Of a stretch of DNA of 56,895 nt, positions 1 to 56,895 are shown one piece after another; positions within the stretch are counted from its first letter, which is position 1, and each line of letters opens with the position of its first letter. The position numbers were made by a program, and so were the translations under genes. The notes beneath the pieces are model-generated. The model did no database searches and had not been told where the DNA came from. It worked only from the letters and a program-made list of their open reading frames with translations. The DNA is from an uncultured Alphaproteobacteria bacterium (GTDB taxonomy: Bacteria > Pseudomonadota > Alphaproteobacteria > Rhodobacterales > Rhodobacteraceae): the NCBI GenBank assembly GCA_902573735.1, contig CACGLH010000009.1:1-56895 (forward strand), written 5' to 3'.

Positions 1-214
1 ATCTTTATCTTTATCATCTTTTTTTTTGTGTGTAAGTATTTAAGATAATACTAATAAATAGAGTAAAATAGGTAATGAGCTAACATAATATCAAATTACA
101 GTGAGTCCTCTAACTTGGCTATAAATAACAATATCTCGTTCTCCAATTTTGAACAATTTATTGAAATTTTTGTATATTTATGTAGTTATCTTAACAGAGA
201 AAATGAGGTATATT

Positions 215-628
215 ATGATTGATAGATTGTCTTCAACAGATCAAACTAACAAATTAGTTGAAGAGTTAGTTGAAATTCATGGTCCTTTAGTATTTCATCA
301 ATCGGGGGGGTGTTGTGACGGGTCTGCTCCAATGTGTTTTCCAAGAAATGAATTTAGGGTTGGTTCAAGAGATATATTTTTAGGTTCAATCAATTCTCAG
401 CCATTCTTTATTGCTGAAGACCAGTACTCATATTGGGAACATACTCATTTAATAATAGATGTAGTGCCAGGTAGAGGTGGTATGTTTAGTTTAGAAGGAC
501 CTACAGGCAAAAGATTTCTAACGAGATCAAGAGTATTTACAGATGAAGAATATTCGGAATTGAAAAATTATCCAGCTCAACATGCTAAAGATATAACAAA
601 CTACGAGGGATTAAAAACTACCAGTTAG
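215..628 (+). CDS. DUF779 family protein
   Basis: This 137-residue protein carries the DUF779 hallmark: a His-Gly-Pro-Leu-x-Phe-His-Gln-Ser-Gly-Gly-Cys-Cys-Asp stretch, a Pro-Met-Cys motif, a Trp-x-His-Thr-His segment and a Pro-Gly-Arg-Gly-Gly-Met-Phe-Ser-Leu-Glu block. The paired cysteines and histidines look like a metal site (inference). Relatives are often next to aldehyde dehydrogenase genes, but none is adjacent here; the only ALDH is about 35 kb away. An in-frame ATG exists at 149, but I chose 215 because GAGG sits 6 bases upstream and family similarity begins just after it. The biochemical function is unknown. Confidence 0.85.
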   Translation: MIDRLSSTDQTNKLVEELVEIHGPLVFHQSGGCCDGSAPMCFPRNEFRVGSRDIFLGSINSQPFFIAEDQYSYWEHTHLIIDVVPGRGGMFSLEGPTGKRFLTRSRVFTDEEYSELKNYPAQHAKDITNYEGLKTTS

Positions 629-687
629 ATTATGTTATAAAATATCAATCAATTTACTTTAATTGCATTAATTAAGAGAACATAAAA

Positions 688-1008
688 ATGGACACACTTC
701 TTATAAGTTATACTACAGTTGATTTTCGTACAAAAACTGAAATGGAACTAGCTCTAAGACGTTGGGACGAAAATAAAGAAAAATGGCTTAAGAAGTTTAA
801 AGATGCGGGTATGACTTCAAATATTAATACACAAATATGGAATAAAGAAGGTGTTTTTCGAATTGGAAGAATATTTATGTATAAAGATGAAAAGGCTTTT
901 ATAGCATGTCAGAAAATATTTAGAGAATTTGAAAATGAAAATTCAGACATTAATAGAAAAATTTCATCCAGCAGAGGAATTGTTTTAGACGAAAATATTT
1001 TAAACTAA
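688..1008 (+). CDS. Small orphan protein, family A copy 1
   Basis: A 106-residue protein with a core QIWNKEGVFRIG followed by Tyr-Lys-Asp-Glu-Lys-Ala-Phe-Ile-Ala-Cys-Gln-Lys. Two other genes in this window, at 15026-15346 and 47770-48099, share this core, a Ser-Tyr-x-x-x-Asp-Phe start and a late Arg-Gly-Ile-x-Leu. The strand-helix alternation and length would suit a ferredoxin-like dimeric alpha/beta barrel; this is inference. There is no signal peptide or membrane segment. It is apparently monocistronic, with AAGAGAA upstream. Function unknown. Confidence 0.8.
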   Translation: MDTLLISYTTVDFRTKTEMELALRRWDENKEKWLKKFKDAGMTSNINTQIWNKEGVFRIGRIFMYKDEKAFIACQKIFREFENENSDINRKISSSRGIVLDENILN

Positions 1009-1088
1009 AATTTTTACGCTACGTTAATCTTGATATTTATGAAAATGTGTGTGTTTTTTATAAATATAAAAAATCAAAGGGGGGCATC

Positions 1089-1454
1089 ATGGATAAAGAT
1101 TCTATGAACAAACAAACAAGAGCAATTATGTTTAATGCTCTTGGAAGAGATTTTATGCTCATAAATATTATAGCAACATTCTCAAATTTAGTGACTTTGA
1201 CATTAATTTCTACTGAAAATATTGCCATTTTACCATTATCTGTTGGAATAATTGCAACATTGATATTTGCTTTAATTGCTGGATTAAATCAAATTGATAC
1301 TTTCAAAGCTCATATTATGGATATGGGAAAAGAAGAGGCTGAAAGTAATATGGGAAAATTAGGTCAAAATTCTCCATTTTCAATGTGGAAAACCGTTTAT
1401 ATTTTGACATATACTATATTTGCTCTTGCTCAATTATATCAAATTTGGTTGTAG
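1089..1454 (+). CDS. Small integral membrane protein, unknown function
   Basis: A 121-residue protein with about three hydrophobic segments: roughly residues 20-40, 45-65, and one near the C-terminus. The start at 1089 is preceded by AAAGGGGGG, a strong ribosome-binding site; an earlier ATG at 1047 lacks one. It is followed at once by an intrinsic terminator, so the transcription unit ends here. No family recognised. Confidence 0.7.
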   Translation: MDKDSMNKQTRAIMFNALGRDFMLINIIATFSNLVTLTLISTENIAILPLSVGIIATLIFALIAGLNQIDTFKAHIMDMGKEEAESNMGKLGQNSPFSMWKTVYILTYTIFALAQLYQIWL

Positions 1455-1463
1455 TAAACTTTT

Positions 1464-1495
1464 AATGAACCTCTTTTATTGAGGTTCATTTTTCA
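1464..1495 (+). terminator. Rho-independent terminator
   Basis: A perfect 10-bp stem (AATGAACCTC / GAGGTTCATT) with a 7-base loop is followed by a T-rich tail, beginning 9 bases after the stop of the small membrane protein. Confidence 0.88.
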
Positions 1496-1516
1496 TAACT
1501 TTCTAGACGTCATAAC

Positions 1517-1837
1517 TTGAAATTTGAAAATAAATATACAAAAATTTATTGTCCTTTATGTGATAGAGAAATACCTTTAGACGTTCCAAAAAGTTTACAT
1601 CATTTGATTCCAAAATCTAAAGGCGGGAAAGGTGGACCAACTGTCCTTTTACACCATATTTGTCATAAACAAATACATTTATTATTTAAAGAGAATGAAT
1701 TAGCAAAAAATCTTAATAATATTGAGGATTTGAAATCTCATCCTAAACTTGAAAAATTTATTAATTGGGTTAAGAAACGACCACCAGAATTCATATCAAG
1801 AACATATAAGTTAAACAAAAACAGAAATAATTATTAA
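1517..1837 (+). CDS. HNH endonuclease family protein
   Basis: A 106-residue protein with a Cys-Pro-Leu-Cys pair near residue 12, then His-His-Leu-x-Pro-Lys-Ser-Lys-Gly-Gly and a Leu-His-x-x-Cys-His-x-x-x-His segment. This is the zinc-stabilised beta-beta-alpha-metal (HNH) fold. The frame opens with TTG at 1517; no ATG with similarity upstream exists. Short stand-alone HNH proteins of this type are common in alphaproteobacteria and have no settled role. No restriction or intron context is visible. Confidence 0.8.
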   Translation: MKFENKYTKIYCPLCDREIPLDVPKSLHHLIPKSKGGKGGPTVLLHHICHKQIHLLFKENELAKNLNNIEDLKSHPKLEKFINWVKKRPPEFISRTYKLNKNRNNY

Positions 1838-1870
1838 AAAATGAATTAAGTCACCAAAAATAGAAAATAC

Positions 1871-2721
1871 TTAATATAAAAGTATATTACGTAAGTTTTC
1901 TAAATTAGAATCTGAAATTTCTTTTTCTCCAAAAAATTTTAACATAGCTGGAATTTGATGAATTAGAATTGAATTACCAGATATTGTTTGCTTATTAAAT
2001 TTCTTTGCTAATTTGAGTATTTTTGTTTGTTTATCAGACAAAACAAAATCTATAACAGTACTGCAATTTTTAATAATTCTTGAATTTACTGGAGATTTGA
2101 AGCTAACCATCCCAACTGGTGAAGCATTAATTAAAAAATCAAATTTTGTGTCTTTTTTATTCCAAATCTTATAATTGAATTTAAAATTTTTATTTTGTAT
2201 TTTATTATTTAAATTATTAGCTTTTTCCTTATTTATATCATGAATTCTTACTGATTTAACTTCCTCATTAAGAAAAAAATGAGATAATGATTTACCTATA
2301 CCACCTGCCCCGACTATAAGTATTTTTTTATTTTTTAGAGTTAATTTTAAGGATTTGATTGATTTTTTAAATCCTTCGATATCAGTAAGACCTCCAATTA
2401 AGTGATTATTTTTAATAGGTTTTAAAATATTACAGACTTTAGATATTTTAACTAATTTTTTTTCTTTTTTAGAAAAGCAACAATCTCTTCTTTATATGGC
2501 ATAGTTATCAATGCTCCATAAAAATTCTCAAGATTAGTTAACCCGTTAATTAAAGGTTTTAAATCTCGTTTTTTACAAGCCATTGGAATAACTACTAAAT
2601 CTTTATTAATTGAATTAAAATAAGGATTAAGGATCTTTGGAGCAGTAAATGATTTTGTTGGAAAACCAATGTGTGCAATAAATTTAGTTTTGCCTGTAAT
2701 TAAATGATTAGAAATAATCAT
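1871..2721 (-). pseudogene. Shikimate dehydrogenase-like gene, frameshifted
   Basis: The N-terminal part (2721-2452) resembles the shikimate-binding domain: a Thr-Gly-Lys-Thr-Lys start, a Gly-Ala-Leu-Ile-Thr-Met-Pro-Tyr-Lys segment with the catalytic-type lysine. The C-terminal part is in another frame. It contains the NAD(P)-binding Val-Gly-Ala-Gly-Gly-Ile-Gly at about 2317-2297 and Asn-Ala-Ser-Pro-Val-Gly-Met near 2110. The two frames join if one base is changed in the T runs at 2456-2470 (8 T, C, 6 T). Everything else is intact, so this is either a very recent lesion or a homopolymer sequencing error. The gene is downstream of the GcvT-like gene with 17 bases between them, likely one operon. 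Confidence 0.78.
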
Positions 2722-2738
2722 ATCAACTTTTAAAAAGT

Positions 2739-3947
2739 CTATTTAAACCAAGGATTTGAAGATTTTGGTATTTTTCGATCAATCCCCCTAACTATTTCAG
2801 AATTTTTGTCATACATAGGTAAATCACAAATATAGGCTTTTAGTTTTTTATTTTTGTAGTTATGTACTTCCACTATTTTATCGTACTCTTCAAAATCATT
2901 ATTTAATCTTATAATAGCAACACCACACTCCTGATATGGTGACCAGCTAGATGAGGTTACCTCCCCAATACACTGATTATTATTGGTAATTTTACTTCCT
3001 AAACAAGCAATACCGTCTTTAACTCGCAAACCCATAATTTTATGATTTTTATTCTTTCTTTCTAATGCTTGTTTGCCAACAAAGTTTCCTTTTTGCATGT
3101 CTACAAATTTATTTAACCCAACATCAAAAGGTGTTGTTGATTCATTGAAGTCTCTCCCTGCGGATAATAAACCAGCTTCTATTCTTCTAGCTCTAAAAAC
3201 TGGTGTTCCAGTTAACTTCAAATTAAATTTTTTTCCAATTTCCCAAAGTTTATCTCCAATTTTTTTAAAGTCATTATCTGGTTGAAGATAAATTTCCCAT
3301 CCAAGTTCATTTGAAAATCCTGTTCTACTAATTATAACTTCCTCACCATTAATAAAAACTTTACAAAAATCAAAATAATTAAGTGGTTGTTCAAGTTTTC
3401 CATCAATAAGAGCATGAAGAAGGTCTAAAGATTTCGGTCCTTGAATTTGACTTACCCAAACATTGGGGTCGTTTATTTTAACATCAAAATCTTTAGAATG
3501 CGCAAGGTACCAATTAATTAAATCACCATCTGCTTGAGCCATCCATAATTTATCTTTAAAGTGTAACATTACCCCATCTGTAATCATCCCTCCATCATGA
3601 TAGCACGCAAACTGATAAGAGCATCGACCTGATTTGATTTTATTTACATCTCTAGTGAAAATATAATTTGCAAATTTAAAAGCGTCTTTACCAGATATTT
3701 CAACTGGGAATTCTCCTGTATTTCGTAATATGACACCTGTCCGAACCGCCCAATATTGCTCATCTGGTGTAATATTATTTAGAGAAGCTGGTGTCATTCT
3801 ATTGTTATATAGTTCGTATTCTGGATCAAAAGGTAACTCCATATATGACCAAGGATGAGATTTCATATTTCCTGGTCTTGAGAGTTCTAAGGGTCGATCT
3901 CCTTTTTGATCAAATGCCTTTATTGTAAACCGTTTTTTATATTCCAT
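2739..3947 (-). CDS. GcvT/DmdA-family folate-dependent aminomethyl- or methyltransferase
   Basis: A 402-residue protein of the GcvT superfamily. Seen are a central Gln-Ile-Gln-Gly-Pro-Lys-Ser segment, the folate-domain motif Ser-Arg-Thr-Gly-Phe-Ser-Asn-Glu-Leu-Gly-Trp-Glu-Ile-Tyr, and a C-terminal barrel with a Gly-Glu-Val-Thr-Ser-Ser motif. It is clearly distinct from the glycine-cleavage GcvT at 6.9 kb. Such paralogs include DMSP demethylase DmdA, dimethylglycine demethylation enzymes and LigM-type O-demethylases. The long N-terminal extension and the shikimate dehydrogenase-like partner do not single out one substrate. A DMSP lyase-like gene at 52 kb makes a DmdA-like role tempting but unproven. 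Confidence 0.75.
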   Translation of the reverse strand: MEYKKRFTIKAFDQKGDRPLELSRPGNMKSHPWSYMELPFDPEYELYNNRMTPASLNNITPDEQYWAVRTGVILRNTGEFPVEISGKDAFKFANYIFTRDVNKIKSGRCSYQFACYHDGGMITDGVMLHFKDKLWMAQADGDLINWYLAHSKDFDVKINDPNVWVSQIQGPKSLDLLHALIDGKLEQPLNYFDFCKVFINGEEVIISRTGFSNELGWEIYLQPDNDFKKIGDKLWEIGKKFNLKLTGTPVFRARRIEAGLLSAGRDFNESTTPFDVGLNKFVDMQKGNFVGKQALERKNKNHKIMGLRVKDGIACLGSKITNNNQCIGEVTSSSWSPYQECGVAIIRLNNDFEEYDKIVEVHNYKNKKLKAYICDLPMYDKNSEIVRGIDRKIPKSSNPWFK

Positions 3948-4150
3948 TTTCTAAACCATTAATTATTAATTCGTAAAATTATAAAAATAATCCAACCAAA
4001 TAATCAATGTTTATATTGGTATTATTATAAAAAAAAACACGTATTCAATATTTCAAAATCATTTAATTGATTTTGATTATTGTTTAAATAAAATTTTACA
4101 TTATATGTACGAAGTATATTCATATTATGCACTATTGATCGGAATTTTTT

Positions 4151-4564
4151 ATGAACGAGAACATTTCCCAACAGTTTAAGTTTTTTGGTTTAAATGCTAT
4201 CAATTTCTCAATTGTTTTTAGTGTTTTTTTAATTACATGGGGTATTATTGTTTCTGTAGCGAGCGGGAGTAATTCTATAACCTCATTGATACCTACATTT
4301 TTAGGTATCCCAATATTTATACTCTCTTTATTATCCAAAGTTTTTCCAAAATCACAGAAAATATTAATGCATATTGTAATTATTTTTGGATTAATAACCA
4401 CAATTGGAGGAGCTGATTTTTTTCGTGGTTTGATAACAGGAAATTTAATGAATAATGCATGGGCTGATTTATCTAAACTTATGATGTTCATAGCCGGATT
4501 ATTGTTTTGTTATGTTTGCATACAGCACTTTAGATTTATAAGAAAAATGAAAGCGAATGTTTAA
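4151..4564 (+). CDS. Four-helix integral membrane protein, unknown function
   Basis: A 137-residue protein with four hydrophobic stretches, roughly residues 15-37, 45-62, 73-92 and 108-128, and a basic C-terminus. It is 23 bases upstream of the M29 aminopeptidase gene, so they are probably co-transcribed. Proteins of this size and topology are frequent in streamlined marine alphaproteobacteria; I cannot assign a function. Confidence 0.72.
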   Translation: MNENISQQFKFFGLNAINFSIVFSVFLITWGIIVSVASGSNSITSLIPTFLGIPIFILSLLSKVFPKSQKILMHIVIIFGLITTIGGADFFRGLITGNLMNNAWADLSKLMMFIAGLLFCYVCIQHFRFIRKMKANV

Positions 4565-4587
4565 TTTTATTTTATACAGGTAAATAA

Positions 4588-5826
4588 ATGTACAATACTA
4601 AAATTGATGAGACAAAGATTGATCGTTTAGCAAATTTAGCTGTTAATACAGGCTTATCACTCAAACCTGGTCAAGATTTGCTTATAACTTCTCCTGTTGA
4701 AGCATTACCACTAGTAAGAAGAATTGTAGTACATGCATATAGAGCGGGAGCAAATTTAGTTACACCTTTATTTTCTGATCCTGAAATTACTTTAGCTAGA
4801 TACGAAAATGCTCCTGATACCTCATTTGATAAAGCGGCATCTTGGTTATATAATGGTATGGGAGAAGCTTTTGATAATAATACAGCTAGATTAGCTATTG
4901 TTGGAGATGATCCAATGTTATTGGAACATCAAGATCCAGGGAAAATTGGAAGATCTAATAAAGCTTTATCAAACGCTTCCAAACCAGCAAGAGAAAGAAT
5001 TACAACATTTACCATTAATTGGAATATAGTAGCTTGGCCAGGTAAAGCATGGGCCTGTCGTGTTTTTCCAGAATTATCTGCAGAAGAGGCTCAAAAATCT
5101 TTAGCTGAAGCTATTTTCGCTGCATCTAGGGTAAACAATGCAAATCCACATGAAATGTGGAAAAAACATAATGAAAATTTAAAACAAAAATCTTCTTGGC
5201 TAAATTCAATGGATTTTGATTTTTTACACTATAAAGGTCCAGGAACAGACCTTAAAGTTGGTTTAGCAAAAAATCATGAATGGATGGGAGGAGCATCTAA
5301 ATCGCAAAATGGTATAACTTGTAATCCTAATATTCCATCTGAGGAGGTATTTACTACACCTCATTGCTTAAAAGTAGACGGCCATGTAAGCTCAACCAAA
5401 CCTCTTTCTCATCAAGGTAGTCTTATTGAAGGAATAAGAGTTGAGTTTAAAGAAGGTAAAATAATTAATGCTAAAGCGGATAAAGGTGAAAAAGTATTTA
5501 ATAAAGTTTTAGATTCAGATGAAGGAGCTAGACGCTTAGGAGAGGTCGCTTTAGTGCCAGATAGTTCTCCAATTTCACAATCAAATATCCTATTCTACAA
5601 CACCTTGTTTGACGAAAATGCTGCTTGCCATATAGCTTTAGGTCAATGCTATTCAAAATGTTTCAAAAATTTTGAAAGTCTTACAAATGATGACATTAAA
5701 AGTTTTGGAGGGAATTCTAGTATGATTCATATTGATTGGATGATTGGATCTAAAGATATAAATATTGATGGAATTAAAGAAAATAACCTTATACCAGTAT
5801 TTAGAAACGGTGAATGGGTTAATTAA
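4588..5826 (+). CDS. M29-family aminopeptidase
   Basis: A 412-residue protein matching the clan of dinuclear metal aminopeptidases (thermophilic aminopeptidase T / AmpS). It has Pro-x-Gly-Glu/Gln-like repeats at the N-terminus (LKPGQDLLI). Metal-ligand positions typical of M29 are Glu252/Glu253 in Asn-Pro-Asn-Ile-Pro-Ser-Glu-Glu-Val, His348 in Ala-Ala-Cys-His-Ile-Ala-Leu-Gly, and Asp383 in Ile-His-Ile-Asp-Trp-Met. Length is normal for the family. No signal peptide, so it is likely a cytosolic exo-peptidase in peptide catabolism. Confidence 0.92.
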   Translation: MYNTKIDETKIDRLANLAVNTGLSLKPGQDLLITSPVEALPLVRRIVVHAYRAGANLVTPLFSDPEITLARYENAPDTSFDKAASWLYNGMGEAFDNNTARLAIVGDDPMLLEHQDPGKIGRSNKALSNASKPARERITTFTINWNIVAWPGKAWACRVFPELSAEEAQKSLAEAIFAASRVNNANPHEMWKKHNENLKQKSSWLNSMDFDFLHYKGPGTDLKVGLAKNHEWMGGASKSQNGITCNPNIPSEEVFTTPHCLKVDGHVSSTKPLSHQGSLIEGIRVEFKEGKIINAKADKGEKVFNKVLDSDEGARRLGEVALVPDSSPISQSNILFYNTLFDENAACHIALGQCYSKCFKNFESLTNDDIKSFGGNSSMIHIDWMIGSKDINIDGIKENNLIPVFRNGEWVN

Positions 5827-5828
5827 TT

Positions 5829-6605
5829 TTACTTCCCTTTAAATTCAGGTTCTCTCTTTTCTAAAAAAGCATTAATACCCTCTTCCTTATCCTCAGTCTG
5901 GACAAGTGCTCCTTGTGCATACTTCTCAAACATTAATGCGCTTGCCAAGCTTCCCTCCATACCAAAATTGACAATTGCTTTTATGGTACGGGGAACAAAT
6001 GGTGCAAATTTACTTAATATTTTTGACATCTTTATAACTTCAGGAATCAAATCTTCTTGTGAAACAACACGTGTTACTAATCCTATTTTTAACGCTTTTT
6101 CAGCATTTATACTTTCCCCCATTAGTAACATTTCCATTCCCCATGCACGACCTATAATTCTTGGTAATCTAGCAGTAGCACCTCCTCCTGGAATAATACC
6201 AAGTTTTCCTTCTGGAGTTGCAAAAACAGCATTTTTAGTTGCAATTCTCAAATCACAACCCAACGCAACTTCTAATCCGCCTCCCATACAAACTCCATTG
6301 ATAGCTGCAATAATTGGTTTAGGAGTTTTTTCCATTTTATCAGCTAAACCCTGTATAATAGGTTCTAATGCTTTTTTTAAATTTCTATCTTTTACCTCTG
6401 ATAAATCTGAGCCAGAAGCAAACGCTTTTTCACCTTCACCTGTAAATGCAATAACTTTTACATCATTATCATTAGCCGATTTATCAAGCGCCGTTTCTAA
6501 TTCAGACAAAGTGGCTATGGAAATGGCATTATACTTTTGTGGCCTATTTATGGTTATTAAGCTTAAATTTTCAATTTTTTTAACTTTAATATTTTCAAAA
6601 GACAT
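5829..6605 (-). CDS. Enoyl-CoA hydratase/isomerase family protein
   Basis: A 258-residue crotonase-fold protein. The oxyanion-hole segments are Ala-Phe-Ala-Ser-Gly-Ser-Asp-Leu (near residue 60) and Gly-Val-Cys-Met-Gly-Gly-Gly-Leu-Glu (near residue 107); a Pro-Glu-Gly-Lys-Leu-Gly-Ile-Ile-Pro-Gly stretch provides the usual catalytic glutamate region. It ends convergent with the M29 gene, 2 bases apart. Substrate cannot be fixed: the family covers beta-oxidation and many CoA-ester reactions. It is divergent from the glycine riboswitch operon. Confidence 0.9.
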   Translation of the reverse strand: MSFENIKVKKIENLSLITINRPQKYNAISIATLSELETALDKSANDNDVKVIAFTGEGEKAFASGSDLSEVKDRNLKKALEPIIQGLADKMEKTPKPIIAAINGVCMGGGLEVALGCDLRIATKNAVFATPEGKLGIIPGGGATARLPRIIGRAWGMEMLLMGESINAEKALKIGLVTRVVSQEDLIPEVIKMSKILSKFAPFVPRTIKAIVNFGMEGSLASALMFEKYAQGALVQTEDKEEGINAFLEKREPEFKGK

Positions 6606-6700
6606 AAAAAATCCTCTAAAATAAATAACTTTTAAAATGTTTTTGCAGATTTTGAAAAATTGGTTGATAGATTTTTTAAATATGCATAATATGTAAAATT

Positions 6701-6776
6701 ATATCGGGAGACATTGTAAACAGCAAGGCCGAAGGAGCAACCGCCTCGGAAACTCTCAGGCAAAAGGACCGATATA
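6701..6776 (+). promoter_or_regulatory. Glycine riboswitch, aptamer 1
   Basis: The sequence opens with a helix strand ATATCGGGAGA and closes with GGACCGATAT. Inside are the conserved GCCGAAGGAGCAA core and the CTCAGGCAAAAGGACC segment typical of glycine aptamers. It lies directly upstream of gcvT and in tandem with a second aptamer. Confidence 0.95.
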
Positions 6777-6784
6777 AGATTAAA

Positions 6785-6850
6785 ACTCTGGAGAGAAATC
6801 TTTATGGTTCGCCGAAGGGATAATAATCTCAGGCAAATGAACAGAGGGGG
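6785..6850 (+). promoter_or_regulatory. Glycine riboswitch, aptamer 2
   Basis: The outer helix is ACTCTGGAGAG paired with the ACAGAGG end; the core CGCCGAAGGGATAA and the CTCAGGCAAA motif match the second aptamer of tandem glycine riboswitches. Only about 37 bases separate it from the gcvT start, so it probably acts on translation or as an ON switch for the gcvTHP operon (inference). Confidence 0.95.
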
Positions 6851-6886
6851 CTCGAGGTATTAAGTACCTTTTACTAAGTAAATTTA

Positions 6887-8029
6887 TTGAGCCTTGTTGT
6901 GGAAGATTTAAAAAAGACTAGTTTATATGATTTTCATGAAAATAATGGAGCAAAATTTGTTCCATTTGCAGGTTATTCGATGCCTGTACAATATAAAAAT
7001 GGTGTAATATCGGAGCATTTACATACAAGAAGCAAAGCTGGTTTTTTTGACGTAAGTCATATGGGACAAATAAAAATCTGGTCAAAAAATAATGAGAAAG
7101 AAAAACTCATTCAAGAATTAGAAAGATTAATGCCTTGTGATTTGTATAATTTAAAGGAAAACCGACAAACATACTCACTTTTAACAAATAGTAATGGAGG
7201 TGTAATCGACGATTTAATGATTGCAAATAAAGATCTTTATTTTCAACTCGTTGTAAATGCAAGTCAAAAAATGAATGATTATCAACACCTTAAAGACAAT
7301 ATCTCATACGATTTCAGTATTGAACTTGAAGAAAATAAGTCACTTTTAGCAATCCAAGGACCTCGATCTGAGGATATTCTAGCATCCATAAATTCAAATA
7401 TTAAAACAATGAAATTTATGGACTCTATTGATATTTCTCTTGCAGATATTGACTGCTCAATTTCACGATCAGGTTATACAGGTGAGGATGGCTTTGAAAT
7501 ATCAGTCCACAATAAAAATGTATTACAATTAGTTGAAATTTTGTTCAAAAAAAGTGAGCTTTTACCAATTGGTCTAGGTGCAAGGGATAGTCTTCGTTTA
7601 GAGGCAGGCCTTTGTTTATACGGAAATGATTTAACTTCTGAAATCACACCTGTAGAAGCCAACCTTAATTGGGTAATTCATAAACGTAGAAGAAATCAAA
7701 GTTCATCAAATATTAATTTTCTAGGAAATACAGAAATATTAAATCAGTTAGAAAAAGGATCTTTTTATTTAAGAATTGGGTTACTTCCTGTAGAAAAAGC
7801 TCCGATGAGAACTGGTTGTATCATATATCTTGATAATGAAGGAGAGACAGAAATTGGAATTGTTACATCTGGCGGTTTTAGTCCAACCTTAAATAAACCT
7901 ATCTCTATGGGTAGAATACAAAGTGAATATTTGGAAGATCTTGAAAAAGTTTACGTCAAAGTAAGGGATAAAATATTACCTGCAATAATTACAAAATTAC
8001 CATTTATTAAAACAAAATATAAAATTTAG
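6887..8029 (+). CDS. gcvT: Aminomethyltransferase, glycine cleavage T protein
   Basis: T protein of the glycine cleavage system: it moves the methylene group from aminomethyl-lipoyl-GcvH to tetrahydrofolate, releasing ammonia. It has the family opening Leu-Lys-Lys-Thr-Ser-Leu-Tyr-Asp-Phe-His, a Phe-Ala-Gly-Tyr-Ser-Met-Pro-Val-Gln-Tyr motif, Asp-Val-Ser-His-Met-Gly-Gln, and the folate motif Ser-Gly-Tyr-Thr-Gly-Glu-Asp-Gly-Phe-Glu. The 380-residue length is standard. No ATG is available: the frame opens with TTG at 6887, and an in-frame GTG at 6899 is an alternative. It is first in the gcvT-gcvH-gcvP operon, under the tandem glycine riboswitch. Confidence 0.95.
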   Translation: MSLVVEDLKKTSLYDFHENNGAKFVPFAGYSMPVQYKNGVISEHLHTRSKAGFFDVSHMGQIKIWSKNNEKEKLIQELERLMPCDLYNLKENRQTYSLLTNSNGGVIDDLMIANKDLYFQLVVNASQKMNDYQHLKDNISYDFSIELEENKSLLAIQGPRSEDILASINSNIKTMKFMDSIDISLADIDCSISRSGYTGEDGFEISVHNKNVLQLVEILFKKSELLPIGLGARDSLRLEAGLCLYGNDLTSEITPVEANLNWVIHKRRRNQSSSNINFLGNTEILNQLEKGSFYLRIGLLPVEKAPMRTGCIIYLDNEGETEIGIVTSGGFSPTLNKPISMGRIQSEYLEDLEKVYVKVRDKILPAIITKLPFIKTKYKI

Positions 8030-8037
8030 AGGCTAAA

Positions 8038-8397
8038 ATGAAATATACTGAAGAACATGAATGGCTTAAGCAAGAAGAAGATATAGTTATAGTCGGAATA
8101 ACGGAGCATGCCGCTGAACAATTAGGTGATCTTGTTTTTGTTGAACTTCCAAACAAAGATTTAGAAGTAAAAAAAGACCAAGAAATTGTAGTAATTGAAA
8201 GTGTAAAAGCAGCATCTGATATTTTGGCTCCTCTTGATGGCGTAATAACCGAAATAAATGATAAAATTGTTGATGACCCAAGTATTGTAAATTCTGATCC
8301 ACTTGGAGAAGGTTGGTTTTTTAAAATGAAATTAAATAACCCAGGTGAACTAGATAAACTATTAGATAAAGAAGAATACGACAAATTAACTAGTTAA
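8038..8397 (+). CDS. gcvH: Glycine cleavage system H protein
   Basis: The 119-residue lipoyl carrier that shuttles the aminomethyl group between the P, T and L proteins. The hallmark Glu-Ser-Val-Lys-Ala-Ala-Ser around Lys57 is the lipoylation site, and the N-terminal Tyr-Thr-Glu-Glu-His-Glu-Trp is typical. It is 8 bases downstream of gcvT and 17 upstream of gcvP. No gene for the L protein (dihydrolipoyl dehydrogenase) is in the window. Confidence 0.97.
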   Translation: MKYTEEHEWLKQEEDIVIVGITEHAAEQLGDLVFVELPNKDLEVKKDQEIVVIESVKAASDILAPLDGVITEINDKIVDDPSIVNSDPLGEGWFFKMKLNNPGELDKLLDKEEYDKLTS

Positions 8398-8414
8398 AAA
8401 TTTAGGAGAAAAAA

Positions 8415-11264
8415 TTGTCTTTTAAACCAGTAAATTATTTACCTTATGATTTTGCCAATAGAAGACATATTGGTCCATCTAAATCTGAAATTAATCATAT
8501 GTTAAAAGTAATTGGTTGTGAATCGATCAATGAATTAATAAAAGAAACAGTACCAGAAGATATATTACAGAAGGAAACTCTCAATTGGGGAAAACCTAAA
8601 TCTGAAAGAGAGGCTTTATATCATTTAAGAGTTACAGCAGCAAAAAATAAAGTTTTAACTTCTTTAATTGGTCAGGGTTATCATGGAACCGTTACACCTC
8701 CTGCAATTCAACGAAATATATTAGAAAATCCAGCTTGGTACACTGCATATACGCCTTATCAACCCGAAATTGCTCAAGGCAGACTAGAAGCCTTATTAAA
8801 CTTTCAAACAATGATTTCAGATTTAACTGGATTACCAGTTGCAAACGCATCATTATTAGACGAATCTACTGCAGCAGCTGAAGCTATGATTATGGCAAAA
8901 AGAGTTTCTAAATCTAATTCAAATAAATTTTTTGTAGATAAGTTTACTCATCCACAAAATATTGCCGTTATGAAAACACGTGCAGAACCACTTCATATTG
9001 ATATAGTAATTGGTCATCCAGACGAAATTTTAGACGATAATCAATATTTTGGTGCGATATTTCAATATCCTGGTACTTTTGGAGATATCAGAGACTTTTC
9101 AAATCATATTTCTTCACTTCATAGAAATAGTGCAATTGCAATTATGTCAGCAGATCCACTTGCCCTTACAATTCTTAAGGATCCTGGCTCAATGGATGCT
9201 GATATTGCAGTTGGTTCAACCCAAAGATTTGGTGTTCCAGTTGGTTTTGGAGGGCCACATGCTGCCTATATTGCAACAAAAGATCTCTATAAAAGAAATC
9301 TTCCTGGGAGAATAGTGGGAGTATCAATCGATAGTAGAGGTAATAAAGCTCTTAGATTAGCTCTTCAAACAAGGGAACAACATATTAGGAGAGAAAAAGC
9401 AACCTCAAATGTATGTACAGCACAAGCACTTTTAGCAGTCATGGCATCAATGTATGCCGTTTTCCATGGACCTGATGGATTAAAGGCAATAGCACAGAGA
9501 ATTCATAGAAAAACAGTCCGATTAGCCATTGGTTTAGAAGAATTAGGTTATAAGATTGAGCCTAATAATTTCTTTGATACGATTACAATAGATGTTGGAA
9601 ATGCTCAAACGGTTATTTTAAAAAGTGGAATTAATGAAGGTATTAATTTTCGTAAAATAGATGAAAACAAAATAGGTATTACATTAGATGAAAGGACTAG
9701 ACCAGAAATCATTGAATCCGTGTGGAAAGCTTTTGGCCTAGATAAAAAAGATACAGATTTTACACCTAATTACAGAATCCCTGACAGATTAATTAGAACA
9801 ACTCCATATTTAGAGCACCCTATTTTTCATATGAATAGAGCAGAACAAGAAATGACAAGGTATATGAGAAGACTGGCTGATCGAGATTTAGCGCTAGACA
9901 GAGCAATGATACCTCTAGGTTCTTGTACAATGAAATTAAACTCCGCAGCTGAAATGATGCCAGTAAGTTGGAGGGAGTTTTCTTTATTACATCCATTTGC
10001 TCCAAAAGATCAAACAAAAGGCTACGATGAGATGATAACAGATCTCTGTCAGAAGTTATGTTTAATTACAGGATATGATGCTATATCTATGCAACCAAAT
10101 TCTGGAGCTCAAGGGGAATATGCAGGATTACTAACAATACGTTCTTATCATAAATCTAGAAATCAAGAAAATAGGAATATATGTTTAATTCCAGAATCAG
10201 CTCATGGAACTAATCCGGCTTCTGCACAAATGGTAGGTTATACAGTAATACCTGTAAAATCTTTATCAAATGGAGACATTGATCTAGTCGATTTTGAAAC
10301 AAAAGCTAAGGAAAATGAGGACCGATTGGCTGCATGTATGATTACTTATCCTTCTACTCATGGTGTTTTTGAAAAAACTGTAAAAGAAGTTTGTCAAATT
10401 ACACATAAATATGGTGGACAGGTATATATTGATGGAGCAAATATGAATGCTATGGTTGGTGTGGTACAACCTGGTAAAATTGGAGGGGATGTAAGTCACT
10501 TAAATTTACATAAAACTTTTTGTATACCACATGGCGGTGGTGGACCTGGAATGGGACCTATTGGTGTTAAAAAGCATTTAGAGTCTTTTTTACCGCAACA
10601 TCCGTTTTTTGACGGAACTTTAAATACTGTTTCAGCGGCTCCCTATGGATCTCCATCATTACTTCCAATAAGTTGGGCATATATCTTGATGATGGGTGGT
10701 GAAGGAATTTCACAAGCTTCAAAAGTAGCTATTTTAAATGCAAATTATATTGCTAAAAGATTAGAAAAATATTTCCCAATTTTATTTACCGGAGCAAATG
10801 GAAGAGTTGCTCATGAATGTATAGTAGATACGAGACCTTTTAAAGAAACATGTAATGTAACTGTTGATGACATTTCAAAAAGATTAATAGATGCCGGATT
10901 TCATGGACCAACTATGAGCTGGCCTGTTTCAGGTACATTAATGGTTGAACCAACTGAGTCAGAGACCAAAGCAGAATTAGATAGGTTTTGTGATGCTATG
11001 ATAGCTATTTATGATGAATGTAAAAAAATTGAAACTGGTGTTTTTGATAAAGAAAATAATCCGCTAAAAAATGCTCCACATACCGTTGAAGACTTAATTG
11101 GCGATTGGAATAAACCATATTCTAGAGAGCAAGCCTGTTATCCACCTGGTGCATTTAGGGTAGATAAATATTGGTCACCAGTTAATAGAGTTGATAATGC
11201 ATATGGAGACAGAAACTTAATATGTTCTTGTCCACCAATGAGTGAATATCAAGCAGCAGAGTAA
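8415..11264 (+). CDS. gcvP: Glycine dehydrogenase (decarboxylating), P protein
   Basis: A 949-residue single-chain P protein, with both halves fused as in most proteobacteria. It decarboxylates glycine with PLP and loads the aminomethyl group on GcvH. The PLP lysine is Lys700 in Asn-Leu-His-Lys-Thr-Phe-Cys, followed by the glycine-rich [11 protein letters not shown] loop. The N-terminal half has the usual Arg-Arg-His-Ile-Gly-Pro and Gln-Gly-Tyr-His-Gly-Thr motifs. Translation starts at TTG 8415, supported by AGGAGAA a few bases before it. Last gene of the riboswitch operon. Confidence 0.97.
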
Positions 11265-11274
11265 TTAAATTTAA

Positions 11275-11697
11275 TTAAAACAATATCTTGTTTATTTTTT
11301 TTTGATGTACTTCAATTATATTACCATCAGGGTCATGAAAGAAAATTTGTTGCCAGCCGGATACAGCTGTTTCACCCCAATCAGAATATTTGATTTTATT
11401 TAGTTCTAAATGTTTTTTAAACTTATTTAAATCATCTACTCGATATGCAAAATGGCCTTTAGATAATGGATTTATCTCTAAACCCGTTTTAAAACATAAA
11501 TCATTATCAATTTCAGCCAAATGAGTTTGAATTTTACTATCAGTCATAAATTCAACATCTCCATCATATGCTTTACCTTTTTCTAATTTTGGAATGTCTA
11601 TTTCTTCATTGTCTAAAAAAAGAATTTTCTTGTAAAATTTTTGCATTTCTTTTACGTTTTTTGTTGATAAATTTATATGATGAAATTTTGGTTTCAT
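11275..11697 (-). CDS. VOC (glyoxalase/dioxygenase-fold) protein
   Basis: A 140-residue protein with paired beta-alpha-beta-beta-beta units. Putative metal ligands are His in the N-terminal His-His-Ile-Asn-Leu, His in Gly-His-Phe-Ala-Tyr-Arg-Val-Asp-Asp, and Glu in the C-terminal Asp-Pro-Asp-Gly-Asn-Ile-Ile-Glu-Val. The pattern fits glyoxalase/bleomycin-resistance/extradiol dioxygenase proteins; the substrate is unknown. It ends convergent with gcvP. Confidence 0.85.
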   Translation of the reverse strand: MKPKFHHINLSTKNVKEMQKFYKKILFLDNEEIDIPKLEKGKAYDGDVEFMTDSKIQTHLAEIDNDLCFKTGLEINPLSKGHFAYRVDDLNKFKKHLELNKIKYSDWGETAVSGWQQIFFHDPDGNIIEVHQKKINKILF

Positions 11698-11808
11698 TAT
11701 TTCTCTTACCTCTGTTGATTTATTTTTTAAATTAATCTACTGCATTTATAAATCATAAAAATTATAAAATATTTTTAAATTCTAACATAAACTTCTTTAT
11801 CTGCTGAT

Positions 11809-12756
11809 ATGAAAAGTATACTGAGAAAGCTCACAATCGACAATGCGATCCTTATGCTTATATTATGTATGCTTGGGTGGGCAGGAAATACTATTGCCGG
11901 AAGATTATCTTCAAATGAAATATCACCAATGGTTATAGTATTTTTAAGATGGTCCATAGTTTCTAGCATTCTATTCATATTTAAATATCAAAAAATAATC
12001 ACTTCTTTGGATTTATTAAAGGGTAAATTAATTTGGTTATTTTTTATGGGAGCATTTGGTTATACAGGGTTTAATTCTCTTTTTTATATCTCTGCTCAGT
12101 ATACATCAGCCATAAATCTTGGAATAATTCAAGGAACAATGCCAGCAATTGTTTTAATTGGATCACTTATTTTTTTTAAAGAAAAAACAAATTTAATTCA
12201 AATTTGTGGATTATTCTTAACATTTATTGGAGTATTAATACTGGTAAGCCAAGGAAATTTAGAAATTTTACTTTTATTAGCTTTGAATTATGGTGATCTT
12301 ATTATGTTTTTTTCATGTTTTTTATATTCAGGTTTTACACTTGGATTAAGAAAAAAACCAAATATTGATCCATTTGTATTAATGTTCTTCTTTTCAATCA
12401 CTGCTTTTATTGCCTCTTTTCCAGGAATATTGATAGAAAATCACTTAAATCTTATTAATTGGCCTAATAACAAAAATGATTTTTTGATAATAATTTATAT
12501 AGCTCTTGTCCCTTCTTTAATAGCACAACTTTTTTTTATAAGAGGTGTAGAACTTATTGGTGCAGATAAAGCGAGTTTGTTTATCAATCTTGTCCCTGTC
12601 TTTTCTGCATTTCTAGGAATAATTATTTTAAATGAGAAATTACAAATTTTTCACTTGTTTTCTTTGATAGTAATATTATTTGGAATTTACTTATTTATGG
12701 TATTAGGCGAAAATTATAAAAAAAGAAAAAAATTATTACAAAATTATATAAAATGA
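11809..12756 (+). CDS. EamA/DMT-superfamily permease
   Basis: A 315-residue polytopic protein with about ten hydrophobic helices in two EamA-type halves. The N-terminal half has Gly-Trp-Ala-Gly-Asn-Thr-Ile-Ala and Phe-Leu-Arg-Trp motifs; the second ends with a Val-Pro-Val-Phe-Ser-Ala-Phe-Leu-Gly and Leu-Asn-Glu-Lys-Leu stretch, the usual DMT signature. It is an inner-membrane exporter of metabolites or amino acids; substrate unknown. It ends convergent with the histidine phosphatase gene. Confidence 0.9.
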   Translation: MKSILRKLTIDNAILMLILCMLGWAGNTIAGRLSSNEISPMVIVFLRWSIVSSILFIFKYQKIITSLDLLKGKLIWLFFMGAFGYTGFNSLFYISAQYTSAINLGIIQGTMPAIVLIGSLIFFKEKTNLIQICGLFLTFIGVLILVSQGNLEILLLLALNYGDLIMFFSCFLYSGFTLGLRKKPNIDPFVLMFFFSITAFIASFPGILIENHLNLINWPNNKNDFLIIIYIALVPSLIAQLFFIRGVELIGADKASLFINLVPVFSAFLGIIILNEKLQIFHLFSLIVILFGIYLFMVLGENYKKRKKLLQNYIK

Positions 12757-12761
12757 ATTTT

Positions 12762-13319
12762 CTAGTTTGTTATATTTCTTATTAACTTAGCTTTTTTATT
12801 TTTTGTATTATATATTACTATTCCACCGCTAGGAGGAGAAACATTAGTAATTTCAGAAATGACTATTTGATGAGTAACCAAAAGAATTAATTCATCATTT
12901 TTAACGTTTTTTAATTTATCAAGGAGTAAAGGTAATACTATTTGTTTTTTTGAAAAATTTTGAAAAAATGAGTTTAAACCTGGAAATGTTTTCCAATTAC
13001 CAATATTCATTTCGTTAATAGTATCTTTACATCGACACCATTGACTACTTAATATTTCAGAAAACTCAATGTTGTTTTCAATGAAGAACTTACCTATTGA
13101 TCTCGCTTGTAAAATACCAGTTTTACTCAAGTTTCTTTGTGTGCTGCAATCATCTATTTTAAAATTTTTAGGATCACCAAATCCAGGTGCTATACTATGT
13201 CTTAAAAAGACTACATTAGCATTAATTTCATTAATTTCAGATTTAAAATCAAGTTCACTTAAAACAGGTTTTAATGAATAAATAAAAATTAAAATAACTA
13301 AAAGAAAACGAAATATCAT
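12762..13319 (-). CDS. Histidine phosphatase-family protein, exported
   Basis: A 185-residue protein with a hydrophobic N-terminal signal-like segment. The phosphatase motif Val-Phe-Leu-Arg-His-Ser lies near residue 40; a Leu-Ser-x-x-Gly-x-x-Gln-Ala-Arg helix and a second histidine in Val-Thr-His-Gln follow. The usual Arg-His-Gly is Arg-His-Ser here, as in some SixA/Ais-like branches. Likely periplasmic; substrate unknown. Confidence 0.82.
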   Translation of the reverse strand: MIFRFLLVILIFIYSLKPVLSELDFKSEINEINANVVFLRHSIAPGFGDPKNFKIDDCSTQRNLSKTGILQARSIGKFFIENNIEFSEILSSQWCRCKDTINEMNIGNWKTFPGLNSFFQNFSKKQIVLPLLLDKLKNVKNDELILLVTHQIVISEITNVSPPSGGIVIYNTKNKKAKLIRNITN

Positions 13320-14017
13320 TATCTTAGAAGGGTTCCTTATATTTCTGGAACTTTATTTAACCATTTAATTACATTGATAAAAGAAATTTCTTTATTATTT
13401 TACCCAACCCAAAATAAATTAAAATATTTAAATTGGATCATTAATTGCATCCTCAAATTATTTAAACTTAGGGATTTCTATAAATGATTTTAAATAAAAC
13501 ATTAAATTCAAATAAAAAAAAACTATCATCGCTTTTAGATTTAAAAACTAAAAAAATTTATAAAATCAATAGAAAAAATAATGATGTTAATAAAGGTATA
13601 AAATTCTTATTTCCGATTGTTTCTACGATGACAGGTGCAGCCTACAGAATTGAAAATTTAAAATAATTATTTATAAAATAATTATACCATTAAATACTCT
13701 TTTTATTAATGACTGACTAAATAAACTTAATATTTTCTAAAAATAAGATTGTAGCAATATTTTATTTATAGTTTTTTTAAAAATATTCTAAAAGACCAAT
13801 TGATAGTAATTATACTTTCTTAATTTATAAACTAGATAAATCTAATTATTAGAAATTGTTCTAGATTAAACTTAATCATAATTAACAAAATAAAATTTGA
13901 ATTGAGTTAAATAAAAAAAAGTTACTTAAAAAAGATTAAAATTTATAATTTCTTGAATATGTACAAGGCCTTATATATTATTTTACTTGCTTAAAGTTTC
14001 CAAGATGTGATTAGATA
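13320..14017. other. AT-rich spacer, no confident gene
   Basis: Very AT-rich spacer between divergent genes. A 60-codon plus-strand frame at 13484-13666 is lysine/asparagine-rich, has no convincing ribosome-binding site and resembles nothing I know. No RNA gene or repeat was recognised. Confidence 0.5.
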
Positions 14018-14044
14018 GTGTCTAAATTAATAAGAAGTTTTAAA

Positions 14045-14398
14045 ATGCCTTATATCGATAATGAAAAATTGGTAACCTTCTATAATGAATGTTTTGATTG
14101 GTATGGTGCTGATTCTAAACTATACCCTGATTATTCTAAGCTTGGATTAACAATTGATACCATTAAAATCTTTTGTGATGGATATATTGAATGGCTAGAA
14201 AATGAAAATAATCCTAAAGAGCTAGGTGAGTTTCAAGGGGACACTACCGATAAAGAACGTGTAGGTGCTATTATAAGTATGGAATATGGTTTAGGAGAGA
14301 ATAAACTTAAAGAATTAAAAGATGAAACAAATCAAGAAATTGAAAAAGTTACAGCACTAGCTAAACAAATGAAAGAATTTCTAAGCAAAAAAAAATAA
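14045..14398 (+). CDS. Conserved-looking small cytoplasmic protein, unknown function
   Basis: A 117-residue charged, mostly helical protein ending in a lysine-rich tail, with a Trp/Tyr/Phe-rich first half. An upstream in-frame GTG at 14018 would add nine residues; I prefer ATG 14045, preceded by AAGAAG at suitable spacing. No domain recognised. Confidence 0.62.
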   Translation: MPYIDNEKLVTFYNECFDWYGADSKLYPDYSKLGLTIDTIKIFCDGYIEWLENENNPKELGEFQGDTTDKERVGAIISMEYGLGENKLKELKDETNQEIEKVTALAKQMKEFLSKKK

Positions 14399-14417
14399 AT
14401 GTATATTTACTCTATTT

Positions 14418-14513
14418 TGGCATCTCTTGTGCAGTATGAATTTTAACCTTTGAAATTTCTTAAATTTCTTTTGATATTCGTCCATCAGTTTTATAGGAAG
14501 TTTCAAAGGTTTA
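14418..14513 (+). repeat. Hairpin repeat R3, copy 1
   Basis: Begins with TGGCATCTCTTGTGCAGTAT and then contains inverted arms AACCTTTGAAA (14444-14454) and TTTCAAAGGTT (14501-14511), separated by about 46 bases. The same leader occurs at 47499, again followed by a long inverted repeat. Confidence 0.6.
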
Positions 14514-14584
14514 CTTTATAATAATGATTAGAGTATCTTTAATAATTTGCTTGAATAAATACATCTAAAATTTAATATAAAATA

Positions 14585-14971
14585 ATGGATATCAATTATT
14601 TGACAGTTCCTGATGGACCGCTAAAAGTTGGTCCTTTTAGTCATGCTGTTCGTGCTGGAGATTTTCTTTTTATTACCGGACAAATGCCAACCTTAAAAAA
14701 CGACAATTCAAAGTTAGTTTCAGATAGAATTGAAGAACAGACACATCAAGTTATGAAAAATCTTATTGATGTTTTAAAAGGATGTGGGTCTTCATTAGAT
14801 AAAGTTATATTTGCAAAAGTATATTTAGTAAATTTTCAAGACTTTGATAAAATGAATAAAGTTTATTCATCATACTTTAGTAAAGATAAGTTACCAGCCA
14901 GAACGTGTATTGGAGTAACAGGTTTAGCAGTTGGAGCTTCAGTAGAAATAGATTTTATAGCAGGAATATAA
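14585..14971 (+). CDS. RidA-family enamine/imine deaminase
   Basis: A 128-residue YjgF/YER057c/UK114 protein. The conserved Gly-Pro-Phe-Ser-His-Ala opening, Phe-Ile-Thr-Gly-Gln-Met, the Asn-Leu-x-x-Val-Leu helix and the Pro-Ala-Arg-Thr active-site arginine are present, with the C-terminal Val-Glu-Ile-Asp-Phe-Ile-Ala. Family members hydrolyse reactive 2-aminoacrylate-type enamines from PLP enzymes. Normal length; no operon partner. Confidence 0.93.
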   Translation: MDINYLTVPDGPLKVGPFSHAVRAGDFLFITGQMPTLKNDNSKLVSDRIEEQTHQVMKNLIDVLKGCGSSLDKVIFAKVYLVNFQDFDKMNKVYSSYFSKDKLPARTCIGVTGLAVGASVEIDFIAGI

Positions 14972-15025
14972 TTTTCTTTTGAAGGTAAAAATTGTTATTA
15001 CAACTTAACCCTTTATTTATCGTTT

Positions 15026-15346
15026 TTACTGTTCATCTCCAAAGGTTAATAAAACAATACCTCTATCAGCATTTGTTACAGTTGGGTTATCTTCGTCCTG
15101 TGGTATACCATTTAAAATTTTTTGGCATGCAACAAACGCTTTTTCATCTCTATAGGAAAAATGACTTCCAAGTCTAAACTTTCCTTGTTTATTCCAAATT
15201 TGTGTAAGAACAAAAGATACTAAACCAGCTTTTTTCATTTGAGAACCGTATTTCTCTACTTGCTCCTCAATATCTTTTATCATACTTTTCATATGTGCTT
15301 TTGATTGAAAATCAATTTGATTATAACTCATTAATTTTGCTTTCAT
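15026..15346 (-). CDS. Small orphan protein, family A copy 2
   Basis: A 106-residue paralog of the protein at 688-1008: it shares Met-Ser-Tyr-x-x-x-Asp-Phe, Gln-Ile-Trp-Asn-Lys-Gln-Gly-x-Phe-Arg-Leu-Gly, Tyr-Arg-Asp-Glu-Lys-Ala-Phe-Val-Ala-Cys-Gln-Lys and a final Arg-Gly-Ile-Val-Leu. The frame opens at 15385, but the start at 15346 has a perfect AGGAGG 8 bases upstream and gives the same length as copy 1. Unknown function, probably ferredoxin-fold (inference). Confidence 0.82.
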   Translation of the reverse strand: MKAKLMSYNQIDFQSKAHMKSMIKDIEEQVEKYGSQMKKAGLVSFVLTQIWNKQGKFRLGSHFSYRDEKAFVACQKILNGIPQDEDNPTVTNADRGIVLLTFGDEQ

Positions 15347-15401
15347 TAGAATTTCCTCCTTGCTCACGTTCATAATATTTATCAATCTTAATAAATAATT
15401 T

Positions 15402-16433
15402 TTAAAAATTAATTGTAGAAAAAGAAACAGATATCAATGGTCCATTGTGGCTGAAAGATTGGATTGTTGAATTATTATCCACATAACCGATAGATACATT
15501 TAATCCTCTATAAACCGGATAAGATACAGATAATTGATTAGAAGTGTCTTCCCTTATCACTCCTAAAAAATTTCCTCCATCATAAAAAGATTGTGATAAA
15601 GAGACTTTTAATGGTCTCTTATAAATAATTCTGTTGATAGATAATCCTATTGAGTAATTAAGGGAAATAATATTTTCAACATTCTCACCTTTTTTAAACA
15701 AAATATTTGTTTTATATCTATTTGGAAGGAGAGAATTTAAAACTATTGAGCCTTGTAATTGCTGATATTCATCTGAAATAAATCTTTTTACTATCAAAGT
15801 GCTTTCATGAAAACTCCTTTCAGACATAAATAACCTTGTAACAGAAGCTGAAATACTTTTATGAATGGTATCAGTAAATTCTCTTTTAGTATGAGCCCAG
15901 CTGGTACAAGCATCAAAAAATATCCACTTTTTGACATGATTTTTCGAACAAGCAGTTATATATTCATTTCTAACTTGCAACCAATCATGAGCTGGAGCTG
16001 CGGCTATCGAAGCACTCAGATTTACATCAATATATCGACCTCGGTCATATAACTTTTTTATACCTAATAAAGCACCTCCACCAATAATAATTCCAGATTT
16101 GGCCTTAGTATTTTCATCCCCTATAAACTTATAATTTCCAACTTGGATATTTTGATTGAGGTTTCCACCATTTATATTATCTGAATAAGTAATAATCGGA
16201 TAAACTGCTCTATTAACTTTTACTGTGTAATCAATTTTTTTATTATTTGTTATACCTTCAAATCCAAGGGATCTTGATTTGATATTAAATTGAATTGCAT
16301 CATTAAAAGTAAGAACTTTATTCGATAATAATCTTTCGGACAAAAAATATAATTCAAGTCTTTCAGAGCTATTTGCTATGTTATAAAAACAAGAAACAAT
16401 TAAAAAGAACAGTATAATTTGCATCATTTTCAT
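15402..16433 (-). CDS. Probable outer-membrane beta-barrel protein
   Basis: A 343-residue protein, with a signal peptide after the chosen ATG at 16433 (Met-Lys-Met-Met then a hydrophobic stretch ending near Ala-Asn-Ser-Ser). The mature part has alternating polar/hydrophobic strands, several Gly/Tyr/Asn turns, and ends in a strand with terminal Phe, all typical of outer-membrane barrels. Two cysteines in Phe-Asp-Ala-Cys-Thr-Ser and Thr-Ala-Cys-Ser might form a loop disulfide. No named family recognised. The ORF opens at 16472, but that start precedes the signal by 13 polar residues. Confidence 0.65.
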   Translation of the reverse strand: MKMMQIILFFLIVSCFYNIANSSERLELYFLSERLLSNKVLTFNDAIQFNIKSRSLGFEGITNNKKIDYTVKVNRAVYPIITYSDNINGGNLNQNIQVGNYKFIGDENTKAKSGIIIGGGALLGIKKLYDRGRYIDVNLSASIAAAPAHDWLQVRNEYITACSKNHVKKWIFFDACTSWAHTKREFTDTIHKSISASVTRLFMSERSFHESTLIVKRFISDEYQQLQGSIVLNSLLPNRYKTNILFKKGENVENIISLNYSIGLSINRIIYKRPLKVSLSQSFYDGGNFLGVIREDTSNQLSVSYPVYRGLNVSIGYVDNNSTIQSFSHNGPLISVSFSTINF

Positions 16434-16608
16434 ATTTTTATGTTTCAGGTTTTTATTAATAGTATAAAGCAATACTTACCATAAGTTTGCTGAAGGTAGT
16501 AATCACAAATAGTAGGCAATATTTAATTTAAATTATAATACTAATGATTTCTTGTAAAAAAAGAATAGAATGCTAACCTTATCTATCATAAGTTAAGGAG
16601 GAATTTAG

Positions 16609-16869
16609 ATGAATATGTGTATTCACGGAACAATTTCCACAGGTGTAGAAACTCTAAGAGCTAGAGTTGAATATAACATGGCAAGAGGTGCTGGTGAATT
16701 CTGCTCCGAATGGAAACTATCTGATTTTGGAAATAATGAATTTGTCTGGATTGGCAATATTACTGATATGGATAGTATGGGTGCCTTCCTAAGTACTGAT
16801 GAAGAAGTACAATGGGATAAAGATAATGGTTGTATATATAAAATTTATATGATGTCTGAAATGTCTTAA
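16609..16869 (+). CDS. Small orphan protein, family B
   Basis: An 86-residue protein with excellent AAGGAGG 8 bases before the ATG. The second half, Met-Gly-Ala-Phe-Leu-Ser-Thr-Asp-Glu-Glu-Val-Gln-Trp-Asp-Lys-Asp-Asn-Gly-Cys, is repeated in a broken copy at 55590-55756. Size and pattern suggest a ferredoxin-like fold (inference). It lies 55 bases upstream of a membrane cyclase gene. Unknown function. Confidence 0.78.
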   Translation: MNMCIHGTISTGVETLRARVEYNMARGAGEFCSEWKLSDFGNNEFVWIGNITDMDSMGAFLSTDEEVQWDKDNGCIYKIYMMSEMS

Positions 16870-16924
16870 AATCATACATAAGAATTTATTCATTTTTAGT
16901 TATTAGTCAAAAAAGTTTCAGATA

Positions 16925-18208
16925 ATGCAAATTATAAATCATGAATTAGCAAGAAGAGTGGCAGGATTACGATTATTCTGTGTCGTTATTTGTGGTATAT
17001 GTCTAATTAATTTAGTTAGGTGGATACTTGCTCCCACAGCTGATGTATTATTTGTTAATCAGAGTCAAATGATGCTCAATTTGATTTATGTAATATTAAC
17101 AGCTGCTTTTATTTATTATTTAAATGATAAAAACTATTTATTATTATCAAGTGCTGCAGTAATCCTTTTTATATTTTATTATTTTGTTTTAGAAATTTTA
17201 AATGATTATAATAACAGCATTTCTAATCCAGATAAATTAGGAATTGGAAGAGAACTTGAAATTATTCCTTTATTACCTTTAACTTTTATCATTTCAGGTG
17301 TCTTATTTCTTAGAAAATCGTTACTTTTGATCTTTATTGCTTTCTTTACATTAATGTGCGGTTTTAATGTTTATGAAATCATTATTAATGAAAGAACCTA
17401 TTTTACAAATGACTGGAATACTACTATTTCAGATGGTTTTGCCATATATACACCCGTTTTTGTAATTTGGTTAAATGTCTGGATTATAATTTGCATAATA
17501 TGCATGGCTTCGGTTTATTTAATAGATAGATTAATGAGAGATGCTATTAAGTTTGAAAAAAGTACTGCGCAATTTGGTAGGTATTTTTCTCCATCAGTAA
17601 GAGAAAAAATACAAGAAACAGATCTGGAAATAAAAGAAGACGAAAATAATATCCAAATGATAGCAGTCATGTTTACAGATATTGATAATTTCACACAGCT
17701 TTCTGAGAAATTATCTTCGAAAGAAATAATAGAATTACTTTCAGAATATCAAGATAGAATGATTAAACCTATCTTTAAGAACTCTGGGACAGTTGACAAA
17801 TTCATTGGAGATTCGGTTATGGCTACATTTGGAACCCCTGTTAGCCAAGGTAATGATGCCCAAAATGCCTTTAACTGTGCACGAGAAATGCAAATAGCAA
17901 TGCGCCAATGGGCTAAAGAAAGAAAAGATAAAAATTTAATTGAGATAACTCACAGAATAGGTATACATTTTGGTAGCTGCGTAGTTGGAAATATTGGAAA
18001 TGAAGAAAGAAAAGAATTTACAGTGATTGGTGATGTTGTAAATGTGGCAAACAGGGTATGTGATATCTGTAAAGAGCTTAATTCTGAGATTTTAATTACA
18101 GAAAATTTAAAAAATAGATTAAATGAAGAAATTAATTCAGAAGAAATAAAAGATCATCCAATACGTGGAAAAAAAGATAAAATATCATTATTCAAAATTC
18201 TAATTTAA
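16925..18208 (+). CDS. Membrane-anchored class III adenylyl cyclase
   Basis: A 427-residue protein. About six transmembrane helices fill residues 15-205, then a linker and a class III cyclase domain at about 240-420. Metal aspartates are Asp252 (Phe-Thr-Asp-Ile-Asp) and Asp296 (Phe-Ile-Gly-Asp-Ser). The adenine-selecting pair Lys292 and Asp370 is present, as are Asn and Arg in Val-Asn-Val-Ala-Asn-Arg, so ATP-to-cAMP conversion is likely. The six-helix anchor resembles the Rv1625c/mammalian-half layout. One of three cyclases in the window, and the only one with the complete canonical set. Confidence 0.9.
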   Translation: MQIINHELARRVAGLRLFCVVICGICLINLVRWILAPTADVLFVNQSQMMLNLIYVILTAAFIYYLNDKNYLLLSSAAVILFIFYYFVLEILNDYNNSISNPDKLGIGRELEIIPLLPLTFIISGVLFLRKSLLLIFIAFFTLMCGFNVYEIIINERTYFTNDWNTTISDGFAIYTPVFVIWLNVWIIICIICMASVYLIDRLMRDAIKFEKSTAQFGRYFSPSVREKIQETDLEIKEDENNIQMIAVMFTDIDNFTQLSEKLSSKEIIELLSEYQDRMIKPIFKNSGTVDKFIGDSVMATFGTPVSQGNDAQNAFNCAREMQIAMRQWAKERKDKNLIEITHRIGIHFGSCVVGNIGNEERKEFTVIGDVVNVANRVCDICKELNSEILITENLKNRLNEEINSEEIKDHPIRGKKDKISLFKILI

Positions 18209-18450
18209 TTTGATTGATCAATTCTAATGAATAAAAAAAATTAAAATTTATTAATCAAGATGTTTTTACATTACATAAATTCAAATAAAAAAAACTTAAA
18301 TCCTTGATAAAAAATTTTATTTATAAATAATTATCAAGCACAAATAAAATAAATATTAAAATGTTAAATACGTTTATGAAAAGTTCATTAATTCTGTATC
18401 AATTTGGATAGATATCTCAATATTAGTAATATTTAACTTAAAAATATATT

Positions 18451-18870
18451 ATGAATTATAGAAAAGAAGAGATAAAACGTTATTTCAAGGATTGGGTTGC
18501 AGCATTTGGAAGTCACCATCTTGATATTATTAAATTCCTTAAAGAAAATAAGAGTTTTTCTAAAACTAAATCTGAAGATGAAATATGGATTGATACTTTT
18601 GATTTAGTTCATCAAGAAGCATTTCCAGCTAACAAACCAATTATTGAGACCCCCTCTGCTGCTAAAGCATTTCTTGGGGATGAGACAAAAAAAGTAAGAC
18701 AATTTGTAAAGGCATTTGAGAAAAATCGTTATGGTGGTTTTGAAGAAGATAATATTTGGCAAATGAAAGAAACAAATATTCTGGATGATGTTGAATTAGT
18801 AAACAAATACTTTTTCATAATAGGAGAAGAAATTGTAAAAGAATGGATGGAAGACCCTACTAATTATTAA
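18451..18870 (+). CDS. Uncharacterised helical protein
   Basis: A 139-residue charged protein opening with Glu-Glu-Ile-Lys-Arg-Tyr-Phe-Lys-Asp-Trp. A short broken frame at 49883-49966 carries a related Glu-Ile-Lys-Ser-Tyr-Phe-Glu-Thr-Trp, so the family may have been duplicated. No signal, membrane segment or known motif. The 240-base AT-rich spacer upstream shows no gene. Confidence 0.65.
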   Translation: MNYRKEEIKRYFKDWVAAFGSHHLDIIKFLKENKSFSKTKSEDEIWIDTFDLVHQEAFPANKPIIETPSAAKAFLGDETKKVRQFVKAFEKNRYGGFEEDNIWQMKETNILDDVELVNKYFFIIGEEIVKEWMEDPTNY

Positions 18871-19029
18871 TTTATTCTAAAATTTGAGTTTTTAACCACA
18901 AAAAATTAACTTTAAGCCTAAAGATAAGCTATTCACTACTACTCTATTACAAATTTTACAGATTATAGTTAATACATATTAATTTTTAAAAAAAAATAAT
19001 AACCTTTATAATCCATCTATTATCTTGAC

Positions 19030-19773
19030 TTACTTTTTAAGGCGGTTGATTAAACTTTTGATAATTTGCAAGATTACTAATTCTCCCTTTTCAGATGACG
19101 AATTTTTAGCAGATTTAGTATACCAAGTATTATTTTCTGATATACGACTCATCTCAACTGCTTCAGGAGCAAGAGCCATCAATAGTGATGTCTCCCCTTC
19201 ACCTGCATGATCAAAGATATAATTATTTATGATTTCATTATCCATTAAAGGATGTAATTTTATCCAATTAAATGGATCAGTACCTTCTTTATGTTTAGAA
19301 TAATAATCATTCATATCTTTTGAACCCCACCAAGCCTCTCCTAGTGTACTTTCCAAAAATTTAAATATTGACTGCCTTGCACCAATTTTAAATGCTAAAT
19401 CAGTTGGCATACCTGAAGCAAAATTTTCAGTTTGGTGATGTATGACTCCATGAATATTTCTAAATCCTATTCTTAGTAACCCTGTAAACAATTGTTCAGC
19501 CAAAGGAGCAAGTGCAGCAGAGTCAACATGCAACGTACCACTTTGTTCGGGAGCTGCTACAGCATAACTGGCAGCCCCATAACTAAATGGAGGAAGAATA
19601 ACTACTTCCATTTGACTTTCTAACCTGTCTAATATCTTAGTAACAGCTAACGTATCCATTCCCACAGCCATATGTTCCCCATGATATTCCAATACTCCTA
19701 TAGGGAGGACGACAGGTATATTTTTAGCGATAGCTTCTTTAATTTGGTAAGGTAACATAAATTCAAAACGCAC
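19030..19773 (-). CDS. Creatininase-family metal-dependent amidohydrolase
   Basis: A 247-residue protein of the creatininase/ArfB/MftE group. It has Leu-Pro-Ile-Gly-Val-Leu-Glu-Tyr-His-Gly-Glu-His with Asp-Thr further on, and the C-terminal His-Ala-Gly-Glu-Gly-Glu-Thr-Ser motif, which together supply the dinuclear metal ligands. The open frame extends to 19893, but that would prefix a spurious hydrophobic tail. GTG at 19773 has TAAGGGGG just upstream and gives normal family length. Substrate not predictable; an atypical His-His-Gln-Thr replaces the usual Asn-Gly-His-Gly-Gly-Asn core, so specificity may be unusual. Confidence 0.85.
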   Translation of the reverse strand: MRFEFMLPYQIKEAIAKNIPVVLPIGVLEYHGEHMAVGMDTLAVTKILDRLESQMEVVILPPFSYGAASYAVAAPEQSGTLHVDSAALAPLAEQLFTGLLRIGFRNIHGVIHHQTENFASGMPTDLAFKIGARQSIFKFLESTLGEAWWGSKDMNDYYSKHKEGTDPFNWIKLHPLMDNEIINNYIFDHAGEGETSLLMALAPEAVEMSRISENNTWYTKSAKNSSSEKGELVILQIIKSLINRLKK

Positions 19774-19944
19774 ATTTGCCCCCTTAATTAAGATATTGCC
19801 AACAAAAAATATTAAAAACAATATATCAGTTATACTGGAATGTGAAATAAAGCATATAATGACAAAGAAAAGAAAAATATTTTCTTGAGACAAGATTTGA
19901 CGTAGATAGTATTAAAATGTTTAATCATAATTTATTCAATACTG

Positions 19945-20544
19945 TTAACATGCTTTATATCGTTTTCTTATACACTCTCTGGTAAGTTTTAATGTGTCAT
20001 TAATCTGTGAATCTGTCATCTGTTCTATTAATAATTTTCTTAATTGAGCAGCCTCCTCAAATCCATTTTTAGTTGCTAAGTCAAACCACATATAGGCATA
20101 AACTAAATCTTCTTTTACTCCGTTACCTAAATAATATAACCTCCCTAAATTGTACTGAGCCAAAGCATAACCCTTCTCGGAAGAAAGTATGTACCATTTT
20201 AAGGCTTTTAAATAGTCGGGAACAACTCCTAATCCAAAACTATACATAATTCCAAGATTGTATTGGGAAATTTCATTACCTTGTTCAGCAGAAAGAGTAT
20301 ACCATTTAAGAGCAGATTTATAATCCTGGTTAACACCTTTTCCTTTATAAAACATTTCTCCTAAAAAGTGTTGTGCCATAGAATGACCAGTTTTAGCTAA
20401 TAATTTCAATTCTTTAACAGCATAGGTATAATCACCTTTTTCATATGCTTTCATTGCACTTTTAAAATCTCCACTCCAAACCATACAAACACTTCCAAAT
20501 GAGAAGGTAAAAAAGAAAATAAGGGAAAATATATAGTTTTTCAT
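19945..20544 (-). CDS. Sel1-repeat (SLR) protein, exported
   Basis: A 199-residue protein with an N-terminal signal peptide of about 24 residues. Three to four Sel1-like helical repeats follow, each with Ala-x-x-Trp-Tyr and Leu-Gly-x-Met/Leu-Tyr-x-Gly-x-Gly-Val motifs. The C-terminus has the Tyr-Met-Trp-Phe-Asp-Leu-Ala and a final Cys. Probably a periplasmic scaffold. A decayed relative lies at 56286-56673. Confidence 0.88.
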   Translation of the reverse strand: MKNYIFSLIFFFTFSFGSVCMVWSGDFKSAMKAYEKGDYTYAVKELKLLAKTGHSMAQHFLGEMFYKGKGVNQDYKSALKWYTLSAEQGNEISQYNLGIMYSFGLGVVPDYLKALKWYILSSEKGYALAQYNLGRLYYLGNGVKEDLVYAYMWFDLATKNGFEEAAQLRKLLIEQMTDSQINDTLKLTRECIRKRYKAC

Positions 20545-20697
20545 ATTGTGATCTTACAAAAAAAATAAAATAAAAAAAGTTATACTAATTAAGCAATAAT
20601 CAAAAAAATTTACAAAATTTACCTAAAGTCACTATTGATTTTAATTAAAATTTTATGTGGAGTGAATCTATTATATTAATAAAAATCGTTTATAAAT

Positions 20698-21633
20698 ATG
20701 ACTACTTTCTTGATGTGTTCTGAAAGAAACCTAAATCAAAATCTGTCTGATAAAGTTTATATAGTTACTGGAACAACATCAGGTATCGGTTTAGAAACTG
20801 TTAAACAGCTAGCAAGACAGTCTGCTACAATAGTTTGCGGCTGTAGAAATTCAAAATTATCAGAAAAATTAAATGAATCAATTTTAAAAGATTACCCAAA
20901 TTCAAAAATTACAACTATTCCTTTAAATTTGGCATCCTTTAAATCAGTAAAGGGTTTCATTAACAAATTTCTAAATGATTTCAATAGACTAGATGGTCTT
21001 GTTAACAATGCTGCAGTTATGAATACTTCTAAAAGTTATACTGAGGATGGTTTTGAACTTCAATTTGGTACAAATTTTTTAGGACATTTTTTATTAACAG
21101 AATCATTACTACCCTTATTAAAAAAAAGTAAGGAGGCTAGAATAATTCATACTTCAAGTGTGTTTCATGAAAAAGGATTGATAAATCTTGATGACTTAAA
21201 TTTCAAATCAAGAAAATACTCAAGTTGGGATGCTTATTATCAATCTAAATTGGCACAAGTACTCTATTCTAGATATCAAGCAAAACTAGTTAAAAATTAC
21301 AATATTACATCTGTGAGTATTCATCCAGGATGGGTACAAACACCTTTAATTAAACATACATTACCTACTTTTTTTCAAAATTACTTGTTTTATCCTGTAT
21401 TAAAAATAAGTGGTATGGTTGATACTTGGCATGGTTGTCAAACTACGATGCATTGTCTTTTAGATAAAACAATTGTAAAAAATTCAGGACAATTTTATAG
21501 CCAGGTTGGTATATATAAAAATAAGGAGGATAAAGCTGGCGGTTGGCCAATGAAAAGCCCAAATCCTCAAGTATATGATGATAACTTGTGTAAAAGTTTA
21601 TACGACATTTCAAACAATTTAGTAGGACTTTAA
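20698..21633 (+). CDS. Short-chain dehydrogenase (retinol dehydrogenase / POR-like branch)
   Basis: A 311-residue classical-SDR-fold oxidoreductase. The cofactor motif Thr-Gly-Thr-Thr-Ser-Gly-Ile-Gly is near residue 25, Asn-Asn-Ala-Ala-Val follows, with the catalytic Ser in His-Thr-Ser-Ser and Tyr-x-x-x-Lys in Tyr-Tyr-Gln-Ser-Lys. The C-terminal extension and His-Pro-Gly-Trp-Val-x-Thr resemble retinol dehydrogenase and protochlorophyllide reductase-like SDRs. No photosynthesis genes are nearby, so a chlorophyll role is unlikely. Confidence 0.9.
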   Translation: MTTFLMCSERNLNQNLSDKVYIVTGTTSGIGLETVKQLARQSATIVCGCRNSKLSEKLNESILKDYPNSKITTIPLNLASFKSVKGFINKFLNDFNRLDGLVNNAAVMNTSKSYTEDGFELQFGTNFLGHFLLTESLLPLLKKSKEARIIHTSSVFHEKGLINLDDLNFKSRKYSSWDAYYQSKLAQVLYSRYQAKLVKNYNITSVSIHPGWVQTPLIKHTLPTFFQNYLFYPVLKISGMVDTWHGCQTTMHCLLDKTIVKNSGQFYSQVGIYKNKEDKAGGWPMKSPNPQVYDDNLCKSLYDISNNLVGL

Positions 21634-21769
21634 AGCAATAGTTTGAAATTTTTAACTGATCTATATTTTAATTATAAAATGAATAAAAATTAATAAGTTA
21701 AAATTTATAAATAATGTGTAAATATTAGATTTTAAAGCAAGTTTAAGCTAAGTATTTTTATTAAAAAAC

Positions 21770-22297
21770 TTAATTCCAAAAACCTTGTTCTCTAACACAT
21801 TTTTCTAATTCTGTTAAAGACGCAGCCGACCCTTTTAAAGAGAACTTACTAATTATCTTATTATTATCATTTAAATGAAAAAGCTCTTGCCCTTTACGAA
21901 TTTCTTTTATTAGTACACGCAATGCTTTTTCAGATTCATTAGTTAGATCTACTATTAACCAACCAGAGTCATAATAAGGACTTTCTGAATACCAACTTGC
22001 AAGATCATCAACTGCATAATGAAATTTTTTTAAGTTTTTATTTACATTTGAGTTATCATAAAAAATAGCAAATTCATCAACATCAGCATTAACATAAATT
22101 TGAAATTCTTTATTACCTAATCCATTTCTTGCAATACATGCTGTGCTCCTGTCATCATATCTTAAAAGAGCAACTTCCCAATCTCCTTTTTTAAAAAGTA
22201 ATTTTTCATCAAATACCTCAGCTGAAAAAGAGGAACAGGTAAAAAAAAGATAAATAAATAATGTACAGGATTTAAGTAAATTCATTAATAACCTCAA
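21770..22297 (-). CDS. Secreted alphaproteobacterial protein of unknown function
   Basis: A 175-residue protein with a signal peptide ending near Ser-Phe-Ser-Ala-Glu. It has a Thr-Ala-Cys-Ile-Ala-Arg segment and a C-terminal Phe-Ser-Leu-Lys-Gly-Ser-Ala-Ala-Ser-Leu-Thr-Glu-Leu-Glu-Lys-Cys motif, a pattern seen in many small periplasmic proteins of marine alphaproteobacteria. The two cysteines may form a disulfide. No further function. Confidence 0.72.
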   Translation of the reverse strand: MRLLMNLLKSCTLFIYLFFTCSSFSAEVFDEKLLFKKGDWEVALLRYDDRSTACIARNGLGNKEFQIYVNADVDEFAIFYDNSNVNKNLKKFHYAVDDLASWYSESPYYDSGWLIVDLTNESEKALRVLIKEIRKGQELFHLNDNNKIISKFSLKGSAASLTELEKCVREQGFWN

Positions 22298-22506
22298 TAA
22301 AATTAATAATAACTAATATAAATAACTTAGATATAAAAGCAAAAGTTTTTTTAAAATATTGAGACATCTTTATAAGATAAATTGTAACAAATAAATAGTT
22401 TATATTTGATAAGTAATTATCTCTATATTGTTATATTTATATAAAAACTTCATGATTACAATATAATTCAATTGACAATTTAAATTTTAAAAAAAAACTG
22501 TAATCT

Positions 22507-22908
22507 TTACTTTGTTAAAGAATAATCATGGTCCGAAACTTGTTCTAACCAATCAGCTACTTTTCCGTCTATTGCTTCCTGAATTGCAATATGTTCCATT
22601 TGGCAGTGCTCTGATGCTCCATGCCAATGTTCTTCATTAGGAGGTATCCAAACAGTATCACCTACTTTTATTAATTTAGGTGGTCCTTTTCTATTACCAA
22701 CAAGGCCGATGCCTTTTAAAACATAAAGAGTTTGACCTAATGGATGAGTATGCCATGCAGTTCTAGCTTTGGGCTCAAATAATACTTTAATAGCTCTTAC
22801 CCTTGCTGGTTCTGGAGATTCAATGATAGGATCTTGAAATACATCACCATAAAAATATTCTAAGGATCCTTTTTTTTGAGGTCGACTTCCTAATTTAAAA
22901 ATGTCCAT
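22507..22908 (-). CDS. Small manganese-type cupin (mandelonitrile lyase-like)
   Basis: A 133-residue single-domain cupin. The metal motif Trp-His-Thr-His-Pro-x-Gly-Gln supplies two histidines and glutamine, and Trp-His in Glu-Glu-His-Trp-His-Gly completes the site. The same layout occurs in bacterial cupin hydroxynitrile lyases and in uncharacterised carboxymuconolactone-decarboxylase-associated cupins. The GNAT gene ends one base upstream of its start codon, so the two form an operon. Confidence 0.85.
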   Translation of the reverse strand: MDIFKLGSRPQKKGSLEYFYGDVFQDPIIESPEPARVRAIKVLFEPKARTAWHTHPLGQTLYVLKGIGLVGNRKGPPKLIKVGDTVWIPPNEEHWHGASEHCQMEHIAIQEAIDGKVADWLEQVSDHDYSLTK

Positions 22909-22909
22909 T

Positions 22910-23443
22910 TTATTGTCCTTTAATATTAAAGATTGATCTTTTCATATATACCCAATTAAATCTGAGTTCATGTGGAATACTGACTTCGGGATATTCATTG
23001 ATGAGTTCAAATCCATTTTTAAGATACAATTTATGAGCTGGTTTTAAAGGAGGTGGACTTTCTAGATATATTTCTGTAGCACCAAAATGAAAAGATTTCT
23101 CAATAGCATTTTCGATTAAAAGCTGTCCTTTTTTTTGTCTTTGATATCTAGGTTCAATGTACATTCGTTTTAATTCTGAGGCATTACTTCTTATCATTTT
23201 TATAGAAGCAGTTCCCACAACTTTTTGATCAAAAATTACTAAAAATATCTCACCCTTAGGTGCTTTGAATTGATCTAAGTTATTAAAAGTTTTGGCCAAC
23301 TCTTTTTCAATATCAACAGAGAATTTCCAAGGTTCTTCTATTAAAAATCTTGCAGTATATTCTAAGTATTCTCTTAACAAATTTTTTAATGTTACTTTAT
23401 AATCATCTTTATATGATATAATTTTAACATTTGTATTGTTCAC
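22910..23443 (-). CDS. GNAT-family N-acetyltransferase
   Basis: A 177-residue protein with the GNAT acetyl-CoA motif as Arg-Tyr-Gln-Arg-Gln-Lys-Lys-Gly-Gln, preceded by Glu-Leu-Lys-Arg-Met-Tyr-Ile and followed by the typical Leu-Tyr-Leu-Lys-Asn-Gly-Phe strand. Acceptor unknown. It is directly upstream of and translationally coupled with the cupin gene. Confidence 0.88.
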   Translation of the reverse strand: MNNTNVKIISYKDDYKVTLKNLLREYLEYTARFLIEEPWKFSVDIEKELAKTFNNLDQFKAPKGEIFLVIFDQKVVGTASIKMIRSNASELKRMYIEPRYQRQKKGQLLIENAIEKSFHFGATEIYLESPPPLKPAHKLYLKNGFELINEYPEVSIPHELRFNWVYMKRSIFNIKGQ

Positions 23444-23618
23444 TGTTTAATATCTCTTATGATCAAAGATTAATATATATATAAAAAATTTAGGCAAATA
23501 TAATACTAGGCAGGTAAAAAAATAAAGAGCTTTTAATAATTTTAAAATCAATTTATGTAAATATTTTATTCTCATAAAAAATAGGTAAAAATACCTTAGA
23601 GTATTATTTGAGATCAAA

Positions 23619-24034
23619 CTATTTTTTATTTGCATCTAAAAGTTGATAGATGGTATTTTTAAGTTCAATGACCTGTTGTTCTAAATTTTCTAGTCTTGAA
23701 TGTTCACTAACATGATTTTCTGAACCTTCTAAATTATTAGAAACTTTATTTTTTTATGTGTAGCAAAAGCTTCATCACCCTCATAAAAAAATGTTTCAGC
23801 TATATCATTGCTATATCCCTTTAACCATTCCATTCTCTTTTCTAAAACTTGTTTAGCCGAATTTTCATCCTGATAAATAGCAGTATTAATGATCGAAGTT
23901 GATCCAGTGCGAATTGTCGATGCACTTATTACATTTGGAAAAAGTTCCCAAAAATCTTTTGAATAATCTTCTATAAATTGATCTAAGGCTTCTACAGTTT
24001 TATACTCGCCCATCGAAATTCTAGCTACTTGCAT
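23619..24034 (-). pseudogene. Small orphan protein, family E, with out-of-frame coiled-coil tail
   Basis: The first 95 codons (24034-23750) form a ferredoxin-fold-sized protein with repeated Tyr-x-Asp-Glu-type turns. The frame as given ends at 23729 after a few odd residues. If one base is added to the 7-T run at 23749-23755, the frame continues for about 40 more residues as a clear coiled coil (Leu-Glu-Gln-Gln-Val-Ile-Glu-Leu-Lys pattern) to a TAG at 23619. Either the gene is frameshifted, or the assembly has a homopolymer error, or the 101-residue form is genuine and the tail is lost. The start has no strong Shine-Dalgarno. Confidence 0.55.
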
Positions 24035-24128
24035 TTTTCACTCCTTTGATACGCAAAATAATAAGTATATTAAACTGTATCTTTTTTTTAATAATGACTT
24101 TTTTTATCAAAATTAATAATTATTCTCA

Positions 24129-27100
24129 CTATACTTCTACATTTATAAATTCATAGAGAATGTCTGTTAAATTTAAAGATGTGGTACCGTTTAAAGTCAT
24201 AGTTATAGATCCCCAGGTAACAGTATCCCCAGAAGTAGTTAGAGAATTTGGATCCCCATCTTGTAAATAGAACCTTAGTTTATCCCCTTCTGAAAGATTG
24301 TAATCATTGATAATGTCATTTCCAGATAAATTTTCAAATTCAAAAATATCTGTACCTAACCCACCAGTTAGTGTATCTACGCCTGATCCTCCAAATAATA
24401 CATCATCACCATCACCACCATTTAGGGTATCATCCCCAGCTGAAGCCCAAATAACATCTGAACCGGATTCTCCATTGATCAGCATAGCTGTGGAAATCGA
24501 CGTATTTGGGGACGTTAGGTCTACAATATCGTCTCCAGCTCCTCCGTTGATAGTTTCTATGGATATCAAACGGTCTGTATTTTTTTTACCATAAGCATCA
24601 TCACTAACTGAGAGAGTATTATTGAAATCACCAAAAGCATCATGAAGGAAAAAGGCATCAGATCCTGTGGTTAAATTTAAAGTATCTGAACCTGTATTAC
24701 CGTTTATTACATCATGAAATTTATTCTTTCCATTGAGGTTAATTTTACTAAAAATGACTTTAGAAGAATTAATATTCCATGCTTCGTTTTTTGAGGACCA
24801 TATACTATCTGCATAAAGATTGATAATATCATCATTCCCTCCTGCATAGGTTACATCAGCACCTGATCCTAAATTAATAGTATCGTTGCCAGTACCACTA
24901 GTTATCTGATCATCTCCAGAACCTAAAAAGAGGTTATCATTCTTACTTCCTGTAGTAATAACATCATTAGCCTCTGTTCCAAAAGTTGTTCCAGAATTGT
25001 CTGAACTATCAATCTTTATAACCCAATCAACAGTTTGAGTCATAGAGGATTTATCTAATCTTACTAGATTATTATCATCTTTAGCTATTGCCGTTATTTT
25101 ATACGTACCATCTGATAATCCAGCTGCAGAAATATCAAACTTAGAACTTGTTTCATCTTGTGAAGTTCCATCAATCTTCCACTCAAAAGTTAGTAAATTT
25201 TCATCAACTGCGTCTAAAATAAGAACTGAAGGATTAATAATTTCATCTTTAACAATTGTATTCCCAGAATTAAAAAAAGAGCTTGCAAGTGTTGAGACAG
25301 TGACTACAGAGTCTCCTCTCAAATTATCTAGTATATTTAATTGACCCAACATTCCTGAATGAGATGAACATTGATACCATAAAGTGTCAGGCGCATCTGT
25401 AGGAACAGTAAAAACTAAACTATCTCCATCATTAGAGCTTCCACTAGATCCGTTTCGTACAACTCCAGACGTATATTGATCACTTGTTCCACTAGTTGAT
25501 GATGTTGATTTTAGATAAAAAGGATGACCACTACCTGACATCTCAAATGTGTAGGTGCTCCCTCTGTATAGGGTAAGAGTTGGATCGAGTTGTCCGTCTA
25601 TTGAATAGTTTGCATTAGTAGAAGCACTTTTATTAACTACAAAGGTTTGATTAGGCTCAGGTGGTTGCATTCCACCCCTGACATTAATCTTAATATCCCC
25701 TAATTCAGAGATTGCAGTTGAGTTTCCAGAGGAATCTTTAATAGAAGTACCATCAAAATAATATTCATCTTTAAGTTTTAATTTATTACCATTCTTGAGA
25801 TACTTATGAACATCGCCATTAGCGTCAATAATATACTTACTTCCCCCTCCAATAATTTCACTAATTAAATTTCCTGAAGAATCTTCTAGACGAAATATAT
25901 CTTTATCACCTAGTCCCCATCCCGAATGTGTTCCAGTTGATATTGTATTTGGATCTTGGACAACTCCTTCTCTATTGATCCATTTAAGCTTTAAGTCAGA
26001 TCCATAGTTATTTATAAAAGTAGCGGATACATTAGAAGCACCCCAGGGAGATGCTGTCAAACCAGTAGAATGTCCCACTGAAAAAGTCTCACTAAATTCT
26101 TCAGACAGTTCAAAGAATGTATGGTTATTGTAACCCATATAAGCATGCGTAAAATCATTCCAATTCGCACTCACTGTGCCAATGGTGGCTCCGTAGACAT
26201 TCTGATAAACCTTTTCTGGAGATACCGTTACCGATTCATCTAAATCTGAAATACTGATGCTTATAGAATTTTCTATAATAGAAGAACCGTCATCAGGGGT
26301 AAACTTTATAGAAAGATTATTATCCCCCCAACCCCAATACCAGTACCAACCAACAGTATCTGAAATTAAGGAATATTTTTCATAATCAAACATATAGCTT
26401 TCTTTGATATAAAGTTCATTACCCTTTATTTCGAAATAGTTCTTCCAATCTGAGGAAGTAGCTTCTAATGAATATGTCCCTGATAAGTTCCCACAAGAAA
26501 GAGTCCCTATTTTCATCCCAGATTGGCCTTCTTTTACTGATGAAACACTCAGCTTAATAGTATTAGAGCTTGAACTATTAGAAAAATTTGTCATAAGATC
26601 CGAGGCAGTGATGGAGGTATTACCATTACCACTGGCAGAAGAAGCACTCGTAAGGGTTCCAAGTGTAATATCATCAATATTGCTCAATTGAATTGTTTGA
26701 TTATTTGAGTCTTTGATAACACTCCCGTCAAAGTAATAATTAGATTTAAATTTAAGAGTGTTACCTACAACCTCAAAATAATCATGAGAATTAGAGTATC
26801 CTAAATTGATTTCATTAAGATGGATTGAATTAGTAGATAGATTTGCTACATTTGCTCCTGAGATATTAGATAAAGGAGAATAACTAAGAGTAATGGACTC
26901 ATTTAAATCATCAACTGTGAAAGTGAAAGTTTCACTTAGTTGATACTCTTTCCAAGTAGGATCAAAATTTACTGTTATTGTATTATCCCAATCTGAAGAT
27001 ATCCAAGTATTATTAGTACTTGTAAATACCTTGTTAGATTCCTTATCAATAAAATAACCATCAACTAATCTAAGTTGATCATTAGAAATAGTAAGATAAT

Positions 27101-30100
27101 CTACTGGATTGGCTAAGGAAAAGGTTCCTTCAATATCTCCAACAGATAGATCACCAAGTAATGCCCCTGAAATACCTTCTAAAACCGTTGCATCACTAAT
27201 TTGAATTTTTTTTGAATAATCCTTTGCACTATAGTCATCTAAAGGGGTTACATAATTATAAAAACCTAAAACCATTGCCTCTTTTCCAATGGCATCAAAT
27301 TGATTTATATTTTGAACATCTCCTGCTGATCCCATAAGGGAACCAGGTGTTGGAGTGTATACTCCTTTATCATGATAATACCCTCCTTCAAATGCTCCAA
27401 TTGCACCTAAAACACCATCATTATATCCCCACCATCTTTCCCACTTATGACCACTCGGTCCACTTGAATTCAAACTAAGATCTGGTGCGTTAGGTTCACT
27501 ACCTACATATGTCTCACCATCCCCAATTCCATTAGCCACGGCAAGTTCTTTCCAAACATATTGATCTCCCAGTCCTCCAATCGAATGCCCAAACTCGTGA
27601 GCAAAAGTAGCACCCATACCAGGTTGACCACTTTGAGTAACAGTTGGTTTACCTGTATACCAACTTGCTGTCCCACCCCCTAATTCAGTATTTACTAATA
27701 TGACAACTTGATCTGCACTTATGCCTGTACCATTCAAACCATCCGAAAGTGCAGCTTTTATAGCAACAGCATCGTCAGTTGGATCATCATAAACACCAAC
27801 TTCTTTTCTTGAAATATTTAAAGCCGTATCAACGGTAATACCTTCACTAGGAATATCAACACCACTTTCATTAGAAACAACTTTTATGACATGGAAATTG
27901 AAATAATTCTTATAGGTCTTAAATGGTTCTAATATCGTATTAGCGAATAATTCTGATGTTAGATTATATAAATGTTGTGGTTGAGTGTAGTTAAGCTCAT
28001 TAGAAATATAGCCATCACCAAGAATAACGACGTCAATTCTGTTATCTTTGTTTCCATCTCCTAAAATAGTAGAAAAAGTATTTGAAATGGATTCTAAACT
28101 ATTTTCTTGATTAAGATACTCAGTTTTTAATGTTGAAGGAGAAATATCTTGACTAATCGAGGCCACATTACTTGTTGTAGCATCGGAAGTTACGAGGGAA
28201 CCACTAGGTGTAAGAGTTAAGTTATTAAGGTTATTTATGTCATATTCATTCCCACTTTTATCTTTTAATTTTGTTCCATTGAACTTGTAATCACTTTTGA
28301 GTTTAAGTTGTCCATTGGTATATTCAAAAAAAGTATCTGATGAAAGAGTTACCTGGTTAAAGTAATTAGTTGCATTAGGTGTAACACTCGCAATGGCTTC
28401 ACCATGGTGATTGCTAAAAAAGGCTTTGGGTTCAATACTAAGCGTTTCATTCAGATCAAATATTGTCGTTGTGAAAGTCTCTTGAGAAGTTGTGGGTGAA
28501 GTTTCTAGTGTGGTAACACCTCCATTAATACCTAGTTTAACATGGGCTAACTGTTTAATATCATGAGATACACCTGAGTTATCTTTTAATACAGACCCAT
28601 CAAAGCTATACGCATCTTTGAGCTTAAGTTTGTTACCAACAATTTCAAAATAATCATGGGTATTTTGATAGCCTAAAATAATATCACTGAGCTGAACCGA
28701 GTTGGTCGATAGTAAAGCAACTGTTCCCCCAAATTCATTAAGGGCCAAAGAAACAGGTGATATTGTGATTGTTTCATCAAGATTAACAATACTTGTGGTA
28801 ATAGTCCCTGTTGTCACAGTACCATTATCTTCAGTTAAGGTAATCCCAATACTATTATTCCATGCAATGGGACTTGAAGGATCCCAGGATCCAGAACTGC
28901 CATCAAATACTTTTCCACTCTCGTAATCTAAGACAAACCCATCATTTAATTTCAAGTTGTTACCACTTATGGTGAGATAACTTTCTGAATTGGTAAGTGA
29001 AAATGTTCCTGTTTTGCCCAAAGCTGATAGGGTTCCAACTTTTACTCCAGGAGACGCTTCCAGTATCCCAGTATTACTTATTTTTATTGTAGGCTCATTA
29101 CTCGCAACATCGATATTCCCAGAATTAAAAAAAGAGCTTGCAAGTGTTGAGACAGTGACTACAGAGTCTCCTCTCAAATTATCTAGTATATTTAATTGAC
29201 CCAACATTCCTGAATGAGATGAACATTGATACCATAAAGTGTCAGGCGCATCTGTAGGAACAGTAAAAACTAAACTATCTCCATCATTAGAGCTTCCACT
29301 AGATCCGTTTCGTACAACTCCAGACGTATATTGATCACTTGTTCCACTAGTTGATGATGTTGATTTTAGATAAAAAGGATGACCACTACCTGACATCTCA
29401 AATGTGTAGGTGCTCCCTCTGTATAGGGTAAGAGTTGGATCGAGTTGTCCGTCTATTGAATAGTTTGCATTAGTAGAAGCACTTTTATTAACTACAAAGG
29501 TTTGATTAGGCTCAGGTGGTTGCATTCCACCCCTGACATTAATCTTAATATCCCCTAATTCAGAGATTGCAGTTGAGTTTCCAGAGGAATCTTTAATAGA
29601 AGTACCATCAAAATAATATTCATCTTTAAGTTTTAATTTATTACCATTCTTGAGATACTTATGAACATCGCCATTAGCGTCAATAATATACTTACTTCCC
29701 CCTCCAATAATTTCACTAATTAAATTTCCTGAAGAATCTTCTAGACGAAATATATCTTTATCACCTAGTCCCCATCCCGAATGTGTTCCAGTTGATATTG
29801 TATTTGGATCTTGGACAACTCCTTCTCTATTGATCCATTTAAGCTTTAAGTCAGATCCATAGTTATTTATAAAAGTAGCGGATACATTAGAAGCACCCCA
29901 GGGAGATGCTGTCAAACCAGTAGAATGTCCCACTGAAAAAGTCTCACTAAATTCTTCAGACAGTTCAAAGAATGTATGGTTATTGTAACCCATATAAGCA
30001 TGCGTAAAATCATTCCAATTCGCACTCACTGTGCCAATGGTGGCTCCGTAGACATTCTGATAAACCTTTTCTGGAGATACCGTTACCGATTCATCTAAAT

Positions 30101-31442
30101 CTGAAATACTGATGCTTATAGAATTTTCTATAATAGAAGAACCGTCATCAGGGGTAAACTTTATAGAAAGATTATTATCCCCCCAACCCCAATACCAGTA
30201 CCAACCAACAGTATCTGAAATTAAGGAATATTTTTCATAATCAAACATATAGCTTTCTTTGATATAAAGTTCATTACCCTTTATTTCGAAATAGTTCTTC
30301 CAATCTGAGGAAGTAGCTTCTAATGAATATGTCCCTGATAAGTTCCCACAAGAAAGAGTCCCTATTTTCATCCCAGATTGGCCTTCTTTTACTGATGAAA
30401 CACTCAGCTTAATGGTGTTGGTCACTGGCTGGGACGCATTATCAATAAGATGCTTGACACTCTTTACAGTATCACCATTAAAAGTATTAGATTGAAAGTT
30501 AATGGTAATATTAGGTGTCCAGCTTTCATCAACCCAAGATCCAGTTGTATTATTAACAACCTTTGTTGTTTCATAATCTAGTTGATAGCCGTCTGTGAGA
30601 TAGAGTTCGTCGTTAATGATAGTAAGAGCATCATTGGGAGTTTGAAGAGAAAACGTACCTGTTTTATCTCCACTGGAAAGCGTTCCTATCTTTACACCCG
30701 ATATGGATTCTTTTATTTCCGTCGTACTAATAGATATCACAGGCATCGTTGCCTTTTCAGCTACATTACCTGCCGTGAAATAGGTACTAGCTAAATCACT
30801 GACACTTAAAACCGTATCACCATGGTTAGTATCAAAATCCTGGTCTGTTTTCCCACCATAAACGTTTAATTTTATTTCACCTAAGTTAGCAATTGTAGTT
30901 TCTGTACCAGAAGAGTCCTTCACAGAAGTCCCATCAAAATAGTACTTATCTTTTAGTTTTAATTTGTTCCCAACAATTTCAAAATAAGTATGGGAATTAT
31001 AGTAACCTAATGTTAATTCGGAAAAGAAGTTCCAATCTGCTGATAAAGTTCCAATTACTGCTCCATATACGTCTTTATAAACAGTGTTGGGTGTTATAGT
31101 GACATTATCGTTCACATCTTTTATATCAATGGCAATGGTATTTTGAACAACAGTTCCTGAACTAGAGGTAAATTTTACTGTAAGAGAGTCCCCCCATCCA
31201 TGTGCCCAATAAGTCCCATAAGCATCATTGATGACACGATTGCCTTCGTAATCAAACATCCAGCCCTCAGCTAAATAAAGATCATTACCTTTGATAGTGA
31301 ACCCATACTCATCCCCTGCTTTGGTTTTCCAATTTAAAACTTCAAATGTACCAGTCAGATCACCACAAGATAGTGTGCCTATTTTACTACCTACCTGACC
31401 TTCAAAAAAGGAAGATGTGCTTAATGATATTGGTCTAGTCAA
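24129..31442 (-). CDS. Giant RTX-type secreted protein with M64-like peptidase, VHL-beta-like and cupredoxin-like modules
   Basis: A 2437-residue protein starting at TTG (GGAG upstream), with no Sec signal. Cadherin-like repeats (Glu-Gly-x-x-Gly-x-x-Ile-Gly-Thr-Leu-Ser, Asp-Tyr-Glu, Asp-Leu-Asn-Glu) run throughout. An M64-type zinc peptidase lies near residues 1125-1400 with His1282-Glu-Phe-Gly-His1286 and Gly-Asp-Gln-Tyr. Two identical-looking blocks, about residues 344-776 and 1629-2061, each carry a VHL-beta-like segment (about 520-575) and a cupredoxin-like domain (His688, Cys740, His743, Met746). RTX calcium-binding nonapeptides fill roughly 2165-2380, the usual type I secretion tail. 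No ABC/MFP secretion genes are in the window. Likely an extracellular calcium-dependent protease or adhesin. Confidence 0.9.
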   Translation of the reverse strand: MTRPISLSTSSFFEGQVGSKIGTLSCGDLTGTFEVLNWKTKAGDEYGFTIKGNDLYLAEGWMFDYEGNRVINDAYGTYWAHGWGDSLTVKFTSSSGTVVQNTIAIDIKDVNDNVTITPNTVYKDVYGAVIGTLSADWNFFSELTLGYYNSHTYFEIVGNKLKLKDKYYFDGTSVKDSSGTETTIANLGEIKLNVYGGKTDQDFDTNHGDTVLSVSDLASTYFTAGNVAEKATMPVISISTTEIKESISGVKIGTLSSGDKTGTFSLQTPNDALTIINDELYLTDGYQLDYETTKVVNNTTGSWVDESWTPNITINFQSNTFNGDTVKSVKHLIDNASQPVTNTIKLSVSSVKEGQSGMKIGTLSCGNLSGTYSLEATSSDWKNYFEIKGNELYIKESYMFDYEKYSLISDTVGWYWYWGWGDNNLSIKFTPDDGSSIIENSISISISDLDESVTVSPEKVYQNVYGATIGTVSANWNDFTHAYMGYNNHTFFELSEEFSETFSVGHSTGLTASPWGASNVSATFINNYGSDLKLKWINREGVVQDPNTISTGTHSGWGLGDKDIFRLEDSSGNLISEIIGGGSKYIIDANGDVHKYLKNGNKLKLKDEYYFDGTSIKDSSGNSTAISELGDIKINVRGGMQPPEPNQTFVVNKSASTNANYSIDGQLDPTLTLYRGSTYTFEMSGSGHPFYLKSTSSTSGTSDQYTSGVVRNGSSGSSNDGDSLVFTVPTDAPDTLWYQCSSHSGMLGQLNILDNLRGDSVVTVSTLASSFFNSGNIDVASNEPTIKISNTGILEASPGVKVGTLSALGKTGTFSLTNSESYLTISGNNLKLNDGFVLDYESGKVFDGSSGSWDPSSPIAWNNSIGITLTEDNGTVTTGTITTSIVNLDETITISPVSLALNEFGGTVALLSTNSVQLSDIILGYQNTHDYFEIVGNKLKLKDAYSFDGSVLKDNSGVSHDIKQLAHVKLGINGGVTTLETSPTTSQETFTTTIFDLNETLSIEPKAFFSNHHGEAIASVTPNATNYFNQVTLSSDTFFEYTNGQLKLKSDYKFNGTKLKDKSGNEYDINNLNNLTLTPSGSLVTSDATTSNVASISQDISPSTLKTEYLNQENSLESISNTFSTILGDGNKDNRIDVVILGDGYISNELNYTQPQHLYNLTSELFANTILEPFKTYKNYFNFHVIKVVSNESGVDIPSEGITVDTALNISRKEVGVYDDPTDDAVAIKAALSDGLNGTGISADQVVILVNTELGGGTASWYTGKPTVTQSGQPGMGATFAHEFGHSIGGLGDQYVWKELAVANGIGDGETYVGSEPNAPDLSLNSSGPSGHKWERWWGYNDGVLGAIGAFEGGYYHDKGVYTPTPGSLMGSAGDVQNINQFDAIGKEAMVLGFYNYVTPLDDYSAKDYSKKIQISDATVLEGISGALLGDLSVGDIEGTFSLANPVDYLTISNDQLRLVDGYFIDKESNKVFTSTNNTWISSDWDNTITVNFDPTWKEYQLSETFTFTVDDLNESITLSYSPLSNISGANVANLSTNSIHLNEINLGYSNSHDYFEVVGNTLKFKSNYYFDGSVIKDSNNQTIQLSNIDDITLGTLTSASSASGNGNTSITASDLMTNFSNSSSSNTIKLSVSSVKEGQSGMKIGTLSCGNLSGTYSLEATSSDWKNYFEIKGNELYIKESYMFDYEKYSLISDTVGWYWYWGWGDNNLSIKFTPDDGSSIIENSISISISDLDESVTVSPEKVYQNVYGATIGTVSANWNDFTHAYMGYNNHTFFELSEEFSETFSVGHSTGLTASPWGASNVSATFINNYGSDLKLKWINREGVVQDPNTISTGTHSGWGLGDKDIFRLEDSSGNLISEIIGGGSKYIIDANGDVHKYLKNGNKLKLKDEYYFDGTSIKDSSGNSTAISELGDIKINVRGGMQPPEPNQTFVVNKSASTNANYSIDGQLDPTLTLYRGSTYTFEMSGSGHPFYLKSTSSTSGTSDQYTSGVVRNGSSGSSNDGDSLVFTVPTDAPDTLWYQCSSHSGMLGQLNILDNLRGDSVVTVSTLASSFFNSGNTIVKDEIINPSVLILDAVDENLLTFEWKIDGTSQDETSSKFDISAAGLSDGTYKITAIAKDDNNLVRLDKSSMTQTVDWVIKIDSSDNSGTTFGTEANDVITTGSKNDNLFLGSGDDQITSGTGNDTINLGSGADVTYAGGNDDIINLYADSIWSSKNEAWNINSSKVIFSKINLNGKNKFHDVINGNTGSDTLNLTTGSDAFFLHDAFGDFNNTLSVSDDAYGKKNTDRLISIETINGGAGDDIVDLTSPNTSISTAMLINGESGSDVIWASAGDDTLNGGDGDDVLFGGSGVDTLTGGLGTDIFEFENLSGNDIINDYNLSEGDKLRFYLQDGDPNSLTTSGDTVTWGSITMTLNGTTSLNLTDILYEFINVEV
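25259..26558 (-). repeat. 1300-bp internal direct repeat, copy 2 (C-terminal)
   Basis: By eye, identical base for base to 29114-30413, offset 3855 bp (1285 codons, so in frame). The edges are sharp: the base before 25259 and the base after 26558 both differ. It encodes one cadherin-like repeat, the VHL-like module and the cupredoxin-like module. Confidence 0.9.
29114..30413 (-). repeat. 1300-bp internal direct repeat, copy 1 (N-terminal)
   Basis: Partner of 25259-26558 in the giant RTX gene; same content and orientation. The intervening 2555 bp, containing the M64 domain, differ in sequence. Confidence 0.9.
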
Positions 31443-31622
31443 AAAATTTACTCCAATTTTTAGGACTTAGATAATAATAATTAGTAAAAATACTAGAAAT
31501 ATTTCAAAATTTATTGAATTTTTAATAATAGAAAAAGTTATCAATATTTAAGAATATTTTCTATAATTAAGTTATATCCTAATTACAAAACTTTTAATAT
31601 TAAAATATTGTCTGATTGTAAG

Positions 31623-31935
31623 ATGCTATTGAAATATGCTGGTAAAGATTTACCCCATCAAACTTTTGAACTTGAAGAAGTTAAAGATAAGAATGGTGTG
31701 TTTGTAAGATATAATATCGAGAGGTTATTTGATGAAAGTCTTCAATGAGATATGAAGAAACTTCTTGTGCAAATAATTAAAGATAATGGAAGTCCAATGA
31801 CTAGATCAATGATTATTGAAAAAACTAAAAGAAATGGAAAAACCTTCGGGTAATGTTTACAGGGATGTAGGGATATTAATAAAGAATAGAATGCTAGAGA
31901 ATAGAAATGGTTGGTATAGTGTGATAGCTGATTAA
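31623..31935 (+). pseudogene. Decayed small winged-helix-like gene
   Basis: Starts with an ATG at 31623 and reads about 41 codons to an in-frame TGA. It continues with Met-Lys-Lys-Leu-Leu-Val and a helix-turn-helix-like Ser-Met-Ile-Ile-Glu-Lys-Thr-Lys. A frameshift near 31850 leads into Asn-Val-Tyr-Arg-Asp-Val-Gly-Ile-Leu-Ile-Lys-Asn-Arg-Met-Leu and a terminal TAA. The last portion reads like the recognition helix and wing of a winged-helix protein. Two separate lesions mean it is probably dead. Confidence 0.55.
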
Positions 31936-31968
31936 ACTAACATATTTCTGTCATCTCTGTCATTTATG

Positions 31969-32364
31969 TCAGGGGTGTTTTTTTATTATAACCATGAAAT
32001 ATTCTCCATATTTCCAAAAAAAAGTCTTACTAATTAATTTATCAACTTCCCATAATAACTTTGTTATTCTTTTAAATCTAATCCATAAACCCAATCTGTA
32101 CCATGGAGGAAAAAGTATTGAGTAACCTCTTTTTTTTATAATCTTCCCATGCCTTCTAAATACATTATTGACTTTTTTTGTACTTACACACTCACTAGGT
32201 AAATATCTTACAGAACTATATCCTCCCCAGACTTTATTAAATCTTTTAAACGCATTGCCCCAGTTTCCTCTTAATAATGAGTAAAATATTTCCATTAAAT
32301 AAGGCTTATTTACAAAGCTTAATAATAGGTGACCATTTGATTTATAAATACTCATACTTCTCAA
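31969..32364 (-). CDS. Possible C-terminal fragment of a class I methyltransferase
   Basis: A 131-residue frame opening with TTG. Its start, Gly-His-Leu-Leu-Leu-Ser-Phe-Val-Asn-Lys, resembles strand 5 of SAM-dependent methyltransferases after a Leu-x-Pro-Gly-Gly turn; a basic C-terminal half with Pro-Pro-Trp-Tyr follows. The SAM-binding half is missing. A 10-A run lies just upstream (minus strand), and fragments of open frame beyond it suggest truncation or frameshift. Low confidence; could be a non-coding open frame. Confidence 0.35.
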   Translation of the reverse strand: MRSMSIYKSNGHLLLSFVNKPYLMEIFYSLLRGNWGNAFKRFNKVWGGYSSVRYLPSECVSTKKVNNVFRRHGKIIKKRGYSILFPPWYRLGLWIRFKRITKLLWEVDKLISKTFFWKYGEYFMVIIKKHP

Positions 32365-32555
32365 ATAGATATGCTTTTTTTTTTAAAAAATACACTCATA
32401 AATTTTGGCAAGCAAAGTCAACGTATGTAAATTTCCACAAGTTTTAGTATATATGTTTCTGAAAATTTTCGATCGTTTCTTAAATTTGTGTAATCACTTA
32501 TAGACTAAATGAAATTAAAAAGATATGAAGGCACAAAAATAATTTTATTATCAAA

Positions 32556-33266
32556 TCACGTTTCACGGATAAGGACATCAACAGTCCCATCAAATTTTCC
32601 AATAATCATAGCTGAAGACTCGCGCGTGAAAAGACCGTTTTCCACTACACCAGGAATCATGTTTAGCTCTTTCTCTAATTTTCCTGGATCCACTATCTTT
32701 TCACATTTACAGTCTAAAATAAAGTTGCCACTATCTGTCACAACTGGACTGTTATCAAGTGTCCTAAGTTGAGTCTCAACGTGCACAAAGCAATTAGAAG
32801 AAATTACATTTTTTACCAACCTATCGGTCTGTTTCCAACCGAACTGTACAATCTCTACTGGAAGGGGGAAAGTACCAAGACTAGAAACAATTTTAGTTTC
32901 ATCACATATAGTTATATTTTTCTTTGAGGAATGAGCAATTATTTTCTCCCAAAGTAAACAAGCACCACCACCTTTAATCATATTGAATTCATTATCAATT
33001 TCATCGGGACCATCAATTGTTAAATCTATTTTTTCTAAATCATTTGGGTCATAGATATTGATTCCAACTTCCCTAGCAACTTCACTCGTTGATTTTGAGG
33101 TGGTGGTACAAGTCACGTCTAATCCATTACCAACATGCCGACCCAGCTCTCTAACAAAAAAATGAGATGTCGTTCCTGATCCTAATCCTAAAATCATCCC
33201 TTTTTCAATAAATTGCTCGATAACCTTCAGGCCAGCTAATTTCTTAGCTTCGTCTTGTGTAATCAT
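32556..33266 (-). CDS. rpiA: Ribose-5-phosphate isomerase A
   Basis: A 236-residue RpiA. It has Gly-Leu-Gly-Ser-Gly-Thr-Thr-Ser near residue 30, Thr-Ile-Asp-Gly-Pro-Asp-Glu-Ile-Asp near 83 and Ile-Lys-Gly-Gly-Gly-Ala near 96; these bind the phosphate and hold the catalytic residues. It interconverts ribose 5-phosphate and ribulose 5-phosphate. It is on the same strand as the xylulokinase gene, 150 bases downstream, suggesting a pentose-phosphate cluster. Confidence 0.93.
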   Translation of the reverse strand: MITQDEAKKLAGLKVIEQFIEKGMILGLGSGTTSHFFVRELGRHVGNGLDVTCTTTSKSTSEVAREVGINIYDPNDLEKIDLTIDGPDEIDNEFNMIKGGGACLLWEKIIAHSSKKNITICDETKIVSSLGTFPLPVEIVQFGWKQTDRLVKNVISSNCFVHVETQLRTLDNSPVVTDSGNFILDCKCEKIVDPGKLEKELNMIPGVVENGLFTRESSAMIIGKFDGTVDVLIRET

Positions 33267-33416
33267 GTATTCCTCATCTTTCTATTCAATTGATTGGTAG
33301 AGTATTAATTTTATTAATTAACAGATTCATGTGATAAATTCGCATTATATTTGTATTTGATATATTAAAATTTATAAAAATTTCTTTAAAAAGGCTTCCT
33401 CAGAATATTTTAAAAA

Positions 33417-34916
33417 TTACTTACTTAGTGTGATTTCAGAAAGTCTCCTGAAACTTGGTTTCATTTTATCATATAATTCTGAATATATTTCATAAGCTTT
33501 ACTGTACGTTTTACGGTTCTTTTCCAGCGGCATATTACGAGTAAGTTCGCTACAACAGTTTGTAGCTTCATCAATACTATCCCAGTTTTTTTGGGAAACA
33601 CCTGATAACAGAGCGGCTCCGAACGCTGCTCCCTCTGAAGCTCCTTTAGTTGTAGAAACAGGGCAATTGAAAATATCTGCTTGCATTTGGCGCCAAAGTT
33701 CAGAACGGGTTCCACCACCCGAGGCCTTTACAAGATTAGTTTCAATTCCCATGGCATTAATTAAAGACGATATTTCATAAATTGAAAAAACAACTCCTTC
33801 CATAACAGAGCGGACCAAGTGTCCGCTGGTATGATGGGTGGTCAATCCCCAAAAAGTCCCACGAGCTTCTGGGTCTGGATTAGGGCAACGTTCCCCGTTA
33901 AGATAGGGTAAGAATAAAAGACCTGAAGCACCAGGATCCGTTTTATTGGCTGTTTCTACAAGTTCAGAAAAACTTTGCTTAGAACCCAAAATAGTACGTA
34001 ACCAGTTTAATGCACCACCGGCATTTAACGATACTCCCATAACATGCCATAAATCAGGTGCTAAATTACAGAAAACTTGTAAACGGCCAAGGTGATTTTC
34101 TTGTGGGCTTTTAAGGGCGGCAGCTACAATTCCAGCTGTTCCAATTGTTGTTTGCAGATTTCCCGGTTTTATTACTCCTGAACCTAGTGTTTGGATAACT
34201 GCATCACCACCACCTCCAATCACGGGAATACCTCTAGGGAGTGAAAATGCTTTCGCAGCAACATCTGATATTTGTCCAGTGACAATATCTGACTCGAAAG
34301 CTTTGGGTAAAATAGACTTATCAAAAGATAGCTTATCCAACAAACCATCGCTCCAAGTTCGACGGAATACATCAAATAGGCCAGTACCAGACGCATCTGA
34401 AACCTCAGTTGCAAATTCCCCCGTTAACACAAATCTTAAATAGTCTTTTGGATTTAAAACTATGTGTATTTTTTCAAAATTGTTAGGTTCATGTTTCTGC
34501 ATCCATAAAATTTTTCCACCTGTATAACCTATAAGCATTCTATTATTTGTAAGTTTTAGCAATTTGTCAGTACCACCAATTAAAGCCTCAATCTCGGCTG
34601 CTTCTTTAGAATTTCTTTGATCGTTCCATAAAATTGCAGGTCTTATGACGTTTCCAGTCTTATCAATTGGTGTCAAACCATGCATTTGCCCAGATAACCC
34701 TAAGGCAGATATATTTGAATTTGGTATTTTTGATAAAGCTCCTGAAATAGCTTCCTTAGCTCCTTTAATCCATACCTTTGGATTTTGTTCTGTCCAACCA
34801 GTTTGGGGCTGATCTAAGCCATATTCCGAAGTATAAGAGGCTAAAACATTGCCATCTTTACCTAAGACTAAAGCTTTACAAGCTGATGTACCAATATCAA
34901 TTCCTAAATAAGCCAA
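33417..34916 (-). CDS. xylB: Xylulokinase (FGGY sugar kinase)
   Basis: About 499 residues. The FGGY opening Leu-Gly-Ile-Asp-Ile-Gly-Thr-Ser-Ala-Cys-Lys-Ala is followed by Gly-Leu-Ser-Gly-Gln-Met-His-Gly-Leu with Leu-Trp-Asn-Asp-Gln-Arg, the xylulokinase sugar site. The ATPase C-terminus has Ala-Ser-Gly-Gly-Gly-Thr-Arg-Ser and Gly-Ala-Ala-Phe-Gly-Ala-Ala-Leu. An ATG at 34928 would overlap the aldehyde dehydrogenase gene by 11 bases. I prefer TTG 34916, because GGAGG precedes it and the family usually starts just before this point. Confidence 0.9.
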   Translation of the reverse strand: MAYLGIDIGTSACKALVLGKDGNVLASYTSEYGLDQPQTGWTEQNPKVWIKGAKEAISGALSKIPNSNISALGLSGQMHGLTPIDKTGNVIRPAILWNDQRNSKEAAEIEALIGGTDKLLKLTNNRMLIGYTGGKILWMQKHEPNNFEKIHIVLNPKDYLRFVLTGEFATEVSDASGTGLFDVFRRTWSDGLLDKLSFDKSILPKAFESDIVTGQISDVAAKAFSLPRGIPVIGGGGDAVIQTLGSGVIKPGNLQTTIGTAGIVAAALKSPQENHLGRLQVFCNLAPDLWHVMGVSLNAGGALNWLRTILGSKQSFSELVETANKTDPGASGLLFLPYLNGERCPNPDPEARGTFWGLTTHHTSGHLVRSVMEGVVFSIYEISSLINAMGIETNLVKASGGGTRSELWRQMQADIFNCPVSTTKGASEGAAFGAALLSGVSQKNWDSIDEATNCCSELTRNMPLEKNRKTYSKAYEIYSELYDKMKPSFRRLSEITLSK

Positions 34917-34917
34917 T

Positions 34918-36399
34918 TTAACCTCCATCCAATGAAGTAAACTTAGTTCGAATATGTTTAAAATTTGTATACTCTAACATTCCCTCACGCCCATGTTCGT
35001 ATCCTATGCCTGATTGTTTTCTCCCCCCATATGGTGCGTTAATAATTCCAGCATCAACATTATTAACAGCAACATTTCCGTAATCAAGGTTGGACGATAA
35101 ATATTTAATTTCATCAATATTTTTTGAAAAAACGTAGGCTGCCAATCCATATGGCGTATCATTTGCCATCTTTAAAGCTTTAGATAATTCGCTGAATTTT
35201 GATACCCCTACAATTGGGCCAAAAGTTTCCTCTTTCATAATATCCATTTCGTGATTACAATCCACCAGAACAGTTGGAAGAAAATACCGCCCATTCTGGA
35301 GTTCTGTGCCAACCGGTCTAGATCCACCTGCAACCAAACGAGCTCCTTTAATAAGAGCATCTTCCAAATGCTTTTTCGTTTTATTTAACGAATCTTCAGA
35401 CGCTATTGCACCTAGATCGGCTTCAGGATTATTTAAACCATTAGCAACTACTAAAGATTTTGTTAATGAAGCCAATTTTGTAATAAATTCGTTATATTTA
35501 GTGTGATCAACATAAATTCGATTTATTGCAATACAAATTTGTCCACAATTCCTGAACGAACGCCTAATCGCACCTTTTACAGCATCATCAATATTGGCAT
35601 TTGCAGTTACAATAAGTGGACAATTTCCACCTAATTCCAATGACATTTTTTTTATAGAGGTAGCAGATTTCTGAATACGCAATCCTACCTCAGAGGAACC
35701 AGTAAAAGCTATTTTGTCTATAAGTTTATTTTCTACTAGAGCCTGTCCCACTTCTGATCCAGATCCCGTAACAACATTTACAACTCCAGGGGGAAGCGCA
35801 GCTTGTGTACATTTCCAACCAATAGCTAAAGCTGTAAAGGGCGTTATTTCGGCTGGTTTAACAACTATTGTGCAGCCAGCAGCCAAGGCTGCACATAATT
35901 TCCAACCAACTAATTCTGCTGGATAATTCCATGGAGTTATAGCCGCCACTACTCCAATAGGTTCGCGAATTACAATAGAATCAAAATGAAGACTATCATT
36001 TGGTATAGTCTCACCGTTAATACGAACTGCTTCCTCAGCATAGAAATGGAAAGTTTCAGCTAATTTCAAAATTTCGCCATGAGCTTCTTTCAATGGTTTA
36101 CCTTGCTCCATAGTTAAAATTTCAGCTAAGGACTCAGAATCTTCTTCAATGAGTTCACCTATCCTATGTAAATATCTAGTTCGATTTTTTGGCAAAGATT
36201 TACCCCATTTCAAAAAAGCCCCCCTTGCAGCATTCACAGCTGCATCAACCTCTTTTGCTGTTGAAACTCCTACCATACCTACTAATTCACCAGTGGCTGG
36301 ATTTTTAATTTTCTCATCTGATCGTTCTGCGGCTACAAGTTTCCCATTGATAATGAGCATACCGTCCAATTTTTTGAGAATATTTGAAGTGGTTGACAT
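34918..36399 (-). CDS. Aldehyde dehydrogenase (succinate-semialdehyde dehydrogenase-like)
   Basis: About 493 residues with the complete NAD(P)-ALDH set. Thr-Pro-Trp-Asn-Tyr-Pro is present, Lys-Pro-Ala-Glu binds cofactor, Phe-Thr-Gly-Ser-Ser-Glu-Val-Gly follows, with Glu-Leu-Gly-Gly-Asn-Cys-Pro base and Cys in Asn-Cys-Gly-Gln-Ile-Cys. Sequence style fits the GabD/glycolaldehyde group. The frame opens at 36423, but Met at 36399 follows AGGAGG and better matches the family. Immediately upstream of xylB (co-directional, one base apart), so they probably act in one aldehyde/pentose route. Confidence 0.9.
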   Translation of the reverse strand: MSTTSNILKKLDGMLIINGKLVAAERSDEKIKNPATGELVGMVGVSTAKEVDAAVNAARGAFLKWGKSLPKNRTRYLHRIGELIEEDSESLAEILTMEQGKPLKEAHGEILKLAETFHFYAEEAVRINGETIPNDSLHFDSIVIREPIGVVAAITPWNYPAELVGWKLCAALAAGCTIVVKPAEITPFTALAIGWKCTQAALPPGVVNVVTGSGSEVGQALVENKLIDKIAFTGSSEVGLRIQKSATSIKKMSLELGGNCPLIVTANANIDDAVKGAIRRSFRNCGQICIAINRIYVDHTKYNEFITKLASLTKSLVVANGLNNPEADLGAIASEDSLNKTKKHLEDALIKGARLVAGGSRPVGTELQNGRYFLPTVLVDCNHEMDIMKEETFGPIVGVSKFSELSKALKMANDTPYGLAAYVFSKNIDEIKYLSSNLDYGNVAVNNVDAGIINAPYGGRKQSGIGYEHGREGMLEYTNFKHIRTKFTSLDGG

Positions 36400-36484
36400 C
36401 TTAAAGAAAGCCTCCTTTATCATTCTAACATTTTTTTTTATATTTAAAAAGTAAAGTAATTAAAAATATTCTCAATCTTCAAAA

Positions 36485-36576
36485 TAGTACTTGTTTATGA
36501 CAGGCTTTAGTTTTTGGGGTACCCTCAAGGATATGTCTTAGGGGTGGATGACATGTGTGAAATGTGTGACATCTTG
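36485..36576 (+). repeat. Dispersed intergenic repeat R1, copy 1
   Basis: Core TTTTTGGGGTACCCTCAAGG, then ATATGTCTTAGGGGTGG and three near-identical 9-mers (GACATGTGT, GAAATGTGT, GACATCTTG). It sits in the divergent spacer between the ALDH gene and the GFA gene. All R1 copies have the same orientation. Confidence 0.85.
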
Positions 36577-36708
36577 TTGTGAAAATTGACCAACTGCCAC
36601 TTTTACTGCCCCCTTTTGCTTATTTTCCCTATATTTTTCATTTTACAAAAAACAATTTCTGGTCGTATAATTTACTGAAAGTAAGTTTCAGAGATGGAGG
36701 AAAACCCA

Positions 36709-37158
36709 ATGAAATATAGTGTAAAGTGCCATTGTGGTGAAATAACTATTGAGATGGAACATGACCCTATGATGCAGTTTATGTGTCATTGTTCTATATG
36801 CCATCAAAGAATTGGAACTTCTATTTCTGCTTTAGCTTGGCCGGAACATGAAATTAATATTTCAGGAAATTTGAAATCTTATAAGATAGTTGGTGGTAGC
36901 GGGATGGACATGTATTACTATTATTGTCCATCTTGTAGTTGTTTTATATATAATAAACCTGACCTCCTTGAAGGAATGGCATATGTACCTGCAGGACTAT
37001 TAGGAGATAAAATAGAATTTAAACCAACCGTTGAATTATGGTCAGACAACAGACCGCGTTGGATGCAAAAAGCTCCCTCCATAATCGAGTCTTTCAGCGA
37101 TAATGGAACTTTAGAGAGACTTCAAGAGTTATTAGAAAATCTAGATCAAAGAGAATAA
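36709..37158 (+). CDS. GFA-family (glutathione-dependent formaldehyde-activating-like) zinc protein
   Basis: A 149-residue protein with the GFA zinc-site pattern: Cys-His-Cys-Gly near residue 8, Cys-His-Cys-Ser-Ile-Cys-His near 33, and Cys-Pro-Ser-Cys-Ser-Cys near 85. A structural and a catalytic zinc are expected from the family. An earlier ATG at 36694 exists, but GGAGG lies ideally for the ATG at 36709. The family includes S-hydroxymethyl-glutathione synthase and many uncharacterised members. Confidence 0.88.
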   Translation: MKYSVKCHCGEITIEMEHDPMMQFMCHCSICHQRIGTSISALAWPEHEINISGNLKSYKIVGGSGMDMYYYYCPSCSCFIYNKPDLLEGMAYVPAGLLGDKIEFKPTVELWSDNRPRWMQKAPSIIESFSDNGTLERLQELLENLDQRE

Positions 37159-37264
37159 TTTAATAAAAATTTATACTTACTTATAAAAGGCTTTTGGGTT
37201 TGAAAGAAAATATGTTTTTGATAGTTTTCGAAAGATAGTAGTAACACTATAAAAGCAAGTAGGT

Positions 37265-37390
37265 ATTTCAGAGAATTTAGCAGCCGATATGATAGGGCAT
37301 CAGAAGCCAAGGATTACTTATGGTCTCTATAGTAGTGGTTTATCACTCGAACAAAAGTTGAAACTAATAAATTCAATTAACTATTATTAA
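37265..37390 (+). pseudogene. C-terminal remnant of a tyrosine recombinase
   Basis: This 41-codon stretch without a start reads Ile-Ser-Glu-Asn-Leu-Ala-Ala-Asp-Met-Ile-Gly-His-Gln-Lys-Pro, then Thr-Tyr-Gly-Leu-Tyr-Ser, Leu-Ser-Leu-Glu-Gln-Lys-Leu-Lys and a TAA. It matches the conserved His and the Tyr nucleophile region of phage-type integrases; box I and the rest are gone. Confidence 0.75.
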
Positions 37391-37426
37391 TCAATAATTT
37401 ATAGTAATTATTAAAATAAAAAATAG

Positions 37427-37640
37427 ACATACTAAGAAATATAAAAGATTTTTCTATCTAATTGAGGGAATTATTTTCCATCCATATAAGATCATCATCT
37501 AACATTTTTGAAATAATTTTTGGATTGCTAAAGAACACTAAAGCATATCTAATAAAATATCTCTCGCATTGTGCATTTGGGTTACTCATTCTTTATGGGA
37601 AGCACAGAGGAAAGCAATTGAAAAATATGCTTTGTGGAAA
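37427..37640 (+). repeat. Composite intergenic repeat (R6-R5-R4)
   Basis: Three blocks recur 10 kb away in the same order but separated: R6 at 37427-37468 (also 47063-47104), R5 at 37499-37546 (also 47710-47757), R4 at 37561-37632 (also 48813-48881). Here they are contiguous and directly precede a small orphan gene. The rest of the 37.16-37.66 kb spacer holds the recombinase remnant. Confidence 0.65.
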
Positions 37641-37660
37641 TTAAAATGAAGGAGTTTACA

Positions 37661-37945
37661 ATGAAATTTTTATCTACATTTGAAATAACTAAAGGCTTTG
37701 ATAGGTGGCTACATCTTGTTGATGTAGAGTTAAAACCATTAATGGATCAGTATAAACTTAAAGTACATTTTGCATGTACAAATGATGAAGAAACTAAAGT
37801 ATATGATTTAAGTGAAGCTGAAGAACCTAATTTAATATCTGCATTCTTAGCAGATAAGGAAGTTGAGAGTTTAAGAACTGAAGCAGGTGTTAATTTAATT
37901 AGCCATGAAACATTGTCATCAGTAAGTAAATACAAAATTTGGTAA
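37661..37945 (+). CDS. Small orphan protein, family C copy 1 (DUF3764-like)
   Basis: A 94-residue protein with Ile-Thr-Lys-Gly-Phe-Asp-Arg-Trp near the N-terminus, a central Asn-Asp-Glu-Glu-Thr-Lys-Val-Tyr turn and Glu-Ala-Gly-Val near the end. The two similar proteins are at 37999 and 54086. The pattern resembles the small marine DUF3764-type proteins, from memory. ATG 37661 has GAAGGAG at good spacing; the upstream in-frame start at 37634 does not. Confidence 0.78.
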   Translation: MKFLSTFEITKGFDRWLHLVDVELKPLMDQYKLKVHFACTNDEETKVYDLSEAEEPNLISAFLADKEVESLRTEAGVNLISHETLSSVSKYKIW

Positions 37946-37998
37946 CAGTTGTGAGTGATGCTATAGTGTTTAATATTTTATAAAAATGGAGAAATAAT

Positions 37999-38283
37999 AT
38001 GCCTAGTATGTTAGTTACAGTTAAAATTTCAAAGGGTTTTAAGACATGGACAGAAATGGCTAAGTCTTTTGAAGACGAAGTTGGGGAAAAAGGAGCAAAG
38101 ATAGTTTGGGCTGCTGCTAACCCGGACGAAACTTCAGTATATGTCATGATGGATGTACCAGATCCAGAATTTATGAAAACTTTTGGAGAAAGACCAGATG
38201 TAGTAAAAAGAAGAGAGGAAGCAGGAGCAGATGTTTCTTCAACAACTATAATTACACAGATTGGAGATTATTGGTTAGGATAG
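37999..38283 (+). CDS. Small orphan protein, family C copy 2 (DUF3764-like)
   Basis: A 94-residue paralog in tandem with the previous gene, 53 bases after it. Shared are Ile-Ser-Lys-Gly-Phe-Lys-Thr-Trp, Asn-Pro-Asp-Glu-Thr-Ser-Val-Tyr-Val, and Glu-Ala-Gly-Ala-Asp-Val-Ser. The pair is a local duplication that has diverged strongly. Likely co-transcribed; function unknown. Confidence 0.8.
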   Translation: MPSMLVTVKISKGFKTWTEMAKSFEDEVGEKGAKIVWAAANPDETSVYVMMDVPDPEFMKTFGERPDVVKRREEAGADVSSTTIITQIGDYWLG

Positions 38284-38371
38284 TTAGGTAATGCAATTAA
38301 GTGAGTAGCTATAAGATGCTTAGTATTCTTAAGTATTTTGAAAATAATCTTATTATATAATAGAGGACTTT

Positions 38372-39844
38372 ATGGACGCTATAGATCAACTGATCAGTTT
38401 TAATAGAACGACTGGTTTACTTCAATCCGTAGCTGCTAGAAATGCATGGGATCAGGAGACAATTATGCCATCTAAGAGTGGCAATTCTCGGGCAATGGAG
38501 ATGGGTGCACTTGAGGAAGTCATTCACGATAGAAAGAAAAATTCAAAAGTCAGAAAGTTATTGGAAGAAGCCGAACCTAAAACAACTTTTCAAAAAAGAG
38601 TATACACTCTAATAAAAAGAGACTTTGAAAAAGCGATAGCTATACCGAACAAACTCGCCTCTGATTTGGCTGCAACTACATCCTTAGCTCAAATGGCCTG
38701 GCAAAAGGCTAGACAAAATAATGATTTTTCTGAGTTTTCACCTCACTTAAAGAAGGTAATTGATTTAAAGAGAGAAGAGGCATCCCTTTTATCTCCGAAT
38801 GGAGATTTGTACGATGGGTTAATAAATGATTACGAATTTGGAATGACAAAAAAAAAGACTGCCAGTATTTTTGAAGAAATGAAGCCAAGACTTCTAGATT
38901 TGAGGAAGAGAATAAGTGAAACAAAGCTTTCTAAACCAGTATTAAAAGGCGACTTCAATACGGAAAAACAATTAAAACTCGCCCATGAAATAGCGAAGAT
39001 ATTTTTCTATGATTTTGATAGAGGAAGGATTGATACTGTAGCGCATCCTTTTTGTTCAGGTGGTGGAGATGATGTGCGAATTACTACCCGAGTCGATAGC
39101 AAGGACCCATTTAACTGTTTATACAGTACTATTCACGAAGTGGGACACGCGTGCTATGAACAAAACGTTTCTCCAGACTTTTTACACTCACCTCTTGGCT
39201 CTGGCATATCTTTAGGTATTCACGAAAGTCAGTCTAGGATATTTGAGAACCAAATAGGAAGATCTAGGCAATTCACAAAGTGGCTGTTCAAAAAAATGAA
39301 AAGCTATTTTGGAGAATTTGGTATTAGAGATGAGGAAGAATTCTACCGTTTGGTTAATAATGTTGAAACTGGTTTTATAAGAACCGAAGCAGACGAAGTT
39401 CACTACAATCTACATATTATGCTTCGCTTTGAGCTTGAAGTAGAGGTGATTGGAAAAAATGTGGAAGTTCCTGATTTGCCGGAAGCATGGAATGCAAAAT
39501 TCAAGGATTATTTTGGTCGTGATGTAGAAAAATTCTCCGATGGTGTTCTCCAAGACGTTCATTGGTCAATCGGCGCATTTGGATATTTTCCAACCTACAC
39601 TTTAGGTAACTTAAATGCCGGATGTTTTTTTGAAAAGATGCAAAAAGATATCCCTAGTCTTACAGACAAATTTGTGAATGGTGATGTGTCATTAGCAACC
39701 ACTTGGTTAACAGAGAACATACATCAGCATGGAAGCCTATACGAACCTGCTGAATTAATAAAAAAAGCTACAGGAAAGGACTTTACTCCTGAGCCATTTT
39801 TAAATTATTTAGATGAAAAATTTTCTGATATATATGATATCTAA
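38372..39844 (+). CDS. M32-family metallocarboxypeptidase (Taq-type)
   Basis: A 490-residue protein with His255-Glu-Val-Gly-His259 and the M32 signature His284-Glu-Ser-Gln-Ser-Arg, plus Ile-Arg-Thr-Glu-Ala-Asp-Glu. All-helical, normal length, no signal peptide, so it is likely a cytosolic carboxypeptidase. It is richer in GC than the flanking spacers. Its 3' end abuts the yajQ remnant on the other strand. Confidence 0.93.
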   Translation: MDAIDQLISFNRTTGLLQSVAARNAWDQETIMPSKSGNSRAMEMGALEEVIHDRKKNSKVRKLLEEAEPKTTFQKRVYTLIKRDFEKAIAIPNKLASDLAATTSLAQMAWQKARQNNDFSEFSPHLKKVIDLKREEASLLSPNGDLYDGLINDYEFGMTKKKTASIFEEMKPRLLDLRKRISETKLSKPVLKGDFNTEKQLKLAHEIAKIFFYDFDRGRIDTVAHPFCSGGGDDVRITTRVDSKDPFNCLYSTIHEVGHACYEQNVSPDFLHSPLGSGISLGIHESQSRIFENQIGRSRQFTKWLFKKMKSYFGEFGIRDEEEFYRLVNNVETGFIRTEADEVHYNLHIMLRFELEVEVIGKNVEVPDLPEAWNAKFKDYFGRDVEKFSDGVLQDVHWSIGAFGYFPTYTLGNLNAGCFFEKMQKDIPSLTDKFVNGDVSLATTWLTENIHQHGSLYEPAELIKKATGKDFTPEPFLNYLDEKFSDIYDI

Positions 39845-40085
39845 TCTCTAAAATTTATAAATTGTAGAGGTAGATGTAAATCTAGTTTTTTTGCTAACGA
39901 AATAACTTCCTGAAGGCTATTTTTCCTTTGGCCTGAAACCCTAAACTCATTACCCTGTAATTTTACCTTTATTATAACTTACTATGCATTAAAGAAGAAA
40001 TAATTTTCTTTGATGTGTCTTGTACTATCCCTTCTAGCAAATCATAGGATTGCCTCACTCTATTACCTGCAGCGCTTCCATAGAT
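39841..40085 (-). pseudogene. yajQ remnant (3' half)
   Basis: Read on the minus strand in shifting frames, this gives Tyr-Gly-Ser-Ala-Ala-Gly-Asn-Arg-Val-Arg-Gln, then Gly-Ile-Val-Gln-Asp-Thr-Ser-Lys-Lys-Ile-Ile-Ser-Ser-Leu. Next comes Lys-Leu-Gln-Gly-Asn-Glu-Phe-Arg-Val-Ser-Gly-Gln-Arg-Lys, and finally Leu-Pro-Leu-Gln-Phe-Ile-Asn-Phe-Arg-Asp-stop. The last residues match the classic YajQ (nucleotide-binding, DUF520) C-terminus. A stop and frameshift occur near 39979 and a stop near 40088, and the N-terminal half is absent. Confidence 0.75.
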
Positions 40086-40144
40086 TTATCCAAGGGGATA
40101 TAATAATTCAAAAATTATTATCTGAAAATATTAAAAATGTAAAC

Positions 40145-40172
40145 CTTCCCCACCCAAAATTTGTGAGTAGGA
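40145..40172 (+). repeat. R1 repeat, partial copy
   Basis: CCCCACCCAAAATTTGTGAG is the same 5' end seen in the R1 copy at 50072; the rest of the element is missing or degraded. Confidence 0.6.
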
Positions 40173-40233
40173 TATTTACCTATATCACTGCTTCGACTTT
40201 CGACCCCCCCCCACCTCTCAGGATGGTCCACAT

Positions 40234-40256
40234 AGTCCACTAGTCCACAGGTAACC
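40234..40256 (+). repeat. 23-bp direct repeat flanking the split cyclase, left
   Basis: AGTCCACTAGTCCACAGG followed by TAACC; recurs at 42206-42228 with one mismatch. Both copies are followed by similar ACAAA-type / ACTTTAATT sequence. Confidence 0.75.
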
Positions 40257-40332
40257 CTACGTCTACAAACTTTAATTGGACTGCTTATAATCTTTGTGTA
40301 ATCATAAACGTTGTCTAAGTTATAGAATTTTT

Positions 40333-42183
40333 ATGCCAAATAAAAAAATAAATCGTAAAATTGCAGTAATTTTTGCAACTGATGTGGTTGGTTATAGTAA
40401 GCATATGGAGGCGAATGAAAGCGAAACCATAGTCAACCTCCGCGAATGCGAGGCTATTTTAAAAGGACTATTTTCAAAATATGAAGGACGTTTATTTAAT
40501 ACAGGAGGGGACTCATTTCTCGCTGAATTCCCCAGTGCAGTATCAGCCGTTGAGTGTGCGGTAGAATTTCAGAATGCAATTAAAGAACGTAACTCGAATG
40601 ACGATCCGAGTGTCAAATTAGATTTCCGTATCGGCATTAATTCTGGCGATGTAATTATAGAAAAAGAGAACTTGTTGGGAGACGGAGTTAACATAGCAGC
40701 CAGACTTGAGGCACTATCTCAAACAGGTGGTGTAACAATTTCTAAATCTATCCACGATTTTGTAAAAGGCAAAACAAAGTTTGAGTTTAATGATGTTGGA
40801 CTGCAAAAGGTAAAGCAAAACGAATTTCATGCATTTGATATCTTGTTAAAAGGATCGCAGAAGCGAAAATCTCAAAAATCAGTCGGTAAAAATAAAAACC
40901 TAATAGTGATTGCTCCATTAACGGCTCTTTGCGTGATTGCTGTTAGTATTTTTTATTAAAATTTCTCCTCCAGACAAACGAGAGAAATTGAGAAAAGTAA
41001 TATAGTTTCAAACAAACCAATAATTTTAGTCAAACCATTTTCATCTAGTAGCGAAAATGATGACTTAGCAAGCCAAGCAATTACAGAAAGCTTGATCTCA
41101 AGCCTATCACAGTATGGTGGTGTCAGAACACTGGCTAGTAGCACATCATACTCTGTCAAACAGAAAGCCTACTCTGATGCTGATCTTATGGAAAAATTCG
41201 GCGTAGACTTTGTCGTGTCAGGTTCGATACAAACCTTTGGAACAAACTCCCGTCTTTTTGCAGAAGTTTCTGATTTAAAAACAAATCAGGCACTGATGTC
41301 TATTAAAGAAGACTTTAAACTTGAACAAATATTTGATGTTCAGGACAAAATAGGCAGAAGAATTTTAGAAAAAATTCAAGTAGAAGCCGTCGAAGGTACA
41401 AAAGCAATAGCCTCTAAGAATGATTTTAAAACTTATGAACAGTATCTGCTTTCAATTAACCATGATGTAGAATGGAGAAAATGGACTAAAGAGGGGAATT
41501 CAACTGCATTTGAAATTACTGAAAAATTGAAAGAATTAAACGTCGACAAATACGTAATAGAAAATCTAGAAGTATGGAACATCCACCAAAATATATTGCT
41601 TGGACACTCTGCAAACCCTGAAGTTGACAAAGCAATAATGTTAGAATTGTCAGATAATTTAGTTTCCAAAAGAGGAAGGGATGATGATTACTTAATAAGA
41701 GCAATAATTGAACTGGAGCATTTTGAAAAAAATTGTGAATATGCTACGGATCTATTAAACAGAATTGCAGATCCCAGTGCCGATACTAATAACTTTATTG
41801 CTTCTGGCTTCATTCATAGTAGATGCACAAATTTAGAAAAAGCTGCAGAGTCATTCCGCCAAGCATTAGTACTTGAACCCGTAGATCTGGGCTATCAAGT
41901 CACAAGAATGTATTCAGGAATTCTTTATGCATTGAATGAATATGAGCTTCTTAAAGAACTATTGGAACCGCTACTTCCTGATCCAGATTTATTGGGTATG
42001 CCCTTTTGGTTCTTCGCGGCAGTACTTTCAGAAGAGGGAAGAGAGGATGAGGCGAGAAAGTATTATGAATTAGGTATTACTTATGGCGCTGATGAAAAGT
42101 GGATAATGCCGATGCTTAATACGCAAGAAGCGTCCGATAGGCTCCTACGTAATCTTTCAGATTATCTGAACCCATCTAATTAA
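40333..42183 (+). pseudogene. Class III cyclase with TM and TolB/TPR-like sensory half, split by in-frame stop
   Basis: The gene starts at ATG 40333, has the cyclase domain (Asp17, Asp60 metal ligands; Asn56 where ATP-selecting Lys is usual), a TM helix near 190-208, then TAA at 40957. Past that stop the same frame continues without further break to 42183. The continuation includes Lys-Pro-Ile-Ile-Leu-Val-Lys-Pro-Phe, a Gly-Val-Asp-Phe-Val-Val-Ser-Gly-Ser-Ile beta-sheet block and TPR-like helices. The whole architecture is the same as the intact paralog at 50258-52111. Either a nonsense mutation ended it or the two halves are made separately; a start with GTG/ATG follows at 41092. GC content is above local average. 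Confidence 0.8.
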
Positions 42184-42205
42184 TTCAGATCTCAATGCCT
42201 TTTCT

Positions 42206-42228
42206 AGTCCACTAATCCACAGGTAACC
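42206..42228 (+). repeat. 23-bp direct repeat flanking the split cyclase, right
   Basis: Partner of 40234-40256 (one mismatch, G to A). Together the pair brackets the cyclase gene just after its stop. Confidence 0.75.
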
Positions 42229-42380
42229 ACACCACACCTCAAAATACCCCGACTTACTCACAAAGACTTTAATTTTGATCAATTCGTTTGCTACGAGTAT
42301 AGCATCATATCTTGCATGATTTTCAACTTTGGTTACTATGATATTAAATTTGGAGACGTAAATGGATACGCACATGAAAA

Positions 42381-42560
42381 ATGATGACCATAATAACTGT
42401 ATGCGTTGTTGTAGTTACCTTGTTGCTAGTTGGCAGCTTGATATTCGATGGCCATGACCACTACGACGAGCATGATTACGGTTATGTTGAAGAATTATAT
42501 GAAAAGTTAGAATATATTAGCCAGTGTATTAATGAACTAGAAAAACGTTTAGAAGAGTAA
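42381..42560 (+). CDS. Small single-pass membrane protein (59 aa)
   Basis: ATG-ATG start, then a strongly hydrophobic helix over residues 3-22, a His/Asp/Tyr-rich linker (Asp-Gly-His-Asp-His-Tyr-Asp-Glu-His-Asp), and a heptad-like coiled coil (Leu-Tyr-Glu-Lys-Leu-Glu-Tyr-Ile). It could bind metal through the His/Asp cluster (inference). Upstream Shine-Dalgarno is weak. It lies between the cyclase remnant and the FAD oxidoreductase. Confidence 0.55.
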   Translation: MMTIITVCVVVVTLLLVGSLIFDGHDHYDEHDYGYVEELYEKLEYISQCINELEKRLEE

Positions 42561-42599
42561 TACTATGGTAACCACGCTAGCAATCGCTCACTAATTAGT

Positions 42600-43748
42600 A
42601 TGACTTCAATGGAAAATATTGTTGTGATAGGTGCTGGCGTAGTTGGACTGTCTTGCGCTTATAACCTTCTGAAGAGCGGCGAAAAAGTAACCCTGCTGGA
42701 AAGAGATCGTCCGGGTTGTGGGCAGTCCACGCGAACTGGTGGCGGTATACGCTACCTACATGGAACCCAAGAAAACATCAGCATGTCATTCTTGAGTGAA
42801 CTATTTTGGAAGAATTTCGAAAGCGAATTCAATGTCGACATCAATTATCAGACAACTGGACATCTTTTCCTGACTTCAAACCGTCAAAAGTCTGAAGAGT
42901 TATGCAGTAGTGATCAGAATGGTATACTAAATTTGAGTGCTTTAGATAGGAGGCAAATTAAAACTAAGTGGCCTTATTTATGCCAGCTTTTTCAAGATTA
43001 TGGAGTTTACTGTCCTATTGGTGGGTATTTAGATCATCAAAAAGTTATTGATGGTCTAGTTTCAGGTTTTCATAGATTGGGGGGAAAACTGCGAGAGGGA
43101 GTTGAAGTAAATACGATTTCTTTAATGGATAATTCCAAATACCGCATAAACTCTTCAGACGGGATAATTGAAGCAAATATTATAATTAATTGTGCCGGCG
43201 CACATGCGGGCCAGTTTGCAAGATACTTGAAAGCTGAGCAATCCTTCACATCAAGACATCATGAGTTGTTGATAGTCAGGCCAAGGAAACCCTTTCCAGA
43301 GAACTGTCCATGGCTAATCGACATAGATAACCAAGTTCATACTAGGCCTGACGGGGCTGGCAAAGCCTTAGTTGGTGGCTTTCTCGGTAATAATGAAACG
43401 ACGGAGCTTCAGGAATATGATTTCCCAATTTCGGAGGATTGGAAACAGCGAGTTCTTATTGCGGCAGAAAGGTCATTTGGGCTTATTGACTGTAATTCGG
43501 AAGTTCTTGAACATTGGGGCGGACTGTATCCAGGCACTTTAGATTATCAGCCAGTTATAGAGGAAGAAAAACCTGGGCTCTTTACGGCTGCAGGCTTTTC
43601 AGGAACAGGTTTAATGCACGCACCAGCTGCAGGGTTAATCATCAAAGATCTAGTTAAATTCGGAAAGAGTGAAAAAATTAATCTCGCAGCATTTAGCTCG
43701 AAGAGATTTGAAACACTCAAAAGCGTATCTGAAAAGACTGGCTTTTGA
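42600..43748 (+). CDS. FAD-dependent amine/amino-acid oxidoreductase (DAO family)
   Basis: A 382-residue protein. The Rossmann motif Val-Ile-Gly-Ala-Gly-Val-Val-Gly-Leu-Ser with Leu-Glu-Arg-Asp binds FAD; Gly-Gly-Gly-Ile-Arg follows. The C-terminal Gly-Phe-Ser-Gly-Thr-Gly-Leu-Met-His-Ala-Pro loop matches the sarcosine oxidase beta subunit / D-amino acid oxidase superfamily. It probably oxidises a secondary or primary amine. Noticeably higher GC than the Region 1 genes; no heterosubunits nearby. Confidence 0.88.
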   Translation: MTSMENIVVIGAGVVGLSCAYNLLKSGEKVTLLERDRPGCGQSTRTGGGIRYLHGTQENISMSFLSELFWKNFESEFNVDINYQTTGHLFLTSNRQKSEELCSSDQNGILNLSALDRRQIKTKWPYLCQLFQDYGVYCPIGGYLDHQKVIDGLVSGFHRLGGKLREGVEVNTISLMDNSKYRINSSDGIIEANIIINCAGAHAGQFARYLKAEQSFTSRHHELLIVRPRKPFPENCPWLIDIDNQVHTRPDGAGKALVGGFLGNNETTELQEYDFPISEDWKQRVLIAAERSFGLIDCNSEVLEHWGGLYPGTLDYQPVIEEEKPGLFTAAGFSGTGLMHAPAAGLIIKDLVKFGKSEKINLAAFSSKRFETLKSVSEKTGF

Positions 43749-43928
43749 CTAATGAAAATTTAGATTGGATATCATAATGTTGGGCTACTGAGCTTGGAGA
43801 ACAGTATGAATAATTTTGCTGTTAAAAAAGCCCTCTTTAATAACGAAGTTAGCAGTAAAATGTTTCCCCTGTGTTTCCCCAGACAAAAATAGATTTTTGA
43901 TAAAAAGGCTAAGTTATTAATATTGTAA

Positions 43929-43972
43929 TGCCTCCAGAGAGACTCGAACTTCCCGACCTCACTGATTACAAA
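43929..43972 (-). tRNA. Degenerate 3' fragment of tRNA-Thr(TGT), probable attachment-site scar
   Basis: On the minus strand: TTTGTAATCAGTGAGGTCGG then GAAGTTCGAGTCTCTCTGGA and GGCA. This is an anticodon loop TTTGTAA, variable loop, T arm with TTCGAGT and a 3' acceptor strand; the 5' half is absent and there is one extra base in the T-stem. The fragment cannot be a functional tRNA. Such 3' ends are the usual footprint left by integrases. Confidence 0.7.
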
Positions 43973-44023
43973 TTCTTTTATCCAAATTCATATTACTAGA
44001 TAATATCAGTAGTCCCGAATACT

Positions 44024-44170
44024 AAAGTGGTGGGTACCTCAGGGGTATGGCTTACCCTACCCCCTGAATGAATCCAGTTTGACTTAGGAGAGTCATATCG
44101 TCTGTTCTGAATGGTATTGAGGCTAGATGGAATTACGGGGCTTTTGAGGATTTTTAAAAGCCTTTATAGT
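44024..44170 (+). repeat. R1b repeat, copy 1
   Basis: GGTGGGTACCTCAGGGGTAT onward, through GAGAGTCATAT and CTGTTCTGAA, matches 55455-55580 in order with scattered mismatches. It shares the GGTACC-centre with R1 but has a different tail. Confidence 0.65.
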
Positions 44171-44320
44171 TCTTCTTCAATCACTCTCTTGCTGGTCCTT
44201 GTACTTCTTGAATTTGGTTAGGGACATTATTTTACTTGTTCATTTATCAAAACAATGAATAAACATAGAGTTTAAAATCTTAATTAGCAAATGGGCAAAC
44301 TAAGATATTTTGTATTCTTT

Positions 44321-46156
44321 TTAATTTGCTGACAATGCTATTATTTTTGAATTATTTTGTTTCAATCGCTCAAAAAGAATTAACCCCAAGTTACGAAGTA
44401 GCAATTCATTAAAACTTGGATTGACTAGAGAAATTTCATTAAAAGCCTTTATGGATAGAAAGGAACAGAAAACTTTAGTGTCAGCAATAATATTAGCGGT
44501 TCTAGTTGCATCTGGTGCAATTAATGCAAGCTCCCCAAAACATGTTCCTGCGTCTAGACTAGAAACGTAAATACCGTCGCCCACCATCACACTAACTTTT
44601 CCAGACCGCAAAAAATATATGCCGTCTGCCTTTTCGTTCAACTGAATAATTTTGGAACCACTCTCATATTCAGTTGAAGTCACATTTTTTTGAAGTATTT
44701 CCAAATCTGAGTTTGAGAGACCATTAAGAAGTGGTTGTTCAGCTAATGGTGAATAATCTTCAGATTTTTTTTGGCATTCTCCGTATTCAGCGATAAATTG
44801 GCTCTCTATCCATTCGATAGCTTTATCTAGGTTTTCAAAACATTGGCAATTCTGTTTTATTAAATCAGCCATTTCTCCAAATAGTCCTTTGGGAAGATCT
44901 TTAACAACATCTTTATCAACAATGATTACTCGCTGACTTTTAGACAAAATCTGATCAAAAAATAATCGAAATACTTCAATCGAAGCTCTCGTGAGACGAT
45001 TAACTCTGATAAATGATAATACAATAAAGTCTTGGAAATCTGCTTCAGCTACCGAACGCGTAATAAAATTACTTCCTATGAAATTAATTACGCCGCTTAG
45101 TTCAAATACACTCGCGCGTGCTCCAAATTCTTCTAAAGTTTTATTATCGGATTGACCGCGCATTCGAGAAGATCTTATTTCACTTAAATCATAGGTAATC
45201 GGTATATTCTGATTTACATCATCCTCCGTTTCCAAAACATGCAAATGAAAGTATTCGGATAATAATTGGCATACTTTTATACCCCGAACACTATTTCCTA
45301 ATTTATCAAGAGGTGGCGAAAATACGCCAAGGCCGAATTGAGAGGGAAGTACCGCTGTTATCCCGCCTCCAACTCCGCTCTTTGCAGGCAACCCGACCTT
45401 GTATGTCCACTCGCCAGAATAGTCGTACATACCAGAGCTTACCATAACAGACATGGTTTGAACCGCTGTTGTTTTGCTTATAACTCTCTTTTTAGTTACT
45501 GGATTTATACCATTATTTGCTAATGTAGCTCCCATTATCGATAAATCCTTAGCGGTTATTAATATAGAGCACTGTTTAAAATATACTTCTAAAACTTCCT
45601 CTACGTCACAAATAAAATTATCGCTGTTTCTTAATAACCAACCGATGGCTCGATTACGATCCCCAGTAGCATTTTCTGAAGAAAATACTTTGTAATCTAC
45701 GTTCAATTCTCGACCCGCAAACTTACTCAGCAAGGTAAGAATTTTTTCAAATGCTTCCTCACCATTGTTCTGACAAATAAGAGCTGTACAAGCAATCGCA
45801 CCAGAATTTACCATAGGATTGAATGGTCGATTATCATCTTTTAGACGGATCGAATTGAATGCTTCACCCGAAGGCTCAATCCCAATTGTTTTGAGTACTT
45901 TATCCGTGCCTAATAATTCTAGAGCTAGACTATAAACAAAAGCCTTAGAAATTGATTGGATAGTGAACTCAATTGATGCGTCACCTACTTCATTCGTAAA
46001 GCCGTCAGAGGTCGTTATTGCAATCCCAAATTGATCAGGATTAACTACAGCTAACTCTGGTATATAATCTGCAGGAGTACCAGACTTATCTTCAAATATA
46101 TCCTTATGTGTCTGGTTAAGGAATGTTTTCAGTGCAGGTGTTTGATTTTCTTTCAT
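44321..46156 (-). CDS. glsA: Glutaminase fused to STAS and cyclic-nucleotide-binding domains
   Basis: A 611-residue fusion. Residues about 20-320 are a beta-lactamase-like glutaminase with Phe-Thr-Ile-Gln-Ser-Ile-Ser-Lys (the Ser-x-x-Lys nucleophile pair), Asn-Pro-Met-Val-Asn-Ser-Gly-Ala-Ile, and Ser-Gly-Val-Gly-Gly-Gly-Ile. It should hydrolyse glutamine to glutamate and ammonia. Residues about 345-450 form a STAS-like domain. Residues about 475-600 form a cNMP domain with the phosphate cassette Phe-Gly-Glu-Leu-Ala-Leu and Arg in Ala-Thr-Arg-Thr-Ala, the key cAMP ligands. The arrangement suggests allosteric control of glutamine use by cAMP/cGMP (inference). Confidence 0.92.
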   Translation of the reverse strand: MKENQTPALKTFLNQTHKDIFEDKSGTPADYIPELAVVNPDQFGIAITTSDGFTNEVGDASIEFTIQSISKAFVYSLALELLGTDKVLKTIGIEPSGEAFNSIRLKDDNRPFNPMVNSGAIACTALICQNNGEEAFEKILTLLSKFAGRELNVDYKVFSSENATGDRNRAIGWLLRNSDNFICDVEEVLEVYFKQCSILITAKDLSIMGATLANNGINPVTKKRVISKTTAVQTMSVMVSSGMYDYSGEWTYKVGLPAKSGVGGGITAVLPSQFGLGVFSPPLDKLGNSVRGIKVCQLLSEYFHLHVLETEDDVNQNIPITYDLSEIRSSRMRGQSDNKTLEEFGARASVFELSGVINFIGSNFITRSVAEADFQDFIVLSFIRVNRLTRASIEVFRLFFDQILSKSQRVIIVDKDVVKDLPKGLFGEMADLIKQNCQCFENLDKAIEWIESQFIAEYGECQKKSEDYSPLAEQPLLNGLSNSDLEILQKNVTSTEYESGSKIIQLNEKADGIYFLRSGKVSVMVGDGIYVSSLDAGTCFGELALIAPDATRTANIIADTKVFCSFLSIKAFNEISLVNPSFNELLLRNLGLILFERLKQNNSKIIALSAN

Positions 46157-46530
46157 GAAAAAATTACCATCTTTAGAATTAAAATCCGCATCTTAGACTA
46201 TGCTTTAACGTCTAAAAACGAAACAAAAGACAGAATAGCGGTAGCTAGATAACATCGAAAACCATATTTTAAGGCAAAAACTTCGTAAATTTCTAATTTT
46301 TAGGCATCTTTAAAATTTTCAGGCATATGCAAAATTTTTGTTTTGGTAAATTCATTAACATCTTCTGTCTTCTTTTCAAAGTAATTTTATTTTCTATACT
46401 CTCTTATCTTATTACTCTTTCAAAATTTGAAGTTCTTCTGGAAAATGCTTACTGCCACCGTTCCTGTAGCATTTAAAAATCCTCCCTCTTCTTCTTTTAG
46501 GAATATCTTTTAAGCCATCTATAATTTAGT
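46157..46530. other. Spacer, nothing recognised
   Basis: Gene-free stretch upstream of the glutaminase gene, which should hold its promoter. I saw no repeat, hairpin or open frame worth listing. Confidence 0.5.
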
Positions 46531-46671
46531 TTAATCAACCGCTTGAAGTGTCTTCATAATATCTGTTACAAAATCGCTATCCTTTGAACTATTGAGTGTT
46601 CTTTCAAAAAACTTCTTAGTTCGCTCTACATCATTTTGTGTTATCAAATCTTTAACTAACTTTTTTCCCAC
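46531..46671 (-). CDS. Possible overlapping small ORF or frameshifted tail (46 aa)
   Basis: A GTG-opened frame overlaps the 3' end of the next gene by 20 bases in another frame and continues as a charged helix (Lys-Lys-Phe-Phe-Glu-Arg-Thr-Leu) to TAA. It may be a lost C-terminal extension of the upstream gene displaced by an indel in its GGGAAAAAAG stretch. Low confidence. Confidence 0.3.
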   Translation of the reverse strand: MGKKLVKDLITQNDVERTKKFFERTLNSSKDSDFVTDIMKTLQAVD

Positions 46672-46969
46672 GCCATATAAGTGATTTGCGATTGAGAGTA
46701 TGTAAATCAGCCTTGCCAGATATTATATCTTCACACAGTTTAATAGCTTTCAACGCTTGACTATTACTAAGATTCTTGAAGGCAGGACTTTTAAGATGAT
46801 CATACCAACATCCATTGAAAATATTATCAAGAACAATACGCTGAAAACAATGATCATATTTCACAGGCCATTGCAATTTCTTATCACTGGCCATCATAGG
46901 CAATACTTGCTTAGTCAGTTTTATATAGCGTTTTACAATATTGTTTATCTGACTTTCATTAGATTTCAT
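46652..46969 (-). CDS. Conserved small protein, unknown function
   Basis: A 105-residue protein with Asp-His-Cys-Phe-Gln-Arg-Ile-Val-Leu-Asp near the middle and the C-terminal Leu-Asn-Arg-Lys-Ser-Leu-Ile-Trp-Arg-Gly-Lys. I have the impression of similar motifs in rhodobacterial unknown proteins. All-helical, no signal. Confidence 0.7.
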   Translation of the reverse strand: MKSNESQINNIVKRYIKLTKQVLPMMASDKKLQWPVKYDHCFQRIVLDNIFNGCWYDHLKSPAFKNLSNSQALKAIKLCEDIISGKADLHTLNRKSLIWRGKKVS

Positions 46970-47123
46970 TTTTTACCCTTTTTAAAATAAGGATATTAAA
47001 ATATTACTTTGAATACGATTAAATATAGGACATTAACTTATTATTTAAATAGAAAAAAAATAGATATACTTGGAAATATAAATGATTTTTCTATCTAATG
47101 AGGTAGAATTAATAATCTAAATT

Positions 47124-47273
47124 TCAACCCTTGTTTATCCTATTCTCATAGTACTTAGCCATAGCACACAAAGTATCTACTGAATATTCTAAATTAATCT
47201 TACCTCTCTCCATCTTTGACCAGAGATCATAGAGATTATCTTTCAGTTTATCAAATTCATTCATCTTATCCAT
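47124..47273 (-). CDS. Small helical protein (49 aa)
   Basis: A short frame with AGGAAAG upstream of the ATG at 47273, charged and amphipathic (Phe-Asp-Lys-Leu-Lys-Asp-Asn-Leu-Tyr-Asp-Leu-Trp). It ends at TGA 47124. No family recognised; composition and ribosome-binding site support translation. Confidence 0.45.
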   Translation of the reverse strand: MDKMNEFDKLKDNLYDLWSKMERGKINLEYSVDTLCAMAKYYENRINKG

Positions 47274-47311
47274 TAATGCATCTTTCCTATATATTTATAA
47301 TGTGTGTGTCC

Positions 47312-47384
47312 TCAACCTTTGGAAAAAAAATCTAGAATTTTAAATAGATGAACGATCTAATAAAGTCGTAGAAACTTCCAAAGG
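47312..47384 (+). repeat. Hairpin repeat R3, copy 2 (no leader)
   Basis: Inverted arms AACCTTTGGAAA (47314) and CTTCCAAAGG (47375) enclose about 49 bases. The arms resemble those of the 14.4 kb copy, but the GGCATCTCTTGTGCA leader is missing. Confidence 0.5.
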
Positions 47385-47498
47385 CCTTTTTTAGGTGATT
47401 TTTTAAGGAGACTCTCCTTATTCTAGAATTAATATTTTATAAAATATGTAAAAATTTTATGAAATGAATGTGACAAATTTGTTGCCTAATAAATATTC

Positions 47499-47616
47499 TG
47501 GCATCTCTTGTGCAATATCATAAGTAACCTCTGAGAAGTCGAAGACACAACAAGCACAACTATATTATTCGTCAAGTAGCTTTTATACTCTTAGATATTC
47601 TCAGAGGATTTGAGGA
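47499..47616 (+). repeat. Hairpin repeat R3, copy 3
   Basis: Leader CTGGCATCTCTTGTGCAATA is followed by arms TAACCTCTGAGAA (47525) and TTCTCAGAGG (47598). The changes relative to copy 1 keep the pairing, so structure rather than sequence is conserved. Confidence 0.6.
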
Positions 47617-47769
47617 TACCCTTTTCCAATGCTAATACAAAAAGACAGTAATCATAAGATCAAGAGTAGAAGGGGGATAAATCAAGACCCTTTATCACAT
47701 ATATCCTTTCACATTTTTCTGTAATTTTTGGATTGCTAAATAATACTTTAATAGTTGAATTAGTTAACA

Positions 47770-48099
47770 TTATAAAATTGTGTCATAAAGTATTATTCCA
47801 CGATTTGAGAAGTCCTTAACAGAAATTTGTGCTTTTTGATCAAATTTCATTTCTGCTTCTCTAAATAATTTTTGACACGCAATAAATGCTTTTTCGTCTT
47901 TGTATTCCCACATGGTACCCAATCTAAAAACACCCTCTTTATTCCATATCTGACTAACAGTTTGTCTGATTGCGCCAGCTTTTTTAAATTTAGGAAGCAT
48001 TTCTTCTATTATTTTTTGCCATTCTTCAGCTCCAACTCTCATGTCACTTTTTGAGGCAAAATCTGACGTAATATAACTCATTAGTTTAGATTCACTCAT
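47770..48099 (-). CDS. Small orphan protein, family A copy 3
   Basis: A 109-residue paralog of the genes at 688 and 15026: Met-Ser-Tyr-Ile-Thr-Ser-Asp-Phe, Gln-Ile-Trp-Asn-Lys-Glu-Gly-Val-Phe-Arg-Leu-Gly, Tyr-Lys-Asp-Glu-Lys-Ala-Phe-Ile-Ala-Cys-Gln-Lys and Arg-Gly-Ile-Ile-Leu. AAAGGAT precedes the start. Closest to copy 1 in its central motif. Confidence 0.82.
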   Translation of the reverse strand: MSESKLMSYITSDFASKSDMRVGAEEWQKIIEEMLPKFKKAGAIRQTVSQIWNKEGVFRLGTMWEYKDEKAFIACQKLFREAEMKFDQKAQISVKDFSNRGIILYDTIL

Positions 48100-48220
48100 T
48101 GTTTATCCTTTATTTCTACTGATTTAGTAAATTTTTTTTTTTTGAATTACTTAATATTATTATTAAACAAGCAATCATAATAGAAATAAATAAAAAATGC
48201 TTAAAAAAGGAAGATAAATA

Positions 48221-48284
48221 GTGATGCTAGTGTACTATTATCTAAAGTATTTTGAAGCTGACCTATAGATAGTATACATATAAA
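48221..48284 (+). repeat. R2 repeat, copy 1
   Basis: GTGATGCTAGTGTACTATTA... GAAGCTGACCTATAGATAGT; the same 65-base unit occurs at 49302-49366 with a few differences. It lies upstream of an NTF2-like gene. Confidence 0.75.
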
Positions 48285-48415
48285 CATCTCACATTTTTTT
48301 GTATTTTTTTTTCTAAAGACATTTTACGTTACGTTTTTATAAACAGCGAAACAAATTTGAGTATATAAAGATATACACCCAAAGTTTTATAATTGACTAC
48401 TTAAAGGAGAATATA

Positions 48416-48748
48416 ATGAAAATTTATGATAGTTTGAAGAAGGCCTTTGAAGATAAAGATTTTGATGGATTGATGAAATTTTATCATTCAGATTATTCTT
48501 TTATAAGACACCAAACGAATACAACTATGAGTTTATCAGAGTGGTTTCCCATGATGAAAAGTATGCTAGAGAGCAACAAGTTTGAAATGATATCATGGAA
48601 ATGCATTTATGAAAATGATGATATTTTAGTAGATCATAATGTGTTGTCATTTCCAGATGGATCTAAAGAAGCAGTATTAGCTTGTCACATGAAAAAAGAT
48701 GGAAAAATAATTAGTACTGAAACAGGAGCAACACCTCTTAGTAATTAA
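48416..48748 (+). CDS. NTF2/SnoaL-like protein
   Basis: A 110-residue cone-shaped-fold candidate: an N-terminal Leu-x-x-Ala-Phe-Glu-Asp-Lys-Asp helix, Phe-Tyr-His-Ser-Asp-Tyr-Ser-Phe, and alternating strands including Asp-Ile-Leu-Val-Asp-His. The start has AAGGAG at good spacing. The related gene at 55898 has the same fold; substrate unknown. Confidence 0.75.
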   Translation: MKIYDSLKKAFEDKDFDGLMKFYHSDYSFIRHQTNTTMSLSEWFPMMKSMLESNKFEMISWKCIYENDDILVDHNVLSFPDGSKEAVLACHMKKDGKIISTETGATPLSN

Positions 48749-48812
48749 ATTTTGTTTTTTATATCATTTTTAGACAGTTTAAAAAAAACTTGATAATATC
48801 CAATGAATTATC

Positions 48813-48881
48813 CTCTGCATTGTATACTTGGTTATTCTTTCTTTATAGGGTGTTCAGAGGAGAGAAGTTGCAAAGGATGCA
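48813..48881 (+). repeat. R4 repeat, second copy
   Basis: CTCTGCATTGTATACTTGGT with TTTATAGGGTGTTCAGAGGA matches 37561-37632, where it also precedes a small orphan gene by less than 100 bases. Confidence 0.6.
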
Positions 48882-48965
48882 TTAAACATATATACGTGCA
48901 TATCTTCTGCATCTTACAGTATAGGGGGGAAGTATTTTGCAGGAGATGTTAAAAGGAATTAAAAA

Positions 48966-49289
48966 ATGAATAAAAAACATTATCTATGCACACATACTTG
49001 GATTGGAGAAAAAGAAAAATTGGAAAGTCTAGCAGCCACAGAAGGAATGACTGACAAAGATTTTTTTGACACTCTTTCTAGTGATAAGGCTGAATGTATT
49101 CAGCATTGGATGGGTCAAGATGACTTTTTCTTTTGCCATTGGTTTGCTGAAAGTGAAGAAGCGATCTTGAAGGCTTTAGATCAAACTGGAAGTAATGATA
49201 GAATAGTTACTGCAGCATATGAGACACCTAGATTTGTGTCAAAAAATGCATTAACTGGAAAGCCTGTTATTAACCCATTTTCAAACTAA
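48966..49289 (+). CDS. Small orphan protein, family D
   Basis: A 107-residue protein with His-Thr-Trp-Ile near the N-terminus and Cys-Ile-Gln-His-Trp-Met-Gly, Phe-Phe-Cys-His-Trp-Phe-Ala. The pattern hints at a small alpha/beta barrel with two histidines and two cysteines, possibly a metal site. AAAGGAATT lies upstream. No family assigned. Confidence 0.72.
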   Translation: MNKKHYLCTHTWIGEKEKLESLAATEGMTDKDFFDTLSSDKAECIQHWMGQDDFFFCHWFAESEEAILKALDQTGSNDRIVTAAYETPRFVSKNALTGKPVINPFSN

Positions 49290-49301
49290 TTATTAGAAGG
49301 T

Positions 49302-49366
49302 GGTGATGATAGCTAGTGCGCTATTTTCTAAAGAATACTGAAGCTGACCTATAGATAATATATATG
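49302..49366 (+). repeat. R2 repeat, copy 2
   Basis: Same unit as 48221-48284, now downstream of the family D gene. The two copies bracket the 48416-49289 gene pair. Confidence 0.75.
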
Positions 49367-49400
49367 ATCCTAGGGGGTATCTTTAGGGTAACTTTAGAAC

Positions 49401-49532
49401 CTATAATTCCATCCAAGTATCTGTTTTTACACGCTTATTACTAGTATTTATACCTTCTAGAAACCTATCTAGTTCTTCATCTAATATTTGTTCTCTTCTA
49501 TCTAGTATTTCTTGATCTGCATTAGCTGCCAT
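49401..49532 (-). CDS. Possible small acidic protein (43 aa)
   Basis: ATG at 49532 opens a charged helix with Gln-Glu-Ile-Leu-Asp-Arg-Arg-Glu-Gln-Ile and ends Thr-Trp-Met-Glu-Leu. No clear Shine-Dalgarno, so translation is uncertain. Confidence 0.3.
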   Translation of the reverse strand: MAANADQEILDRREQILDEELDRFLEGINTSNKRVKTDTWMEL

Positions 49533-49566
49533 TTGTTCATCGTAAACTCTTCAAAAACTTTAAAGG

Positions 49567-49882
49567 CTGAATAGGTGCTCTAAATGACTCTTAGATGACA
49601 CAGGAAAGTCATATCCAACCTTATTAAGGGTAATATTCCTTTGCTCAAACATACCTCTGTATGAGTCTTAAAATAGCCCTTATGAGATCCTAGATATCAC
49701 AAGCATAACTTAAAGAGAAAAGTCATAATGAATTAAATCTATCTTTTTCTTCAGTCTAATGAGTAAATTTTCATAATATAGGGGTAATTTTTGGGATTGA
49801 TGTATCATTCTAAAGAATCTACAAACATCAATCTCTCATCTCAGGAGAGTAATTGTGAGGGATTTCTTAGAGTGGAGGTAAT
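49567..49882. other. Spacer without confident gene
   Basis: No coding frame or known RNA. Some GACTCTTAGATG / GGAAAGTCATATCC stretches faintly recall the R1b tail. Confidence 0.4.
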
Positions 49883-49966
49883 ATGGCAATTAATTTAATT
49901 GATCCAGCATTAAAAGAAATTCATAAGGCTGAAATTAAAAGTTATTTTGAAACCTGGCTTTATTAG
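49883..49966 (+). pseudogene. Truncated relative of the 18451 family
   Basis: A 27-codon frame with GTGGAGGTAAT before its ATG ends in Glu-Ile-Lys-Ser-Tyr-Phe-Glu-Thr-Trp-Leu-Tyr-stop. This is similar to the start of the 139-residue protein at 18451. The good ribosome-binding site suggests recent truncation. Confidence 0.45.
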
Positions 49967-50071
49967 TCATTACATATATAAAACCAGACATATAACTTAT
50001 ACCCTATCTAAACTTTTTCATTAGAATAATATTACATGAAATATCTTATGTGTGAAGATTAGAGATATTTA

Positions 50072-50171
50072 CCTACCCCACCCAAAATTTGTGAGCAGTA
50101 GTACTTGCTAATAATAGGCTATGGTTTTTGGGGTACCCTCAAGGATATGTCTTGGGGGTGGGTATTGTGTT
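50072..50171 (+). repeat. R1 repeat, full copy
   Basis: CTACCCCACCCAAAATTTGT, GAGCAGTAGTACTTGCTAAT, AATAGGCTATGG, TTTTTGGGGTACCCTCAAGG and TGTCTTGGGGGTGGGT in order. It is the most complete copy and lies between a convergent gene pair. Confidence 0.88.
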
Positions 50172-50257
50172 TGTTCAATACCTTTATATCTCCTTTTCAA
50201 AAACTATATAGAAAGTCTTTAGGCTTTTTTAATATTGTCAGGATTAATAAAAAAAAA

Positions 50258-52111
50258 TTAATCAAAATAACTTATTTCTAATAATTCTTTAATCGTTTCT
50301 TTTCTTATTTTTTCGTCAATAATCTGGCTTTCTAGATATGTTTTAGTTAAGCCATTTTTGATGGACCTATCCAAATAACTCTTTGCTAAATCATTTTTAC
50401 CGTTTCTTTTTGCTAAAACAGCATATATTGCTAAAATCCTTGAATCTATATCAACTGAGTTTATTTTATCTCCAACAATATTATAAATTTCCTCTATTCT
50501 ATTTACTTGATATAAAATAGTTACTAACCCACCAGTAATAACCCAATTTGTATCATTAGGAACTATCATAATCGCCTTTTTTCTTGAAGATATTGCTTTT
50601 TCAAGTTTGTCGCACCTAAAATAAACCATTGCTCCAATTGTAAGTGTATCTATGGTGGAAGAAATTTTCTCAGCAGTATCTATATCCTTCACTGCAGATT
50701 TACAGTCTAAATCTAATAAAGTTAAACCTATCATTGCTCTGGCATTATAAGGGTCAGGACTATTTGGTAAAAGTTTTAAGCTCTTTTCAAGAGCTAGTTT
50801 AACTTTCATCTTATCATCTTCTATGTTTTGACTTAATTTAAGGCTTATTTTTTGCCAAAATTGCCATGCCTCCATTAGATAAATCATACCAATTCTATCA
50901 TTTGCATCCTCATAATTTCTGCTGATTTCATTTAATATTTTTTCAGCGTTATAATGACTCTGTTCTGAAAATTTTCGAAGTTCGTTTCTCCAATTTAGAA
51001 ATTTTGAAAATTCATCTAAAGAGTTAAAATTACTGGACCAATTGGAACCCTGTTTTTCTCCTACCCCTAGACCTATTTGTAATTCATCTAGTATTGTGTT
51101 GCTCATTTTATCTTGAACTGCAAAAATATTATCAAGATTAAAATCTTCCTTTTTAGATATAACTATCTCTGAACTGTCTATATCAGTTATTTCCAAATTT
51201 AGCCTAGCGTTTTGACCCATGACCTGCATAGATCCCCTAATGATGTAATTTACTCCATAATTATCTGCCAAAGATTGATCATTCATATTTTCTTTTTGTG
51301 CATGATAGCTAGTATCACTGGATAAAACTGTAATTGCACTATAACCATTTAGTGTTGAAATCATACTTTCAGTAACACCATTAGCAAAACCTACTTGATT
51401 TTCGGAAAGCCCAGTAGTTTTAATGGGTGAAACTAAAATAATTGGTTTTGAAGTTTTATTAACAACATCATTTTTATTTGTGAATTGGGATGTATAAAAA
51501 TAACTTATAATCCCAATAATGATGAAAGAAGCTACAAGAGCTAGAATTGTTTTATTTGATTTTTGGGTTTTAAGTTTTCTTTTTTGAGATGGATCAAGCA
51601 GAATATCATATGCATGAAATTCATTCTTTTTTACCTTTTGAATACCTAAGTCATTATATGTAAAGTCTGTCTTGCCTTTGATAAAATCATATACTGCCTT
51701 AGAGATTGTTATTCCATTAGTTTGAGCCAAAGCCTCTAATCGTGCTGCTATATTAACGCCATCACCTAACAAATTGTCTTTATCTTCGATAACATCGCCA
51801 GTATTGATACCTATTCTAAATTCTAAAGGTATAGTAGGATTACCTGAAGTATTTCTTTTCTTTATCTGCTCTTGAAAAGAAACAGCACATTCAACTGCTT
51901 CCACTGCACTTGGAAATTCAATTAAAAAAGAGTCTCCTCCTGTATTAAAAAGTCTTCCTTTATGATTTTTAAAGGTTTTTGTGAGTATTTGTTCACAAGC
52001 TTTTAAATTCTGTACAGTTTCTTTTTCATTAGTCTCCATATGTTTACTATAACCCACTACGTCAGTGGCTAGGATCACAGCAATCTTTCTATCAACACTA
52101 TCTGAAGACAT
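50258..52111 (-). CDS. Class III cyclase with TM and TolB/TPR-like C-terminal half
   Basis: A 617-residue protein. The cyclase domain is N-terminal (Asp17, Asp60; Asn56 in place of Lys). A transmembrane helix is near residues 188-208, then a Pro-Ile-Ile-Leu-Val-Ser-Pro-Ile block and Tyr-Ile-Ile-Arg-Gly-Ser-Met, and finally TPR-like repeats. Asn and Arg in Val-Asn-Ile-Ala-Ala-Arg are present. The C-terminal half is probably outside the membrane and may sense ligands. Intact paralog of the split gene at 40333. Substrate specificity uncertain because of the Asn. Confidence 0.88.
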   Translation of the reverse strand: MSSDSVDRKIAVILATDVVGYSKHMETNEKETVQNLKACEQILTKTFKNHKGRLFNTGGDSFLIEFPSAVEAVECAVSFQEQIKKRNTSGNPTIPLEFRIGINTGDVIEDKDNLLGDGVNIAARLEALAQTNGITISKAVYDFIKGKTDFTYNDLGIQKVKKNEFHAYDILLDPSQKRKLKTQKSNKTILALVASFIIIGIISYFYTSQFTNKNDVVNKTSKPIILVSPIKTTGLSENQVGFANGVTESMISTLNGYSAITVLSSDTSYHAQKENMNDQSLADNYGVNYIIRGSMQVMGQNARLNLEITDIDSSEIVISKKEDFNLDNIFAVQDKMSNTILDELQIGLGVGEKQGSNWSSNFNSLDEFSKFLNWRNELRKFSEQSHYNAEKILNEISRNYEDANDRIGMIYLMEAWQFWQKISLKLSQNIEDDKMKVKLALEKSLKLLPNSPDPYNARAMIGLTLLDLDCKSAVKDIDTAEKISSTIDTLTIGAMVYFRCDKLEKAISSRKKAIMIVPNDTNWVITGGLVTILYQVNRIEEIYNIVGDKINSVDIDSRILAIYAVLAKRNGKNDLAKSYLDRSIKNGLTKTYLESQIIDEKIRKETIKELLEISYFD

Positions 52112-52212
52112 TTATTTCACCTTAATAATTCAGAGAATCTCTATTTTTAAAGATGACTTATAACAAATAATTTGAAAAGGGTATTAATAAAAACTTTTTT
52201 TGTCATAATATT

Positions 52213-52305
52213 TAAGCAGTAGTACTTACTAATAATAGGCTATGGTTTTTGGGGTACGGATATGTCTTAGGGGTGGGTGACATCTATGACATGTGTTACA
52301 TCTTA
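52213..52305 (+). repeat. R1 repeat, copy
   Basis: AGCAGTAGTACTTACTAATA, TAGGCTATGG, TTTTTGGGGTACGGATATGT and AGGGGTGGGTGACATC. It lacks the CCTCAAGG part, so a small internal deletion occurred. The 9-mer tail (GACATCTAT, GACATGTGT, TACATCTTA) is clear. Confidence 0.85.
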
Positions 52306-52383
52306 ATAAGAAAAATCCAAATCGTTCCACTCTATTAATACTACTTCCTTATTAAATCTGATTTTTTTAAATATCATCCCTAT

Positions 52384-53019
52384 TTAATCCCTTTTTTCTT
52401 TTACCTCATATATTTTGGTACCATCTCGGGAAGAAATTGTTGGATTTACACCTAAATCAGTACCTTTCCAAATCGCCAATGCTAAGAGAAAACCATTAGT
52501 CATTTTTGTCCAATGTTTTTCATTTGATTTGTGGATCACAATATCACCAACACTAGCAATCTTTTTTCCATTACGCTCAGACCAAAATAATGCGGAACCA
52601 GCAAGAGGTACATACGCCTCCTCGGCCTCATGCCAATGCATTTGATAATCCAAATTTTCTCCCCAAAAGCCTATCATTATTCTGGTGCTGTTAATAAAAA
52701 ATGGGCCATTTGGACCAATTAAATCAAACCATCCATACCTTTTTATAAAATCAGGGCCAACTTCATTTTCAGAATAAGTCGTATTCCATTTCAATTCATA
52801 ATTTGCTCTAATTATGCAATCTAAAATGTTCTTAGTCTTTGGAAATTTCGGCGCACTAATTTTATTCACAAGTTTTTGGACAGGCTGCTTTTGAGGCAGC
52901 ATTGATTTATATCTCAAATTCTTGGAAATTCTGCCACAAAATCCCAATATATCATCTCTTGAGTTACAAAACTCTACAACATTATCTTTCAAACTAGTAA
53001 GATTTTTTGATACTTCCAA
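52384..53019 (-). CDS. dddQ: DMSP lyase, DddQ-like cupin
   Basis: A 211-residue protein whose cupin core has His128, His130, Glu134, Tyr136 (Met-His-Trp-His-Glu-Ala-Glu-Glu-Ala-Tyr) and His169. The spacing His-x3-Glu-x-Tyr ... His matches the metal and catalytic set of DddQ as I remember it. Val-Pro-Leu-Ala-Gly-Ser-Ala-x-Phe-Trp follows. It would cleave dimethylsulfoniopropionate to DMS and acrylate. No acrylate-degrading gene is adjacent; R1 repeats lie on both sides. Confidence 0.82.
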   Translation of the reverse strand: MEVSKNLTSLKDNVVEFCNSRDDILGFCGRISKNLRYKSMLPQKQPVQKLVNKISAPKFPKTKNILDCIIRANYELKWNTTYSENEVGPDFIKRYGWFDLIGPNGPFFINSTRIMIGFWGENLDYQMHWHEAEEAYVPLAGSALFWSERNGKKIASVGDIVIHKSNEKHWTKMTNGFLLALAIWKGTDLGVNPTISSRDGTKIYEVKEKRD

Positions 53020-53106
53020 TATAAACCTTTGAATTTTATTCTAGTTTCTGCCACAAGAAATTATATTACATGAAATTTCATATCTGAAAAGACACGAAGA
53101 ACGCTC

Positions 53107-53226
53107 CCTACCCAAACCAAAATGTGTGGACAGTAATAACTACTAAAATAGGCTATGGTTTTTGGTTTACCTACCCTCAAGGATATGTCCTAGGGGTAGA
53201 TGTCATAAGTGTCATAACTGTCATAT
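53107..53226 (+). repeat. R1 repeat, copy
   Basis: CCCAAACCAAAATGTGTGGA, CTACTAAAATAGGCTATGG, ACCCTCAAGGATATGTCCTA and a 9-bp tail (GTCATAAGT, GTCATAACT, GTCATATTG). The tail keeps the period but not the sequence of other copies. The rest of 53.02-53.55 kb holds no gene. Confidence 0.85.
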
Positions 53227-53549
53227 TGGAAATGAAAAGTTAAAAAAGTACACCCTAAAGTCCACCTTGTATCTCTTCAAGAGTATCAACCATCTTCTGG
53301 TCATTCTTATCAAAGAAGTGCGCATAATAGGACATGTTCTGAAACAAATTTGTATTATAAATATCTTGAAAAGAACTTAAAATTATTGTAGTTATCATTT
53401 CGTTGCAGGGGGGAACAACATGCAGAACCTAGACTCGAGTAGTCACTGCAACACCAACTTTTTTAAAAGAAATTATTTTTTAATTGCCATAAATTAGCAA
53501 AGTAATATTATTTTCGTAACTTTGTTATTATTAAGAGACCTAATTTAAT

Positions 53550-53891
53550 TTGTTGAAAAGTATATTTCCATATTTAGTATTAATACTAGCAGTAATATGT
53601 GGAACTGCATCTAATTCTTTTGCAAATAGTGCAAACGGTTTTACTAAACTAATTCCTTCAATCTACAGTATTATAACTATCATATTATGTATGTACCTAT
53701 TGTCTCAAGTAATGAAATTCCTGCCAGTAGGTATTACTTATGCTACGTTTGCTGGGTTATGTATTATTGGAACTTCTTTTGTTGGAATAATAAAGTTTAG
53801 TCAAATACCTAGCGTTTCAACAATAATAGGTTTGATGCTTATAGTATCAGGTGTTTTAATAGTAAATTTATTAGGTAATGACCAAATTTAA
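53550..53891 (+). CDS. SMR-family small membrane protein lacking the essential glutamate
   Basis: A 113-residue, four-helix protein aligning with EmrE along its length (Gly-Phe-Thr-Lys-Leu-x-Pro-Ser, Leu-Pro-Val-Gly-Ile-Thr-Tyr-Ala, Ile-Ile-Gly-Leu-Met-Leu-Ile-Val-Ser-Gly-Val-Leu). It starts TTG-TTG. The membrane Glu14 of EmrE is replaced by Val (Leu-Ala-Val-Ile-Cys-Gly-Thr), and the Trp63 region reads Thr-Phe-Ala-Gly. It may not be a proton-coupled drug exporter. Confidence 0.82.
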   Translation: MLKSIFPYLVLILAVICGTASNSFANSANGFTKLIPSIYSIITIILCMYLLSQVMKFLPVGITYATFAGLCIIGTSFVGIIKFSQIPSVSTIIGLMLIVSGVLIVNLLGNDQI

Positions 53892-53921
53892 ATAAATAAA
53901 TGGTCTTTGGAATAGTAACTC

Positions 53922-54033
53922 CAAAACCAAAACAAATGAGCAGTAGTACTTTCTAACAATAGGCTATGGTTTTTGCTGTGCCCTCAAGGTTATGTCTGGG
54001 GGTGGGTGACATGTATGACATGTGTGACATCTT
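53922..54033 (+). repeat. R1 repeat, copy
   Basis: GAGCAGTAGTACTTTCTAAC, AATAGGCTATGG, TTTTTGCTGTGCCCTCAAGG and GGGGGTGGGTGACATGTATG, with the 9-mer tail. It lies between convergent genes. Confidence 0.85.
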
Positions 54034-54085
54034 TTGATGAAATTTAATATCTTAAAAGATTATCTCTTCTTAAAAGTACAGTTTT

Positions 54086-54361
54086 TTAATCACTACAAAG
54101 AGTAATTACATTAGCTTCTGGGCTAGGATCACCACCAGCTTCAGCAATTAATTCAGCTTCATTTTCCATGTGTTGTTGTAATACATCCATGCTAGGGGTA
54201 TACATAACTACGTGTATCGTATTAGAATCTTCTAATTCATGTCCTCTGTAAATTGTTTTAATTCCATATTTTGTATCTCTAAGTTCTTCAGCTTGGTCAT
54301 ATACATTAACCCAATGTTCATATCCTTTTGTTATTTTCCCCTTGATTACTAAAGTAGGCAT
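54086..54361 (-). CDS. Small orphan protein, family C copy 3 (DUF3764-like)
   Basis: A 91-residue paralog of the genes at 37661 and 37999: Ile-Thr-Lys-Gly-Tyr-Glu-His-Trp, Tyr-Gly-Ile-Lys-x-Ile-Tyr-Arg-Gly-His, Glu-Ala-Gly-Gly-Asp-Pro-Ser. GGAGGATTTTC precedes the ATG. Of the three copies this one looks most like the marine DUF3764 type as I remember it. Confidence 0.82.
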   Translation of the reverse strand: MPTLVIKGKITKGYEHWVNVYDQAEELRDTKYGIKTIYRGHELEDSNTIHVVMYTPSMDVLQQHMENEAELIAEAGGDPSPEANVITLCSD

Positions 54362-54471
54362 ATTGAAAATCCTCCACAGATAATTGTTTTAAGAATTAAT
54401 TCTCATTTTAATATTATTTTAAAAAAAGTTTAACACAAAAAATGAATTACCGAACGTAATCCTTTATATCT

Positions 54472-54566
54472 ATCCCAAACCAAAATGTGTGTGCAGTAGC
54501 ACTTGCTAATATTAGGCTATTGTTTTTGGGTACCTACCCCCAAGGATTTATCTTAGAGGTAGGTGT
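54472..54566 (+). repeat. R1 repeat, copy
   Basis: CCCAAACCAAAATGTGTGTG, CAGTAGCACTTGCTAATATT, AGGCTATTG, TTTTTGGGTACCTACCCCCA and AGGTAGGTGTTG. The rest of the 54.36-54.72 kb spacer is AT-rich with no gene. Confidence 0.85.
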
Positions 54567-54716
54567 TGTATTAGTTATGTTCAAACCAAAAAAATTTAAT
54601 TTTAATTTAAACTTTTCATCCTATTTTTATAATTAAGAAGAGAGGCAAGAATGGCTGTTAGTAAATTAACTATTATACCATTTATACTATCTATAATTAT
54701 AACATTGTGAAAGTTA

Positions 54717-55151
54717 TTAACTGTCATTTCCAAAGTTTATTTTTGGTCCCCAAATTGTACCAAGCACTATTACTAGAAACAGAATGACAAATGCTAATAT
54801 TGGCATATCATTAAAAAGTCCCCTAGTAACTATATCATTTCCTGAAAGTCCTGATTGTTCGACCCAGTTGGCTGCAAATGTAGATAATTCAATACCATTA
54901 TCCCTTGCTTTAGCCAAATAAGTAGCCGTTACATCATTCCAAAAATGTCTATAGGACTGTACATCAAGAATAAAAAATCCAGTCATTACTCCGAAAATTG
55001 AATATATAACTTTTCCTGCTATATGTGTGCCTTGCGAAAATCTAGCAACTCTTAGCGCTATAAAAAAAAGTATAATAGTTAGTACGCTATAAATCCCTAC
55101 TGTTATCTGATTACCATTGTTATAAGCTAAAATATTTAGTTCTTGTTCCAT
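54717..55151 (-). CDS. Integral membrane protein, unknown function
   Basis: A 144-residue protein with three hydrophobic helices (about residues 15-35, 45-62, 115-135) and a soluble loop of about 50 residues between the second and third, containing Tyr-Arg-His-Phe-Trp. No family recognised. Confidence 0.7.
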   Translation of the reverse strand: MEQELNILAYNNGNQITVGIYSVLTIILFFIALRVARFSQGTHIAGKVIYSIFGVMTGFFILDVQSYRHFWNDVTATYLAKARDNGIELSTFAANWVEQSGLSGNDIVTRGLFNDMPILAFVILFLVIVLGTIWGPKINFGNDS

Positions 55152-55390
55152 TATTTATTCCCCCTAAATTTTGAATTTTTTTATGATTGTTTTTTAAAAG
55201 AGTTAGGTAATAATTGAATTTCTAAAATCTACCTATACTTGCTAAAGCTAGCTCAACTAATAGAGTAAAATATTACGTTGGCAGGAACCAATACCTGACG
55301 TAAGATTTTATTTTGAATGCGTAAATTTTGATTTTAATTTATCTAATTTCAAACTTGTTGAGTTATATTTGAATTTAAAAAATAGAAAAA

Positions 55391-55580
55391 CCAACCCACC
55401 CCAAACCAAAATGTGTGAGCAGTAGTACTTGCTAATAATAGGCTGTTGTTTTTGGGGTACCACCAGGGTATGGGTCACCCCAACCCCCTCAGAGACTCTA
55501 GCAAGCCCCAGGAGAGTCCTATTGGCTGTTCTGAAAGGGTATTTGAGTCTAGTGGGAATTAAGGGGTTTATGAGGTGTAA
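55391..55580 (+). repeat. R1 joined to R1b
   Basis: The R1 head (CACCCCAAACCAAAATGTGT, GAGCAGTAGTACTTGCTAAT) runs to TTTTTGGGGTACC, then switches to the R1b body (GGGTATGGGTCACCCCAACC, GGAGAGTCCTATTGGCTGTT). This shows the two families are modules of one element. Confidence 0.85.
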
Positions 55581-55589
55581 AATTTATAA

Positions 55590-55756
55590 CGGAATGGCGT
55601 TTTGCAGAATTAGGCGAAAAAGAGTTTATGGCTTGTATGAATGTTACTGAAATGGAAGAAATGGGTGCGTTTATGAACAGCCCAGAAGAATTGCAGTGGG
55701 ACAAAGATAACGGTTGTAAATACACTGTTTACGGTATGGAAGAAATGACCGAATAG
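55590..55756 (+). pseudogene. Truncated family B gene
   Basis: This stop-terminated frame without its start reads Glu-Trp-Arg-Phe-Ala-Glu-Leu-Gly, Met-Gly-Ala-Phe-Met-Asn-Ser, Gln-Trp-Asp-Lys-Asp-Asn-Gly-Cys and ends with TAG. It matches the last two thirds of the 16609-16869 protein. The R1b repeat sits exactly where the N-terminal third should be, so the repeat may have caused the truncation. Confidence 0.75.
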
Positions 55757-55897
55757 TCTCCATGCATAATTAAATAGCAAAAATCAAACTAAAATTAAAT
55801 TTTGGAGCTTAAAATATGATTTTGAGCTTGTAATAATTATTTAACTTTGGCAGTTAGTTCATAAACAGAACTAAGTTAACCTACTCAGGAGATTTAT

Positions 55898-56269
55898 ATG
55901 ACACCAAAAGAAATTGTTGCTAAGAATTATGAGTGTTTTAATACTGGTGATATGGAAACATTTGTTTCCCTATATCATGACGATGTAACAATAACCCTAA
56001 ATGGGATGCACCGGTTTTCTGGTGTGCATCAAGGCATTAACGCTTGGATGAACGTCCTATCACAAATTCCATCCCGATACGATAATTTTAGTGTTACTCC
56101 AGTAAACATGATTGCGGAAGGTGACCAAGTATTTACCCAAATCCATGCAAAGGCTGACGGTTTGGAGGCAGATTTTGGACACTTTCACAAAATTGTTGAT
56201 GGAAAGATTAAGGAATTTTGGGTTTATGATGATAGCCAAAAGATGGCACATGTCATGAAGGCTGTGTAA
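55898..56269 (+). CDS. SnoaL/NTF2-like protein
   Basis: A 123-residue protein with Phe-Asn-Thr-Gly-Asp-Met-Glu-Thr-Phe-Val-Ser-Leu-Tyr-His-Asp-Asp-Val, Asn-Met-Ile-Ala-Glu-Gly-Asp-Gln-Val and Gly-His-Phe-His-Lys-Ile-Val-Asp-Gly-Lys-Ile-Lys-Glu-Phe-Trp. This is the SnoaL-like polyketide-cyclase fold. CAGGAGATTTAT precedes the start. Role unknown. GC slightly higher than the spacers. Confidence 0.85.
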   Translation: MTPKEIVAKNYECFNTGDMETFVSLYHDDVTITLNGMHRFSGVHQGINAWMNVLSQIPSRYDNFSVTPVNMIAEGDQVFTQIHAKADGLEADFGHFHKIVDGKIKEFWVYDDSQKMAHVMKAV

Positions 56270-56285
56270 TAAAGGAATTTGTGTC

Positions 56286-56673
56286 TCAGCACCCTTTGTA
56301 ATTCTTAGCAACGCACTCTCTAGCTAAGTCCTATGCCTTTTCTATTTGAGATGGGGTCATGTCTTTGGCTATTATATCTCTAACTTGTGCACCGTTTTTT
56401 TCACCATTTGAAGCTGTAATATTAGCCCACATATGTGCGTAAACGTAATCTTGAAGTACACCTTTTCCATTATCGTACATAATACCTAGATTATATTAGG
56501 CGTCTATATAACTTCCCTGAGCAAGAGGCTTCCATTCATTTATGGCAGTTGCACAGTCACCTTTTTTTTAGGGCTTCCACACCCTTCTAAAAATCACTAC
56601 TCCAGCCCACAACAAAGCATCCTAGAGCAAAGATTACAATATGGCGCAGAGTTTTTGTGCTTAATTTTTTCAT
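56286..56673 (-). pseudogene. Sel1-repeat gene with three Gln-to-stop changes and a frameshift
   Basis: From ATG 56673 a signal-peptide-like start runs into Asp-Phe then TAG. Restoring the frame gives a Sel1-type Ala-Leu-Lys-Lys-Gly-Asp-Cys-Ala-Thr-Ala-Ile-Asn-Glu-Trp, then Tyr-Ile-Asp-Ala-TAA-Tyr-Asn-Leu-Gly-Ile-Met-Tyr, then Tyr-Val-Tyr-Ala-His-Met-Trp. The end is Glu-Lys-Ala-TAG-Asp-Leu-Ala-Arg-Glu-Cys. All three premature stops sit where Gln (CAG/CAA) is expected, i.e. single C-to-T changes. An 8-A run near the start also shifts frame. Relative of the intact gene at 19945. Confidence 0.75.
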
Positions 56674-56721
56674 ATTAATTATCTTAAATGAATTTTTTTA
56701 TCTGAAAAAATTATAAATGCA

Positions 56722-56794
56722 TACCTTCTCCACCAAAACATATGAGCAGTATAACTTACTAATAATAGTCTTTGGTTTTCGGGGTACCCCCTAC
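56722..56794 (+). repeat. R1 repeat, degraded copy
   Basis: CTCCACCAAAACATATGAGC, AGTATAACTTACTAATAATA and GGTTTTCGGGGTACCCCC keep the layout but carry more changes; the tail is lost. Confidence 0.75.
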
Positions 56795-56895
56795 CCTTTA
56801 TTTCATAGTTTGAAACACTTCAATAACTTATATTTTTATGACACAAATTTGCTTATTAAATTACAACTGATGCTTATGTGCTAACTCAGTAATTT

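Follow-up and report, generated by a model that had tools for sequence, protein, structure and literature searches.

A repeat of about 100 bp as the probable attachment site of mobile gene cassettes in an alphaproteobacterial genus

The intergenic repeat R1, a DNA element of about 100 bp, is probably an attachment (recombination) site which bounds mobile cassettes in a tandem array and which would be served by a tyrosine recombinase of phage or satellite type. Comparison between related genomes demonstrates, at the level of sequence, that whole units lying between R1 copies recur in new neighbourhoods and that homology changes partner in the R1 core. Cassette mobility is deduced from such comparison, and the circle, its excision and the recombinase activity are predicted.

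Eight strong copies of R1 and one half copy are situated between 36.5 and 56.8 kb of the window, by which we mean the whole stretch of 56,895 nucleotides analyzed. All eight are on the + strand, with E values from 1e-30 to 3.5e-18 in a model built from sequence alone out of 22 copies, 8 of these from the window. The sequence-only reading had described a same-orientation family in 36-57 kb, absent left of 36 kb and present in convergent, divergent and tandem spacers. The model confirmed the family, copy coordinates proved correct to within some tens of bases, no match up to E 0.1 was found in the window left of 36 kb, and all three kinds of spacer are occupied as judged from ORFs. The "R1b" named at 44024 is related to the right flank of the copy at 55390 (60 nt, 73%), but it is not an R1 core. 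The copies and related matches are as follows.

36475..36553, +: leftmost R1 copy of the array, with a degenerate left half, adjoining an aldehyde dehydrogenase gene (E 2e-19), with TGACAT-type repeats immediately after it
37163-37202: doubtful weak R1 match (E 0.006)
40136..40183, +: R1 fragment, left half only (E 0.006, model positions 4-52)
44020..44115, +: R1b, another right-arm class of family D13, 73% identical to its relative at 55479-55538, with no model match
50065..50166, +: complete R1 copy (E 1e-30)
52185..52282, +: R1 copy (E 2.6e-23)
53100..53205, +: complete R1 copy (E 3e-22)
53914..54011, +: complete R1 copy (E 3e-23)
54465..54567, +: complete R1 copy (E 3.2e-25)
55390..55471, +: R1 copy fused to an R1b-type right arm (E 2.3e-21)
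56715..56806, +: R1 copy with a right flank similar to that of the contig C16 copy next to tRNA-Ser (E 3.5e-18)

The source genome holds 39 model matches, and matches were present in 10 of its 11 genus mates and absent from all 49 other sampled genomes. A 20-mer from the R1 centre, searched with up to 3 mismatches, hit 24 places in the genome versus none for a reversed-sequence control; one of the 24, on contig C5, is not R1 according to the model, and this stretch (L015) was excluded from the array set. Pattern search did not find the core in IMG/VR, and among 385 genomes sampled across the class the core pattern occurred in one, the source genome itself. Up to 23 matches stand on a single fetched stretch. 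All 154 matches agree in strand within their own contig (18 contigs from 8 genomes, one contig having a single match), and on contig C1 of genome G005 one of eight weak matches is in the opposite orientation (E 2.8e-4). The sequence-only reading had held a functional or mobile element unlikely should a genome-wide search return only these copies, with neither conserved structure nor empty sites; many more copies were found, and spacing differences between relatives, though without RNA structure.

Intervals between same-direction copies range from 0.57 to 4.6 kb (10th-90th percentile), the median unit being 1.4 kb, and 70 of the 136 intervals group into 30 whole-cassette families, 29 of which span genomes. 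Family members always keep the same orientation and mostly have different neighbours. Four consecutive cassettes of the window each recur in a different relative.

52283..53099: cassette F6, with a DMSP-lyase-like cupin gene (52384-53019, -); recurs in genome G009 with other neighbours
53206..53915: cassette F7, with an SMR-family transporter gene (53550-53891, +); recurs in G006
54012..54464: cassette F8, with a DUF3764 gene (54086-54361, -); recurs in G008
54568..55389: cassette F9, with an ORF (54717-55151, -) that has no Pfam match; recurs in G010

Both flanks of an R1 copy could be located on another contig in 24 comparisons: the spacing was the same in 8 and 0.8-7.8 kb lay between the flanks in 16, so that some flanks adjoining in one genome are separated by other DNA in another. 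In G001 cassettes F29 and F0 are direct neighbours, and in G010 they have F9 between them. Two shared cassettes stand side by side in 36 occurrences, only two pair types being on more than one contig, and conserved order was not above chance (6 ordered pairs versus a shuffled mean of 4.9, with 184 of 500 shuffles as high); therefore neat insertions or deletions such as F29-F0 versus F29-F9-F0 are no proof of single events. Whole cassettes with changed neighbours, this extra DNA between flanks and the homology switch inside the core give good support to the earlier suggestion that R1 is a unit of gene-cassette recombination.

For the linkage and crossover analyses we omitted the 26 of 154 matches that do not span the centre, which left 128 copies. 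Among their pairs 58 are linked on the left only and 45 on the right only, versus 4 linked on both sides. Of 72 pairs with at least 300 bp of left homology, 9 did not exceed 80% identity and one had right homology of 201 bp, and these ten are not in the left count; of 69 pairs with at least 300 bp of right homology, 45 and the same 4 were counted, and 20 were removed on account of their identity or because their left homology measured 60-299 bp. The change of partner falls inside the core of about 50 bp, where 25 left-linked and 17 right-linked families fall to background, i.e. to the identity of about 72-83% that unrelated R1 copies share in the core. The family-averaged identity profile (55 left-linked and 41 right-linked pairs with identity above 84%) confines the crossover to about -24..+24 of the anchor. 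A change-point fit on 88 copies in ungapped alignment (29 left and 21 right pairs) gave -23 with left-linked pairs and +26 with right-linked ones, as though the core followed neither flank; the lack of gaps in the alignment and the over-representation of one family play a part in this odd result, yet do not explain it away. Placements from single pairs disagree, with breakpoints spread over the core. This spread, and the core identity between unrelated copies, are what could be expected if R1 were a mere conserved spacer repeat at which RecA-dependent homologous recombination shuffles genes with no dedicated recombinase. R1 is short and diverged for such a process, and the sequences beside it also count against it.

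On its right side R1 has 9-bp arm repeats, about 50-75 bp from the core. At +45..+70 the arm motif occurs 32.8 times per kb over all 128 copies and 55.6 times per kb in the 54 whose end is GGGGTGG-like, versus 1.7 overall. Of 37 copies with phased repeats, 30 have repeats of a single allele, a fraction expected to be about 0.35 for two random repeats. An intact integrase gene of 411 aa (PF00589, PF14659, phrog_1) lies 263 bp beyond an R1 and points toward it. Of the arm-repeat classes TGTCAT, TGTTAT and TGACAT, this gene has TGTCAT beside it. It is the one intact integrase gene in the fetched arrays, 3' remnants being present elsewhere, and 17 of 22 tblastn matches, the intact gene included, lie on the strand opposite to R1, 28-403 bp past its right end, although only 15 of 133 right ends have a remnant at E < 1e-3. 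In the window these features are:

53201..53224, +: three arm-type repeats TGTCAT with a 9-bp period, assigned by sequence and repeat class
53243..53356, -: integrase-gene remnant of the last ~38 codons (residues 374-411, 55% identity), 38 bp after R1 and pointing at it
54007..54030, +: three arm-type repeats TGACAT with a 9-bp period, assigned by sequence and repeat class

R1 thus appears to have the features of an attachment site, namely a core, arm-type direct repeats and an adjacent integrase gene. A core, right arm repeats and an integrase gene beyond them that points at the site also make up the layout of lambda attP. The element with the intact integrase also carries HTH_36, AAA_25, an RTX cargo and a weak HTH_17 match below cut-off, with no conjugation families among its scanned ORFs, and looks more satellite-like. 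Pattern search found no relative of the integrase in IMG/VR. All of 1287 phage and 327 plasmid records are less than 60% identical to it, the best among the matches listed being 25-29% identical, Streptococcus satellite phages included, and at E <= 1e-45 it was found in one of the 385 genomes sampled across the class, again the source genome.

The arrays also have a fixed chromosomal border. recO stands at the right end of the array in all five stretches that hold it; these arrays are other than those near tRNA genes on contig C4, where tRNA-Thr is 5 kb from an R1 copy, and on C16, where tRNA-Ser is ~150 bp from one. The recO 3' tail has 26 matches, 22 of them 47-79 bp after R1, and stands between arms and integrase at 10 of the 17 sites where integrase sequence lies next to R1, so these integrases may be directed at the recO 3' end instead of R1. 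In five R1 copies the left half is replaced by the 3' half of tRNA-Thr. Four of the joints end at tRNA position 31-33 and one is ambiguous; two share a left flank, thus at most four are independent. In the window, R1b stands ~50 nt after a 3' half of this tRNA.

43929..43973, -: 3' half of tRNA-Thr(TGT) ending in the anticodon loop, covering tRNA positions 31-73, with 95.6% identity to the intact C4 gene

We infer that this fragment is an old attachment junction. The anticodon loop of tRNAs is a typical crossover position of integrases, and the tRNA-Thr halves joined in or at this loop, as well as the constant position of integrase 3' ends and phased arm repeats next to R1, argue against shuffling by RecA, which we consider improbable.

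If R1 is the attachment site of a recombinase, a phage- or satellite-type tyrosine recombinase from integrase-bearing family members would act on it in trans, and a circular cassette with one R1 would join a resident R1, leaving two direct copies. Strand exchange would take place in the core, and the 9-bp repeats on the right, of which there are up to three, would provide P'-like integrase arm sites. On the chromosome, the targets would have been the anticodon loop of tRNA-Thr and the 3' end of recO. Most cassettes are without an integrase or have its 3' end only, therefore they would be non-autonomous passengers.

Host XerC and XerD, which are present in the genome (the names follow from length and family match to Xer-like genes), could act on R1 instead, as in the dif modules of Acinetobacter. 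According to excerpted descriptions those are likewise gene modules bounded by tyrosine-recombinase sites and shuffled as units in a similar manner. The pdif/dif modules have 28-bp Xer sites in alternating orientation. R1 sites, in contrast, are about 100 bp, direct, and accompanied by arm repeats and linked integrase sequence, which makes the action of Xer proteins very improbable.

The textbook example of single genes stocked as cassettes is the integron, and the array could be one in which R1 is attC and IntI is lost or unseen. Like chromosomal integrons and superintegrons (IntI with attC), R1 arrays are long, have one site per small cassette with all sites in one direction, share and reorder cassettes between species, and have a fixed chromosomal end, here recO. 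Unlike them, they have genes in both directions (the longest ORF runs along the site direction in 41 and against it in 61 of 102 cassettes), and R1 has arm repeats of phage type and, next to it, integrase sequence of that type too. None of the 12 genus genomes has a match to the integron integrase model TIGR02249 above cut-off, Xer-like and phage-type integrases matching below it, and since 11 of them are less than 90% complete, an IntI may have escaped notice. No attC-like hairpin was seen in either strand of R1: RNAalifold predicted 0 conserved pairs on 22 copies, and mean DNA-fold z-scores of 60 of the 128 copies were -0.33 (top strand) and -0.41 (bottom). An integron is therefore highly unlikely.

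That R1 is a miniature transposable element or a regulatory RNA scattered between genes is scarcely credible: it is intergenic, of about 100 bp and multi-copy, but it has one orientation per contig, its flanks reassort at the core, conserved pairs are lacking, and none of the 24 both-flank comparisons, made in fetched stretches all chosen for holding R1, contained a version without it. The proposed fold between ACCCCAAA and TTTGGGGT can be written for some copies and is not conserved, and with z-scores so near zero the suggested regulatory RNA finds no support; nor does a miniature element hopping by itself, the fetched stretches being without any R1-less empty site. We likewise rejected an RNA or riboswitch identity, there being neither an Rfam match at R1 nor a consensus fold. 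The sole Rfam match in the window at the gathering threshold is a glycine riboswitch at 6.7 kb.

Among the matches listed from the open-licence literature (titles and abstract starts), none describes the R1 system. Excerpts on CIMEs and the tandem accretion of ICEs and IMEs describe elements that no longer have an integrase but still have att sites, and that accumulate at a single target through site-specific recombination, accretion being reported there for few elements, up to six copies of SGI1 (PMC5704250). Like CIMEs, R1 cassettes have direct sites at both ends and have mostly lost an integrase of their own. Unlike accretion as these excerpts present it, the R1 arrays are longer, and their small units recur singly across genomes. 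Additive genomic islands of Ca. Methylopumilus are, in the excerpted account, variable, situated beside tRNA genes and bounded by a repeat of the last 20 nt of the tRNA, and tycheposons are variable islands beside tRNA genes with a tyrosine recombinase (PMC10872708). The R1 arrays resemble both as variable islands in small-genome, probably pelagic bacteria, but here a separate bipartite R1 bounds each small cassette and not a tRNA-end repeat. The Dehalococcoides island at ssrA is, by an excerpted description, likewise site-specific at one chromosomal gene (PMC3146451).

From all these results the chances seem evenly balanced that a counterpart of the superintegron has evolved within a small-genome, probably marine genus, in the form of a platform for cassette capture at recO, with satellite- or phage-type integrases acting in trans on lambda-like arm sites, through which small gene units (the DMSP-lyase-like cupin, the transporter and others) would be shared among species without IntI and attC, and in which the three arm-repeat alleles would reflect integrases of different specificity. 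If this is true, the R1 array would stand beside the integron as another array of similar size and independent origin, with a site of its own and probably also a recombinase of its own, and would show that gene stockpiling can arise from ordinary phage-type integration. A mechanism for gene exchange among uncultured bacteria would be at hand, one whose integrase and sites are short and therefore assayable in laboratory E. coli.

An R1 sequence model built from 22 copies found eight strong copies of this repeat of about 100 bp in the window, spread over 36,475-56,806 and every one on the plus strand, together with a left-half fragment at 40,136. Left of 36 kb no match appeared up to E 0.1, so that both the same-orientation family and its absence from the left part are borne out, as the sequence-only reading had claimed. 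The R1 relative placed by that reading at 44,024 is instead a 3' fragment of tRNA-Thr together with sequence akin to the right flank of the copy at 55,390. The source genome (1.93 Mb in 61 contigs, 77% complete, the window being its contig C9) holds 39 matches at E <= 0.01, chiefly at 255-343 kb of contig C1 and on C9. Matches were present in 11 of 61 genomes, that is in the source genome and 10 of its 11 genus mates, and in none of the 49 others; in three of the ten mates (G002, G003 and G005) they were weak (best E 1e-5 to 3e-10). A shorter core pattern was found in one of 385 genomes sampled across the class, the source genome itself. The exact 23-mer of the core occurs in 18 stretches of named records, 17 of them from uncultured Alphaproteobacteria (AG-414-O15, AG-404-G18, AG-359-I23, AG-891-A21, AH-287-M23) which, to judge by their naming, would be marine single cells, and the remaining one, contig PAFO01000053.1 (L113) of a MAG labelled Flavobacteriaceae (MED818), is perhaps misbinned. 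Features of the window to which the text refers are:

6695-6781, plus strand: glycine riboswitch aptamer RF00504 (E 5e-12)
24129-31442, minus strand: 2,437-aa ORF with IgA-peptidase M64 and RTX matches
40294-40959, plus strand: cyclase gene (adenylate/guanylate)
43,929-43,973: tRNA-Thr 3' fragment
44020-44115 and 55471-55560: second class of right arm
50258-52111, minus strand: cyclase gene (adenylate/guanylate)
52384-53019, minus strand: DMSP-lyase-like cupin (PF16867)
53,243-53,356: integrase remnant

In the long ORF, 300-bp stretches at 25259 and 29114 (3,855 bp apart) match at 100% identity, and so do others with this spacing, reflecting either a recent internal duplication or an assembly effect.

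For comparison 20 stretches from relatives and eight from the source genome were picked for R1-like matches; one on C5, having no R1, was left out, and the rest with the window represent 18 contigs of eight genomes. The strand of all 154 R1 hits is uniform within each contig (on one of the 18 there is just one hit). Among weak hits in G005, one of eight on C1 has the opposite direction, and two on C12, 63 kb apart, point in opposite directions. The core, CAAAATGTGTGAGCAGTAGTACTTGCTAATAATAGGCTATGGTTTTTGGGGTAC, is followed on the right by CCTCAAGGATATGTCTTAGGGGTGG and as many as three hexamers, of the types TGTTAT, TGTCAT or TGACAT, with a 9-bp period, positioned about 50-75 bp from the core anchor. 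At +45 to +70 the density of these motifs is 55.6/kb in the 54 copies with a CCTCAAGGATATGTCTTAGGGGTGG-type right end and 32.8/kb in all 128 copies spanning the centre, and over all stretches 1.7/kb; where two or three repeats are in phase (37 copies), 30 copies carry a single allele throughout. In this the hexamers resemble the P'1-P'3 arm sites of lambda attP. A second class of right arm, CAGGGGTATGGCTTACCC / CAGGGTATGGGTCACCCC, present twice in the window and at 2610-2650 of stretch L014, and seen also about 200 bp past the intact tRNA-Thr, is perhaps the site of another integrase.

Homology changes partner at R1. Among the 128 copies, a long flank is common to the left side only in 58 pairs, to the right side only in 45 and to both sides in four. 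Mean identity in 25 left-linked families is 0.93 in the far left, 0.83-0.88 from -24 to +16, 0.73 from +16 to +24 and 0.54 in the far right; corresponding values are 0.54, 0.71-0.88, 0.74 and 0.93 for 17 right-linked families, and 0.50, 0.73-0.83, 0.72 and 0.51 for unlinked copies. Separate estimates of a finer crossover position conflict, and one change-point fit has the core linked to neither flank. Consecutive R1 hits delimit 136 intervals longer than 150 bp, here called cassettes, with a median length of 1.4 kb (10th-90th percentile 0.57-4.6 kb), which missed or partial sites may have merged or split. With likeness across 60% or more of each of the two lengths and identity of at least 70%, 70 of the 136 fall into 30 families, 29 of them cross-genome and one a pair inside the source genome. 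Orientation to R1 is always the same within families, and lengths are often nearly equal, for example 792-798 bp across five genomes. Shared cassettes lie side by side in 36 occurrences; only two pair types among them are found on two or more contigs, and conservation of order within four steps does not rise above that of shuffled arrays. The consecutive window cassettes of families F6, F7, F8 and F9 recur in G009, G006, G008 and G010, respectively, with different neighbors each time. The recurrence of whole cassettes across genomes, in the same orientation and with differing neighbors, supports the suggestion of a recombination unit for gene cassettes. F29 and F0 are adjacent in G001 and ordered F29-F9-F0 in G010, where F9 is 83% identical to that of the window; F5 and F2 are adjacent in G001 and G008 and separated by two cassettes in G009. 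These differences are compatible with insertion or loss; given the result on cassette order, they fall short of proving single events. If the sequences come from amplified single cells, chimeras could break single junctions but would be an unlikely reason for the same cassettes, with borders in common, to turn up in several genomes. The genomes are incomplete and array ends are often contig ends; contig C16 (L013, 12785-12813) ends within an R1 core, so R1 repeats may themselves break assemblies. A tRNA-Ser(TGA) lies about 150 bp from the R1 copy neighboring that end. The two cyclase genes of the window occupy different array intervals, in inverted relative orientation, with DNA identity of 71-78%.

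A miniature mobile element had also been proposed. If R1 were inserted, flanks without it would be expected side by side in some relatives. The left flank was located elsewhere for 87 of the 128 copies and the right flank for 85, and within the R1-bearing fetched stretches both lay on one contig within 8 kb in 24 directed comparisons: the spacing was equal in eight, which make up four reciprocal pairs, 805-7,795 bp separated the flanks in 16, and none had the shorter spacing of an empty site, which speaks against this reading. The proposed regulatory RNA is not supported, as 22 copies gave no consensus base pair and 60 copies folded no better than shuffles.

The recombinase acting on these cassette borders is probably of phage type. 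An intact 411-aa tyrosine recombinase on C1 lies 263 bp beyond the right side of the R1 at 265,415 and points toward it; residues of the R-K-HxxR-H-Y motif are legible by eye in its translation. Up to the next R1, at 254,987, there are also 270-aa and 155-aa ORFs that match no family, a weak, sub-cut-off match to HTH_17, HTH_36 and AAA_25 proteins and a 1,944-aa RTX protein, and we read this unit as a putative integrase-bearing, satellite-like member. A tblastn search over all stretches gave 22 integrase hits at E <= 1, of which 17, the intact gene and the window remnant included, are located on the opposite strand, 28-403 bp past the right end of an R1, and mostly comprise about 25-90 of the gene's last codons. 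The other five depart from this pattern: in G006:C3 two are on the same strand at a distance of 3 kb, that of G008:C22 is at the contig end, that of G009 comes ahead of the first R1, and that of G010 is 939 bp away. Only 15 of 133 R1 right ends have integrase sequence within 450 bp at E < 1e-3. No gene in 12 genus genomes (11 of them less than 90% complete) passed the integron-integrase cut-off, and Xer-like genes are present. Because of its positional link with R1, the phage-type integrase is the best candidate recombinase.

Two chromosomal genes, that of tRNA-Thr and recO, are candidate targets. The left half is replaced by the 3' half of tRNA-Thr(TGT) in five copies (two on C1 of the source genome, one each in G001, G008 and G011), at most four of them independent since two share a left flank. 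Four alignments break off at positions 31-33 of the tRNA, within the anticodon loop or at its edge, and that of G001 continues to position 23, which makes its joint ambiguous. Other tRNA-Thr matches are three long fragments (one in the window) with other partners and two short matches. Just past R1, cassette family F2 (G001:C1, G008:C2, G009:C3) starts with what looks like the 3' portion of a different tRNA, GGTCGTAGGTTCGAATCC..., in sense direction. The recO gene, located in five stretches, borders the array on its right in all five; the R1 site beside it retains the core in the source genome, G001 and G011, whereas in G009 and G010 just its right part is left. With 70 nt from the 3' end of recO and the sequence downstream as probe there were 26 matches, 25 in R1 direction, and 22 sit 47-79 bp past an R1 end: four are recO itself, ten continue into integrase sequence and eight into other DNA. 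The recO end is present at 10 of the 17 R1-linked integrase places, as is usual with integrases that target gene ends. These integrases may have the recO end as their true target, with R1 serving as a second site, or R1 may be their site, with the recO tail carried along as a passenger.

The array works like that of an integron; by two features tested, an integron integrase and a folding site, neither of which was found, it is not one. In the parts of the literature covered, tandem accretion of integrase-less islands (PMC5704250) works alike, dif modules are a Xer-based analogue, and other pelagic bacteria have additive islands with repeats of tRNA ends (PMC10872708). Among the matches listed in a search of open-licence papers there was no description of the R1 array, which we file as an apparently new variant of att-bounded tandem elements. 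The cupin gene of the window forms a one-gene cassette, also present in G009, and such a cassette is a possible route by which DMSP cleavage may spread.
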